Notes under the pieces: model-generated
Seen by the model: only the letters and a program-made list of their open reading frames with translations
What the model was told of the DNA's origin: nothing
The model's database searches: none
In this document: one piece after another, positions 1 through 64,000 of the stretch
Numbering within the stretch: position 1 is the first letter of the stretch
Layout of the letters: the number at the start of each line of letters is the position of its first letter
Translations under genes and position numbers: made by a program
Source of the DNA: Rhizophagus irregularis
Taxonomy: Eukaryota > Glomeromycota > Glomeromycetes > Glomerales > Glomeraceae
DNA length: 64,000 nt
Direction: 5' to 3'
Assembly (NCBI RefSeq): GCF_026210795.1
Contig: NC_089430.1
Location: 4,030,001-4,094,000, forward strand

Positions 1-166
1 TTATTAAACAAATATTTTATTTCATAATATATAGCTTCGAACACTTTTAGGTAAAATCCACTATTCTCCACAACGTCAAGAAAAATTGAGTTCCAACTGT
101 AAACTACATGAAATCATTAATTTAAAAGTTGTTTTAAACGTGTCAACTCGTTGGAATTCTACATTT
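1..166 (+). pseudogene. hAT transposase fragment (N-terminal side of an interrupted gene)
   Basis: Part of a hAT-superfamily transposase. From about 86 the frame reads through a region ending in VSTRWNSTFD, the conserved RWNST motif in the RNase H-like core of hAT transposases. The frame upstream is degraded and the start lies outside the window. The coding sequence stops abruptly where a MITE (175-418) and then a CACTA-like element (424) are inserted. The continuation is not downstream on this strand but at 27363-26350 on the minus strand, where the next residues (MINRTLYLKE, then after an intron ALNSLALSEKDLK) follow naturally in the hAT family. This is a dead gene split by transposition and a later inversion. 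Confidence 0.75.
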
Positions 167-174
167 GATATCAC

Positions 175-418
175 TAAGGTTGCTTGTCTAAACCTCTTCA
201 AAATCTTACGATTAGTTTCGTCAAAATTTTACTATAGATTTATTATAGTTTCAGCAGAGTTTCAGCAGTTTCGGCATTTATAATAAGTTTCGGCAGTTTC
301 GCCTTTCTCCAAAGTTTCACCAGTTTTTTAATATAACTTTAATATAGTTTCAGCAGAATTTCGCTTTTTGGCGAAACGCCATCTTGCCTAAACCCCTAGG
401 TTTCGGCAAGCAACCTTA
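175..418. mobile_element. Short TIR element (MITE) with 8-bp target duplication, copy 1
   Basis: A 244-bp non-coding element with inverted ends TAAGGTTGCTTG and CAAGCAACCTTA, flanked by the exact 8-bp direct repeat GATATCAC (167-174 and 419-426). A near-identical copy is at 45044-45287 with another exact 8-bp duplication, and a divergent relative is at 11798-11993. An 8-bp duplication suggests mobilisation by a hAT-type (or KDZ-type) transposase. The duplication includes the first CAC of the CACTA-like element at 424, so this MITE landed across the junction after that element had inserted. Confidence 0.9.
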
Positions 419-423
419 GATAT

Positions 424-3400
424 CACTGGTCAAAATAGTCCATTTCGTCCAAATTTCAAATTGACGAATATTGGACGAAAGTTGGTCTAATTTTGGCTGA
501 TCATTACCAAAAAAATCGTCAAAATTAAAATGCACGATTTGCACAGTTCGCCTGCCACTTGGCAATTACAATTCGGCAAAAATTCATTAAAAAATCGGAA
601 ATAACTATTCGTCAACTTTTACTAGACATTCGTCCAAATTTCAAATTGCCGAATGTTGGACAAAATTGAGTCTAATTTTGTCTAATTATTAACGATTTTT
701 ATGTATTTAGCTTATTTTTAATTTTGTAATAGCAATCAATTAATTATATTTTACTATTTCGCTTTATTAAAAATTACATATTAAAAAGTATTATATTAAA
801 TTTCTAATATCTACAGTATCTGTCTATTTACACCTACCATCTACCATCCACCATTTACCATTTACTATCGTCAACCATTGTCAACCATTATTAACTATCG
901 TCCACATCCATTGTCCACTACCCATCATTCACCATCCATCGTTCACCATCATCCACCATCATCCACCATTATCTACTCATCCAAAATTATCTACAACTCA
1001 CTCAGCTATCTGACAAAAGTCCGAAAGAGAAACCTAATAAAAAAAATAAAGAAATGGTTAGTAAACCGATTCTTTAATAAAAAAAAATTTAAGTTTCAAA
1101 ATATTTTGCAACTTACCCAACCAAAAATCTGAAGTGGAAACTTACCCATATATCCAAAGCCCAACCAAAAGTCAAAACCTACAAAATAGAAAAAAAATTA
1201 AAATAAAATTTAAAAAAAATCCTTTTTAAAATAAGTTTTGAAGTTTCACTTCAAAACTTACCCATATATCCAAAGCCCAAGAACTGAAAGTTGAAACCTA
1301 CAAAATAGAAAAATAATCAAAAATAAAATTAAAAAATATTTTTTTTTAAATTAAGTTTCAAAGTTTCTTCGAAACATACCCACATATCCAAAGCCCAAGA
1401 ACCGAAAGTCGAAACCTACAAAAAAGAAAAAAGAAACAATTAAAAAATATTTTTTTTTAAAAGTTTCGATTCTTTCATTCCGATCAAAATTTACATATAA
1501 TATATTCAACGTCCAATAACCAAAATCCTAAACCTACAAAATAAAAGAAAAAAAAATTAAAAAAATAATTTTATTTAAAAAAAGTTTTGAAGTTTTTACT
1601 CCGAAACTCACCCGTATATTCAACACCCAAGAACCGAAGGCTAAACCTACAAAATAGAAGAAAAAAAAATTTTAAAAAATATTTTTTAAAAAAAAGTTTT
1701 GAAGTTTTACTTCAAAACCTACCTATATATCCAACGTCTAAGAACTGAAAGAAACCTACAAAATAGAAAAAAGATACAATTAAAAAAAAATTTTGTTTAA
1801 AAAGTATAAAGATTCGTACTTACAAATCTTGGGTATTCTGTTCTTTGGAATCCCACCCGAGACACCTGAGACCTAAAAAAAAAATAGAAAAAGAACGGTT
1901 AGAAACTGTTCATAATATTAAAAATAAAAAATAAAAAATTAAGATTTATAGTTACTTACGAATCTTGATTTTTCATTGTTCTTCGGAACTCGAAAGCCTA
2001 CCAAACCTAAAAAAAATAAAGAAAAGAACAGTTATTAGTAACCGTTCATTAATAAAATTAAAAAAAATAAACAAAAAAATAAACCAAGATTCGTATATAC
2101 TTACGAATCTTGGTTCTTTTCTGATCTTTGGAATTTGGAAGTCCACTGAATCTAAAAAAAAGAACGAACGGTTATTAGTAACCATTCGTTAATAAAATTA
2201 AAAAAAAAATAAAATAAAAACCAAGATTCATATATATACTTACGAATCTTAGTTTTTTTCATTCTTCAGAATTTGGAAGCCTCTCCCGACACTGAACCTA
2301 TAAAAAATAAAAGAAAAAAAACGGTTAATAACCATTCATAATATTAAAAATTAAACAAATAAAAAAATAACCAAGTTTCGAACTTACGAAATTTGGTTTT
2401 TTCCATTCTTCGGAAGTTACCCCAGTACTGAACCTAAAAAAAAAGTAAAAAAAGAACGGTTAGTATTAACCGTTCATATTTTATTAAAAAAAAACAAAAA
2501 AAAAATTTAAAGAATTCATACTTACAAATTCTTTGGATTTCCATTCTTCAGAAGTCACCCGAGAGCCAAACCTAAAAAAAAAAAAAGTAAAAAAGAACGG
2601 TTATTAGTATTAACCGTTCATATTTTATTAAAAAAAACAAAAAAAAAAATTTAAAGAATTCGTACTTACGAATTCTTTGGATTTCCAATCTTCAAAGCCC
2701 ACCCGAGTGCCGAACCTAAAAAAAAGTAAAGAGAACGGTTAGTATTAACCGTTCATATTTTATTAAAAAAAAATAAAAAAAAAATTTAAAGAATTCGTAC
2801 TTACGAATTCTTTGGATTTCCAATTTTTGAAGCCCATCCGAGTGCCAAACCTAAAAAAAAAAGTAAAGAGAACAGTTAGTATTAACCGTTCATATTTTAT
2901 TAAAAAAAAATAAAAAAAAAAATTTAAAGAATTCGTACTTACGAATTCTTTGGATTTCCAATTTTTGAAGCCCATCCGAGTGCCAAACCTAAAAAAAAAG
3001 TAAAGAGAACGGTTAGTATTAACCGTTCATATTTTATTAAAAAAAAAACAAAAAAAAATTTAAAAAATTCGTACTTACGAATTCTTTGGATTTCTATTCT
3101 TCAGAAATCACCCAAGAGCCAAACCTAAAAAAAAAGTAAAATAGAACGGTTATCATTAGTATTAACCATTCATATTTTATTAAAAAAAAATAAAAAAAAA
3201 TCCAAAGAATTCGTACTTACGAATCTTTGGATTTCTGTACTTTAGAAGTCCACCCGAGTGCCGAAACTATAAAAAAGAACGGTTAGTTTTAACCGTTCAT
3301 ATTTTAATTAAAAAAAAAGGGACGAAAGGAAGTGGAAAGGGGAAGGGGAAAGGGGAAAGGGGAAGGGAAGGAAGGAAAGGAAAGGAGAGGAAAGGGGAAA

Positions 3401-3805
3401 GGGAAAGAAGGGAAGGGAAAGGAAGAAATTAAAAAAGTTTAAAAAAGGATGCATAAGATGAATCTTTTTTAAACTTTTAATACGCATATTGCGTAATGTG
3501 TAACATTTAATTAGTAACATAATTCAATCATAGATCATCGAATATAGGCCAATTTGTATTAAGGCCAAATATTCCAAGTCGATCGTGTGGTTAATAAAAA
3601 AATTGATAAAAAAAAAGTACTGGTCGATTTATGGTTTTTTTTTATGTTACAACTCAATCAAAAATTAACCAAAAATCGACCAGTTGATTTATGCCAAAAT
3701 ATTTCCAAATTTTGTAATTAGCCGATTGTATGACGAATCACGTGACGACGATGATGAACTTTTGACGAAAAGTATTAATGCTGAAAGAAATGATTTCGAC
3801 CAGTA
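424..3805. mobile_element. Non-autonomous CACTA-like element, copy 1
   Basis: Begins CACTGGTCAAAATAG and ends in GATTTCGACCAGT plus a mutated final base, the inverted ends expected for the CACTA (En/Spm) superfamily. It encodes no protein. It contains, in order, palindromic subterminal sequence, a CATCCACCAT-type simple repeat (about 840-990), a long array of intron-like units on the minus strand (about 1010-3270), a purine-rich GGGAAAGG tract (3310-3430), and a distal segment containing GATCGACTTGG. The same order occurs inverted at 27364-30252. The left flank is TAT and the right flank TAA. These do not match each other, but they match the flanks of copy 2 crosswise (see findings). Confidence 0.85.
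1010..3270 (-). repeat. Tandem array of micro-exon/intron-like units (CACTA copy 1)
   Basis: About 100-150-bp units, best read on the minus strand. Each has a T-rich tract ending in TAG, a 33-54-nt block, a GTAAGT donor usually within the palindrome GAATTCGTAAGTACGAATTC (variants end in GATTC), an AT-rich stretch, and the palindrome AACGGTTAATACTAACCGTT or a variant. The last contains TACTAAC, the consensus branch-point box. Units near 2600-3060 are nearly identical to each other; those toward 1010 are more diverged. The blocks are often 46 nt and so not multiples of three, which argues against coding. Short reading frames here simply track the repeats. Confidence 0.8.
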
Positions 3806-4386
3806 TAACGTTTCTTTTTTTATTCTTTTTTGTAGATTTCGGCTTCCTGGATTATTTGGGATATTGGGTAAATATGTAGGGAGGTTTGGAATTTACTTTG
3901 AAGAAACATACTAATGTTTCTTTTATATTGGGATATGGGTAGTGTGTGGGGTGGGTTTACTTTAAACAAACATAATAATTTTATTTTGGTTCAAATTAAT
4001 AAATAATTTCATATTACTATATAATAAACTATAAACTAATGAATATATTATGGCTTGAATTAAAATCCGAAAAAAAAAATTCGGTATAATAATAAAAAAA
4101 TTATCAGATTGAACGGATTCAATCCCAATTTTCTGATGGATTTTGGGGCATACCTATACCGTACTGTAAGTCATATATATGACATACTATGCCGAAATAT
4201 TTCACTTTTCACCGATATATAGATGCCCGATATATAACCGATAATATAGATTTTGACCAGTGTGTATCAGTGATATATTGGGTACCCGATGTGTACCCGA
4301 TATATGTAACTGCCCGATATATATCCGATTTATTACCAATATATAGGTGCCTGATATATACCCGATAGCATAGATTTTGACCAGTG
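3806..4386. repeat. Detached arm of another CACTA-like element with duplicated terminus
   Basis: From 3806 to about 4000 there are one to two units with T-rich tract, TTGTAG, a short block, GGTAAA or GGGTAG, then TACTAATG, homologous to the minus-strand units at 30253-30800. The sequence then becomes subterminal-like, with repeated CCGATATAT motifs. Two copies of a terminal sequence ending GATTTTGACCAGTG occur, at 4213-4262 and 4340-4386. These look like a CACTA end that was duplicated. This arm probably belongs with the array starting at 30253 and was separated by the inversion. Confidence 0.55.
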
Positions 4387-4499
4387 CTTGTGCTGCTCAC
4401 ACCCTATAACTCTCAATTAATTGTGCATTTCAAAAAACTAACATTTAAATTAAACAAATTAAACGTTTAGTACATTTTTTTACAAGTTCTCCTAAGTAA

Positions 4500-6046
4500 A
4501 GTGAGCGTCTTAATAATACTTAAAAGGAATGTCAAAGGCATAAAAATACCTCTTTACAAGATATTTCTGATAATTCTAGTGATGATTCTGATGATGATGA
4601 TGATAGCACGAATAAACAAGTACTAAACATTTCAACTAATTTGCAAGAACCAATTTTGCGAAATATTGCAGATATTAAAACCTGATGGAATTCCAAATGG
4701 AACCATTTGTTAAAATTATGTAAAGCAATTGAGTGACTATGTGCAACATTATCTTTATCTGATAATTATGATGATCATGCAGATGGGAGAAGATTTAAAA
4801 AATGGCTTTTATTACTTCATGAATGAATTTATTAAAACAAATTGTAGATCTATTAGAGCAGGATTCTACTTACTTATAATAAAAGTCATTGTAGAAAATT
4901 GATTTTTTACTAATAGTTTTTACCTTACTTTTTTCTTAAATTCTATTGGTTAATTAGCTAAAAAGGAAAAAAATCATAACAATGTAACATAAAATTTCCT
5001 TTTATAGTAGGATCTGCAAAGAATTTTATATATGATTTTTACCTTAAGCCTGAAGGTGACTTATCTTATAAGTAAGCAGGGTCCTATTAGAGCTTTTTGA
5101 AGATGCCGTGACATACTTTAGTAGAACATCCTATGCTACTTTGTCAATTATTTATCCTTTGATTCAAGTTCTCAAATTTAAATATGCTGAAAATGATGAA
5201 GTCAATGATGATGATTTAGAATTAGAACAAGGTAAATTGAATATATTGTTATTATAAATTATTATATTATTTTAAAAATTATATTGCTAATTAATTATAA
5301 TTTATTTAAAGATACTCCAAATTTTTAGCATGAAGAATCAGATGAAGAAAGCGACTTAAGCAGACGCGATAGTGACGAAGATAATTCAGAAACGATACTC
5401 AGGAGCAATCAACAATACATCATCACCAAACTCAATCTAAAGTAGCAGCAGCATCAACTATTCAGCCAGCATAAGATATTCTTAAAATAATGAAACAGAC
5501 TATTTATAATTCTTTGTTTGTCTATTGGAATGAATCCATAATGATTGGTCTTTTAGCATTTCTTTTAGATCTGCGTTTGAAAACACTCTCTAACTGGGAT
5601 GAAGAAACATGCAACAAAGCAAAAACAGAATTAATACATCAATTTAAAGAATTAATTGATTTAAATTTGGTACAATCATCACCATCTGGTAGGCTTAAAA
5701 AGCTAACAATAACATCGTATGATCAATTACGCACTTTATTTTTGGTGTGCAGGTGACAGCAAATCCCTTTTCTGAATTAGAAAGTTATTTGGATCCTATT
5801 CGTACACCAATAGCTGCTTATAGCGTGAATCCTTTTGAGTGGTGGGCAATTCGGAAAACTCAATTTCCTAATGTTGCTAAATTAGCTAGAAAATATTTAT
5901 CTATTTCCAGTTCATCAGTACCCAGTGAAAGATTATTTTCTGACACGGATAACTAAATTACTGCAAAACGTACACATTTAGATTCAAAACTGGCGGGTAA
6001 AATGATGTTTTTAAAGAGAAATTCAAATGCAATTCATATATTTTAG
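4500..6046 (+). pseudogene. hAT transposase pseudogene, interrupted by a MITE
   Basis: A relic of a hAT transposase. An acidic stretch rich in Ser/Asp (about 4570-4620) leads to DIKT-stop-WNSKWN, matching the hAT RWNS motif with R changed to a stop. The sequence continues to FKKWLLLLHE, is broken by the MITE at 4861-5084, and resumes as YATLSIIYPLIQVLKFKY (about 5130-5190). An intron follows near 5232-5320. Later parts include LAFLLDLRLKTLSNW (5540-5600) and the C-terminal dimerisation region NPFEWWAIRKTQFPNVAKLA with SSSSVPSERLFSD, ending with a stop at 6044-6046. Several stops and the insertion show it is inactive. Confidence 0.8.
4861..5084. mobile_element. Mutator-type MITE with 9-bp target duplication
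   Basis: A 224-bp non-coding element with imperfect inverted ends (GGATTCTACTTACTTATAA and its counterpart TTATAAGTAAGCAGGGTCC). It is flanked by the 9-bp direct repeat TATTAGAGC (4851-4859 and 5085-5093), a length typical of Mutator-like elements. It interrupts the hAT pseudogene. Relatives sharing the core around TTTCCTTTTATAGTAGGATC are at 7028-7207, 10081-10303 and 47271-47493. Confidence 0.85.
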
Positions 6047-7670
6047 TTGAAGTATTTTTCACAATTGTAAATTGAAATTTAAATAAAAAACTTCTTAAAT
6101 CTGTTCCAAATTACAATTTACTGTATATAATATTGTATGATAATGTATGTAAATCAAATCACTAAAATGATTAATTAAAATTATACTTCTCCGCTAATTA
6201 ATTACGTCATATTTCGGTGAACGGACTAATTCATTATTTATTATAAAATTACTATGAATTAATTACGTCTGTCAAAATAAATTTAATTAGTATTTTGTCA
6301 TTTTAACAAAAAGTATAATTAAAATATTAAATATATAATAATATGCAATAATTTTATTAATTTAATTTAATAATTACGAAATAAATACAAATTAAATTTT
6401 GTTTATTAACAACAAACCCATTTTAAATACTGCGCCAATAAACCACCCAATTTCAACTGGATACGATTTTAAAAATTACATGGATATCCAGATGATCATT
6501 TATGATACGGTTCCAATCTCTAATATTAATGAAGATTTTAAAAACTGTAAGTTATGATGAAACTTACCATTTTTATTTTTTTATTTTATTTTTTTTTTTA
6601 ATAAAAAGTATGTATTCAGAAAAAATTTATGGTTATTTATTTCTTTATATATAACGTTTACTAATTAATTTAACTTATTTATTAGTAAGCTCTTTGAATT
6701 TATTATTTACAATTAAATCAGAATTTATTATTTTTTATTATTCTAGAGAAATATGTAATATATGTAATTATATGAAATAAATAAATATACGTTTATACAA
6801 TTTAATAAATACATATTAATAATAAATAAATATAAATAAATATATATATATTAATAAATAAAATAATAAATAAATATCTTAGGAGATTTTTCCAATTCTT
6901 AGGAATTCTATAAACATTTTTAATTCTAAAAATCCGCTGAGGTAGGGAAGAATCTACACAAATCCTTACTATTTACAGAAAATAAGGATTTCACATGGAT
7001 CTTTACTCCTAAAACATTACCGATGTTAAGGTAAAAATTATATATAAAATTCTTTGCAGATCCTACTATAAAAGGAAATTTTATATTACATTGTTATAAT
7101 TTCCTTTTTAGCTAATTAACCAATAAAATTTAAGAAAAAAGTAAGGTAAAAACTATTAGTAAAGGACTAATTTTCTACAGTGACCTTTATTATAAGTAAG
7201 CAGGATCCTGGTATATCCTAAAAAATGCAACAAATGTGTTCTAAAATATATAGCTATTTTAAAAATCTTTTTGCATCTTATTTTGATAAACTTAGTACAA
7301 CTCTAGATATGAATAGGTATTTTTACAGACTTTTACATAATGATATAATATAAAGAACTAGATGAGTTTAAGAAGAAAAATTAGGTGATACACTAAAAAT
7401 AAATCCTACATCACGAAATTTAATCAAATAGGAGTCTTGTATTTATCAAATGACAGTATTTGATAAGTATTAAAAATTTGCATTTATTAAGTAATAAAAA
7501 AATAAAATACTTAAATATTACAATATTTTATTATTTATTAATTATTTAATTTTTTAAGCATTTTTTTAATACTTTAATTTAACATTCATAGATACTTATC
7601 AATATATCTTGTATCAATAAGTGCTATTTATAAATATTTAGTAAATGCTTTGATAAACATTATGATGTAC
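6047..7670. other. Intergenic AT-rich DNA with a truncated Mutator-type MITE
   Basis: No gene is visible. At about 7028-7207 there is a diverged, inverted copy of the 220-bp Mutator-type MITE. Its right end CTTATTATAAGTAAGCAGGATCC is recognisable (ends near 7208), but the left end is degraded and no target duplication can be assigned. The rest is simple AT-rich sequence, with TAAATA-rich runs at 6770-6880. Confidence 0.5.
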
Positions 7671-9445
7671 CACTAGTCAAAATAAGGCAAATCAGAAATA
7701 AAGCAAATCATCTTTATTTCGGCTAAATTTTGGCTAATAATCAATGATCATCTGTATATCAGGTGATATTTGGTGTAGCCGATTTCTGATTTCACTAGTT
7801 GAAAAAGACCAGTCTATATTCAATTAAAAATTCAACTATGATTTATGATTAGACATTGGTCAAATAATCTAATTAAACATCATGTGTTACGCGTATCAAA
7901 AGATATTTTTTAAACTTTTCCCTTTCCCTTCTTTTCACTTCTCTTCGTCTCTTACTCCTTTACTTTCCCTTGTCCTTCCTTATTATCCATCCTTCCCTTC
8001 CTCTATTATCTTTTCCTTTCCCTTTCGTCTTTCCCTTACTTCCCCTTTCGCTCTCTCCCTTTTCTTATACCTTTCTTCTGCCTCTTTTTCTTAAAAGTAA
8101 TGTAAGTTTTGTTTCAAAACTTACATATTTTTTTTTAATTTATTTTTTTTTAATTTTATATTTTTTTTAATTTAAGAAATGAATTAACGTTTCTTTTCAT
8201 TGTTTTTTTTTGTAGGACGCTGACTTTAACACAAAACTGGACTTTAAGATAAAAACGGGAAAGGAGAAGTTTTGTTAATTTAAGAAATGAACTAACGTTT
8301 CTTTTTATTATTTTTTTTGTAGGATGCATAGGAGAACGCTGGCTTTAACATAAAACTGGACTTTAAGGTAAAAAATAGGGGAAGGAAGATGAGATTTAAG
8401 AAACAGATTAATTAAGTCTTTGGTTTTTATTTTTTAAATATTTCGGAATGGTTACTAACAGTTCCTTTTTCTTTTTATGATAGGTTCAGTGGATTTCCGA
8501 TAAATGAATGAACCAAGATTTGTAAGTACGAATCTTAGTTTATTTATTTTTTTTATTACTTAGAATGGTTTACTAACCGTTCCTTTCTTTTATTTTTTAG
8601 GTTTCGTTTAACTTCTGAAGATTAGAAAAAAAGGAACCAAGATTCGTAAGTACGAATCTTGGTTTATTTTTGTTTTTTTTTATTACTTGGAACGGTTTAC
8701 TAACCGTCCTTTTCTTTTATTTTTTAGGTTTCGGTTGACTTCTGAAGATCAAAAAAAAAGGAACTAAGATTCGTAAATACGAATCTTAGTTTATTTTTTA
8801 TTTTTTTTATTATTTTAGAATGGTTTACTAACTGTTCCTTTCTTTTTTTTTTATAGGTAGGCTTCCAAGTTCTGAAGAATGGAAAAAGATCAAGATTTGT
8901 AAGTATATATGAATCTTGGTTAAATTTTTTTTATTAATATTAATGAATGGTTACTAATAACCGTTCTTTTTTTTATAGGTTCAAGTGGATTTCTGATGAA
9001 TGGATAAACTAAAACTAAGATTTGTACTAAAACCAAGATTCGTAAGTATGAATCTTGGTTTATTTTATTATTATTATTTTATTATAATTTTAAATTAGCA
9101 ATATTTATTTGTAATTTAGATAGATGCTAATAATAATAATATAATTATAAAGTTTTTAAGCATTTAATTAATAAATACATTTAAAAAATTTGATAATAAA
9201 AATTGAAATAAATTCAGAAAAAAATAGTCCGATTTTTGTCCAATTTAAGTTCTGAAGTACATCTGATTGATTGTCTGAATTTAGTCTGATTTAATTCTGA
9301 TTTATATCCAATTTAAATTCCAAAGTACATTTAATTGATAACAATCAGAATATATTTTTTTTGCAAAAATTGGATATATTTAAGCCGTAATTCAACCTAA
9401 AATCAGATATCCAATTTTAGCCGATTTGCCTTATTTCGACTAGTG
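7671..9445. mobile_element. Non-autonomous CACTA element with 3-bp target duplication
   Basis: Inverted ends CACTAGTCAAAATAAGGC and GCCTTATTTCGACTAGTG, flanked by the exact 3-bp repeat TAC (7668-7670 and 9446-9448), the hallmark of CACTA (En/Spm) transposition. It is 1775 bp long and has no transposase. After a pyrimidine-rich tract (7915-8090) comes an array of intron-like units on the plus strand (about 8100-9070): T-rich tract, TAG, a block of roughly 35-55 nt, GTAAGTACGAATC, then GGTTTACTAACCGTTC containing TACTAAC. The organisation matches the larger copies at 424 and 27364, but the terminal sequence defines a separate subfamily. Confidence 0.88.
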
Positions 9446-10080
9446 TACCAATAATAATTCAGTATTTTAGCCTTATAAGAAAATCAGAATACAGATATAA
9501 AAATTATTAAAGAACTAAAATACTAATTACTGATCATTTCATTTGTATTACAAAATAAACCTCTTAATATTATACAAGTCCAGCCATTTATTCCAAAAAG
9601 AAAGAATAAACAGATTACATATATATGCTGATATCATCTTACAAGGCTTAGTCAGTGATAATGATAGGCCTATAACTCTCACCTTTTGGCTTTAAATAAA
9701 GCGTTTAATATACTTTTAAGAAGAGCAATACATTAAAATTTAAAATGCAAATGCAAAAGGATAAAAAGTTGAAGCATTATAAATTGAAGAAACATATATT
9801 TACAATCATGATTGGATACACTCTTATAAATAAAGAGAGTATTAGAAAGATTGTAATATATAATATTTCTGTAATATTTATTTAATTCAATATTTTTAAT
9901 GGCTTCAAACTTTGGGATTATACTATTGCAATAAAAATTAAAATGCAAAAGAAGTACATAATAGTTATACTATCAATAGAATTTTTTGAAAGAATAATAA
10001 ATTTATAAAATGAGAAACTTAAACAACTCCTTTTTACGATATGCTTATATAATAGTTTTCAGTATCCTAAACTTTGAAAA
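9446..10080. other. Intergenic AT-rich DNA, no feature seen
   Basis: No gene, terminal repeat pair or tandem repeat could be recognised. The short open frames present have strongly AT-driven composition (Ile, Asn, Tyr, Lys) and no motif. Confidence 0.5.
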
Positions 10081-10303
10081 GACTCCACTAACTTATAATA
10101 AAGATTACCATAAAAAATTGATCTTTTATTAATAATTTTTACCTTACTTTTTTCTTAAATTTTATTGATTAATTAGCTAAAAAAGAAAAAAATTATAACA
10201 ATATAACATAAAATTTCTTTTTATAGTAAGATCTACAAAAAATTTTATATATGATTTTTACCTTAAGTCTGAAGATGACCTATCTTATAAGTAAGTGAAG
10301 TCC
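10081..10303. mobile_element. Mutator-type MITE, third copy
   Basis: Homologous along its length to the MITE at 4861-5084, including the core that runs into TTTCTTTTTATAGTAAGATC. Its ends are GACTCCACTAACTTATAA and CTTATAAGTAAGTGAAGTCC. The flanks ACTTTGAAA and ACTTTTAAA match at 8 of 9 bases, consistent with a decayed 9-bp target duplication. Confidence 0.75.
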
Positions 10304-10602
10304 TACTTTTAAAGTAACATAAAAAATGTAAAAGATTTCAAGGTGTATTAATAAACATACTTATTGGCCTTAATGCAAGTGTTTTATATCTGCCAATAAT
10401 CTAATTTAATTATTGTTAGCATCTTATAAAAGTTGCTATGCATATAAGATAATTTAAGAATATGAGCATAGAAAGTTAATTATATATTATGATATATGAA
10501 TTAGTTTGGATAAAGTATTAAATATAGAATTTCCTTCAAAAAATATAAAGGTAAATAAAAAAGGTCTTTTTGTCCATCTTAAATAGACTTAGAAATAGGC
10601 TA

Positions 10603-10880
10603 CACTGGTAAAAAAATGGTATATCACTGCATATCCATACACATATCTTACATATATCGAATGCTGAAAATGTAGAAAATATGCACAAATAATACACGTA
10701 TCATATACATATAGATACTTATATATATAGTATACCTATCAGGTACCTGATATATGTATGATATATATATTAGTACCCGATATGTGTATGATATGTGTAT
10801 TATTTGTGTATGATTTTCTACATTTTAAGTACCCAATATGTGTAAGATATGTGTAGGATAAATCATTTTTTTCCACAGAG
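10603..10880. mobile_element. Putative CACTA-like MITE
   Basis: About 278 bp with imperfect inverted ends: CACTGGTAAAAAAATGG on the left and, on the opposite strand at the right, CTCTGTGGAAAAAAATG. Internal mirrored repeats are built on ACACATATCTTACATAT and CGATATGTGTAAGATATG. Flanks TAC or CTA are ambiguous, so the exact ends and duplication are not certain. The ACACATAT/CGATATGTG motif recurs at 40680-41058. Confidence 0.55.
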
Positions 10881-11656
10881 TACCAAAGCAACGAATCCTG
10901 CTAGAAGTAAAAGCTAAGGTAAAAATCTCAATATATTGCAAAAGAAATAACTTAATATTCAGTTTAAGAAGGGAAAGTTTTATAAAAATAATATGTACAA
11001 AAAAAGCTTTAACGGTTATTATTTACTAATCCTTTTTTTAAAAAATTTTTTACTCTGACTTTTATTTTACTTTTTTTATTTTCTTGTTTTTATATCCTAA
11101 ATTTTATGTTGCAATTACAGTAAGTCTTTGAATATTTACAGGAAAGAAAGGTTCTCCTCTAAAAAAGAACTTCTTCAAGAAGCATTTACTTTTCTAGTCC
11201 AGAATTCCAACTGACAGTACACATATGATTGTTCCATCATAAATTAATAAGTGATTTAATACTTATTAAATTAGTTTAAAAATTTTTTTATATATTATAT
11301 GTATACATATTATGAATTTATTTTTTTTACTAATAAAATATTCAAATGTACTGCAGCCAAAAAAAAAATATATATATAAAGTTAAAAATAGTATTCAAAA
11401 TATATATATATTTTTTTTAAATACTTTGAATTTGAGGTTGCATCATGGTTTTTAATAATGATGTGATCGTTTAAGTGACGAATTCACATTCTTTTATGAA
11501 AAGTAGTCTTGTTTTATAATGCTTAATTCTTATATGTATTTGTTTATCTTATATTTTGTAAGTTTTTATATATGTAAGTAGTTGTGATTATAATAGTACA
11601 TGATCGCATCTATAATAAAGTATTAAAAAAAAAAAAAAATATTTTTTTAAATAAAC

Positions 11657-12616
11657 TTGCAGATAAAACTCTAATCAATTCAATCCTAATTTGATAATCC
11701 AGACTGAAAATTCAAATTGGTTCAGTCTGAATTGATATTTTAATTAGATTAAAATATTTAGTTTAATCTAATCTAATTTTGGATTATAAATCTACTCTAA
11801 GGTTGTGAGCGAAATCCCATAGTAAATGCGAAACTTGACAAACCTATATTAAAATATTAATAAAAATTTGGTGAAACTTGACTATAAAATCATATGAAAT
11901 GACAAAACTATAATAAATTTTTATAAAAAAATTGACGAAACTGAGGTTTAAACGTTTTGCCAAATTCAAAAACCAGTTTAGCCTGCAACCTTAATCTACT
12001 CAGAACTGAATTAAATGGGTTGAGACTAAACTGGATTGAATAATTATTTTTATAATAATTTTATATTAAAACTATTGTGATTGTTTAATTATTAAATATA
12101 AAAATATTGCAAAATATTTTTTTTAATATATTATTATAAAAAAAATATTTTTGCAACATTTCTATAATTAATATAATGAAGAAATATTGCAATTCATTTT
12201 TTTAAAGTAATTTTAATTAAAAAAACATTTTTGTAACATTTTTAATTAATTTAATGAAAAAACATGCAAATTATTTTTTCAAAATAATTTTAATTAAAAA
12301 AATGTTGCAAAATATTTTTTAAAGTAATTTTAATTAAAAAATGTTTTTGCAATATTATTTTAATTAATTTAACAAAAAAATGTTGTGAAATATTTTTTAA
12401 AGTAATTATAATTAAAAAATATGTTCACAATATTTTTTATTATAGGATTAGATAGACTGAACAAGATCAAATGCAAAATAACTGGTTTTGTCTGATCTGA
12501 TTCTGAATTATTTTTTAACATAAACTGGATCATATCGAAATAAACCAATTTTTCAGTTCAGTCCTAAATTACTTCTTAACCAAACCAATCTAAACTATTT
12601 AGAATTTTATTTGCAA
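11657..12616. repeat. Possible diverged TIR element carrying a nested MITE
   Basis: Weak inverted ends (TTGCAGATAAAACTCTAAT and the complement of TTTAGAATTTTATTTGCAA) enclose sequence with several degenerate direct repeats of the form TTTTTAAAGTAATTTTAATTAAAAAA (12180-12420) and Gln/Trp-type dinucleotide-rich patches around ACTGGAT. No target duplication was found. The MITE at 11798-11993 lies inside. Low-confidence call. Confidence 0.3.
11798..11993. mobile_element. MITE with 8-bp target duplication, divergent copy
   Basis: A 196-bp element starting TAAGGTTGTGAG and ending CCTGCAACCTTA, flanked by the exact 8-bp direct repeat ATCTACTC (11790-11797 and 11994-12001). The ends and internal GCGAAA/GTGAAACTTGAC motifs relate it to the copies at 175-418 and 45044-45287, but the interior is more diverged. 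Confidence 0.85.
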
Positions 12617-13088
12617 AGCAGGCTAAAATATGCTTATTTTATGGTTTTTAAATTTATATTAATCTTAATTTATGAAAAAATTAATCAAATTATATTATAT
12701 TAAATTACATGATTCTACTCTTTAAACATTATCTATAATGGATCAATTATCTAATTAGCTATAATAAAAATAATTTGATAAACTGGATTATATGATTATT
12801 AGCCAATAAAATTTAAGTAGTAAATTTTAATTTTAGTTTGAATTATAAAAATCTTAATTTTAGCTGAAATTATATATTATTATATTCAATTAAAAATATT
12901 TTATATTAATTTTTATGACTTCTATAATTTAAAATTAAGATAAAAAAATTAAATTATAGTGATATATTAACATTAAAAATTCAATATAATAGATTTTTAA
13001 TATGGAGATGTCCATAGCAAAAGGAAGGAATAGGCCAAAAAATTCAAATTTGAGATTTTATTATAATAAAAAAATATAGTTTTTTATT
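12617..13088. other. AT-rich intergenic DNA, nothing recognised
   Basis: Very AT-rich sequence with no coding potential or repeat pair that I could see. Confidence 0.45.
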
Positions 13089-13097
13089 AATAATATA

Positions 13098-13529
13098 GGA
13101 TATTGCTAAATATCACCAGTAGTGATTGTTACCATACCACTTAATTCTGGCTGAAAATTATAATTTTGGCCAGAGTTAAAAAACACATCGTAAATTTTTT
13201 TTCAAAAATTTCAATTTAAATAATAAATGTGTAAAACAAACCTGAGTAGATACTAATCACACTAAAATTTTGAAAATTTGACTAAAAAAAATCTTTTTTA
13301 AAACAAAAAATTGTATTTTGCTTATAAAATCAAACTTTCCTATTTTTCTCAAAAACTATCTAAACAACAGCTTTTATAATCTAAGGCAAACTTGTTCTAC
13401 CCATAAATTTACATATAGTAATAATATTTATATTATAATTAAAATAATATCTCAGTCAAAAATTTTTGAAAATTCAAAAAATATTTTATTTGTGATGACG
13501 ATCACCACTGGTGATATTTAGCAATACCC
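13098..13529. mobile_element. Short TIR element with 9-bp target duplication
   Basis: Inverted ends GGATATTGCTAAATATCACC and GGTGATATTTAGCAATACCC (18 of 20 matching as inverted repeats), flanked by the exact 9-bp direct repeat AATAATATA (13089-13097 and 13530-13538). The interior is non-coding; a 67-codon frame inside has no motif. A 9-bp duplication suggests a Mutator-type MITE, of a family separate from the one at 4861. Confidence 0.85.
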
Positions 13530-13782
13530 AATAATATATTAGTAAAAAAAGTTTAATTTTGAAATTTTCTTATTATTTGCATTTTACTTTTATAGTATTA
13601 ACAAGCAACATAAACTTATTAAAAGAAAATTAATACTCTTAGTAAATTGCCTGTAAAATTTAGTTTTAAATAAAAAAAAAGGTCCAAAAATCAATTTATT
13701 TCACAATTAAGTGATGATCTGCCAAATTTATCACGTGATTTATATTGCGATTTTTTTAAAATTACAGAATTATCTTTTTGCT

Positions 13783-14036
13783 ATGGGCATCAGGACCCAG
13801 AAATATGTATAAAAGGGTCAGGTTTGAGTTTGCGTATTTTGAACTAAAAAAATCATGAAAATCTTTCCTTTTTTAGATTACTTTTGATAATTCCAGTCAG
13901 AATTTTATTTCCTATTATAGTATCCAACTGACATTATCATAATTCCGGCCCTGAAAAAATGCGTACAGCTCATAGTAAAAAATTTTTTTCATCACCTGAC
14001 CCCTATATACATATTTCTGGGTCCTTGGGCATCCCT
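13783..14036. mobile_element. Short TIR element (MITE)
   Basis: About 250 bp bounded by inverted repeats: GGACCCAGAAATATGTATA followed by GGGTCAGG on the left (13790-13828), and CCTGACCCC followed by TATACATATTTCTGGGTCC on the right (13995-14024). The outer bases (ATGGGCAT versus GGGATGCC) match less well, so the precise ends are uncertain. The interior has no coding potential. Confidence 0.7.
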
Positions 14037-14383
14037 ATATATCAAAATTTTTTCACTATACTGAATATTCCAATAAATTAGATATTTTTAGTGGAATTGA
14101 TAAATCCAGTTTATCAAATTTCACTATGTATTTAGAAAACTATATAACTTTATTTGATTTCATTTATTTGTATATTTGATGTTTTTTCTATTATTTTTGA
14201 ATTCATATAAATTTAAATAAATATAAAGGTACTATGTTATTTATATTTTTAAACTAGTTTAAATCAGGTCAAATATTATATCACATGTGAAAATGGAAAT
14301 TTATAAATTTATCTGAAATGAGTAATATAAAATCACACTCACTAATTAATGATCGTGCAAAATGTCAAATATCAATAGGTCGG

Positions 14384-14440
14384 TGATTGGCTATTCATTG
14401 TTGATTATTTGTCGCGTTTAAAAAGTATTATTACGTCACC
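14384..14440 (+). promoter_or_regulatory. Candidate cyclin promoter motifs (inverted CCAAT and CRE-like)
   Basis: Upstream of the cyclin gene: GTGATTGGCTATTC contains ATTGG, an inverted CCAAT box, and TTACGTCACC at 14431-14440 is CRE-like. CCAAT boxes are common in mitotic cyclin promoters of animals and fungi. Function here is inferred from position only. The same TTACGTCA occurs upstream of the CNOT9 gene. Confidence 0.4.
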
Positions 14441-14822
14441 CGTTTGTAGTTTAGTTGATTATCTAGAAATAAGCTCGGTAATATAAAAAGACCAAATTTT
14501 CATAGTTTTATTGCCTTCAATCCAGTGCTTATTTGCGTCTTCTTTTACTTTCTACTTCAAATAGTTTATCTACTTCACAGAAAACGGGTAGTCTAGTAGC
14601 TAGTATATTTCGACCTTTATATAAAACACGCCTATCTGTTTACTGGAGCTTTTGCTGAGGTATTGAATTGAAACCTGTTATATGAGATTGGAATAATTTA
14701 GTAAATCTTACATTTAAAGTTTGCAAGCTGACTAACTTAAAGAAAAACTATTAACGAATTTACTTTTTTTGTATCTTAAAATAGACTCCATTATTTTTGT
14801 TGCTTATATGAACGGTTGAAAA

Positions 14823-16281
14823 ATGTTGCCAAACGCAAACAGGAAGAAGCAGGTATATGACTTACCGGTAAAAAAGTTTTCAGTATAACGATAACAATTT
14901 TATTCATATACTTTTAAAATGTTGTAGGTGCAACCACGCAAAATTGCTCCGATGAGAGCTCCTATGGCTGCTCATCGTGATGAAAATGTTGTTGCAACAA
15001 AACAACTTGCTATCCGTGAAGGAGTTAATAATGTTACCGCGATTCCACAAAAAAAACTCGGTGTGGTAACGAGAAAACGCGCGGTGCTTATGGATCGTAC
15101 AAATGTCTCACTTAAACAAAATTCAGTCAATGAGCAAACACATGATATCACAAAACCAATAATAAAAGAGAATGTAAATTTAGGTTTTCAAGATATAAGG
15201 TCTAAAGAGAAACATGAACTATCTTTTGATACTACACTTGCAACAACTGCGGAATCGGAAATATATGAATTTGATCGAAAGCGCTCTAAAAAACAAAAGA
15301 CTCAAGACTGGGAGGACTTAGATGCAGATGATTTCTACGATCCTATGATGATTTCTGAATATGCTGTGGATATCTTTAAATATTTAAAGGATTTAGAGGT
15401 ATTTTAATGAAGAAATTGATTGTATTATTAATCTATAAATTATTTAAATTATTTAAATTATTTAAATTATTTATATTAGAGTGAAATAATGCCTAAACCT
15501 GATTATATGTCATCTCAATCCGAACTAAGTTGGAGAATGCGAGGAATTCTTGTCGATTGGTTGATCGAAGTTCATCATAAGTTTCGCCTACTTCCTGAAA
15601 CATTGTTTTTAGCGGTAAACATCATTGATCGCTTCCTTTCAGTCCGTGTTGTTTCCCTAGTCAAACTTCAGTTAGTTGGAATTACTGGGTTATTTATTGC
15701 GGCAAAATATGAAGAACTATTGGCTCCGTCGATAAAAAATTTCATTTACATGGCTGATAACGGATACACGGAAGAAGAAATTCTCAAAGCAGAACGATAT
15801 GTTCTTACGACTATCGATTTCAAATTGTGTTACCCAAATCCCATGAACTTTCTTCGACGATCCTCCAAAGCTGATCATTTTGACATTCAAGCACGTACTG
15901 TTGCTAAATATCTTATGGAGATATCACTTGTTGACTATAAGTTTTTACCATTACCGCCCTCAATGATTGCTGCAGCCGCTTTGTATCTTTCTAGGAAAAT
16001 GCTTAACCGTAGTGAATGGGTATTTAAGTCATTATTATGTATCAACATTTGATAATGTATCATGAACTAAAATTATTCTTTTTTTTCAGCATGCCAACTT
16101 GATCCATTACTCGCAATATACTGAAGAAGAGCTTCAACAATGTGAGCAATTAATGCTTCAATATTTAATGAAACCCACAAAACATGAGCAATTATATAAA
16201 AAATACGCCGCGAAAAGATTTATGAAAGCTAGCATATTTGTCAAAGATTGGATATCTAAAAACGTAGAAAGGCAGCAATAA
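14823..16281 (+). CDS. B-type (mitotic) cyclin
   Basis: G2/M cyclin, the regulatory partner of the cyclin-dependent kinase that drives mitosis. Four exons: 14823-14852, 14928-15398, 15480-16019, 16090-16281. All introns start GT and end AG, and the reading frame is kept across them. The N-terminal region contains a destruction box, RAVLMDRTN, fitting RxxLxxxxN for APC/C-dependent degradation. The cyclin N-fold begins with SWRMRGILVDWLIEVHHKF and contains LFIAAKYEE. The C-terminal fold follows, with ALYLSRKML and YTEEELQQC. The first coding exon gives MLPNANRKKQ; no earlier in-frame ATG is evident. Length is about 410 residues, normal for fungal B cyclins. The GNL1-type gene starts 184 bp downstream on the same strand. 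It could equally be named a CLB/cdc13-type cyclin; orthology to one particular paralogue is not resolved. Confidence 0.93.
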
Positions 16282-16465
16282 TATGCAAAATTGTTGTCTA
16301 CGTCACAAATGATGTAATATTGTAACATTTTATTACTAATAAAATAGTACGGGCTTTATAGCGGATTTACTGTTTTTTAAATTAAATAGAAAACAGAAAT
16401 GAAAGTATATATAATTGACTTATATCCCCAATAAAGAATTTTTTTATAATAAATTATAAAAAACA

Positions 16466-19422
16466 ATGGGTAATGGTCATCGTAAAAAACCTTTTAGTGG
16501 AAAACAAAAGAAGAAGCAGTTACAAGCAAAACGCGAAAAAAATCTTTCTATAAAGGAGGAGGGTGCGTTTAAATGGGTTTAATTTTTTTTTTTAATATCG
16601 ACTTAACAGGTGTTCAGTACAATAGAATATTTTTTTGACAATAATAAAGGATTATACCATAGTGTATTTTTTGACAAAATAAAGAATTTTACCATACTGT
16701 ATTTTTTTCTGACAAAAATAAAGAAAAGCCATGTTGTTTATCTCAATTAAAACGGTTAGTATCTACAATGGTTAAAATGTTTAATATTTTGCATAATTTT
16801 TATAATTTAAAAAGATTCAGACGAAGAAATTGAAGCGGATAAGCATGTCGTGAGGAAACATGCTGACGAGAGAAAGTATGCTGAAAATGGAGAAAGTTTA
16901 TTAAAAAAAGAACAGTTTAATAATAAGGATGATAATATCACTCTCCCTTCTACACAAAAGTTGCTTGGATCAAGTAAAAGGTAGGGATTTTTTTTTGTTA
17001 AATTTGAAAGGAAACTTATAAAATTTCATTTTGATTCTAGTAGGTTACATTCGGTCTTTGAAAAATCATCACCACGAGAGATAAGAGCTCAACGTAAAGC
17101 GAGCATGAAAGCTTTCACTCGTTTACCTTCAGTACGAATCAATGATTTGTAAATGTATTTCAAGTTGATCGAAAATTTATATATATTCCTATTTTAAAGA
17201 CTGCATTAGAAGTTTCTGTTAATGATATTTATACAACCGTAATTGACTTTCCAAAACGACCGTCTTGGCATTATGGAATGACAAAAGAAGAATTAGAATC
17301 TAATGAAGAACATTACTTTCGGCAATGGCTAGATGATGTTTATAACAAATATCCGAGAGAGGAATTAAGTTTTTTTGAACATAATCTTGATGTAATTATC
17401 GTATCAATCTTGTAATTATTCATTTTATTTTTGTCAATTTCTCATTAATTTTTACCTTCATAGGTCTGGCGTCAATTGTAACACTGTTTACACATATCTT
17501 TATTATTTTTTTTGCGTCTCTTTAAATAACAATATTCTTTCTTAGATGGCGTGTCCTTGAAATTTCAGACATTATATTGATTGTAGTAGATATCAGGCAT
17601 CCTCTGTTACATTTTCCACCTTCATTATATAATTATGTTGTTAAAGATATGAAGCGGAAGATGGTTCTTGTATTCAATAAGGTTTGAATTATTGTATAAC
17701 TTTTCCGATTTCATTCTAAATATTTATTAATTAATAATTAACATTTTTAATTTGATCTTTTGTAGGTTGATTTAGTTGCAGAACATACAGTATATTCATG
17801 GACTAAATATTTTGAAGAACAGTTTCCTGAAATTAGCATTGTTGAGTTTAGCTGTTATCCCAGGGATAATAGATTTGTTGATGATACTTCCACAGGTTTT
17901 TATTGTCTGTGAAATTTATACATTTATGAAATTATCAATATAAATAATTATTCTGTAATATCAGCATTTTTGCAGAAAAGAACAAAACGTCCAAAGAAGA
18001 GACGCTATCAAGCTTTAGGAATTAAAGAATTGCTATTAGCATGTAAAAATACAAATTTAGTCAAACAAGATGTAGAAGTGAATTGGACAGAATTGATTGA
18101 ACAGTATAATCGAAATGCAACAGTTTGTGACAATCTAGATGATATTACAGAGGAGGAGGTGGAAAAAATAGATGCAATTCAGGAGGAATCATCATCTGAT
18201 GTTGAATCTCTGGATGCAGAAGAAAACATTAAACAAATTGGTGATTAATTTAACATTTTATATTGTAATAAAAAGATTTCTTTTTTTTGATTCATTTACT
18301 TTTTATTTTTTTTTATTTATTATCAAAGAAAATCAATTGAAAGTAGTAAATATCAACAATATAGAAACATCACCTCATAAAACACTAATTACAATAGGAC
18401 TTGTAGGTATGTATACTACATTCATTAGCTATCAGTTACCTAAACATGTATAATTAAAAATAATAAAATATTATTGTCTTATTACTAATTGATAGGACAT
18501 CCTAATGTTGGAAAAAGTAGCCTTATAAACAGTATATTTGGAAAAGTAGTTGTAAGCACTTCTAGAACTCCAGGTCTGATATTTACAAAATTATATATAT
18601 ATATATGTATATTATACATTATTACATCAAAATCTATTAATTTTATAGGACATACAAACCATTTTCAGACAATTCATTTATCAAAAAATATTCGTCTTTG
18701 TGATTCTCCAGGATTAGTTTTTCCAAGTCTTTTATTAAAGCAATTACAGGTTTTTTATATTTTTTTAAAAAAATTGATTATTTATAATTAAATAAAAATT
18801 TATATTTTGAAATTTTTTAGATTTTATTAGGAATGTATCCAATTGCACAAGTTCAAGAACCTTATAGTTCTATACAATATATGGTATGTATAACTAAAAA
18901 ATATCTTTATTTATAATATTAATTATAGAATTTAAATATTATTATAGGCTGAAAGAATTCCTTTAGAATCAATACTTAAACTAAAAACTTTAGAAAATAA
19001 TGAATGGTCTGCCTGGAATATATGTGAAGGTAATAAATTTTTAAATAAAGCAATTTATTATTTTTATTAATATACAATTAATTAAAAATTTTTATATAAT
19101 AGCTTTTGCAATTAAACAAAAATATTATACAAAAGCTTCAAGACCAGATGTTTATCGGGCAGCTAATGCTATTTTACGTTTAGTTAATGATGGTCGTATT
19201 TTACTTTCTTTTAAACCACCAGAATTTTTTACAAGTTTAAAATATTTAATTGCACAAAAAAATGAAATTGATTTACAGATAAAAGTTGAATCTAAAAAAA
19301 TGGGAATAAATACTAAAAAAACTGATAAAAAAGAAATTTTTGAAGAATTAAATAGTCAATCTAAACAGCAATTGGGTGGTTATTTTGAATTATTAATAAA
19401 TTATAATGATGATAAAAATTAA
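16466..19422 (+). CDS. Circularly permuted GTPase of the GNL1 type (YlqF/YawG family)
   Basis: Predicted GTP-binding protein related to GNL1, in a family linked to ribosome biogenesis and nucleolar or cytoplasmic GTPase function. About 14 exons. The start MGNGHRKKPFSGKQKKKQ is lysine-rich, as usual for this family (16466-16562). Exon 2 (16815-16980) and exon 3 (from 17044) encode the acidic region and a LHSVFEKSSPRE segment. Then come DFPKRPSWHYGM, FEHNLDVWRQL, WRVLEISD and DIRHPLLHFPP. The GTPase motifs are in permuted order: G4 as NKVD (about 17680-17770), then G1 as GHPNVGKSS (about 18495), a TSRTPGHTNHFQT G2 region, and G3 as DSPG (about 18703). The C-terminal part reads YPIAQVQEPY and ends in a normal stop at 19420-19422. 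The exon 3-4 junction near 17150-17202 is not certain. Codon use becomes more AT-rich toward the 3' end. Confidence 0.9.
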
Positions 19423-20078
19423 TTATATAGGTTTTTAAAATTAATAATAAATTTATAAATTAATTTTATATTAGAAGTTAATTTAAAATTAATTTATTTA
19501 AATTTATATAAATATTTATTAAGATGTAAAATTTTAGTAAAATTTAATAAAGTAAATTTTATTTTGATTACATATAATACATTAAAATTTTCAATATTTT
19601 ATAATAAAATTCACTAAAAAAAAATTTTACTTTAATTTATATAATATATATATAAACTAATTTTTAAAGATTTTTTTTAGTTTTTTTTAAAATTATATAA
19701 TAAAGGTAAATTTATCTGGAATAATTTTTATCTTTAATAAAAGTTACTTCTAATAAGCATTAAATTTACTTTAAATTTATAAAATTTATAAATTTATAAA
19801 TATATCAGTCATTAATATAAATAATTAAAAATTCTATTAAATTATAATACTTACTTATTAGCAACAATATAACTAATTTTATTTTGGATTTATTTTATCA
19901 ATTCTGAAAGGAAATATATAAAAAAAAAATCAGTATAATTTAAATCAATAAATATAATATCACTTATTTTTATTTTACTTTTATTTTTATTTGTATTTTG
20001 ATGATTACATCTTATTGAATAAATATAGCTCATGATAATTTGTTTATATGGTATATAAATTTAAGAAAATTTCAAAGT
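19423..20078. other. AT-rich intergenic DNA downstream of the GTPase gene
   Basis: Very AT-rich sequence with no gene. A self-complementary stretch occurs around 19520-19640 (AAAATTTTAGTAAAATTTAA and a mirrored TTTATAATAAAATTCAC), perhaps a decayed short inverted-repeat element, but no duplication was identified. Confidence 0.4.
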
Positions 20079-20455
20079 TTACACATGATGTTTAAACACG
20101 GATCATGTGAAATATAATAACACCAATATCACACCCTTTTACTTTTTTTATATAATATATGTATTTTTGACTGCTCTGCAAGTTTACTTAAGGCATTAAA
20201 GGGGGTTTTGAATGTCGTTTTTGACTTATATATGAAAACTGTCTTTGTCAATCATTTCCTAAATTTTTTTAAGAGCGATTAGCAAAATCACTTATTCATA
20301 GGTAAAGTCAAAACTGACATTTTAAAGCACCTTTAATGCCTTAGGTAAACTTGTAGAGCAGGCAAAAATCCATTTATTTACTAATTTTAAAGTTAATACT
20401 ATTAGTCAAAATGGCAATAATCACATGACCCAGATTCAAACACCTGTGTATAAAT
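20079..20455. mobile_element. Putative TIR element (TCATGTGATTATTG family) with a nested MITE
   Basis: Left end ACACATGATGTTTAAACACG then GATCATGTGAAATATAATAA. The right end, on the opposite strand, is ACACAGGTGTTTGAATCTGG then GTCATGTGATTATTGCCATT. The same end type is at 41885-42255. The interior is split by another palindromic MITE at 20161-20373. Exact ends and target duplication are unclear. Confidence 0.5.
20161..20373. mobile_element. Palindromic MITE nested in a second element
   Basis: About 213 bp with long inverted arms. ATTTTTGACTGCTCTGCAAG followed by TTTACTTAAGGCATTAAAGG on the left mirrors CCTTTAATGCCTTAGGTAAA followed by CTTGTAGAGCAGGCAAAAAT on the right. The arms pair over more than 40 bp. 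No coding content. Confidence 0.75.
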
Positions 20456-21570
20456 AGAAATTGCCTAAACTTAATATTAATAAAGTATATATAGATCATT
20501 AAAATATATATACAATATATATAACTTAGTTATAATGATTAAAATTGATGAAATTCAAATCACTACTACTTATTCAAAAAAAAATGATAAATGTAAAGTA
20601 TAAGCTATACAATAAAAAAACATTAAAACGAATATGAACATAAAATTATAGTTATAAAATGTTTTTTAATAAAGTAATAGCAATTCAAAATTAAAATATT
20701 TTACTATTAAATTAAATATTTGGTCACTTTACTTTGACCAAAATTATATGTAAATCTGGCCAAAATTACTTTTAGTTATATAAATCTAGCTAAAATTATA
20801 TTTAAGTCTAGCTAAAATTACAAATTATAATTTAAACTATATAAATCTAGCCAATAAAATTGCAAATTTAATGTATCATATGATATACAGTCAACTCTCT
20901 TTATAGTCATCCATTTGGAACAGTCCATATTTGATGATTATAAAGAGATGTGACTATATAAAAAATTTCTTATATTAGTATATCATAATTCCGGCCAAAA
21001 ATTAACATAATTTTGGCCAAAATTATACTCAAAACTTTATTGTATTGTAACTCTGCCAATATTAGTCATAGAAAGATAATCTTACCACCATTTGATTCGT
21101 CTTGATGAGTCAGTTCTAATGATATAAAATACATCGAAATCTGATCACTAGATTAATTTTCAAAATTAAAAAAATATTAATGGTTTTTGTGTAATAACTT
21201 TGCCAATATTGATCCTAAAGAGATGATCTTACTACCATTCGATTCGTCTTAATGCAACGAATCTAATGGTATAAAATACATCAAAATCTAATCACTAAAT
21301 CAATTTCCAAAATTAAAAAATATTAAATGGTTTTTAAGTAGTAACTCCTTCAATATTGATCACAGAGAGATGAGCTTACTGCCATTTGATTTATTTTGAT
21401 GAGGCAATTTCAACGAGCTATTAATCGTCTTTTTACAATCACTAGGTACTGAGAAATTTAGAAAAATGTTAAATAGCGTAGTAAACGTAAATCAAGAAAT
21501 ATAATAATGCCGATGCTTAACATTTTGTTGAATAACTTATTAACCAATGATCGTAAAAGAATAAAACTAC

Positions 21571-23880
21571 AAAAAAAACTCTCTCCCGTTACCCTCATGA
21601 CAGTATTTTGTTGGAAAAAATATTTTTATTTTTCTGGGTTCTTCTTTCTTTTTATCCTTCCGTGAACTTTTAGCCTTCGAACTTCCGCTTCCCTTGAATT
21701 ATTTTAATATTACTTTTACTTTATTTTTTCTCCTTTTTGAGAACCTTTCTCTTATATTTTTTACTATTTTCTTTGGTCCACTTTCTTTATGGGATGTTAG
21801 AAAGAAAAATTCTCTTGTCCCCGTTCCAAACGAAAAACTAGTAATTTAACTTCCTGTTCTCCCCTTCTATTGCCCATGATGAAAAATGGTGCAAACTCGC
21901 TGACAAGTTAATGGACTCACACCTTGCTTATATCAAGTTGCCTTTAATTCATAGATGGCAAAGTGTAATTGCTCATGAAAAAAATTTGAAGGATTTTGAA
22001 TTCTCATATATCCCCTTCTACCCTTCTGATAATAAAGTTCTTACTACTTATCGTCTTGTATTAGCAGACTCTTCTCGTTGTCTCAAACTTTTTCTTTCAC
22101 ATGACCAAGAATATTTGAAATTTGTGGATTCTTGGTGTAACCCTTCTGAAAAATTGATATTGAAAGATTTGCCTGATTTTCACCTTATTTATCCAGGATT
22201 TTTCAGAAATTCTTTATCTTCTGAATTTACGCCTCCTGCAGTTGCTCCTATATTTACGCTTAATGATCATCAAGATGACTCTTCTAATATGGCGTTAGAT
22301 CCTGTTTTTCAATCTGTAATACAAGACCCTGCTTTTTAACGGATTTGTCCTATAGGACCTGATCTATATACCTTTGGCTCTGATGATGAAATGGACGAAT
22401 TTCTTTTTCCTGACCAACATACAAAAAGTTTTTAGAAAAATTCTGAAAATCTTCTGAAAAATACTGAAATCTGCAGTAAAATGTCTGAAATCATTCAAGA
22501 TTTAAAAAATTTACTGGATTTTTCAAAAACCTTTCAGAAAATCTGGCAAAATTTGAATAGATTTCGTACGCTGTTCCTGACTATTTGATTCAACTTACTC
22601 CAATTGATTATGAGAATAATGCTACTAGGTTTCACTTTTCTTGCACATTTAAATATAAGATGATAATGATGATGACCTCTCTGCTTATATTCCTCTATTG
22701 CTTGATAGCATTCTTTCAGCATTGAAAGTGTCGGATGCTTTGAACTCCACTTATTGCCTTGCAAAATTTACTCGTCTTATTGCTAAGCTCCCTGCTTTAC
22801 ATGCCGCTGCTAAAGCTAAGTATACTCTACCTATTGTTACCCCTCCTAGACAGGTCGATTCTTTTATAGATTTTGATGAACTTCTCTCAGTTTACGACAT
22901 TCCTCTTCTGCTGTGTACTTTTAACGCATCTATGTTGAATGATGATTCTGATGATGAATCATATGATTCTGATAATGACTCGTTTTTCTCTTTTTCATCT
23001 TTTGATAACTCTTCTTTTATAAGTCCTCTCTCAGAATCTATTGTTTTTCTTCTGATCGCTTTTCCTCTATTTTGCTTTGATATTGATCCTTTGGTGGCAG
23101 TTTCTACTATAATGTTTTCAAATGATATTTCTAAATATAAACCCTTTTCTATCAGCTCTTTTTTTGATTTTTCAAAATTTGAATGTTGTCATAAATGGAA
23201 AATTTATCATTTTTCTCTTCTTCCTGTCATGATATTTATCAGTTAGATCAGATATTTTTCACTTGTTCTATCTAGTTTTGGTCTTACTTAAGAATTATAG
23301 ATGATCTTCTTAAGCTGACCTTTTCTTGTTCGATTAATAGGTTTATTAACCTATTTTCCTCTTGGCCTGGTTAGATTACTTTTTTTGTTTTGTTTGTTTA
23401 GGTCGTTTGTTCACTTTATAGTTGTGTAGTTATTTAAGGCATGTGATGTTTCTTAATTTGCCATCCCCTTCTATATGATCTATAATTTTATTTTATAGTT
23501 CTCTTTTCTTTATTATTTTGCTTTATTTACAACTATTTTGTTTTCTTTTTGCACCTTTTCGTTAAGAATTTTCTGTAGGTAATCTTTTTCTGGTTCTTCT
23601 AACCTTTTTGTAGTTTTTGCTTTTATTACCTTTTATTGGTTTAGTTTTCTTTTTATAAGAAACTATTTAGTCGCCTCACAGTGATTTTATATTAATCTAG
23701 AGGATGTAGTGCCTTTATTAATAATTGTTTATAGTTTTTTTTGAGCTTTAACTTTCATTTTATTTTGTACTATGAGATTATTCTTTGTTTCTTTATTTGT
23801 TTTTTTTGAATTTATATTTCTTTTTAATTTGTATATTTCTATAAAAATAAATAAAAAACAGCATAAAGACCTTTTGTACA
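21571..23880. mobile_element. Insertion of unknown type in pogo-like copy A
   Basis: Absent from the homologous position in copy C. It is flanked by an 18-19-bp imperfect direct repeat, GTAAAAGAATAAAACTAC (21553-21570) and GTAAAAGGATAAAAGCTAC (23881-23899). A duplication of that length at an A-rich site suggests target-primed (non-LTR) retrotransposition, but there is no reverse transcriptase and no clear poly(A) tail. The interior has a reading-frame remnant near the 5' side and a T-rich 3' half (23080-23860). Identity unknown. Confidence 0.55.
21860..23246 (+). pseudogene. Unrecognised broken gene within the 2.3 kb insertion
   Basis: The open frame 21863-22339 has the look of real protein: balanced composition with segments such as HDEKWCKLADKLMDSHLA and PLIHRWQSVIAHEKN, and an acidic DHQDDSSN near the end. 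The in-frame sequence continues upstream of the first ATG (21911) back to a stop near 21852 without a start codon. A second frame, from about 22655 to 23246, has DDDLSAYIPLLLDSILSALK, KLPALHAAAKAKYTLPIV and an Asp/Ser-rich stretch. Stops lie between the two, so this looks like one decayed gene. I do not recognise the family; it could be an ORF1-like protein of a retroelement or a captured host gene. Confidence 0.4.
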
Positions 23881-24178
23881 GTAAAAGGATAAAAGCTACT
23901 ACCATTTGATTTGTCTCAGTAAGATGATTCTGAACATAGCTTTTCATCTTTGTATGATTATTAGATGCCAAGTTATTTAATATATTCTTTATATAACTGT
24001 GATTATAAACAGTTCTTTTTAATATAAGATTTTTGAGGATAGGTGTGATAGTGACTATAGATAGATTGTGACTATATAGGATAGATTTTAATAATAAAGT
24101 GTTTTGAACATTCAACTGGTGTAACTATATAGTAGAATGTGACTATAATTGAAGTGACTATAGAGAGAGTTGACTGTA

Positions 24179-25714
24179 ATTTGATATTTAAAAAGTTGTA
24201 TGCACTGTATATATATAATACTTACTTATTTAATAATATAAATTTGTATAATATTAAAAATATAATTTATAAATTTAGTTATACTGTAATAAATAAGCTG
24301 ACTGTCATCTATAAATTATGGTTTCATAATTTGGCTTTTTCTGTTTTATAATTCATAGTTAATTTATTAAAAAAAAAATTAAAAAATTTAGAATTTTTAA
24401 TTTTTTTTTTCAAATATTGGTTAGAACTTTTATTAAACTTTATTAAGTTATATTCGAATTACAAAAAATTTTGAAGACCTTCTACTTTTACTTTGCAATA
24501 AAAATAATAAAAATGTTTAGGTATACTAATATTAAATGATACCAAATAAATTAAAGAAATAAAACGAAAAAATAAAAATAAAAATAAAGTAAAAAATAAA
24601 AAAGAAATAATCAGTAATAAAGCCTTTTACTAATAACTACATCTTAAAATTAAGATAATCTAAACATTTTGTTGAACTTATTAAAATACTCCTAATTTTC
24701 TTAATATTAATCTAATTTCAGCTAAAACTATTAGTTTGTTAATATTATTCAAGATTTATTTATCTTCATAATTTATTTAATTACTTTTTACTTTTTACTT
24801 AATTGCATTATATTAGTAGTATTTTGAGAAATCTTGAAGTTATCATCTTGCTTTATTTTTTAATTGTGAAATATAATATATATAATATCTTTTTCAATTA
24901 TCAGTAAATTTATCTAAGCTAAATATCTTACCAATAACTTTATCTAAACTAGTTTATAACTTATAGTAATTATAAGCTTATGAATACCAGAATTCTGAAC
25001 ATTACTAAAGCAATAGGAGCCTGAACAATACTGATACAACTCACATTTGAGTTTGTGTAGAGTTTATATTAAAATTTTTCAAAAGTTGCGTATTACAGAG
25101 ATATTTTAAAATTTTGTTATCCTACATATTTCTGTTTTTAACACAATTAGTGATTTGATTTTAATAAAATTTATATCATTAAATTCGTCTCGATAAGAGG
25201 ATTCTAATTATAGTAAAATTGAATGTTTAGCTTCAATATTGACAGTATTATATCATAAAATGTATTTTTATTTCAGTATTTAAAGTTTACTTGTGAGTTA
25301 TATTAGTATTATTTGGGTCTTAAAGCAACTCAGATTTTATATAACTAAAATTTTAAAATGTTATATTTCAGTAAATATTACACCTAAAAAGATGAACTAT
25401 ATATCAAAATATTTGTCTTGTTAAAATAAATTTAATAAACTAAAGATCTAATTACTAAATTCTGAAATAGTAAAATTTGAAGCTAAAATCTACATATAAT
25501 TTTATACATTTGAAACAAAAATTAATTATAAGGTTTATACAAATTCAAATCTGAGTTTTTTTAGTGATGTTTAGGATTCTTAAATTATATATAAAGTCAA
25601 AATTAAAACCCAAAAGTTGAAATATTTTAACTTGAGGAGGTCAAAAGTCAAAATTAAAGTCAAAATAGTCAAAATTATATTATACAGTCAACTTTTAATA
25701 TAATGAAATGATTG
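24179..25714. other. AT-rich intergenic DNA, no gene seen
   Basis: No convincing coding sequence or terminal repeat pair. Degenerate sequence shared with 45350-45620 (around AAAATTTGAAGTTAAAATCTA with TTATACAAATTTAGATCTGA) shows that an old dispersed repeat covers roughly 25330-25570. Confidence 0.45.
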
Positions 25715-26080
25715 TTCAGATTAGTGTTCTGCATGGATCGAATTAGACTGAATTAGGATAGATTTGGAATTTGGTTCGATCAAATCGAATCTGAAAATTT
25801 GAATTCAGATCGAGACAAATCAGTTCAAATCCGATTCGAGATTTGATTCGAATTTGATTTGATTTGATTTAGATTTGATCTGATTCAAATCAAATCAATC
25901 GAATCAAATCTTGAATCATTTGAACAGATTCGTAATTTGATTTGATTCGATTTGGATTTGATTTTGATTTAAAATTCAATTTTATTCGGTTTGAAAATTT
26001 GATTCGAATCTGAATTTGATTTGAAATTTGATTCAATTCAGTTTGAAAATTTGATTTGAATTTGTTCAAATTTAATAATT
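25715..26080. repeat. Degenerate GATTTGATTC simple repeat beginning with a hAT-MITE-like end
   Basis: Begins TTAGTGTTCTGCATGGATCG, the same end sequence as the hAT-type MITE at 47656 (TAGTGTTCTGCATGAATC), and then becomes roughly 350 bp of degenerate GATTYGATTTG/GAATCAAATC repeats. No matching right end was found, so the element may be truncated or overgrown by the simple repeat. Confidence 0.55.
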
Positions 26081-26349
26081 TAATTATTATTTATATTAAA
26101 AATTTACAAGGATGGTTAGCAATACTTATTAAAAAATATTTATTTTTTATTTGCAATATTAATTGTTATTAATGTTATATTATATTAATTATAAAATTAA
26201 AAAAAAAACTAATTATTTGAATTTCAAATAAATCGCAATGGCAAATACTAATAATTGTTAAAATAAAAAATTAAAAATTAGTTAGTTAAAATTTCTACAA
26301 CGATCCTAATATTATTAAAATTAAAATTAATTATTCAAATAAATCACTT

Positions 26350-27363
26350 AATGAATTCGAAAACTATGATTTTAAGCATATGCAGGATCTTATAGTTTTT
26401 CTTTCCAATTTGTTACACTTATCAGTAATTAAATTTTTACTGATTGAAAAACATTCTTCAAAGGAACGCTAGTAGAAGGTATAGCTAAATAATCCATCGC
26501 CATCTTAGCAAGTCTAGGAAACTGGGTTTGGTTTACTTTCCACTATTGAAGTGGATCAACGCTTTTATCACAAACTGGTGATAAAAGGTATACTTGAAAT
26601 TTATCAATCTCTTGAGTATATTTTCATTTAAATATTTTTGATGTAATTGAATTTTTATATTCATTATTCAAAGAATTGCTTAAAGTTGAACTTGAGTTTG
26701 GATTAGAATAAGTAGAATTATAAACATTTAAAAATCTAAAAATTAATATTTAAATATTGTTAGTATATATATAATATTATAAATTATAACTAAAAATAAA
26801 TTTTAAAATATTAAAAATATTAACTTTTCGTGAATTTTCTTCCTCTGATCATCATTCCATGTCTCGTCATTATAGTACTTCATTTTAAGCCTTGGATCTA
26901 AAATTGTTACAATAACATACGCATCATTCGTCTTGTTATAGTATTGGAGTAATTTTTCCCAGCTATTTGTAGCTGCTTTTTTAATAATTGATTCTTTATC
27001 TACACTTCCATTTTCATCATCACCTTCGTTTTCATCTTCATTTTCATTTACATTTTCATCTTCAAATATATAATCTTCCATATGATCAATTAAAGCATTA
27101 TATAAAGGAATGAGCATTGAAAGTGTAGGATAAGATGAACCGGACATTAATACTGTTATTTCTTTAAATTTTTCAAGAAATAATTTAACTTTCTCAAGTT
27201 CAGTTCATTTATCATCCATAATAACGAAATTTTTAAGATCTTTTTCAGAAAGTGCAAGGGAATTAAGCGCCTAGTAAAATTTTATAAATTAATAAATATT
27301 AATTAATAATAAATAAAGTTATATAATTTTACTTCTTTTAAATATAAAGTTCTATTGATCATA
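26350..27363 (-). pseudogene. hAT transposase fragment (C-terminal side of the interrupted gene)
   Basis: Minus-strand continuation of the gene whose upstream part is at 1-166. Reading down from 27363: MINRTLYLKE, an intron with donor GTAAAATT and acceptor ACTAG (about 27271-27331), then ALNSLALSEKDLK, KFKEITVLMSGSSYPTLSML (27110-27180), an acidic insertion DENVNENEDENEG, and SWEKLLQYYNKTNDAYVIVT with ILDPRLKMKYY (26860-26970). After a second AT-rich gap come WKVNQTQFPRLAKMAMDYLA and IPSTSVPLK (about 26440-26560), the hAT C-terminal dimerisation region. Stops near the end, and loss of its 5' part to the CACTA insertion, make it inactive. Confidence 0.8.
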
Positions 27364-27879
27364 CACTGGTTGAAATCATTTCTTTCGGCATTAATACCTT
27401 TCGTCAAAAGTTTGTCATCATCATCATGTGATTCATTACACAATCGGCTAATTACAAAATTCGGAAATATTTCGGCATAAATCAACTGGTCGATTTTTGA
27501 TTAATTTTTGATTGAGTTGTAATATAAAAAAAAACCATAAATCGACCAGTACTTTTTTTTTATCGATTTTTTTATTAACGACACGATCGACTTGGAATAT
27601 TTGGCCTTAATACAAATTGGCCTATATTCGATGATCTACGATTGAATTATGTTAATAATTAAATGTTACACGTTACGTGATATGCGTATTAAAAGTTTAA
27701 AAAAGATTTATCTTATGCATCCTTTTTTAAACTTTTTTAATTTCTTCCTTTCCCTTCCCTTCTTTCCCTTTCCCCCTTTTCTCTCCTTTCCTTTCCTTCT
27801 CTTCCTTCCCCTTTCCCCTTTCTCCTTTCACTTTCTTTCGTCCCTTTTTTTAATTAAAATATGAACGGTTAAAACTAAC

Positions 27880-29690
27880 CGTTCTTTTTTACTTTTTTTT
27901 TAGTTTCAGCACTCGGGTGGACTTCTGAAGTACAGAAATCCAAAGATTCGTAAGTACGAATTCTTTGGATTTTTTTTTATTTTTTTTTAATAAAATATGA
28001 ACGGTTAATACTAATGATAACCGTTCTATTTTACTTTTTTTTTTAGGTTCGACTCTTGGGTGATTTCCGAAGAATGGAAATCCAAAGAATTCGTAAGTAC
28101 GAATTCTTTAAATTTTTTTTTTTGTTTTTTTTTAATAAAATATGAACGGTTAATACTAACCGTTTTCTTTACTTTTTTTTTAGGTTTGGCACTCGGATGG
28201 GCTTTTAAAATTGGAAATCCAAAGAATTCGTAAGTACGAATTCTTTAAATTTTTTTTTTTATTTTTTTTAATAAAATATGAACAGTTAATACTAACCGTT
28301 CTCTTTACTTTTTTTTTTAGGTTTGACACTCGGGTGGGCTTTGAAGATTGGAAATCCAAAGAATTCGTAAGTACGAATTCTTTAAATTTTTTTTTTGTTT
28401 TTTTTTAATAAAATATGAACGGTTAATACTAATAACCGTTCTTTTTTACTTTTTTTTTTAGGTTCGGCTCTCAGGTGACTTCTGAAGGTAAATCCAAAGA
28501 ATTTGTAAGTATGAATTCTTTAAATTTTTTTTGTTTTTTTAATAAAATATGAACAGTTAATACTAACCGCTCTTTTTTACTTTTTTTTTTAGGTTCGGCA
28601 CTGGGGTGACTTCCGAAGAATGGAAAAAACCAAATTTCGTAAGTTCAAAACTTGGTTATTTTTTTTTTGTTTAATTTTTAATATTATGAACGGTTATTAA
28701 CCGTTCTTTTTCTTTTATTTTTTATAGGTTCAGTGTCAGGAGAGGCTTCCAAATTCCGAAGAATGAAAAAAACCAAGATTCGTAAGTATATATATGAATC
28801 TTGGTTTTTTATTTTGTTTTTTTTTTAATTTTATTAACGAACGGTTACTAATAACCGTTCGTTCTTTTTTTAGATTCAGTGAACTTCCAAATTCCGAAGA
28901 TCAGAAAAGAACCAAGATTCGTAAGTATATACGAATCTTGGTTTATTTTTTTGTTTATTTTTTTTAATTTTATTAATGAACGGTTACTAATAACCGTTCT
29001 TTTTTTTAAAAAATATTTTTTAAAATTTTTTTTTCTTCTATTTTGTAGGTTTGGCCTTCAGTTCTTGGGTGTTGAATATACGGGTGAGTTTCGGAGTAAA
29101 AACTTCAAAACTTTTTTTAAATAAAATTATTTTTTTTAATTTTTTTTCTTCTATTTTGTAGGTTTAGGATTTTAGTTATTGGACGTTGAATATATTATAT
29201 GTAAGTTTCGATCAGAATGAAAGAATCGAAACTTTTAAAAAAAAATATTTTTTAATTGTTTCTTTTTTCTTTTTTGTAGGTTTTGACTTTCGGTTCTTGG
29301 GCTTTGGATATGTGGATAAGTTTTGAAGAAACTTCGAAACTTAATTTAAAAAAAAATATTTTTTAATTTTATTTTTGATTATTTTTCTATTTTGTAGGTT
29401 TCAACTTTCGGTTCTTGGGCTTTGGATATATGGGTAAGTTTGAAGTGAAACTTCGAAACTTATTTTAAAAAAGGATTTTTTTTTAAATTTTATTTTAATT
29501 TTTTTTCTATTTTGTAGGTTTTGGCTTTTGGTTGGGCTTTGGATATATGGGTAAGTTTCCACTTCAGATTTTTGGTTGGATAAGTTTCGAAATATTTTGA
29601 AACTTAAATTTTTTTTTATTAAAGAATCGGTTTACTAACCGTTTCTTTATTTTTTTTTGTTAGGTTTCTCTTTCGGACTTTTGTCAGATA
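27880..29690 (+). repeat. Tandem array of micro-exon/intron-like units (CACTA copy 2)
   Basis: About 14 consecutive units on the plus strand. A clear example: TACTAAC at 28154-28160, T-rich tract, acceptor TAG at 28181-28183, a 46-nt block 28184-28229, donor GTAAGT at 28230-28235. By eye the blocks are 46, 46, 46, 46, 43, 46, 54, 47, 35, 39, 36, 36 and 33 nt long, followed by a last incomplete one. The early units share GAATTCGTAAGTACGAATTC at the donor and AACGGTTAATACTAACCGTT at the branch point, both palindromic. Later units (29050-29560) have GGGTAAGTTT donors and TTTTGTAG acceptors. One unit has ATAAGT instead of GTAAGT. Lengths not divisible by three argue against a coding role. Confidence 0.85.
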
Positions 29691-29699
29691 GCTGAGTGA

Positions 29700-29860
29700 G
29701 TTGTAGATAATTTTGGATGAGTAGATGATGGTGGATGATGGTGGATGATGGTGAACGATGGATGGTGAATGATGGGTAGTGGACAATGGATGTGGACGAT
29801 AGTTAATAATGGTTGACGATGGTTGACGATGGTAAATGGTAAATGGTGGATGGTAGATGG
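29700..29860. repeat. Simple repeat, GATGGTGGAT type
   Basis: Degenerate tandem repeat of GATGGTGGATGATGGTGAAC-like units within CACTA copy 2. The reverse-complement counterpart in copy 1 is at about 840-990. Confidence 0.85.
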
Positions 29861-30252
29861 TAGGTGTAAATAGACAGATACTGTAGATATTAGAAATTTA
29901 ATTTTTAATAAAGCGAAATAGTAAAATATAATTAATTGATTGCTATTACAAAATTAAAAATAAGCTAAATACATAAAAATCGTTAATAATTAGACAAAAT
30001 TAGACTCAATTTCGTCTAACATTCGGCAATTTGAAATTTAGACGAATGTCTAGTAAAGGTTGACGAATAGTTTATTTCCAATTTTTTAATGAATTTTTGC
30101 CGAATTGTGATTGCCAAGTGGCAGGCGAACTGTGCAAATCGTCCATTTTAATTTTGACGATTTTTTTGGCAATGATCAGCCAAAATTAGACCAACTTTCG
30201 TCCAACATTCGTCAATTTAAAATTTGGACGAAATGGACTATTTTGACCAGTG

Positions 30253-32040
30253 TTAGTACGTTTCTTCAAAGTAAATTCCAAAAAAACCCACCCTCACACA
30301 CTTACCCAATATCCCAAATAATCTAAGAATCCGAAATCTACAATTGTAAAGAATAAAAAAAGAAACATTAGTACGTTTCTTCAAAGTAAATTCTGAAAAA
30401 ATCCACCCCACACACTTACAAAGACCCTGGGAAGACAAAATTTACAAAAAAAGAATAAAAAGAAATGTTAGTACGTTTTTTCAAAGTAAATTCCGAAAGA
30501 ACTCATACACATTTACCAATATCCCAAATAATTCAGGAAGCCGAAATCTACAATAAAGAATAAAAAAAAAATGTTAGTACATTTCTTCAAAGTAAATTCT
30601 GAAACCCGTAAATCTGAAAAAACATTTCACATAAAAAACCCATACACAAAAAATCCGGGAAGATGAAATCTACAAAAAAAAATAAAAAAAGAAACGTTAG
30701 TACGTTTCTTCAAAGTAAATTCCAAAAGAACCCATACACTTACTTACCCAATATCCCAAATAATTCAAGAAGCTGAAGTCTACAAAAAAGAATAAAGAGA
30801 AACGTTAGAAAAATAAATAAATAAATAAAAACAAAAAAGAAACAAAATCCCCTCCTCCTAACTTACCTTCAAGCCGAAATCCAGTTCCAGGAAGGTGTTC
30901 CCTTAGAAAAACGAACGTCCTAAGCCGTTTAAGCCAAATTCCGAAGGGGAAGACTGAAGGAGAATAAAAAATATTTTTTTTTAAAAAAAAAATAAAAAAA
31001 AATAGGATTTGACCAGATTATCTGATCAATCCGGTCAATCCAGTCATCCATGTAATATCTGATCTAGGATTGCTTGCCAAAACTAGGGTTTCGCAAAATC
31101 ACCTGAAGTTTCGGTTAGGATCCAATCATTTATTGATCATTGATAATCTAATAAAAATCAATACTTAAAAAAAAAATATTTCATTTTTTATTTTTTTTGT
31201 AGGAGTCGGACTCCTATTTTTTGTAGAACGCCGGACCTTGGAGACCAGGACGAACTGTCAAACCAATAAAGGTAATGTGGGAGAAGGAGATCGGGGTTAT
31301 GTGTTTTACTGTAATTAAGAAACGTTTTTAACGTTTCTTTCTTTTTTTTTGTAGAACTAGGACGCTGGACTCTTGGAAACGAATCCGGACTTAGAATGTG
31401 TGTAAGGAAAGAGGAAGGGTTAATATTAAAGAAATGTTTTTAACGTTTCTTTCTTAATTTTTTTTATAGAACTAGGACGTCAGACTCTTGGAAGCGAATC
31501 TGGACTTGGATAATGTAAGGAATGGGAAGAGGGGGAAATGTTTTTTTAATATTATGTAAAGAAACGTACTTACGTTTCTTTCTTTATTTTTTTGTAGGGC
31601 TAGGACGCCGGACTCTTGAAAACGAATCCGAACTTGGATAATATTAGGAATAGGGGAGGGGAATTGGTTTTTTGAATATTAAAGAAACGTACTAACGTTT
31701 CTTTCTTTGTTTTTTTGTAGGACTAGGACACCAGACTCTTAGAAGGCGTATTTACATTTGATGTAAGTTGGATGGGTGTAGTGTGTCATGTGTGTTAAAT
31801 AAGAAACGTTTCTAACGTTTCTTTCTTCTTTTTGTAGGAAAGCCGGACGAAATTACGAACTGGACTTTTGAGTGAAGGTATTAATGGGAAAGAAATTTAC
31901 TTCTCTTAGTAACGTTACTAACGTTACATTTTTTTTTTTATTGTAGGAACGCTGGACGAATTATACAAACTGGACTTTAGTGAAAGGTAAATGAGGAAGG
32001 GGGAGTTTCACGTTTATTTTTTTTCCTTAGTAATGTTACG
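30253..32040. repeat. Two converging arrays of intron-like units (arm of another CACTA-like element)
   Basis: 30253-30960 holds four to five minus-strand units with TACTAAC inside AAACGTACTAACGTTT, acceptor TTGTAG and donors of GGTAAGTG type. A middle section (30990-31160) contains TTTGACCAGATTATCTGATC and a MITE-like GGATTGCTTGCCAAAAC segment. Then 31180-32030 has about seven plus-strand units with TTTTTTGTAG, a 45-60-nt block built on GGACGCTGGACTC, a GTAAG or GTATT donor, and an AACGTACTAACGTT palindrome. CACTA copy 2 is inserted in the minus-strand arm (target TTA). The left arm, now at 3806-4386, was separated by the inversion. The right end of the parent element could not be located. 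Confidence 0.65.
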
Positions 32041-33802
32041 CGAATTTTTGCGCATGTGATTTCCGATATTATATGGTGATCTGATAAAATTTGATACATT
32101 TGTGTATATGTCAATTGGTGATATTATGTGCCGATTTATATCGATATATAACTGTTGGTTTGTGTACACCGGATTAACCTAATAAAAGATATTGATTTTA
32201 TTTATTTTATTTTATTATATTTACATAAGTAGTATTATATATTATTCATATTATTATTGTTTATATTATTTATTTTCTTTATTTGTATTGTTTATATATA
32301 TAAGATTTTATTAGAAGTTATTGTGGGGAAATTAGCTCAATAGTAATTAATCGTCTAAAATTATCATTTGTACTTTATTAAAGTTGCTTATAATCGTATT
32401 GTATTGTATAATCGTATTGATATATTACGAAATATCACGATGAAACTTTGACAATAGGAAATCAATAGCCCATCAATAGACATCTTTAGATTAGATTTTG
32501 CCTTGATGACAGAAAAAAGAGATGACAGTTAGATAAAATAAGATATAAATATACCTTCTGCCAACTCTTTGATAGAGTAGTTACCAAATAGCTATTTTTT
32601 TTTAGTTATCTTGTCGTTAAATATCTTTAAGATATATTTCCTATCCCTTTCTGTCACTTTTTATCACCTTGTTGTAAAGACCCGAATTTACATCTACTAA
32701 TAAAATTGTTATATTTTGGTCAATATTACACGTTGTTTCTAACAGACATATAACAGTTGTTGTTATAACTATTGCGTACTATTCTTTATCGTATTTTGTA
32801 GTTGTTATCTTAACGATTCTTAACGAACAATACCGGAATACCAAGATAGGTAGTATTGAGTAAGAATCCCGTTGATAATCGAGTGTTTATACGATATAAT
32901 ATCGATAGTTATCTGACTCTTATAACCGGTAACAGTAACATTACTTTTTTTTTCTTTTGTAGGTTCTTGGAGTTTCTAAATAAATATTTATTATTTGATA
33001 TTACGAAAAATCAGTGATTTACCATGTTGACTGGTATGCATGATGGGTGACAAATAGGCTACCGATAGGTACATGATTTGTGACTAATTGGTATATTTAA
33101 GTAGGGTTTTGTATTATTTAAAGCGATAAAGAGTTTAACTTGCAGTGTAATTCTAGTATAAATAGTATAAATGCATTTTTTTTATTAATTATAATAATCC
33201 GGTTAAAATCCATGGCCCAATCAGAATTTGTTATTGTAATCAGGCGATTAATCACATGATTTCGGTATTTATATTTCGCACTTTGTTTATTTTTTTTTTC
33301 TTTCGTAAAAGCCCTTTCTCTTAAACTTTTTATTTAAAACAAACTCTTTACTTAGTTATTATGAAATAATATTAATATATTTTTTTTTTTATTTTTATAT
33401 TTAGAAATAAACATAAAGGTATATTTTCATTATGCTTGTTTTTTTCTTTTTATATATACATTTTCTATTGACATTCTAATACTTTTTTTCTTTTCTCTCA
33501 CTAATGTTTTCTACCACTTAACATTTTCTATTAATATTAAATACTACTAACATGTTTTTATTAACATTCTCCTATTAACATTTTCTATTTTACTAACTTT
33601 TCTTTCTTCCTATTAACATTTTTACTAATATTTTCTATATTTACTACTAACGTTTTTATTAATATTTCTATTTTATTTTCTCCTATTAATTAATATACTT
33701 ACTAATATTTTCACTGATATTTCTTTTAAATAATAAACAGATATAACAAAACAAGCAAAGAGGTAATTTTATTATCATTGCTACTTTCAGTAGAACTTAA
33801 CA
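32041..33802. other. AT-rich DNA with subterminal-like CGATAT motifs, no gene
   Basis: No coding sequence recognised. CGATATT/CCGATTTATATCGATATA motifs at 32050-32160 resemble CACTA subterminal repeats and may belong to the element represented at 30253. One isolated intron-like acceptor is at 32940-32962 (T-rich tract, TTTTGTAG). Pyrimidine- and ACATTTT-rich repeats occupy about 33420-33740 (recurrent CTATTAACATTTTC). Confidence 0.4.
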
Positions 33803-34099
33803 TATCACTGGTCGAATAAAGAAGCATCGGTATATGAAACATCAAATAAATATCGGATCATATCGGAAAATCGAAAATTTTCTGATATTTCTTAAACATA
33901 TAAGGCAAGAATCGATATACTAATTAAGTACGATATTACATTACATAGAAACCGATATTTGTAATATTCGTAATACGAAAAAAATCAGGTTTTTTGTGAA
34001 AAGCTATCAGTTAGCCGATATGTCTTTGATATAGTATATGCACAATCGGAAAGCTTTCATAGGTCTATCGATTTTTTGTTTTATTTAAATATATCAAAT

Positions 34100-34362
34100 A
34101 TATCCGTATATTTTTTTTTTATGCGAAAAATAATTATTTTAAAATTTTTTTTTCTTTTCGTGTGAGAAAAATAATTATTAGTATTTTTTGAAACGATATA
34201 AAATTAGCCAGTATAATTTTGTAAAACAATAAAAAATTGCATCATTATTGTTTAATTTTTTTTTTCTTTTCGTGAGAAAAAATAATATTTTGTGATATAT
34301 TTTTGCGAGACAATATTTTTTTTTCTTTTTGTGAAAAATAATTATTTTTAACGAAACAATAT
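34100..34362. repeat. Degenerate subterminal repeats of the CACTA element
   Basis: Three to four imperfect copies of a T-rich block, TTTTTTTTCTTTTCGTG, followed by AAAAATAATTATT, lie between the left terminus and the transposase stop codon. Confidence 0.6.
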
Positions 34363-37300
34363 TTAAATATTAAATTTTCTATTTATTGGAATAACCGATA
34401 TATATTTTTTTGGATTTCTCTGACCAACTTCGAAACTTCCTGAAACAAATCGACATAAAATATTATGTATGGGAATGATGCAATCCCTTCCCATTTCAAA
34501 AAATTCTGCTTTCCACAACTCAATATTACAAGATTTATCATCATCTTTATCTATCTTACAGTGAAACCTTATCTTGTGGTTTTCAGCCGCCTTATACCAT
34601 CTTACAAAGGCTAAATAATGTGTTTTAGGACCCTCTGGTAACCAAATGGTGTGTTCAAAAAAAAATTGAATCTGGCCGGGATATGTATCAGACGAATTAT
34701 CGCTTAAGATAAAGCGTGCCAAAATCTTTGCTGATTTTGCATGCTGGGAAGACAATGTTGACCCAAATATTTCCGTTCCAATTTTTAATCGGCTAAATTG
34801 ATTGACTTTCGAAAGAATTGGAATAGATCCGTCCGGAGCATTATGAAGTTGCGATAGTGTGACAAAATTTTTATCATACGTATTGTGATAAAATTCTGCC
34901 AATAAAAGTAAAATATCTTGCTGTAAAGATATATCTTTTTTTGACGGACCTAAAAAGGAGCCCGGAAATGGTTCAGTACCAAAAGCTGCGCCTTCTTCTA
35001 TATTTGCTGATAATAATCGAAACGTTCGGTGGTCTTCATCGCTGTACATAGAAAGGCTTCCAACCGAATCATTAAGCTTTAATATTTCAAGACTTTCCCG
35101 AAGCTGTTGATTTTGATCAGCGTGAGATGTTAATTCATCAAGAATGGTATTATTTTGCATAATTTTCATAAGTTCTGGTTCAATTTTTCTTCGACTGTTA
35201 TGTAACGATCCTAAAAATGTGATAGAATAATATTAATATACAGTATATTATGATAGATTATTGGTATCTGGAGATGATCAAATTACCCAATAACCCGTTC
35301 ATTCGTTCCATTGAGTAGCACCAGAACGAGTATAGAGGGCCATAATCCAATGAACATTCACATAAATGTATACACAAATGCAAATTAGGAGAAATTTTTT
35401 TAGGCCCGTAAGTTTTCTCAATTTCTTTAACCATTTCTAGCAAACGTTGGTGAGCTTCTATAAGACTATTTTTTGATACTATTCTGCATACCAAAATATT
35501 ACAAGCACGCACAAAGTTTGCTAAAATTCTTCGATCTGGCTCTTTCAAAAGATCCCAGGTAATAGACGTTGCATATATTAACATAAATGTTTTCCACTGG
35601 TCTGCAGAAAACCCAGAAAAGCCTTCTCCTGTTGACATTTTGTTCGGAAGCCTACCAATATCCGCTGGTACCTGGATTCGGTTGGCCCTTTCTTGCATAA
35701 GTAATAGGTTTTCCGGGTTTAATTTTCCTTCTTCAATCCATAGTCTCATTACGATCCACTTAGCAATGCCTAGGAAAAGGCAGTGCATGGGATCCACTAC
35801 AAGAAAACGTACAGGATTAAAGTAAGGTAATCGATATATTTCGGACCATCGTACCAGGGTTTTTGATACATGATTCCGACGTTGCTCTTGTGTTTTGCAA
35901 TTTTTCCATGCAAGTGCATTATTTTTAATTTCCTCAACATTTCTTTCTATAAACCAGCTATCTATATCGGCTAATCCTCCAAAATTCGGTTGATTCCTAT
36001 CATCAAAACTGGCATGTTTAAGACATCGATGGCATGCAATTCTCGCAGATATATACCCACAAAGTTTTCTTGCAGCGGGTATATCGCAGGAACAGCATAT
36101 AATAGCACCTCTAATTTTTTCACCATTGGGATTCTCAAAAGTTTCTGATAAGTCTATACCATGCCATAGTTCAATTAATTGATCAATGAGAGGAGCCAAG
36201 TAGTGATTTAGATGATGTAATTTTGGTTCTTTGAATACCCGGAATTAACGCTAATGTTAATATATTGGAAGGTTTAAACCTCTCATTTCGGGGCAAGTTG
36301 CAAATGATGGCATAAATTGCTCCTGTGCTATATTGAGAATTTTCGTAAGGTTGGAACCAATCGATATTGAGCATTATTCCGAGGTGAGTATTTGCCGTTT
36401 CTGGCCGAAAGAAGGTTACCCCATTATCATCACTAAATGACTTCCATATTCTCCCGTCATATACATCAGTAAGAATCTCTGGGTCAGAAGGACGGTTAAC
36501 CCACTTTCGGCATGATTCTTCAAAGCCTTTTCGCTTGAATAGATTATTCAACTGATGTTTCAAGCTGACCGTAGGAAATATTAAATTTGGCCTTTTAATT
36601 ATACCATTTTTTGTACAAACTTGCTTATACAAAGGAGTTCCGCAAGCATTTTTTTTGTGACTCATCGGGTGGTTAGGAAAATCTTGGTATATGCAATTCG
36701 TGAATTTAGGCGTAAGGTTAGGATTACTGCTAGATACATCAGAAACCTTATACAATTTACAGCACTTTTCACAAGCCGCATATTTTATCAAATGAGCACA
36801 AATTCCGAGATTCTTTTGTGCCATATAGAGAGATGTAGGAAATGTAGAAAACAAGTTTTCGTCTATATTCACAAGAACGTAGCGGAAAAATTTAAAGAGA
36901 TAATTTATCGCTACGTTAGATAGCCGACACCTCTCCTGGTACTTCAAGATCCATACAACAATCCACAAAAAAGGGTGATCTAGTCCTTCAGCATGCCCAT
37001 AATTGCTTTCTCCTAATTCCATTTCAGGTGCATCAAAATTCACTTGGTAATCTTCTTCTGAATCATCTGATGAATATTCTGAAGTAATATCTTCAAAGTT
37101 TCTTTCATTGTCTTCTTCAGATGCATTGTCACCATTATCAGATAATAGTTCATTTATTATTTCCGGAAGAGAGGTTTCAGACCTTCTGTATTTTTGAGAA
37201 GCAATTGGTGCTCTTTTTACTAAAAAGGGATAGCTCTCTTCTTGCGGTTCTTCGTTATAGCTCATATCGTTACAATTAAAATCATTTTCTGGATTTGGAG

Positions 37301-37529
37301 GCGCTAATGGAATTTCTGGTGCTTCAGGAAAATTACGGGTAGTTTTGCGTTGAGGTTTAGTCTTGTTCTTGGTGTGAGATGCTTTAGTTCTAGGATCTAC
37401 TGCTTTTCCTTTGCAACCCTGACAGTAGCATGGTTCAAACTTTCGATTTCGGGGAGGACGAGTATAGGGAGTTTTCTGAACACTTTGAACGCTAATTGTA
37501 TTATTAGACATTTTGAATTCTTTTAACAA
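34363..37529 (-). CDS. tnp2-type CACTA transposase with one frameshift
   Basis: Transposase of the CACTA/EnSpm tnp2 family, predicted to cut and move the surrounding element. It runs leftward from ATG at 37529 (a second in-frame Met six codons on is an alternative start). The N-terminal zinc-binding-like motif is CYCQGCKGK. Next come a long Glu/Ser-rich linker and a cysteine cluster CEKCCKLY with CGTPL. The core follows: MLNIDWFQPYENSQYSTGAI, ICNLPRNERFKPSNIL, CSCDIPAARKLCGYIS with CHRCLK, and VVDPMHCLFLGIAKWI, all typical of tnp2. A single-base shift near 36229-36233 breaks the frame between LALIPGIQ and PKLHHLNHYLAPLIDQLIEL. An intron at 35211-35286 joins MERMNGLLG to SLHNSRRKIEPELM. The last exon ends at 34363. 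Apart from the shift the gene looks intact. Confidence 0.85.
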
Positions 37530-37786
37530 AGAATGAGAAATTTATTATTTATTATAATAATTATATAATGGTATTTTATTGTTTAGCCACAATTTGTGAT
37601 TTATAGTTTAAAGTTAGTTTGTTTCAATTATGATCGTAACGCGTTTATATGATCTACATACGTATATAGTTTAACTAATTTAAACTCTTTCTTTTTTCTT
37701 AATTTTCTTACCAGATCCTCGGCTTTTCTTACTTTGCCTAATATTATCTATTTATTATTTTTTTTCAAGTACCTAATTATACAACA

Positions 37787-39956
37787 ATGAACAAAAACAA
37801 GTAAGTTAAAAAAATTTTTAGAATCATGCAAAATTACAGATTCTAAGATTATCTTCGATGGTATAGAAAAACTTCGTTACAAGAAAAAAGAGTTAAAAGT
37901 CAAACTCCATATTCTCATCAAGATGACTCTTCATACTCAGAAGAAATTTCGTATTCTCGTCGGAAAAGTATTTCATTAAACATGAATAGAAGTCAAACTC
38001 GAGATAATGTTTCTTTAAACAGAAATAGAGGCCGGACTCGGGACAATGTTCCTTTAAATAGGAGCAGAAGTAACTCTCCATACACTCATCGGGATAATAT
38101 TTCGTTAAATAGGAGCAGAAGTAAGCTCGCCATACGGCTGGCAGGACAATGTTTCGTTAAATAGGAATAGGAGTAACTCTCCATACACTCATCAGGATAA
38201 TGTTTCTTTAAACAGAAATAGAGGCCGGACTCGGGACAATGTTCCTTTAAATAGGAGCAGAAGTAACTCTCCATACGCTCGCCAGGACAATGTTTCGTTA
38301 AATAGGAATAGGAGTAACTACTCCATACACTCATCAGGATAATGTTTCTTTAAACAGAAATAGAGGCCGGACTCGGGACAATGTTTCGTTAAATAGGAGC
38401 AGAAGTAACTCTCCATACGCTCACCAGGATAATGTTTCGTTAAATGGAAGCAGAAGTCGCTCTCCGTACTCTCGTCGGGGCAATGTTTCGTTAAATGGAA
38501 GCAGAAGTCGCTCTCCGTACTCTCGTCGGGGCAATGTTTCGTTAAATGGAAGCAGAAGTCGCTCTCTCGTACTCTCATCGGCAAGTCATCTCGTTAAGCA
38601 GGAATAGAAATCGGTCTTCATACGCTTCTCGAGAAGATGTCTTACTAAATAGGAATAGAAAACGAACTCCACATTCTTCTCATCGGGGAAATTATCTGTT
38701 AAATGTAAGGGATATTGAAAGAGAAAGAAGGGAAAGTAATGTTGGTGAAGAAAATCATGGAAGGAATAAGAGCAGAGAGAGAAATCTTGAAGGTAATTTC
38801 ATAAAAACATGATAGATATAAAAATTGTATTTCGGCTACTAATAATATATCAGAAATTTCAGAATTACGTACGGCCATCTCGGATTTAGGAAGAGAAGTA
38901 AGAGGACTTCGTCAAGAAAAGGAAGATCAACCAAGGACGCAACATTCCTGGTCTCCTGATCCATCATCAACTAGATATACTAAAGTCTGGAAAGTTTTAG
39001 AGCCAATGGATCACGAATACAAGAAAGCTTTCCGGGTTAGTATAAGATATTTGTGCGTAAACATGTTAATCTTTATTTAAAATTTTTTCCTAATATAGGA
39101 CGAAATTGTCCAAATTCTAAAGGGTTTAGATGATTCTTTGACGATAGATCATAAGAACCGTTGGACTGACATCGAAAGACATGTGACTCAAGATACCATT
39201 CCAGCTATAAAGAGAGTTCTCGGTAATAAATTTCAGTATACCGATATAGAACTGAAGAAGGTTTTACAGAATCTTCATCGCCATCGAAGGGATGCTTACA
39301 ATGTTTCAAAAGATCCTTTAAAATCGAAAGTGAACAAACGACGAACTGGTATAAACACCAGGAGAAAAGATGTGAGTATCAGTTTCATATTAATTTATTG
39401 ATTTTTTATTACATTTTAATACTAATATTTATTCGTTATTTTATTATATTACAAAAGAAAAAGGAGAGACGGCAGAGAGGATTTCGTCATATGTTAAGTA
39501 GGAGAGATCAGAAGCTAACAGATCTTCAGCCTTCTATACCATGGGATGATTGGATTGAAGGCTTAGAAGCGATTATCAATGACTCAAGTTATCATTCAGA
39601 TGAAATTTCAGAGTCAGACGAAGAGAAAGTACAAGAAGAAAAGAACAGAAATATTCGCCCATCACGAAACGAAAATTCAAACCATGTGATTCACGTGTAC
39701 GATAAACAATGGAGATCTAGTAAGGTAGGTTATATACATAAAATAAGAAATATATTTATTTACATTTTACTAATTAAATTTTTATCTATAGATTCGAAAT
39801 TTTTTACGACATGCTGATTTGACGGGAGAAAGTATTCAGAATATAAAAGTAGGGAGGAAGAGGTGGTATAATGATCAATTGTATATAGAAAATAATTCAA
39901 AACCACCTCGTAATGCACCGGCATGGGCAATTTCATCTTCATACCGTTCTGAATAG
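37787..39956 (+). CDS. Second CACTA gene: RS-repeat protein, frame disrupted in the repeat
   Basis: Divergent from the transposase and inside the same element. The first exon may be at 37787 (MNKN then a GTAAGT donor), but the first junction could not be settled. The N-terminal half is a 17-residue repeat (see 37955-38640) rich in Arg, Ser and Asn, with forms such as SLNGSRSRSPYSRRGN, similar in composition to RS domains of SR splicing factors. Next are RDIERERRESNVGEE, an intron (about 38788-38852), a coiled-coil-like ISELRTAISDLGREVRGLRQ, and RYTKVWKVLEPMDHEYKKAF. A second intron (about 39033-39098) leads to DSLTIDHKNRWTDIERHVTQ and a basic, helix-rich region, then introns at about 39371-39457 and 39725-39791. 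The C-terminus is acidic and ends at 39954-39956. By position it is a tnpA-like accessory gene; no family was recognised. Small indels in the repeat shift the frame. Confidence 0.6.
37955..38640 (+). repeat. Coding minisatellite, 51-bp and 39-bp units
   Basis: About 13 units within the second CACTA gene, alternating full 51-bp units (AATGTTTCGTTAAATAGGAG start, encoding NVSLNRSRSNSPYARQD-type repeats) and shortened 39-bp units (NVSLNRNRGRTRD). The last full units (38448-38560) are almost identical and encode the most SR-like form. Three units carry a +1 length change relative to the consensus, near 38120-38145, 38315-38325 and 38560-38580. Together they restore the original frame, so the protein would have out-of-frame stretches if all are real. 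Confidence 0.8.
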
Positions 39957-40679
39957 ATACTTATTTTAAAGGTCTTTGGCGAAAAGTATCGATCGTTAGA
40001 AATAATTTCCGTTCTGTATTTAAAGATCAGCAATTTATTGATTTAAATTTGTATTAATTATTTATTACTAGGAAACTTTTCGTGGCATTTAATATTAAAT
40101 TCAATATTTAAATTCAATTTATTTTTAATAAAAATTACAAATATGATATAAATATCGTACTAATATTATATATAGATTATTAAGTATATAAAACATATCA
40201 GAAATTACATTATACTTATATCGGAAGAAAATCTAGATAAATCGGGAAATATTTAGGGGTACCGATATTTCTCTCTATCCGCTGATATTCATAATAAAAT
40301 CGTCTGATGTGACAGAACCGAAATTTACATTAAAGATGCATGATTTGCGCCAAGAACCGGTCACAAATCGGGTGGATCGATCAGCTGCCATTCAGGTCAA
40401 AATCGAAAATGTATAATAGGGCTATCGGGTATATGAAATTTACCCGGTACCCTTCATTTATTTCCAGTGTATTACATAGTATAATTATGTTCAACTTTAT
40501 TTGATTTTACATAGCAGATAGTGTAAGATTTGTATTATTGCTTTTATGTAAATAAATTTATAAATTTTAATAAAATTGAATTTCATTTAGCCAAAATTAA
40601 AATAAAAAAAAAGAGATATAAATCTATTAGTTTTAATATGAAATTGTCAAACGTATACAATAAAAATATATATTACCAA

Positions 40680-41058
40680 TATTTTACATATTTTACTACC
40701 TGATATATGTGTGTTAAATGTATGATATCTATAATATATATCACTGATATTTTACTACCCAATATGTGTGTGTTAAATGTATGATATCTATAAGATTTAT
40801 CACTGATATTTTACTACCCAATATGTGTGTGTTAAATGTATGATATCTATAAGATATGTTACTGATATTTGACTACCCGATATGTGTAAGATATGTATAT
40901 GATGTTTACATGATGTGTCACCAATTTTCTACATTTATACTACACATATCAGGTACCCGATATGTGTAGTATTGTTAAATATCATACACATATATTACAT
41001 ATATTATACACATATCAGGTACCCGATATGTACCCAATAGCACCAATTTTGACCAGTG
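40680..41058. repeat. 59-bp tandem repeat followed by a CACTA-like terminus
   Basis: About three and a half units of 59 bp (each with CACTGATATTTTACTACCCA and GTTAAATGTATGATATCTAT) lie at 40692-40880. They are followed by inverted ATACACATAT/CAGGTACCCGATATGTG motifs and finally CCAATTTTGACCAGTG at 41058. That looks like a CACTA right end outside the complete element. The matching left end was not found. Confidence 0.65.
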
Positions 41059-41884
41059 ATAATTAATTACGATTTTGTAATTTCAGATTTTGGATTTGCC
41101 AATTGAATTTCGGAAATAACTATACTTGTAAAACAAAAAAAAGTTTGTTCAAATTGAATCAATAGAATCCAAGATAATTATATAATACTAATTATTATGT
41201 ATAATATTTAATATTTAATAGTATGGTGGCTGTCACCTATAAACTACACTAATATTAAGTAACTTCAAATTTTTATAAATTGTAAATTGAATAGTAAAAA
41301 AAAAAAACTAAACTGATAAAATGATAGAGCAATATGTACTAAACATTTCTATCAGATTATTTTATAGAATTTAATAAGAATTTTAATTAATATTATGGGT
41401 TAAAGTTGGATAATTTTAATAAGTAGCAATAATAAAATATAAAATTTTGGACTAGTTTTCATGTAATTTTTATGGAAATCCACAAGAATTTGATGTAATA
41501 TAGCAAAAAAAATTTTGCCGCTCACGTAACAATTAATATTTTGACAAAATACTTTAAAAAATAAGTTACATAATATAAATAAATAAATTTCAAAATTTTG
41601 GACTATTGTTATTTATAAGTGACAGCTACCATAATAATTTTTTAGCCAACCAGATTTCAATCAGATAGGAGTAGAGGTTAAAGCTACTAATTGAAAGAAA
41701 TCAGCTGATTTCTAGCATGCCCCTAATTGAATTTAGAATTTTACTTATAATTACAGCAGCTCAAAATAATTTAGGCAACATGTATAATTGCTATAATGAT
41801 AATTATTTATAACTAAACTAATAATAACTAATCTATGAATATAACTAATTTAAATATAAATAATTATAAAACTATTTCTATTTA
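41059..41884. other. AT-rich intergenic DNA, nothing recognised
   Basis: No gene or clear repeat pair. A diverged inverted similarity between TGGTGGCTGTCACCTATAAA (41224-41243) and TTATAAGTGACAGCTACCAT (41612-41631) suggests another decayed short TIR element spanning about 41222-41633. Confidence 0.4.
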
Positions 41885-42255
41885 TACATTACGTGTGTAA
41901 ATACGAGTCATGTGATTATTGTCATTTTCTGGTGATCTGCATAAAAAAATTTCCTAATTTGGAATTCGTGTAATACAATTTCATTTTTACTGAGAAACAA
42001 ATTTTCCCTTTTTGATTGTGTAATGTTACTCTAATTTCCAAAATTGGAAATTATAGTAATTTTTAACTGGAATTATTGGAAGTATGAAATTTGGCCGAAA
42101 TTATGGTGTATGACATATAATATGTGACAAATAAGGTTTTTTCTACTGAAAAAATTTTAAGTCCCTAGAATAAATAGTAAAATTGGAAAACTATAGGGGT
42201 GTGACATGAGTGCCAAATTATAGTCATGTGATACGTGTTTTGCACACTAGTGTAT
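41885..42255. mobile_element. Putative TIR element, TCATGTGATTATTG family
   Basis: Left end TTACGTGTGTAAATACGAGT then CATGTGATTATTGTCATTTT. The opposite strand at the right reads AGTGTGCAAAACACGTATCA then CATGACTATAATTTGGCACT. It shares its ends with the element at 20079-20455. Interior non-coding. Exact borders uncertain. Confidence 0.5.
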
Positions 42256-43094
42256 ATTAAGAAATTATCTAATTATAAATAGCTAAACTATAAATAAATG
42301 TAACTATAAATAGATATTGTGTAATAAGCATTACATCATATAGGTTATTTTATTCTTCTAATTATTTATCCTTCAGTTAATTATTTATTCATAATTATTT
42401 TATTTGGTATATTATTTATTTATATTACGTGATTATCCTAATATCTAAAGTTATAATAAGAATAATATATATGATACATCATTTATTATAAATCAAAAAT
42501 AAATATCATTCATAACTTATATAAATAATATACAATGAATTTCAGAATTTAAAGAAAATCTAGAAGATATACTTAACTTAAAAAGTATTTATAAATTTTT
42601 TAATTTAATTATATTAGCTTAAATTTTTTAATATCTATACAGTTAATAAATCAGATTTAAGTCTAAATCAGATTTTTTTACTAAAACCAAATCACATATA
42701 TTAAAATGGATTAATTTCACATTCACCTTAATCTGCAATACATTAAAATTATTAAAATTTTTAAATTTACCCTGGTGAAATTCACCAGGTGATTTCATAT
42801 TACACAAACGTGTAATGCATATTTTGTTTTTTGCTTTCTTGTAGTATTGTTTTCAAAATGACCAGCTTTTACTGGAACTTTTTAAGGTAAGATTTTTTTT
42901 ATTTTCTTATTACTTCGCTAGTTTAATGTTCTTTTTCTCTTATGCTAACTTGTTAACTTGTTTTTCAGAAAACATCAATTTCAAATAACTTCAAGAAGTT
43001 AAGGTAAACTCATTTTTATTACTAGTATTTTTATTTTTCTACCATTCCCTTTACTTCCACTTTGTTTTTAATTATCCTTTTCATTTATCATTAT

Positions 43095-44060
43095 CCCTTT
43101 CACTCAGTTCATATCAGTTTTCATCATTCTATATTGCTTCATATCACTTTTCATCATTCCATATCGCTTCATATCAGTTTTCATCACTTCATATTGCTCT
43201 ATATCATTTTTTATCACTCTATATTGCTTCATATCATTTTTCATCACTCCATATTGCTTCATATCATTCCATATCACTTTTCATCACTCCATATCACTTC
43301 ATATCAGTTTTTATCACTCCATATCGCTTCATATCGGTTTTCATTATTCCATATTGCTCCATATCACTTTTTATCACTCCATATCACTCCATATCACTTC
43401 ATATTGATTTTCATCACTCTATATCACTTCATATCGTTTTTATCACTCTATATCGCTTCATATCATTTTTATCACTCTATATTGCTTTATATCATTTTCA
43501 TCACTCCATATTGCTTCATATCGTTTCATATCAGTTTTTATCACTCCATATCGCTCCATATCATTTTTATCACTCTATATCACTTCATATCATTTTCATC
43601 ACTCCATATTGCTTCATATCATTTCGTATCAGTTTTCATTACTCCATATCGCTCCATATTATTTTTCATCACTCTATATCGCTTCATATCATTTTTCATC
43701 ACTCCATATCGCTTCATATCATTCCATATCAGTTTTCATCACTCCATATCGCTTCATATCAGTTTTCATCACTCCATATCGCTTCATATCAGTTATATCG
43801 CTTCATATAGTTTTTCATCACTCCATATCGCTTTATATTGTTCCATATCAGTTTTCATCATTCCATATCACTCCATATCGGGTTTCATCACTCCATATCA
43901 CTTTATATCAGTTTTCATCACTCCATATTGCTCTATATCACTTTTCATTACTCTATATCGCTCCATATCATTTTTCATCACTCTATATCGTTTCATATCA
44001 TTTTTCATCACTCCATATCGCTCCATATCATTTTTCATCATTCCATATCATTTTTTATCC
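43095..44060. repeat. Large minisatellite, CACTCCATATCGCTTCATATC type
   Basis: Nearly 1 kb of degenerate repeats combining TCACTCCATATCGC, TTCATATCAT and TTTTCATCA. Unit length varies (about 17-55 bp), giving a higher-order pattern. Long open frames across it in several phases (repeating His-Ser-Ile-Ser-Leu-His-Ile) arise from the repeat and are not credible genes. Confidence 0.9.
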
Positions 44061-44304
44061 TATGTTTACTAATTGGTCCCCAGTGATTTTTTTGATGATA
44101 TATTCATATCTGTAATTTTTCAGATGATATTTTCATGCTCACGTATTTTTATAGTTTATTTATACCTCTCCCACTCTCTCCCATCACTGGACGTTAGCTT
44201 ATGAGATAAAAGAGTTATTTCGCGTATCATAAATATGTGATTTTCAACGGGCCGCGCCGTAAAATCGATGATATTCATGACTTTCCCCGTGAAATAACTA
44301 TTAC

Positions 44305-44640
44305 ATATCATTTTTCATCACTCCATATCGCTCCATATCATTTTTCATCACTCTATATTGCTTCATATTGTTTTTCATCACTCCATATTGCTTCATATCG
44401 TTTCATATCAGTTTTCATCACTCCATATCACTCCATATCATTTTTATCATTCTATATCGCTTCATATCATTTTCATCACTCCATATTGCTTTATATCGTT
44501 TCATATCAGTTTTCATCACTCCATATCACTCCATATCGTTTTTATCACTCTATATCGCTTCATATCACTCTATATCGCTTCATATCGTTTCATATCAGTT
44601 TTTATCACTCCATTTCATTTTGCAACATTCCACTTTATTT
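44305..44640. repeat. Second array of the same minisatellite
   Basis: Same CATATCGCT/TCATATCATTTTTCATCACTC units as at 43095-44060, degenerating to CATTTCATTTTTCATCATC-like sequence toward 44720. Confidence 0.88.
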
Positions 44641-45043
44641 TTCATCATCTCAATTCACTTTGTATTGTTTCATTTTGTTTTACATCATCCTATTTCTGTT
44701 TTCATCAACCTATTTCACTTTCATTTCATTTTTCATTATTATAAAGGATTATATATTATGCATTACTATAGGTTTTAAATTAATGAAAAATCTGGATTAA
44801 ATGGTTAGTGGATGGGTGTAATAGTTTAATTGAAGTTATATTAATTTAAAAAGAAACTTTTTGTTAATAAAACTTTAAAAATTTATGCTTAAATGGTCAA
44901 TAGAAAAAACTTCTTTTTACAATGTTTATTCAAATAAAAAAAATTTGATGCGATGAATTTTACTAAATTTTAATATAATAATAAATATCACATGATATGG
45001 TGAATTTCACCTCTGGTGAGCGTTAAAATAATCCTATTAAAAT

Positions 45044-45287
45044 TAAGGTTGCTTGTCTAAACCTCTTCAAAATCCTACGATTAGTTTCGTCAAAATTTTA
45101 CTATAGATTTATTATAGTTTCGGCAGAGTTTTGGCAGTTTCGGCATTTATAATAAGTTTCGGCAGTTTCGCCTTTCTCCAAAGTTTCGCCAGTTTTTTAA
45201 TATAACTTTAATATAGTTTCGGCAGAATTTCGCTTTTCGGCAAAACGCCATCTTGCCTAAACCCCTAGGTTTCGGCAAGCAACCTTA
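45044..45287. mobile_element. MITE with 8-bp target duplication, copy 2
   Basis: 244 bp, nearly identical to 175-418 (inverted ends TAAGGTTGCTTG and CAAGCAACCTTA), flanked by the exact 8-bp repeat ATTAAAAT (45036-45043 and 45288-45295). The close match to copy 1 implies recent movement. Confidence 0.92.
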
Positions 45288-45699
45288 ATTAAAATAATTT
45301 TAATATATTGGAATTTGCTAGTAAAAGCTTGATATTTACTATAATAGAACTGCTAAGACTTTAAAGATTACTAAAAAAAAATTAAAATGTAATATCTCAG
45401 TTAATATTGCACTTAAAAAAATAAATTACATTAAAATATTTATTTTATTAAAATGAATTTAATAAGCTAAAGATTATTAAAATCCAATTATAAATTTTTG
45501 AGATAATAAAATTTGAAGTTAAAATCTATATATAACTTTATATAATTGAAATTAATTATAAAGTTTATACAAATTTAGATCTGAATTTTTTCAGTAATTT
45601 TCAGAATTTTATCCGTTTACTTATAAGGAGTATGCTAAAAATCAGTTGATTTGAAAGAGAATGGAAGGAGTTAAGCTTCAAATCAGTTCTATATATATA

Positions 45700-45854
45700 G
45701 GTGCTTTGCAGTAGAAAAAAATGAAATTATTAAAAAAAATAAAAAATAAGTTAATATAAAATCTGAACAAATTATAGTATTTAGAATATTTTTGGCATAT
45801 AAAAGAAAATTTGAATTTTTTCAGTAATTTTATCCTTTTCTACTGCAAAGCACC
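45700..45854. mobile_element. Short palindromic MITE
   Basis: 155 bp with inverted ends GGTGCTTTGCAGTAGAAAA and TTTTCTACTGCAAAGCACC, embedded in TATATATA sequence on both sides. Related to the next element by the CTTTGCARTAGAAAA end. Confidence 0.8.
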
Positions 45855-45950
45855 CATATATATCATATGACATTTATATATCTAATTTTTTTTTTAATCA
45901 CAGTACATTTACTAGTTTATTAAGTATTAAAAATATAGAAATACATAAAT

Positions 45951-46105
45951 GGGGTCTTTGCAATAGAAAAGTATGAAACTCAAAAAATATCAAAAATTGA
46001 ATTAATATTAAATTTGCATTTATTTCAGTAAAAAAAACATAATTAGCATATAAAGTAAAATTAAAATTTTTTTTGAGTTTCGTACCTTTCTAATGCAAAG
46101 ACCCC
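45951..46105. mobile_element. Short palindromic MITE, related family
   Basis: 155 bp with inverted ends GGGGTCTTTGCAATAGAAAA and TTTCTAATGCAAAGACCCC, flanked on both sides by AAAT. Same length as, and similar ends to, the element at 45700-45854, about 100 bp away. Confidence 0.8.
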
Positions 46106-46195
46106 AAATGTAAAAAAAAACTATATATCAAAAACCTAATATTATTAATTAATGAACTATTCATTATATTATAAAAATATCCACATATATACATA

Positions 46196-46646
46196 AGTCA
46201 AAAAATGAAAAAATCAGGTATCAACCAGTTACTAATCAGTTACCAATCAGGTAGCTGTTTGGTAACTGATTGGTGACTGATTGGCATTTTTACCAAATAT
46301 TATCACCAATCAGGCAGTTTGCTAACTTTTGACCCAGTGATCAAAAAAAATGAAATATAGCTCGTTAGAATTGTCTTAACAAGACGAATCTAATGGTAGT
46401 AAAATTGCATTTTTAGGATTAATAGTTAATAAAAAATTAAATAAAATATAAATGATATATTTTTATTTTTATATTTTACTTAATCTATTAATCCATTTTA
46501 ACTACTACCATTAGATTCAGCTTGTTGAGATGATTCCAATAAGCTATTTTTTATCCTTTTCTGATTACTAAGTTAAAAGTTAACAAACTGCCTGATTGAT
46601 GACTGATTGGTGACTAATTGATGCCTAATTTTTCACTTTTTGATCT
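46196..46646. mobile_element. Tc1/mariner-type MITE (ends with GATTGGTGACTGATTGG repeats)
   Basis: About 450 bp. The left end AAGTCAAAAAATGAAAAAATC and the right end TTTTTCACTTTTTGATCT are inverted relatives. Subterminal tandem motifs ACCAATCAGGTAGC and GATTGGTGACTGATTGG follow. The interior holds AAGACGAATCTAATGGTAGT, shared with the pogo-like elements. The same family at 50887-56195 is flanked by TA; here the right duplication is unclear. Confidence 0.75.
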
Positions 46647-47270
46647 TTAATACTGTCAGATGAAAATTACATCCAAAAAGTAAAACATATATAAAATGAT
46701 CTTTCTTAGTAAAAGCCTCTTTTTCTACATGATAGGATCTATAGAACCTACTGCACCATTACTGCTGTACTATAGATAAAAAAATAATTTTCTCTGCAAA
46801 GTAAAGTAAATTAATATCAACAAAAAACGCCTTTATTAAATTCACCACAGATTCAAATTCAGATAAATTTTGAAAAGAAGTTCACATCTTTATAAAATTT
46901 AGTAGAATCAATAATAAAAAAACTGGATTGGATACACTTTAAACTTTAATTACTTTCTTCAAATCTGTCAATGTATTAGAATTGATGAATTTATATTTAT
47001 GTAAATCCTTAAAATATAAATAGGAAAAAAGGCTGACCATCAGATAAAGTAAAGAAATATGGCAAGTATTCTCTATTTTCATTATTCTAAAATACCCATT
47101 AAATTAATAAATAGCTTTATAATCCATAAAAAAGAAAAAAATAATAAAAGAAAAACTAAAATAAAATTAAAAAATCACACTAATTTATAAAGAAATATTT
47201 CAAAGAGATATTTATCCTAATCCTTGAATTTTCTCAGAGTGTAGAAGTAACTGTAAATGAGATCTAGACA
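46647..47270. other. AT-rich intergenic DNA, no feature seen
   Basis: No gene or repeat pair recognised. Confidence 0.45.
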
Positions 47271-47493
47271 GAACCTCACCTACTACTAAGATATGTTACC
47301 AGTAGAAATTTTACTTTCATATGAAACCTTACCTTGAAATTTGCTTAAATTCTATTGGTTAATTGACTAAAAAGGAAAAAAATCATAACAATGTAACATA
47401 AAATTTCCTTTTATAGTAGGATCTTCAAAGAGTTTTATATGTAAACCTTACCTTAGGCCATAGGGTGACCTATCTTAATAGCAGGTGAGGTCC
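47271..47493. mobile_element. Mutator-type MITE, fourth copy
   Basis: Same family as 4861-5084, with ends GAACCTCACCTACTACTAAG and CTTAATAGCAGGTGAGGTCC. Flanks ATCTAGACA and ATCTAGACG give an 8-of-9-bp direct repeat. Confidence 0.82.
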
Positions 47494-47655
47494 TATCTAG
47501 ACGCTGAATTAGGTGTTATTTAAAGAAAAACTATTGAAGGTTATTTCTATAAGCTGAATAAAATAAAAGTTATGTTAAAAGTCATGTGATCTGGTAAATA
47601 TCTAAAAAGTTTTTTCTGTTCTGGTATTTCATTATTTCAAAGTGAAAGTTATCTT

Positions 47656-47919
47656 TAGTGTTCTGCATGAATCAAATTTTTCCTCTAAAATTTGATTCAA
47701 TTCGACTCAATTTGATTTCCAAAAATTAATATCTTAGGATCTAGTGATCTAATTTTAATGATCTTTTTTTAATCGATAGGTCTCATTGTCCTGATCAAAA
47801 TATAAAAAAGATCATTGAAATTGGACTGCTAGATCAAAAGTTATTCACAAAATACATTTTTATTATTCAGAAGCAATCAGGGTCACACCATATTACGAAT
47901 TGATTCATGCGGAATACTA
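47656..47919. mobile_element. hAT-type MITE with 8-bp target duplication
   Basis: 264 bp with inverted ends TAGTGTTCTGCATGAATCAA and TTGATTCATGCGGAATACTA. Flanks GTTATCTT (47648-47655) and GTTATATT (47920-47927) match at 7 of 8 bases. A truncated relative begins at 25715 and a diverged one is at 54145-54932. Confidence 0.82.
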
Positions 47920-49065
47920 GTTATATTTCATATCCATTATAATTTGTTGTAATACTGGTAGATTTTTGAAAGTGTTGAGAAATACATCCAGTTTCAGATA
48001 TGTTATATCCTAAAATCATTTAAAAGGTTTTTTAATTAAAAGTTGTGTAATCTGACAAATAGGAAAAACCAGTTTAAGTGTGTAAATAATATTTTTTATA
48101 GGAAAGAATGTAAAAGAGTTATATTCAAAATATTTCAGTAAGCTAATAAAAGTTTTCTTCTAAAGATATTTCTTGTAAAGGTATTTTGTATATTATGGAA
48201 TCATCTTGTATTTCTTAATAGCATCTTCTAGTATCATGAAAAACAAAGGCCTGTTGGTACTTAAGTTGTTGTTATATAAAAAAAAATGAAATCTTCAGTA
48301 ATAGTTGACTCATTGAAGTGAATTCTTTTCATTTATAATATTATTTTCTGCTTAAAAATGTCATTTAAGTCATTTTTTACATCTTGCAAATACAGTCAAC
48401 TCTCTTTATAGTCACACATTTAAAACAGTCCATACTATTTGGTGATTATAAAGAGATGTGACTATATAAAAAATTTTTTATATTATAATTAATCCAAAAA
48501 TTAACATAATTTTGGCCAAAATTATACTTAAAACTTTATTGTATCATAACTTTACTAATATTAATTATAGAAAGGTAATCTTACTGCCATTTTATTCTTT
48601 TTGATGAAACAATTCTAATGATGTAAAATACATCAAAATCCAATTACTAGATTAATTTTGAAATTAAAAAATATTAATAGTTTTTATGTAATAACTCTGC
48701 CAATATTGATTCTAGAGAGACGATTTTACTACCATTTGATTCGTCTTGATAAGACGAATCAAATGGTATAAAATGCATCAAAATCCAATCACTAATTCAA
48801 TTTCTGAAATTAAAAAATATTAAATAGTTTTTGAGTAGTAACTCTATCAATATTGATCACAAAGAGATGAGCTTACCATCATTTGATTCATTTTGATAAA
48901 GGAATTCTAATAAGCTATTAATTGTCTTTTTATAATCACTAGGTACTGAGCAATTTAGCAAAATGTTAAATGGCGCAGTAAATGTAAATCAAGAAATTAT
49001 ATAATGCCAATTTTTAACATTTTGTTAAATAACTAATCAGCCAGTAATCATAAAAGAATAAAATT

Positions 49066-50069
49066 GGGTTGATCACCTTTTCTCAGTGGTAAGTAACCGA
49101 GACCCTCATTAAGCCTGAGTATGGTGAGGTCGCAGGTTTAATTCCACTGATTACAAAATTAAACGAATTTTACTGCAGACGCTACAACCAATAGCGTGAA
49201 GATATAGGGATTAGCGTAGTTGGACTGCATCATAGTGAATTAGTGTGTACAGTTAGGCCGCACATTTCAACTAAGGGTCATGATGTCCTTCTAACGTTCC
49301 CTATGAGGCCATTGGCATGTCCGCAGTCCTGTTCTTGAGGTCACTACTATACTTTGGAGGGACTTCCTGTCCAGGTGGTCACTCCACGATACCGCTTGGG
49401 GTCAGTAATGGCTAGATGGTTATCCTAGATGGTAAAGCTGAGGGTGCAATGTCTTAGTGGTAGTTAGACCTTCTGTTAGGTCTTAGACCAACTAAGGTGT
49501 TCATGCACAGAACAGGTAGCATGATTATGGGGTTCAATTCCCTACTCTTTGGGTCGTTGGTGATCCCTGGTGGTTGATACCCACTATAAAGGGTGATCCT
49601 GGACAGATGCCTGCTACTTCCTGTCTGGATGGTCCCTCATGTATCCCACAAAGTATACCGGCAAAAGGGTACCAGGGGTAAACAACTGTACTATCAGTGC
49701 TAGGTAATCGCGGGCTGTAGTGGCCTTTGAGTGAGACCTCGTACCTAAAATGGTGGTATGGAAGGGTACTAGATGGTTGATGCTACCTGTCGAAAGTCCT
49801 CCATGAAAATAGGTGCTCTCTAAAGGTCGTAAAATAAATTGAGTACCAGTATCATGCAATGGGTTTAAGGACGAGTAGACGGTATATTCCTAGCTTCAGA
49901 TCAGCCTTAAATGTGGCCTGATGGGGAATGTCCTCATATATGATGCTGTCTGTTTGAGGAACAATAAGTACTCAGTGGTATGGTTACCCCTTGGGGATGA
50001 TAGGATACTAGTCTGATGATGCTTCATAAGAAGTAGAGGGAGACTTGGCCGTAAAAACTTTAGCAAAAT
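49066..50069. mobile_element. SINE-like retroelement with tRNA-like sequence and 14-bp target duplication
   Basis: A 1004-bp block noticeably richer in G and C than its surroundings, flanked by the exact 14-bp repeat AAAAGAATAAAATT (49052-49065 and 50070-50083). The 5' part resembles a tRNA-type pol III promoter: TTCTCAGTGGTAAGTA (A-box-like, about 49079) and CGCAGGTTTAATTCCA (B-box-like, about 49132). A second tRNA-like pair follows: TGTCTTAGTGGTAGTTAGAC (about 49449) and TGGGGTTCAATTCCCTA (about 49527). It ends TTTAGCAAAAT. The long duplication at an A/T-rich target fits target-primed insertion. No protein is encoded; a short minus-strand frame at 49614-49859 has no motif. Confidence 0.7.
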
Positions 50070-50549
50070 AAAAGAATAAAATTACTACTATTCAATTTGT
50101 CTCAGCAAAACAATTCTAATAAGCTATAGTACATTTTTGTACAATTATTAGATGTCAAGTTAGTTAATATATTCTTTATATAATTATGATTATAAACAGT
50201 TCTTTTTAATATAAGATTTTGATGATAAGTGTGATAGTAACTATAGATAGATTGTGACTATATAAGATAGATTTTAATAATAAAGTGTTTTGAACATTCA
50301 ACTGGTGTGACACTGGTATGACTATATACAGTGTTGTCATGGGATACAAATACGGACATAGGACAGCTAGAACCGGACAGTCCCTGTCCATATCCTGCAC
50401 TTTTTATGTTCCTGACATATCACGGATATTATATATAAATCACATGATTATTTTATTTTACGATTTAAATAAAAGTTTATGTTTAGAACAATGATTATTG
50501 ATTAATAATTAGTATATTTATGTTTAAATATAAAATCCATTTATTATTT

Positions 50550-50884
50550 TGCAGAATTAACATCAGAGATACAGCAAATTTACATCAATTATTAAGTTTA
50601 CATCTATATTATTAAAGAGTGTTAACAAATCCCATTTAGTACTAGTATCATTAGCGGGATGAGTAACATTACCTATTTGTGTATTACTTTGTTCTTCAGT
50701 TTCTTCATCAAGCTCAACATTTTTTTCTTTCTCTAGCATTTCAGCCCAACCTTGAAGATATTCACTAAAATCATTTTCTAGCCAGGGTTTAATGATTTAA
50801 TCATCTAAATCATCTTCTATTGGTTCAGAATTAGTTTCTAAATTAGCAGCTGAACTATTATCTCTAACATTTTCCAACACAAGA
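50550..50884 (-). pseudogene. hAT transposase pseudogene, C-terminal part
   Basis: Minus-strand sequence from 50884 down: a region with SSAANLETNSEPIEDDLDD, a stop, IIKPWLENDFSEYLQGWAEM, an acidic ELDEETEEQ and a short tail ending near 50580. It is the continuation of the transposase frame interrupted at 56196 by the 5.3 kb nested element. The acidic tail is typical of the C-terminal extension in this hAT group. Confidence 0.55.
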
Positions 50885-51589
50885 TAGGTCGAAAAGTGAA
50901 AAATTAGGCACCAATCGGTCACCAATCAGGTAGCTGATTGGTGACTAATTGGTAACCGATTAGTGCCTGATTGGCATTTTCACCAAATACCGTCACCAAT
51001 CAGGCAGTTTGCTAACTTTTGATCCAGTGATCAGAAAAGGATGAAATATAGCTCATTGGAATCATCTCAACATGATTAATCTAATGGTAGTAAAATCGCA
51101 TTTCTAGGATTAATACATAATGAGAAATTAAGTAAAATATAAACACTAGTCGAATGATGTTAAATCGGGAACCAATCAGGTGACCGAATTCCACCCGATT
51201 GGTCCCTATTTTTTTAAAAATTTTCATCAATTGGTAAACCCGATTGCTGCCAAAAGATGGCGCAAAAGGAGGATACTTGGGTACCAATCGGGATATTCAA
51301 TAAAGTACAATCGGGTATTAATAGTTATCAATAGGATATTTACTGAATATTTACTATTTGACATATCAGTATACCAATTGATAACTTTTTGATTAAATGT
51401 CAATATACTGATTGATTACTTTTTAATTAATTTATAACAACGCATTTTTATTTAAAATTATTTGAAATTTACATTAAAATTACAAAAACCAGAAATACTA
51501 ATTACTAAATTATTTAAATTATTTAATAATTCCATATATATTTACTAATATTATCATTGAATTCTTATACTTTCAAAACTTTACCAATT

Positions 51590-52330
51590 CAAATCCAAGT
51601 CAGGATCAGAACCGATAGACCTACAAAATGAAGAAAAAATTAAATATTTTTTAAATATTAAAAGTGTTTCGAAATGAAACTTTTCAAAACTTACTATTAC
51701 CGATCTAAGCTGATGGTAACTTAAAAAATAAAGAATATTTTTAAAAAAGGTTCGAAATGAAAGTTTTCAAAACTTACTGTTATCGATCCAAATCCAAGTT
51801 CAAAGATCGGTGCCAATAGTTCCTACAAAACAAAGAAAAAAAATTTAAATATTTTTTTAAATATTAAATAAAAGTAAAAAAGGTTCAAAACGAAAGTTTT
51901 CAAAACTTACCATTACCGATCCAAATCTAAGTCCAAAGATCAGAGTCGATGGACCTAAAACAAAGGAAATAAAATTAAATACAATATTTTTTTTCAAAAA
52001 AAATATTAAAAATTTCGAAAGCTAAGCTAAACTTTCAAAACTTACCGATCCCATATCGAAGTCTGGGATCGTTCCTAAAAAAAATTTGAAAATGGAACAT
52101 TAGTAAAGTTCACTAATGTTCCTAATTTAAAAAAATTTCCCCCTCCCCTCTTTATTTACCTTCTGAGACGTTTCGTCAGTTCTGAAGCGTCTTGAGGATC
52201 CTACAATAAAAAAAAAATGGAACGTTAGTAAATGACACTAACGTCCATAATTTAAAAAAAATCCCCACTTCCCTTCTTTAATTACCTTCTGAGGCGTTCC
52301 GTTAGTTCTGTGTCTGGAAGGTTAATAAAA
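51590..52330 (-). repeat. Intron-like tandem units in the nested CACTA element, left block
   Basis: Minus-strand units with T-rich tract, TTTGTAG or TTTTAG, a block of about 40-50 nt built on ATCGGTTCTGATCTTTGGAC, a GGTAAGTTTTGAAAA or similar donor, and GGAACGTTAGTG...TTTACTAACGTTCC palindromes that contain TACTAAC (about 52215-52245). Five to six units. Confidence 0.7.
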
Positions 52331-52417
52331 AAAATCATTTTTTTTTTTATTTTTTTTATAAAAAAAAAGATCATGTCTGATAATCTGTTATTCAGACTTA
52401 TCAGATCATGTGATCTA

Positions 52418-53523
52418 CAGTCAACTCCCTCTATAGTCACTCCCGTTATAGTCACATTCTACTATATAGTCACACCAGTTGAATGTTCAAAACACTTTAT
52501 TATTAAAAACTATCCTATATAGTCACAATCTATCTATAGTCACTATCACACCTATCCTCAAAAATCTTATATTAAAAAGAACCGTTTATAATCACAGTTA
52601 TATAAAGAATATATTAAATAACTTGGCATCTAATAATCGTACAAAGATGTATCATAGCTTGTTAGAATCGTCTCACTGAGATGAATCGAATGGTGGTAGT
52701 TTTATCCTTTTGCGATCACTGGCTGACGAGTTATTCAACAAAATGTTAAGCATCGGCATTATTATATTTCTTGATTTACGTTTACTGCGCCATTTAACAT
52801 TTTGCTAAATTTCTCAGTACCTAGTGATTGTAAAAAGACGATTAATAGCTCGTTGGAATCGCCTCATCAAGACGAATCGAATGGTGGTAAGCTCATCTCT
52901 CTGTGATCAATATTGACGGAGTTACTACTTAAAAACCATTTAATATTTTTTAATTTCGGAAAATGATCTAGTGATTGGATTTCGATTTATTTTATACCAT
53001 TAGATTCGTCGCTTTAAGACGAATCGAATGGTAGTAAGATTGTCTCTCTAGGATCAATATTGGCAGAGTTATTACACAAAAATCATTAATATTTTTTAAT
53101 TTCGGAAATTAATCTAGTGATTGGATTTCGATGTATTTTATACCATTAGAACCGTCTCATCAAGACGAATCGAATGGCGGTAAGATCGTCTCTCTAGGAT
53201 CAATATTGGCAGAGTTATTACACAAAAACCATTAATATTTTTTTAATTTCGGAAATTAATCTAGTGATTGGATTTCGATGTATTTTATACCATTAGAACC
53301 GTCTCATCAAGACGAATCGAATGGCGGTAAGATCATCTCTCTACGATAATATTGGCGGAGTTACGATACAATAAAGTTTTGAATATAATTTTGGCTAAAA
53401 TTATATTAATTTTTGGCCGGAATTATGATATACTAATATAAGAAATTTTTTATATAGTCACATCTCTTTATAATCACCAAATATGGACTGTCCCAAATGT
53501 GTGACTATAAAGAGAGTTGACTG
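52418..53523. mobile_element. Pogo/Tigger-like element, copy C (intact non-autonomous)
   Basis: 1106 bp with ends CAGTCAACTCCCTCTATAGTC and GACTATAAAGAGAGTTGACTG, and TA on both sides. It is in reverse orientation relative to copies A and B. It has the short internal form without large insertions, so it shows the pre-insertion state of the other two. It contains about four direct repeats of roughly 147 bp (52906-53350), each with TCAAGACGAATCGAATGG and GATCAATATTGGCAGAGTTA. Confidence 0.9.
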
Positions 53524-53714
53524 TATCTGATATGATAACATCAAGTGGAATAGTGTCAGAATGGCAGAATTGATTCTATAAAAAATTTTACTGTTATTTC
53601 TGTAAAAATGAATCTTTTACAGATCTATTCATGGAAAATATAAATAATTTGGTAAATTCCATGATATAAGGTAAAATCAAAAAATTGGAACAAACGTTCT
53701 GATAAATTTTTGCA

Positions 53715-55560
53715 TAACAGATATGCAATTAAAGTTTTGAAGTCGAAACTTTGGGATTCTAGTATCCAAATCAGAACCGATTTCCCTAAAAAAAAAAGAA
53801 AAAAAACGTTATTTAAAGAACGTTTTTTTTTAAAAAAGTTTCAAGTTTTGAAGTTTCATAACGTTGGTAACGAAATTTCGAAACATTGGGATTCCGGTAT
53901 TCAAATCGGAACCATTTCCCTACAAAAAAAAAAAAATGTTAAAATAACATTTTTTTTTAATAGTTTCGAAAAAATTATTCAAAACTAACCTATGGGATTC
54001 GGTATCCAAGTCGGAACCGATTCCCTACAAAAGAAATAAAAAAACATTAAAATAACATTTTTTTTAAAAAAACATTTCGAAGTTTCAAAGAAAGAGAAAC
54101 TTTGAAACTTTGGGATTTTGGTTTCCAACTTCAGAACTGATTTCTAGTGCTCTGAATGATACGAGTTGACCCGGGTTAATTTGACCCGACTCAACTTTTA
54201 AATCAGGTCGATACTAACGATTTTTAATGACCTGTGACCCGCATGACCCGCATGACCCAACCCACCGGGTCGGGTTATAAATTTCCTTGACCCGGGTTTG
54301 ACCCGAGTTTGATCCGGATCGACCCGGATGTTTTTAATTCTGGCAAAATTATAATTTTGGCTAAAATTAAGCCAAGTATTAGTTTTAACAAATATTAACA
54401 TAGCTTAATCAGAAAAATAAAAAAATTAGCATTTGGCTTTTGAGAATAATATTTTTCTGATAGCTTTAGAATTCCAATTTATCTTTGATTTGAATATCTG
54501 CTAATTATTTTGCCTAACTCTTTGACTTTTATTATATTAAACCAGGTTCAAAATTCGTATTTTTAATTTTATTTTAGATAATTTAGTCTAGGAGAAAAAT
54601 AAGAGCTAGTATTACATGTTTTGTATAACCATTCATGATACAAATTTCAGGTGGCTACTAGTGGTTAATCACTAAGTTGCCTTTTTTTCAAATAAAAGGA
54701 AATTAATTTTGTTATTATTAGAAGAAAATCTCACATAATATAAGTTAGTACCCATTTTACTTAAATGTTCGGGTCTAACCTGGGTTACATGAGTTAAATT
54801 ATACTCGGTCGAGTCAAGGGTCGGGTTACAAAAATATGAGACCCGAATAAATACGAGTCTTATATTTTTTTATTCAGATCGGGTCGAATATTTCCTCAAA
54901 ACCCGACCCGACTTGACCTGGTAGGAGCACTACTGATTTTCCTATAATAAAATAAAAAAAGAAAAGTTTCGAATTGAAACTTTCTTTTTGGGATCGGTTT
55001 CCAACTTCGGAACCGTTTCCCTACAATAAAATAAAAAAGAAAAACGTTTTTAACGTTTTTTTAATAGTTTCGAAAATTTTTTTTCAAAACTAACCTATGG
55101 GATTCGTTATAACTGATTCCCTATAATTAAAAAGGAGTTTCGAAATTTTTTTTTGAAACTTACCTATGGGATTCGCTATAACCGATTCCCTATAAATTGA
55201 ATAATAAAAAAAATGTTAAAAACGTTTTTTTAATAGTTTCAAAAAATTATTTTTTAAAACTTACCTATGGGATTCGTTATAACCGATTCCCTATAATTGA
55301 ATAATAAAAAAAAGGAGTTTTGAAATTTTTTTTTCGAAACTCACCTATGGGATTCGTTATAACCGATTCCCTATAATTTTAATAGTTTCGAAAAAATTTC
55401 TTCAGAACTGATTCTCTACAATAAAATTTTAAAAAAAAATGTCAAAAATCATTTTTTAATAGCTTCAAATAAATGATTTTTTCAGTTTAATAAAGTTTCG
55501 AAAGTAAAATGTTTAAAACTTTTGTGGAATTCCGGTATCCAAATCGGAACTAATTTTTTA
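53715..55560 (-). repeat. Intron-like tandem units in the nested CACTA element, right block
   Basis: Interrupted at 54145-54932 by a hAT-type element. Minus-strand units have TTTTTTGTAG or TTATAG, a block such as GGAATCGGTTCCGACTTGGA followed by TACCGAATCCCATAG, and a GTTAGTTTTGAA or GTAAGTTT donor. The copies at 55080-55400 are nearly identical short units of about 80-100 bp. Many units here have lost a clear TACTAAC. Confidence 0.65.
54145..54932. mobile_element. hAT-type element with GACCCG-repeat subterminal regions
   Basis: 788 bp. The left end TAGTGCTCTGAATGATACGAG and the right end GACCTGGTAGGAGCACTA share inverted TAGTGCTC. Flanks CTGATTTC and CTGATTTT give a 7-of-8-bp duplication. 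Both subterminal regions are filled with degenerate GACCCG/CGGGTC hexamers (54165-54330 and 54775-54925), much more GC-rich than the surroundings. The middle is AT-rich and non-coding. Confidence 0.78.
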
Positions 55561-56195
55561 AAAAAAAAAATTTTTTTAAAAGTTTCAAAAGTAAATGTTT
55601 GAAAAAAAATGTTAAAGATAGTATGAAATAGTTTAATTAAGTTTCAAAAGTAAATGTTCGAAAAAAATGTTAGTGTAAATTTCAATAATATAAAATAGTT
55701 TAATTTTAGTTAATGAAAAATAGTTTATCAATAGTCTAATTGAAACAATAGAAATCAATCGGTAAATTTAAACTGAACAATAGTTATCAATCGGGTATTA
55801 CCCTGATTGATACCCAATTGAAGTGTACACCAATTTCTAACTATTGAATAAATCAGGTGACCGATCAAAAAAAAAGTTACCAATTGGGTAGGTACCCGAT
55901 TGGTCAGCGTTTTACCTGTGAAAAATAAAAATGTATCATTTATATTTTATTTAATTTTTTATTAACTATTAATCCTAGAGATGCGATTTTACTATCATTA
56001 GATTCGTCTTGTTGAGACAATTCCAATGAGCTATATTTCATTCTTTTCTAATCACTGGATTAAAAGTTAGCAAACTGCCTGATTGGTGATGGTATTTAGC
56101 GAAAATGCCAATCAGTCACCAATCGGTCACCAATCAGATACCTGATTGGTGACTGATTGATGACTGATTGATGCCTGATTTTTCACTTTTCGACC

Positions 56196-58487
56196 TATGC
56201 AAACCATTTATATTATTAAAATGTTGATTAATATCAGTTTCATTTGCATTATTAATATCTAATGTAGGTTCAATAGATGGTGGATTATTATGAAGACATT
56301 GGCCATATGTAATTTCAGCTCTTAATTTACTCATTTGGAGAGCTTTAGATGACTATATATTAAAAAATTAATGTTAGAATATATATGTTTTTAACAAAAT
56401 ATGAATATAAATATACCATTAATCTATTACGCCAATTTGTTTGTAAAAACCCCATGCAGTTCCAAAGCCTTTTTATAGAAGCTGCATTTACGTATATACC
56501 AAAAATTCTATAAGCTACAAAACCCAATTCATTTGTAGAAACACTAATATAGTACTAATAATGCCAAATATCATTATTAAATTGTCTATAAGATTCAAGA
56601 TCAAATGGATATTTAGCTAGCCAGAAATCATCAAACTCACGGAGTATACATTTTGGTTCTTTTCCAGACTATGCACGATAATAATACATTAGCCACTTTC
56701 CAAATGCTGAATAATTGACACTAGAAATTGTATTATTAAATTGATTCATTCGGTACTTAGAATGTAATAAATAAGATAGTAAAAGGAGGGGTTATTCCCA
56801 ATCTTTCCAATGTTTTTCCAATCGTCCAATAATTCGTTTAGCAAGTGTATCATCTGAATAATTCAACTAAAATTGAACCAAATAATTCATACTATGTACT
56901 ACCTGAAATAAACGCACCTTATCACATTGTAGTAAATTAAGCAATTTGCAATATGAATCAAGAATTTCATTAATAAGCGTAATTTGATCCCAAAATGTAG
57001 AAGAGTCAATAATCTCAAATATTTCACATGGTAAAGTTGGTGTTTCTCCTTGCTGACGACGTATTTTAACAATTGGTGGTTTGAAATTGATAGCTAGAAT
57101 CTAATAAAAAAAATTAGAATTAAGTTTATATTTATTGCTAATTTTTAATAAATGATTAAATTATTTAAATATGCTTACTTGTAATTCTTGTTGAATTTTT
57201 AAAAGACTAACACATATATTATAAAGACTATTCTATCATGTCTCTCCTAGAACAGATATTGCAATATGTTTTTTATATGTTTCATATTACTAATTTCATA
57301 AATATCCAATAAAGAATTTATAATTTGAATTGTTAGAATAAATAGCAAGCCGGATACCACAATCAACAGTAATCTTAAATTCAGTAGATTCTTTGAAAAT
57401 TTCGCTCACACAAAGGTTAATCTGATGGGCAAAACATGGTAAAAATATTATTAACCTATTTGAAATTCTCATCCGGTGTCTTATATAATATAATATAAAA
57501 GATATGTAAATCTTTAAATATTTAAATAAATTAAATCAAATAATAAAAAAATACAATACCGAGCTGCAGCATATGCAGATGCACTATCAGTAACTATAGC
57601 GCAAACAGTAATTTCTTTATTTTTTAACTCAGTAAGTATTGCTTCAGTTTTATTTATTACTGCAGTATTATTTTCGTGTTCAGATGTGATATCAACTATT
57701 TTCCAAACATAAGGCTTTCCTTCAGAAGATAATATAACTGTTCCTAACAATTGCTCATTCTTTACATTGGTCTATCCATCAAAAGTTAAAGTCACACCAA
57801 CAGGATCTTCTTTAAGTGCGATTTCCATAGCTTTATCTGCATCAGCTACAACTTGTTTTAAAATATCACCCCAAAAATATAGCGATCAGGTAGTTTAAGA
57901 AAAGGATTTAAAAAATCGAACAACTCCTTAGCTTTAGGATTATTTACCTATGATAATGCCCATCCACAGGAAACTGTAAGTCGAAGTAGTAACATGTTAA
58001 ACTTTTTTAAATCTTCTTTAGATAAGGATCGCACAATATAATTATCCATAGGCCCATAACATGATGAACGGTTAATCACTGCTACTTTATGAAAAGAACT
58101 TGATGCCAGAAAAGCTTGAGAGGATACGATGTAAAGTCTGGAATTAAAATAAATATTATTTAATAATGAATAATATACTATTAAATTTTTTAAAATATTT
58201 ACATGTTCTCTTTTGAGGAATTATATTCGTAATAACATTATTGTTATTAATTTGTAATAATTCAAATATTTCTTTTCGTTGCTCTTTATTTGTTTGGGCA
58301 AAAAATTAGTACATTTCTTAAAATGTTGAATTATTCGATCTTTTTTATTTGAAACCCATATTTTTTGCCCTTCCTTCTCTTCCAACTCTTCTATATAAGG
58401 TTTACAAAAAGTTTTGAGATTGCTTTTGTTAACTTTAATATCAGTTCTAATAATATATGAAGCTAACAAAGAAGGAAGCGGTGGCAT
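56196..58487 (-). pseudogene. hAT transposase pseudogene, N-terminal and central parts
   Basis: Reads leftward from 58487: MPPLPSLLASYIIRTDIKVN and a CTNFLPKQIK stretch resembling a BED-type DNA-binding region with a missing His/Cys pattern. An AT-rich intron follows, then around 57900-57720 GVTLTFDG-stop-TNVKNEQL, where a stop replaces the expected Trp, and SSEGKPYVWKIVDITSEHEN with AIVTDSASAYAAAR (57720-57560), the hAT core. After several stops the frame continues past 56900 to LRAEITYGQCLHNNPPSIEP near 56300, and is cut at 56196 by the TIR element. The rest is at 50884-50550. Multiple stops make it inactive. Confidence 0.75.
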
Positions 58488-58762
58488 AATGAAAATTTTT
58501 TATGAAAATTTTTATTGTGGCTTAGATACGGACATCCTGAACTGGCCGGACATATAAAATTGTTCTGGACAATTTGGAAATATGCTTGGACACTGTCCAT
58601 ATAACAAGTGATGATTGGAACATTTTCTGGGATATGGATAACGGACACGGGACACAGACATTGTTGTCTTAAGTAAAATGCTGCAGCAGTATTCATATGC
58701 AATACTGCTATATAGTAAAATGCGATTATAATAGGAATGACTATAGAGGGGAGTTGACTGTA

Positions 58763-61119
58763 TCTTCAGTCTTACTTGTTCTAGGCAATATGACTCTTCA
58801 AATTATTTTATATTCAAAAATCTCACAAAAATTAGAGATATGAAAATAAAGCTAAAAAAGTAAAATATAAAAATTAAATATCCCTGAAGGGTTTTTGTTA
58901 TCAAGATAAAACTTGAAGTTTATATATATATAAGTGTATTTAATAAAAGAAAAAATAATAAAGAAATAAAAAAAAAAATATTTTCTTTTTGTTAATATAA
59001 ATAAATGTTAGTGAAAGAATTCCTTCTATATATCTATTATCTAATTATAAATATAAGTAATTTAATTATTCTTATATATAATTACTATAATGCAATTATC
59101 TTGACTTCTAGTGATCTAATTTTAACAAACTTTTTTTTTAATTTATAGCTCTCATTTAGTTCTATAAATCTAGCTTTACAAAACAAAAAAAAGTTTGTTC
59201 AAATTAAATCACTAAAAGCTAAAATAATTGTATTTATATTATAATAATTATTATAATACAAATAACTTACCAGTCCATTATTTTTTATGTTATATGTAAG
59301 GATGCTTGCCAAAACTATTTTTTCAAAATTTTAGTTTAATCAAATTTCAATCTGAAACTATTTTTTATAAATAAACTTAACTGCTGAAACTATTTTTATG
59401 CTTTTCTGAAACTAATTATAATTTAGAAAAGTTTTGGATTTACCAATTTTTTCATTAAAAATAAAGTTTTTAAGTTTCAGATTTTTGAATTTTATTATTA
59501 AATGAGTTTCAGACAGCAATATTAGTTATATGTGTAAATCTTGTAGTATAGTAGGACTTTTTAAAGTAATAAGAAATGAAAATAATTTAAAATAATCAGA
59601 TTATTTTCAATTTGTTTTACATATATATAATGCTATAATATAATAGATTTTTTAGCATTTTAAGTATATAAAAAGTGATTAAACACTAAAATGCAATATT
59701 TTATATACTAAGTAATAAAAACTGTTGTAATGTCTGAAGCACTTATTTAATGTACGTATCAAATCAAAATGTAATGTTTATATAATATATAACACTAATT
59801 CTATAATTTTTAGATAGTTTTTTTTTGCAAAAAATTTAACAATCTTTTTGAGGAAAAAAGCTTAATTTATTACTAAAATTTTAATAAAAAATATTAATTA
59901 CATGTTAGATGTGTTACCAAAAATTTGATCATATGATAATAATCAATATATGATCATTATGATTGGTTATAAATCATATGTGCAGATAGATATATCTTGC
60001 ATTACAATGTGTCTAATCAAATATGTCCTTAATTACACTTCAGACAAATCAATATTCATTGAATACAATTGGTCAATAAACAATGCATACATAAAGTATT
60101 TTTCAATATAATAAGTGGTTTATTAGTTATAATATTATACTTGTAATTTTTGTTATCTTGTAAACTTTTAATTTAATAAATTGGCATAAAAAAAAAAAGA
60201 ACAAAAACATGTATTTTTTTAATAATTTTATTAAAGTATAATGTAAATCATGTTTCAATAAAATTCATTGAAGGTAAATATTATATATAAATAGTATTTA
60301 TAAATTTGTAAATTATTTTATATTAATTTATCTGGTTTATATTTTAATATAATATATTAAAAAATAAATAGAATTTACTTATATTTTATTTTTTTTTTTA
60401 ATGTATATATCTGCCAGTTAAATAGGTAATGAATCCTATAATAGGTTTTATAGAAATAAAATCTGATTAATAAAAGTTAATACAAATATATTAAATTAAA
60501 TAAAAATAAATAAATATATTGTATATAATATTATATATGTATTTATTGCTATTGCCAAATTACAGTAATATATTTGTATTTACTAATTATATTTATGAAA
60601 ACAAATATTAATATATTAATTTACAATAATCACGATATATTATATACAAATGCTTAAATTAAAATGCTTATTATTATAACTTTCAATCTTATCCTAACTA
60701 CATTTAAATTTTCTTTTTTTTTTACAAATTTACAAAGTGAACTACTGTTTTTAATTAAGATATATATTTTTTTATGGTATAAAATCTATGAAATTATGTG
60801 CAAAGATCTAATTATAACTGGCTTTACAATAAAAATGGTACAGATACCAAGGAGTATTAAATGAATTAAGAAACACAAAATATTATTCAATAGCCCAATC
60901 TACAAAGAAGCAAAAGAAGAAATTAAAGATATTAAAACGAATAGATTACAAAAAAAGGGTTATAATGGAAAATAGTCAGAATAAAAAGTTCTTTCAAAGT
61001 AAAAAGGAAGAGATAGTAAATAACGCTTATATTAAATAATTTTGAAAAAGAATCTTTCAAAAAAAAGTCAAACAAAAAGAAATTATACAACCCAATATAA
61101 AAAGGATGAGTGAAAGGAT
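58763..61119. other. AT-rich intergenic DNA, no gene seen
   Basis: No convincing gene. Around 59299-59520 a stretch beginning TAAGGATGCTTGCCAAAACT and continuing with AAACTATTTTT repeats resembles a highly decayed relative of the 8-bp-duplication MITE family. The section 60160-60660 is simple AT-rich sequence. A short frame at 60664-60864 has no motif. Confidence 0.45.
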
Positions 61120-62556
61120 TTAATTCGTAGTGACTACGTTGTCTGAAAGGTTAACAAGGAGTTGCGCTAAACAACGTTTGGTGACCACATCATCTTTCAA
61201 GACCTGCGAAAATGTAGCATCTCGTAGTGGTTCTGGCAACCATTGTCGAAGAGCTTCTCGTGCTCTAAAATCAAAAAATATATTATATATATATATAGCC
61301 CTAGATATTTGCTTGACTTAACAAAATTCAAACCTTGGATTATCAGAGAGGCGAAGATAGCACCTAACGACATGCTTCAGCAAACGAACCGCTTGTGTCT
61401 CAACAAGTTGGCTAACCATATTGCTCAAAACAGTTCCTACAGCATAAAAACGTTCATAAGTGGCACAGATATAGGCCAACCCCATTTCATCCAGCAAAAT
61501 CTTCTGAACGATAAAAATAGCAACCTAAACAAAGAAATAAAGATTAATTTATTATTAAATACAATTAAAATAAATTTAAATCTTAATAAGAATACCGTCT
61601 TGGATAGTTCACTTCCGGTTTCCATTATACGTAAACATAGAGGTATAATTTCAGTTGACAACAAGAATGAGATTACTTCGGGATTATCGTTCTATAATAT
61701 ATAATGAAAGATAAATAAAATTTTTTGAGGCTAAATTATGAAAATCTAAATTTATGAACCTTTACAAGAGCACCTATGACACCTAGACTTGTTAATCTAA
61801 GATATTCAAATGGTCTCGTCTTGCTCGTTGTATTGAGAAAAGGGTACAAGAATAAAGGAATGTGAGCTGAAGGAAATTTTATTGTAAATTAGTAAAAAAC
61901 TTTATAATAAAAGGGATAAAACTATCATAAATTTTAACAAACCATTTAAAAATAATCCTCGGGTTTCACTATGACTTGCTACACATTGTAATAATGCCAA
62001 AGCATTACAAACACGGTTGGATATCTGGCCTGTAAGTTGAGGAGGCACAAGAAGTGGATAAACTGATACAATTTCCTGTAACAATGCCGCCATAACACCT
62101 ATGTTTATATATTAAATGATTTTAGATATAAGATAATTAATAATCCATATTTTGTATTTTGCAATAAATTCATCCATGACAAGATATAAAGAAAATCATA
62201 CCAAAAGAATGCCATAATATCAACGCCAAATCATCATATTGTTCCCGCTTTTTACTCAACTCTACAAGAGCTTGTTCTCTGTTCGCAGGATTTGTTAGCT
62301 CAGTAATTAAAGAATAAATCTTTTCTTCTTCAAAATGCGGCATTTTATGTTGGTGTTGCATCGGCAAAGACAACGGAGTTCCTGCTCCGGCTCCCCAAGG
62401 ATCGTTACCCATATGTAAACCATGGAGATTTGATACGGAAACGTGTAATTGCGAAGCTAGGTTATTAGCCCCTCCAACATTCAATGGATTCGGAGTTGCT
62501 AAAGCCGATGCTGAAGCAAAATAGGGATTAGTGTGATGTGGGGCGAGAGAATGCAT
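61120..62556 (-). CDS. CCR4-NOT complex subunit 9 (CNOT9/Rcd1/Caf40 family)
   Basis: Armadillo-type scaffold subunit of the CCR4-NOT deadenylase complex, acting in mRNA decay and translational repression. Six exons: 62556-62202, 62098-61943, 61866-61760, 61691-61596, 61524-61334, 61264-61120. All introns are GT-AG and the frame is kept. The N-terminal extension is Ala/His/Asn-rich, followed by [60 protein letters not shown] and a C-terminus of [13 protein letters not shown]. These are the highly conserved Rcd1 core helices. Length is about 360 residues, usual for fungal members, and the low-complexity N-terminus is common in the family. The start is the first Met in frame; the last codons VVTTN differ from animal proteins. 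It looks intact. Confidence 0.95.
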
Positions 62557-62770
62557 TTTTTGGTTAGAGTTTTCTTGTTAAATCTCTTTATAATAACGAA
62601 GTGTATTTGAAGGTTTAGACTTTGACTTTTATAACAAATAGAAAAGAAAATTAGGCTGTTGATATTAATTTAGAGAGAGAGTTTTGGGATAATTTTTTTA
62701 ATCACAAACAGGTTTTGGTCGAGAATTAAAATTATGTCACATGATCTTTGTATTTGTTTGTTACGTCATC
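62557..62770 (-). promoter_or_regulatory. CNOT9 upstream region with CRE-like site
   Basis: TTACGTCATC at 62761-62770 lies about 205 bp upstream of the CNOT9 start. The same TTACGTCA octamer is upstream of the cyclin gene at 14431. GTCACATGATC at 62736 contains CACATG. Regulatory role inferred from position only. Confidence 0.35.
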
Positions 62771-62794
62771 ATACCTGCACATGACTAAACAATT

Positions 62795-62826
62795 TATGAG
62801 GACTCCGGAGTCCGGACTCCGGATAA
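62795..62826. repeat. Short GC-rich palindromic repeat (ACTCCGGAGTCCGG)
   Basis: The sequence GGACTCCGGAGTCCGGACTC, continuing CGGA, is a tight set of overlapping TCCGGA palindromes. It stands out sharply in an AT-rich region and could form a hairpin or cruciform. Confidence 0.6.
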
Positions 62827-62829
62827 TTA

Positions 62830-64000
62830 ATTAAAAATCTAAATCTAAGGAAATATACATAGTTTAGTTATTTATATATGCTTAATATATATTACAAATA
62901 TCCTTTTTTTAGCAAATAGATCCAAAACTTTATTTCATATTAAGTATTTAAATTTATATAGCATTATAAATTGACTTTATAGCAAAAAAAATTATATATT
63001 GTAAATATTACAAATAAAGGATTTTTTAGCAGTATTGTTAATTGTTAATTTTAACTAATAGAGAAAAAGTCCTGAAAGGAAAATTAAAGTAATAGAAAAG
63101 ATACCAGATATTTAAAATATAATAAATATTAGGAAATGGAATTGTAAAAAGAATTCTATTTTTTTTTTATAATTGCAATGCATTTGAAAGTTTATTAAAA
63201 TTAAGTTCTAACCTAAATATATATAAGTAATAATGTAATAAACTAGATAATAAATTCTAATATTATTAACTACCAAACCATTCATTATACTTAAAGGCTA
63301 AAGGCATCTTACATGTGTATTGTATGTTAGGTAGATAAGTTTTACTCAAAAGTAGAATTTATGTAAAATAGCCTATTCTTAATATATAATACCCTTCTTT
63401 ACAAAGTATTTACAGAACCTACTACACCATAGCATTTTGTAATTATTTCTGTAAATCAAAAAGTTAAAAATCCATCTAGATCATCCTATCATTTTACTTG
63501 CTTTCCAATGCAATTAGTATTGTTCAAGCAAATACCTTAATCAGATAATAGGATTTAAGTTTAGCATATATAAAAAATAAGATCTAGACTGATTAGCTGC
63601 AAAAGTAGTTGCCTCTACTTTTTTCATTTCATAGATATATGAAAAAAAAGTGATTTTATTTATGATAAAGAAGTTGGATAGTACTAATAAATTCCATTTT
63701 ATCCATTATCAGATATCCTTCTATATGCATTATTTCTTTTATATATCATATTTTTCTTCAAATTATATATCAGCTAATTGGAAAAATTGGGCCTTAGTTG
63801 TTTTCCTAAACTATTAATATTATGTAATCTGATTCTCTAAAAACTCAAAAAAAAATTTTTTTATATGTTTAAGCCCTTTTTTATTTATGTAGAATCATGT
63901 CTAACCCTTTTTTTATTATATATATTATTATGTAAATCACATCTAACTCATTGTCCTTCTTTCTAACTTATTGTTCCAAATACTATAATCTGTCAAAATA
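62830..64000. other. AT-rich intergenic DNA to the window end
   Basis: No gene recognised. TCTACTTTTTTCATTTC and CTAACTTATTGT-like motifs occur, but no repeat pair was assigned. CAGAACCTACTACACCATA at 63414 resembles AGAACCTACTGCACCATTAC at 46743, hinting at another dispersed repeat. Confidence 0.4.

Follow-up and report, generated by a model that had tools for sequence, protein, structure and literature searches.

Crossed target duplications and two rejoined sequences point to a 23.6-kb inversion between CACTA-type elements in Rhizophagus irregularis

The closest described systems for an inversion bordered by two DNA transposons are Galileo inversion 2z3 of Drosophila buzzatii (Delprat et al. 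2009, PMC2775673) and the Ac/fAc inversions of maize (PMC8225341). In the portions of these papers available to us, the former gives as signs of ectopic recombination an opposite orientation of the two copies, an exchange of their target duplications and chimeric copies, and describes hybrid-element insertion as a look-alike that leaves identical copies, while the latter states that NAHR inversions leave elements with non-identical flanks. Transposable elements are reported to make up about half of the R. irregularis genome, and rearrangement rates have been linked to them (PMC11075540, from the text available). The locus described here lies in a window of 64,000 nucleotides (assembly GCF_026210795.1, contig NC_089430.1, positions 4,030,001 to 4,094,000 of the forward strand), in which two inverted copies of one element enclose a segment that very probably has undergone a real inversion of a known kind.

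Copy 1 of this non-autonomous CACTA-type element occupies 424..3805 on the + strand (L end at 424, R end at 3805), and copy 2 occupies 27364..30252 on the − strand (R end at 27364, L end at 30252). These coordinates and the inverted orientation, as given in the original prediction, were found correct by BLAST, which matched the inverted copies at 95.1% over 424-1696 and 87.9% over 2156-3807, and by a global alignment, which over 2,800 aligned bases counted 98 substitutions, with another 10 in the final 72. The alignment also held a large indel of 330 bp, another of 135 bp, which is roughly the length of one of the modules described below, and three smaller ones of 7-22 bp. Overall, the copies differ by about 3.5-4% plus indels. 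Neither copy contains an open frame of at least 150 aa.

The flanks of the two copies are unequal within each copy and equal when crossed. On the forward strand, copy 1 reads TAT-CACTGG...CCAGTA-TAA (TAT at 421..423 left of the L end, TAA at 3806..3808 right of the R end) and copy 2 reads ATA-CACTGG...CCAGTG-TTA (ATA at 27361..27363 beside the R end, TTA at 30253..30255 beside the L end). Read from L to R, copy 1 is thus flanked by TAT...TAA and copy 2 by TAA...TAT, and a flip of 3806-27363 gives TAT/TAT and TTA/TTA at the two copies, just as had been predicted. With the 3-mer frequencies of the window, the probability of a random match is 0.030 for one pair of 3-mers and 0.0009 for both crossed pairs.

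The assignment of the elements to CACTA was examined by searching the genome (146.7 Mb, 32 contigs), which returned at least 56 matches to the L-end query and at least 43 to the R-end query, fragments and copies 1 and 2 being counted in. Read from the outside inwards, the ends are CACTGGTC (L) and TACTGGTC (R, its first base changed) in copy 1, and CACTGGTT (R) and CACTGGTC (L) in copy 2; the terminal base of copy 1 is A and that of the rest of the family G. The terminal inverted repeats start with CACT, as is expected of CACTA/EnSpm elements. Seven L/R end pairs were evaluated, leaving out C22:868215/871153 (without an L terminus, its R end being L057, which was not counted) and, as far apart or partial, C22:1254215/1267826, C22:850105/871153 and C15:4851446/4877828. 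All seven carry equal 3-bp flanks, namely TAA, ATG, ATA, GAA, ATT, CAA and AAT for the members on contigs C10, C17, C5, C29, C25, C18 and C14, the C25 and C18 members having the first bases of one end damaged. With 7/7 others equal, some of them with G or C in the duplication, the unequal flanks of copies 1 and 2, which show a 3-bp duplication only when crossed, are exceptional among the members seen.

One of the seven, a 7.4-kb relative at C14:923477-930873, has both ends (R, query 1-230; L, query 1-198) between AAT/AAT flanks and encloses a match to Transposase_21 (PF02992) at 925583-926065 with one TGA inside. Because this relative with the same two ends appears to encode a Transposase_21 (tnp2-type) protein, the CACTA label was tested and not assumed, and the CACTA-like label of the original prediction holds; copies 1 and 2 are non-autonomous CACTA-type elements. 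By coordinates, no fewer than 4 further loci (C29:434311, C3:415438, C15:2508671 and C29:1593943) also have a PF02992 match some 2.1 kb inward of the R end, and at C22:578157 a PF02992 match lies just outside the R end. As another candidate transposase partner, Plavaka (PF18759) had no match inside the seven members among the matches listed, one PF18759 match overlapping the left boundary of the C29 copy. A Transposase_21-like gene at 34363-37541 in the window could not be tied to the ends of the copies.

The same flip rejoins two interrupted sequences. The upstream part of a hAT transposase gene, which runs on to the left of the window, lies at 110..169 on the + strand and ends in ...STRWNSTFD; alone, this half matched 0 Pfam families. 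The downstream part lies at 26447..27362 on the − strand and reads from MINRTLYLKE... to the C-terminal dimerisation region (Dimer_Tnp_hAT, 8.3e-13), so that in the present order the halves are inverted relative to each other. The flip joins ...NVSTRWNSTFD, ending at 169, to MINRTLYLKE..., running from 27362 downwards, with a single TAT between the flanks. The joined peptide was used as the query to retrieve ten hAT paralog loci, whose own DNA spans the junction; the motif RWNST-x-[DE]MI is unbroken in 9/10 of them (L060, L061, L063-L069) and was not found in L062. The rejoining of STFD to MINRTLYLKE, which had been claimed beforehand, is exact.

The second interrupted sequence is a tandem array on the − strand, one side of which lies at 3806..3940 and, reverse-complemented, ends in ...GAAACGTTA, its continuation being found at 30253..30808. 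The flip recreates GAAACGTTAGTACGTTTCTTCAAAGTAAATTC, identical at 32/32 bases to the array unit at 30691, which bears out the predicted rejoining of 3806 with 30253. Scored without the flip, the flanks of copy 1 reach 9/32 and those of copy 2 reach 26/32; since the array side supplies most of the 26, it is the 9 bases across the junction from it that carry the information. Among 100,000 random joins the best score was 29/32. As the flip restores both the hAT gene and the array unit, the un-inverted order is, judged from the sequence, the older one.

Between the hAT half and copy 1 lies a MITE of 244 bp (175..418), its 8-bp duplication GATATCAC being found at 167-174 and 419-426. We take this MITE, by its 8-bp duplication only, to be hAT-type. 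Because GATATCAC includes the first CAC of copy 1, the L end of that copy must already have been there when the MITE landed; the MITE may have inserted before or after the inversion, both orders being compatible with the sequence. In a genome search for it, 40 of 1182 candidates were scored, giving 100% for the MITE itself and 98% for the 39 others.

The inverted segment, bounded by the crossed flanks and the restored sequences, is 23,558 bp long (3806..27363). It carries the two genes that had been claimed for it, a B-type cyclin gene with an exon at 15480..16052 on the + strand (Pfam Cyclin_N, 3.8e-45) and a GTPase gene with an exon at 18489..18791 on the + strand (Pfam MMR_HSR1, 7e-11). Over 93% of its length as a query, the cyclin exon is 100% identical to an R. 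irregularis protein; it had no match in phage records. The segment also holds another small element at 7671..9445, with CACTAGTC ends and TAC/TAC flanks, which carries a module array of the kind described below. An Rfam search at the gathering threshold returned 0 matches.

These observations are most simply arranged as follows. Two members of the family would have entered in opposite orientation at sites some 23.6 kb from each other. The restored sequences indicate that member A went into the hAT transposase gene, duplicating TAT, and member B into the tandem array, duplicating TAA/TTA. Homologous recombination of A with B, within about 3 kb of shared sequence, would then have inverted everything between them, so that each present copy would be part A and part B, with one flank from each insertion. 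The MITE inserted at the L end of copy 1 once that end existed. Such an inversion would have given the cyclin and GTPase genes a new position and the opposite orientation; no sequence other than the hAT gene and the array was seen to be interrupted at the breakpoints, and both of these would have been split already by the insertions. Opposite orientation, exchanged target duplications and an ancestral sequence restored by the flip are all seen at the locus. We consider ectopic homologous recombination between the two copies the likely origin of the inversion, as originally predicted, since the copies are homologous and oppositely oriented, the flanks agree only when crossed, and both the hAT frame and the array unit are restored.

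What the copies reveal of their own history bears on this reading and on its nearest rival. With 19 (L) and 31 (R) other members fetched, copies 1 and 2 were sisters in both end trees (support 0.937 for L and 0.906 for R), which weakens the case for recombination between two independent insertions; it is what would be seen if they had once been a single copy, as supposed by hybrid-element insertion, in which one hAT-gene copy is present on two sister chromatids and its L end from one chromatid transposes into the array jointly with its R end from the other. In the model of PMC2775673, as far as its text was available, that process yields the crossed flanks from just one earlier insertion. The two copies would, however, have been identical when formed in this way, whereas they diverge by some 3.5-4% and have indels of 330 and 135 bp. 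They differ at 16/655 positions at the L end and 31/481 at the R end (Fisher p=0.0013, p=0.17 without CpG transitions), and both states of the difference occur in other copies at 13/16 and 21/31 of these sites, respectively, the L-end figure being like that of separately inserted pairs and at odds with a single insertion. Confined to non-CpG transitions, states from other copies account for 8/9 at the L end and 5/13 at the R end, against 0.23 (L) and 0.24 (R) expected per site if new; these shared-variant counts left out the duplicates of copies 1 and 2 (L058, L059) and the duplicates L044 and L050. The L-end value resembles those of six other L-end pairs (6/8, 4/5, 5/7, 16/22, 13/17 and 19/26) and so favours ectopic recombination, although mutation-rate variation among sites (hotspots) could also produce it. 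The R-end transitions are mostly unshared, as hybrid-element insertion would have it; with no clear excess, and lying below R-end pairs at 3/4 and 1/1, they weaken the recombination reading, the R-end pairs (0/0, 3/4 and 1/1) being too small to judge. Since the two copies are mutually closest at both ends and no third close copy turned up among the members fetched, their halves cannot be marked as A or B, and the crossover that the original prediction hoped to locate by aligning them did not emerge: the sliding comparison had no sharp change. Viral contigs, among which near relatives may be missing, gave 0 exact matches to a 27-base sequence covering the hAT side and TAT, a scan that can show relatives and does not tell the two orders apart. 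On balance we regard hybrid-element insertion as improbable.

If there were an assembly error, the real order would be un-inverted, the assembler having switched from one inverted copy to the other. In favour of this, the event falls precisely inside two long inverted repeats, a kind of sequence on which assemblers can go wrong. The window, however, is without N, the copies are distinguishable by their 3.5-4% of differences and by 465 bp in two large indels, and the read N50 of 24,957 bp stands against copies of 2.9-3.4 kb. The assembly fits that of DAOM197198 by Manley et al. 2023, described in the available text as 32 scaffolds and 42 contigs with 10 gaps, from Nanopore reads at 77-85x mean coverage per contig (PMC10234402). 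With a read N50 far above the copy length and no N, we consider such an error quite unlikely. Reversed-ends (alternative) transposition between the copies, as in maize Ac/fAc, is a known source of inversions with elements at both breakpoints, but the duplication that it makes is a new one, at a site not used before (PMC8225341, from the text available). By geometric reasoning it needs L and R ends reversed, whereas the inverted pair has R next to R, and the healing of two older sequences by both crossed pairs is not among its predictions; we hold it to be very improbable indeed. Ectopic recombination between the two copies is the reading that we retain.

Both copies, and some relatives, carry tandem exon-intron-like modules, nearly always in a single orientation. 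In copy 2, 14 exon-like units of 32-54 nt were picked by hand on the + strand from donor- and acceptor-like sites, four alternative sites being left out; GTAAGT or a close variant of it (GTGAGT at two units, ATAAGT at one) comes after each unit, and a T-rich stretch with TAG as its last bases comes before it. A fixed pattern of splice donor, TACTAAC-like branch site and T-rich acceptor matched the window at 22 places, whereas 20 second-order Markov copies gave 0.8 matches on average and never more than 3; 16/22 fell in copies 1 and 2, all in the R-to-L sense and 0 antisense. At 18 L-end loci there were 25 sense and 0 antisense matches, and at 28 R-end loci 14 sense and 2 antisense, from 5/28 loci (controls 0.0 and 0.3, respectively); the copies being related, these counts are not independent. 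The C29 full copy had 0 pattern matches. A query of one module had 168 matches in the genome, on many contigs.

Donor pieces of the modules fold into a hairpin (z -4.4, -4.3) and branch-site pieces do so more weakly (z -2.0, -2.6); the folding of two whole introns does not stand out (z -0.5, -1.1). When the exons of copy 2 are joined there are stops in all three frames, and a coding role therefore seems unlikely. We would suggest, tentatively and from sequence features, an undescribed kind of CACTA-derived element, with one-orientation arrays of exon-like (32-54 nt in copy 2) and intron-like (about 80-130 nt) units, one palindrome enclosing the 5' splice site and another the branch site. Its transcripts might be multi-intron non-coding RNAs that undergo splicing, and its arrays might supply repeated homology for gene flips, possibly polymorphic among nuclei. 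DAOM197198 itself is termed homokaryotic (PMC10234402, from the text available). The modules may be more novel than the inversion itself.

Flips driven by transposons are known elsewhere, and the R. irregularis example is a new, cleanly readable case, in which elements, target sites and segment make a single event legible base by base, with evidence unusually complete for one assembly. The junction sequences can be used for typing other isolates, and crossed duplications together with healed interrupted sequences offer a template for finding more such events in single assemblies. A search of titles and abstract openings turned up neither an inversion mediated by transposable elements for any arbuscular mycorrhizal fungus nor a CACTA element with tandem exon-intron modules, and the word "inversion" has 0 occurrences in the main text of PMC11075540 and PMC10234402. 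The CACTA/CMC/EnSpm superfamily has been reported in R. irregularis (PMC11075540), and the present elements add to this their CACT... ends, 3-bp duplications and a relative with a predicted Transposase_21; the available text of that paper mentions no module design, in contrast to the copies studied here, which consist largely of tandem exon-intron-like modules. In maize (PMC8225341, from the text available), DNA transposons likewise stand at both breakpoints of the Ac/fAc inversions, but there new 8-bp duplications arise at a new site, whereas here two old duplications have been exchanged. The nearer parallel is Galileo inversion 2z3 (Delprat et al. 2009, PMC2775673, from the text available), in which opposite-oriented copies of a DNA transposon with exchanged duplications likewise led to ectopic recombination being inferred. 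There the un-inverted chromosomes were sequenced and both copies shown to be chimeric, whereas the ancestral order of the present locus is deduced from the interruption of a gene and of an array; and while the Galileo duplications are 7 bp long, those at the R. irregularis locus are 3 bp and border a segment of 23.6 kb.

A large share of the two inverted non-autonomous CACTA-type copies that bound the inversion was found to be occupied by tandem exon-intron-like modules with donor-, branch- and acceptor-like signals, lying at 1030-3320 on the minus strand in copy 1 and at 27860-29700 on the plus strand in copy 2. In both copies the donor GTAAGT sits inside the palindrome GAATTCGTAAGTACGAATTC, the branch-site-like TACTAAC inside AACGGTTAATACTAACCGTT, and the 3' signal consists of a T-rich stretch with a TAG acceptor-like site. 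The modules within the copies displayed a single orientation only, and orientation was nearly single in related loci (39 sense versus 2 antisense, counts from kin and hence non-independent). This module design is possibly more novel than the inversion itself.

Further arrays resembled these modules in their exon-intron-like look, although their sequence was unlike that of the copy modules. The fixed donor-branch-acceptor pattern matched three times at 8424-9026, twice at 30253-30808 and not at all at 31314-31745 or 3806-3940. A small element (7671-9445; ends CACTAGTC...GACTAGTG, TAC/TAC flanks) also carries a module array inside.

Elsewhere, long open frames at 43062-44800, open in several frames, are built of a ~30-bp repeat and likely represent repeat rather than gene. 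Three consecutive long open frames occupy 34363-37541 (minus strand), the middle one being Transposase_21-like (PF02992, 1.5e-4, under the curated cut-off); element ends sought for these frames were not found. Finally, an abundant and young-looking 244-bp MITE with an 8-bp duplication lies at 175-418 and 45044-45287, and a genome search scored 40 places, itself included, at 98-100% identity out of 1182 candidates.

Follow-up and report, generated by a model that had tools for sequence, protein, structure and literature searches.

Why should a transposon carry thirteen intron-like units in a row, and is it the DNA, the RNA or an encoded product of such an array that selection keeps? The question is raised by an element lying in a 64,000-nucleotide stretch of DNA (C2:4030001-4094000) of Rhizophagus irregularis, a fungus living in association with plant roots, hereafter "the window", the numbering of which is used below except where a locus elsewhere in the genome is named. 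A first-pass annotation had described the element as CACTA-like and filled with tandem micro-exons and consensus introns.

The element and its ends

The element, designated copy 1, has these parts:

27364..30252, + strand: copy 1, non-autonomous CACTA-like element with CACTGG...CCAGTG ends; flanks ATA (27361-27363) and TTA (30253-30255)
27740..27845, + strand: CT-rich tract preceding the array, promoter-like by general analogy
27950..29663, + strand: the array proper, with 13 intron-like units
29664..29930, + strand: last exon, its end being assumed; contains AATAAA at 29907-29912

Inverted-repeat ends of the CACTA (CMC-EnSpm) type are present, as CACTGG...CCAGTG and CACTAG...CTAGTG; across copies the ends read CACTGGTC...GACCAGTG or CACTAGTC...GACTAGTG. 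Perfect 3-bp target duplications flank seven of the nine array elements for which both ends were located: CCA (L015, taking the outer of two candidate left ends), ATA (L016), ACA (L018), TAT (L020), TAC (the element at 7671-9445), GCC (L036) and TAT (L037). The two exceptions are the two copies in the window, each with one mismatch, in a swapped pattern (ATA..TTA and TTA..ATA). CACTG termini and 3-bp duplications together identify 27364-30252, by sequence, as a non-autonomous CACTA-like transposon, and the class assignment of the first-pass annotation is borne out by the termini and duplications. There is no transposase inside copy 1.

What copy 1 contains instead is laid out like a gene: a CT-rich tract, then intron-like units alternating with micro-exons, then AATAAA. 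CT tracts are parts of fungal promoters. Such a tract precedes the array, on the array strand, in eight of the nine elements (at most 0.73 on the opposite strand). AATAAA follows the last called intron in all nine; this is weak evidence, because AATAAA also occurs inside the introns and is common in AT-rich sequence.

The array

The introns called in copy 1, all on the + strand, are:

Introns 1-5: 27950-28046, 28093-28183, 28230-28320, 28367-28461, 28505-28592
Introns 6-10: 28639-28727, 28782-28873, 28921-29048, 29084-29161, 29201-29279
Introns 11-13: 29315-29397 (donor GT lost), 29434-29517, 29551-29663

Their lengths are, in order, 97, 91, 91, 95, 88, 89, 92, 128, 78, 79, 83, 84 and 113 nt. 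There are 14 exons, the 13 before the last measuring 46, 46, 46, 46, 43, 46, 54, 47, 35, 39, 35, 36 and 33 nt. GT donor, branch box, pyrimidine tract and YAG follow one another in the order, and at the length, of U2-type introns. The signals are not uniformly intact. Each of the 13 units closes with a YAG that a T-rich run precedes; the donor is an exact GTAAGT in 11 of them (the exceptions being GTGAGT at 29084 and GATAAG, which lacks the GT, at 29315); TACTAAC or TACTAAT is found in eight (the unit at 28639 reads TATTAAC instead, and a box of the TACTAAY type is absent from the four units from 29084 to 29517). That five units lack TACTAAY and one lacks its donor GT counts against the notion that selection maintains splicing. 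Even so, dinucleotide shuffling leaves the array far above chance: 27845-29700 contains seven strict donor-branch-acceptor introns, whereas 500 shuffles average 0.008 and never yield more than one.

Most of what had been claimed for the array survives this scrutiny: its placement and strand, the flanked blocks of 33-54 nt (the measured range of the exons before the last), the positions of TACTAAC at 28154 and of its acceptor at 28183, and the co-occurrence of the signals beyond a shuffled-sequence control. The "about 14 units" resolve into 13 introns and 14 exons, and the statement that each carries every box does not hold, as the counts above make plain. Three things had been passed over: the palindromes at donors and branch points, a second copy at 424-3805, and a related element at 7671-9445.

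Palindromes at the splice signals

Palindromes of differing sequence enclose many of the donors and branch points. Two examples from copy 1 are:

28078-28095 and 28098-28115, + strand: arms of a donor palindrome
28836-28847 and 28852-28863, + strand: arms of a branch-point palindrome, 100% complementary

Donor palindromes include CCAAGATTC-GTAAGTAC-GAATCTTGG; branch-point palindromes include GAACGGTTA-CTAA-TAACCGTTC, AAGGGAACGT-ACTAATTA-ACGTTCCCTT and AGGAAAC-TCTTACTAAC-GTTTCCT. Arms match their own unit better than other units (donors, 0.42 vs 0.15 and 0.62 vs 0.25; branch points, 0.27 vs 0.14). On contig C1 each of the 44 strict introns was checked for significant stems: 26 have one at the branch point, 27 at the donor and 36 at one or both of these places, while eight have neither. 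For 230 introns in 34 chains (147 starting with GTAAGT, 91 containing TACTAAY, 227 ending in TAG) the fold z-score has a median of -2.22 around donors and -1.74 around branch points; acceptors give +0.30 and mid-exon sequence +0.44. The corresponding values for 12 inferred host introns, some of them doubtful, run from -0.15 to +0.50; this control is weak because the 12 were drawn from 19 gaps in chaperonin genes and several have low scores. Stems over splice sites usually hinder splicing, and their presence is accordingly counted against a splicing function.

The first-pass annotation had set the array apart from ordinary subterminal repeats. The intron units do set it apart; the same units are also palindrome arrays, possibly akin to binding-site repeats. 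Being a string of introns and being a string of palindromes do not exclude each other. At locus L068 (2260-4589) about a dozen tandem palindromes of the AATCGGAACGTT..AACGTTCCGATT type, without intron signals, run directly into an 11-intron array. This is consistent with arrays of palindromes having turned into arrays of introns; it also fits the alternative in which the palindromes alone matter. At L067 (3202-5131) intron chains can be called on either strand of a single array with a period of about 140 bp.

Relatives in the window and in the genome

The remaining elements and arrays of the window are:

424..3805, - strand: copy 2, near full length, with a 17-intron chain; flanks TTA (3806-3808) and ATA (421-423)
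7671..9445, + strand: related shorter element, CACTAGTC...GACTAGTG, duplication TAC/TAC, six called introns (the first doubtful)
30547..30866, - strand: array of another family, three-intron chain, branch palindrome GAAACGT...ACGTTTC
31594..32031, + strand: further array, three-intron chain (loose)
51822..52418, - strand: further array, five-intron chain (loose)
33806..41058, unstranded: likely tnp2-bearing relative with similar ends, CACTGGTCGAA...TTTTGACCAGTG; its 3-bp flanks, TAT and ATA, are mismatched
35258..36199, - strand: open reading frame with a weak Transposase_21 (tnp2) match, 21.5 bits, short of the curated cut-off of 28.6

With three introns as the minimum for a chain, six chains are called in the window (ten introns in copy 1, 17 in copy 2, six in 7671-9445, and three, five and three elsewhere) and none in the window reversed or complemented, so that the splice grammar is specific to a strand. 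Complementing 14 other loci does yield one chain of three in each of two (L013 and L015), which counts against this specificity. There is no chain of three or more within 33806-41058.

Copy 2 begins, at its left end, with T in place of C. Copies 1 and 2 are in inverted orientation 23.6 kb apart, with their flanks swapped (ATA..TTA and TTA..ATA), and the TTA flank of each, taken jointly, restores the branch-point palindrome of the neighboring array family. The simplest reading is that the 23.6 kb between the copies was inverted by recombination between them. Copy 1 or its partner apparently inserted into the branch palindrome of another array.

The window holds other repetitive sequence. Tandem arrays of a similar 145-147-bp unit, one of them oppositely oriented, lie at 21048-21391, 48546-48900 and 52856-53363, and at 43104-44617 repeats of 10 and 30 bp (ATCACTCCAT type) make up a long array that yields long open frames. 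Host genes are represented by a cyclin at 15489-16052 (PF00134, PF02984) and an Rcd1-like exon at 62170-62556 (PF04078, at the cut-off).

A DNA search of the genome (146,748,485 bases in 32 contigs) gives at least 167 matches, 40 of 633 candidates having been scored. The strict intron pattern occurs 648 times (with one acceptor counted twice in a few cases), against six for the reversed pattern, the donor palindrome 384 times against none, and a branch palindrome 503 times against four. There are 155 tnp2 matches. Six Plavaka and six tnp2 loci, 12 of the 278 matches listed, contain no chain of three or more introns within about 1.5 kb of flank on each; an array inside an autonomous element remains compatible with a survey of that number of loci and that depth of flank. 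Arrays near tnp2 at C4 and C6 were considered as candidates for that arrangement and turned out to be independent array elements, each bounded by ends and duplications of its own, and L038 and L039 yielded nothing useful. In L036 (1994-6787) a 720-codon open frame with a tnp2 match has, at or inside its end, an array element of 2.7 kb (4089-6787, duplication GCC).

What is conserved, and what is not

Copy 1 can be compared in register with copy 2, L013, L014 and L015. (A technical note: all four comparisons share copy 1, which counts against their independence; the splice "core" is taken as six donor bases, seven branch-box bases and YAG.) The core has changed at seven of 477 sites, where exon rates, after matching by base and CpG, would give 46.2 changes and the rates of the region upstream of the array 27.2. 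Exons have changed at 133 of 1138 sites (11.7%), except that their last 11 bases, which form an arm of the donor stem, have changed at only 8 of 347 (2.3%). Change amounts to 2.7% in the donor, 0.5% in the branch box, 1.2% in YAG (one of 84), 2.8% in the T-tract, 2.6% in other intron sequence, 7.8% in the flanks of the branch stem, 6.9% in the downstream arm of the donor stem and 6.4% upstream of the array.

Several of these figures count against selection on splicing: the rest of the intron (2.6%, mostly T-runs) changes nearly as slowly as the core; the intronic stem arms (7.8% and 6.9%) change no more slowly than the upstream region (6.4%); L015, taken alone, has four core changes in 116 sites, as against 4.6 at the upstream rate. 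Part of the contrast between core and exons also reflects fast exons, since these change at 11.7% and the upstream region at 6.4%. For other families 14 sequences were compared in 108 ordered pairs, by best local matches that may be out of register in tandem arrays. In these, 909 of 8904 core sites have changed, as against 2041 expected; the acceptor is slow (4.0% vs 18.5% for exons), and the donor (10.9%) and branch box (12.5%) lie little below the rest of the intron (12.9%), which is again counted on the other side. Support for the claim that the array would be processed as many small introns and exons is thus indirect: it consists of signal order, spacing, and apparent constraint on donor, branch box and YAG while the exons drift.

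Exon lengths vary between copies by 1-4 nt and copy 2 has gained a whole extra 46-nt unit; therefore no reading frame is kept. The motif GAAGA occurs in 54 of 176 exons, against 8.8 in shuffled and three in reversed sequence, a count inflated by homology among exons. Between 27904-29008 and its copies, changes in the branch-stem flanks are mostly C-T and G-A (18 and 12 of 46, partly out of register), as decay of methylated CpG would give.

Alternative explanations

The reading to which we lean is that copy 1 is a CACTA-like (CMC/EnSpm-type) transposon with a gene-like but non-coding unit that would be transcribed from the CT tract and spliced many times over, selection keeping the splicing and not an exon product. 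Might the introns be an illusion? If the palindromes are transposase-binding sites, making up one large repeat of the subterminal type, then donor and branch boxes could arise from palindrome cores (TAACG, AAGTTTCG) and neighboring T-runs with no splicing at all. Palindromes of differing sequence pervade the arrays, the intron-free run at L068 leads into an intron array, and the L067 array can be read on either strand; all this is to be expected of binding sites. What is not to be expected is that YAG and its T-run, which lie outside the palindromes, should be so little changed (one of 84 in register; 4.0% against 18.5% for exons in other families), that order and spacing of the signals should match introns, or that the splice core should be better conserved than the stem arms. 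Binding sites without splicing thus seem unlikely, though they have to be reckoned with. Low complexity or chance can practically be dismissed: the sequence is indeed AT-rich with long T-runs, and both the shuffles and the reversed patterns refute it.

Two further possibilities accept the introns and differ as to the product. An "inside-out" gene, in which the exons are discarded and the introns supply the functional product as small RNAs (whether snoRNA-like, miRNA-like or in the form of stable lariats), would account for conserved introns, drifting exons and intronic hairpins. Nothing in copy 1 reaches the gathering score of any Rfam family (27300-30300; five sub-threshold matches), the donor hairpin crosses the exon boundary so that splicing would split it, and T-runs make up much of what is conserved in the introns; we regard such a gene as distinctly improbable. 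CACTA elements have a second protein, and the micro-exons might encode a repeat protein acting in that capacity. When the exons are joined, copy 1 shows a single open stretch of about 140 codons, and L036 has each of its three sense frames open over 163-212 codons. Its antisense is equally open, however (179-203 codons); stop triplets in 18 sequences number 200, against 227 in dinucleotide shuffles (L036, with 2 vs 6.0, and L037, with 5 vs 9.8, are low); and the exons, the fastest-changing part, have their frame shifted by length changes and unit gain. A coding function is accordingly very hard to credit. With a GC content of 0.50 in an AT-rich genome, the spliced exons of L036 have open lengths of 163-212 codons in each of the six frames.

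Known systems

With CACTA (CMC-EnSpm) transposons and their non-autonomous derivatives copy 1 shares CACTA/CACTG termini, 3-bp duplications and tnp2-like relatives in the same genome; it differs in having an interior that is mostly a one-sided intron-exon array, without transposase. The palindrome arrays are candidate transposase sites, as the subterminal repeats of that superfamily would be. A paper on fungal introner-like elements and symmetrical stwintrons (PMC8469720) describes canonical introns that have multiplied and that carry inverted repeats along with predicted hairpins; those introns are single, in host genes, with a repeat that spans the intron and without target duplication, whereas those of R. 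irregularis are in tandem inside a transposon, with hairpins local to donor and branch point. Introners derived from DNA transposons likewise tie transposons to intron gain, and some families have terminal inverted repeats and duplications, according to PMC9860276; there the introner constitutes the intron of a host gene, and here the splice sites are internal and many. The ends of the present element are transposon termini, so that the mobile unit is not itself an intron.

A different comparison is with snoRNA host genes, in which introns are conserved and exons drift. The likeness goes that far; the array elements are mobile and present in many copies, and no snoRNA reaches gathering score in the introns of copy 1 (27300-30300 searched).

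No description of such arrays was found in the full texts of open-licence papers, in agreement with the earlier suggestion that the class is undescribed, though agreement is no proof. The main text of two papers on R. irregularis transposons (PMC8647823, PMC11075540) has no word beginning with "intron" or "splic"; PMC8647823 does place CMC-EnSpm among the most represented expressed families in this fungus. What is new here is the occurrence of palindromes of differing sequence around donors and branch points.

A possible purpose

If copy 1 is indeed maintained for splicing, why should its splice signals be embedded in palindromes? The array may be primarily a platform of palindromes at the DNA level, to which transposase perhaps binds. 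As RNA it would be a string of hairpins and a potential target of RNA silencing; embedded introns would let the spliceosome excise the hairpins or separate their arms, and the palindromes would be tolerated because the spliceosome cuts them out. The resulting transcript would resemble an efficiently spliced host mRNA. On this proposal, which is offered tentatively, palindromes serve the DNA, introns clear hairpins from the RNA, and mimicry of host mRNA perhaps evades silencing. Three papers bear on it: in Cryptococcus, poorly spliced transposon RNA feeds a spliceosome-coupled RNAi (PMC5851062); in Cryptococcus, too, introns raise mRNA levels cumulatively (PMC3744415); and 40 AGO-like genes have been reported in R. 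irregularis (PMC11075540). By analogy, the Cryptococcus pathway and the AGO-like genes make evasion plausible, no more.

One can, with comparable reserve, think of these arrays as possibly a new kind of selfish element, the payload of which is splicing: tandem introns embedded in hairpins, separated by discardable exons, that render the element's own RNA harmless by having it cut and so form a shield against silencing. The Cryptococcus defense, directed at poorly spliced transposon RNA, would have its mirror image in an element built of consensus introns. The arrays join three questions: how transposons survive RNA-based defense, why introns multiply in tandem, and what RNA structure does at splice sites. 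Junctions are predictable for hundreds of units, and splicing therefore lends itself to direct test. If the arrays are elements of this kind, most of the full-consensus introns of this genome would belong to its transposons and not to the genes of the host.
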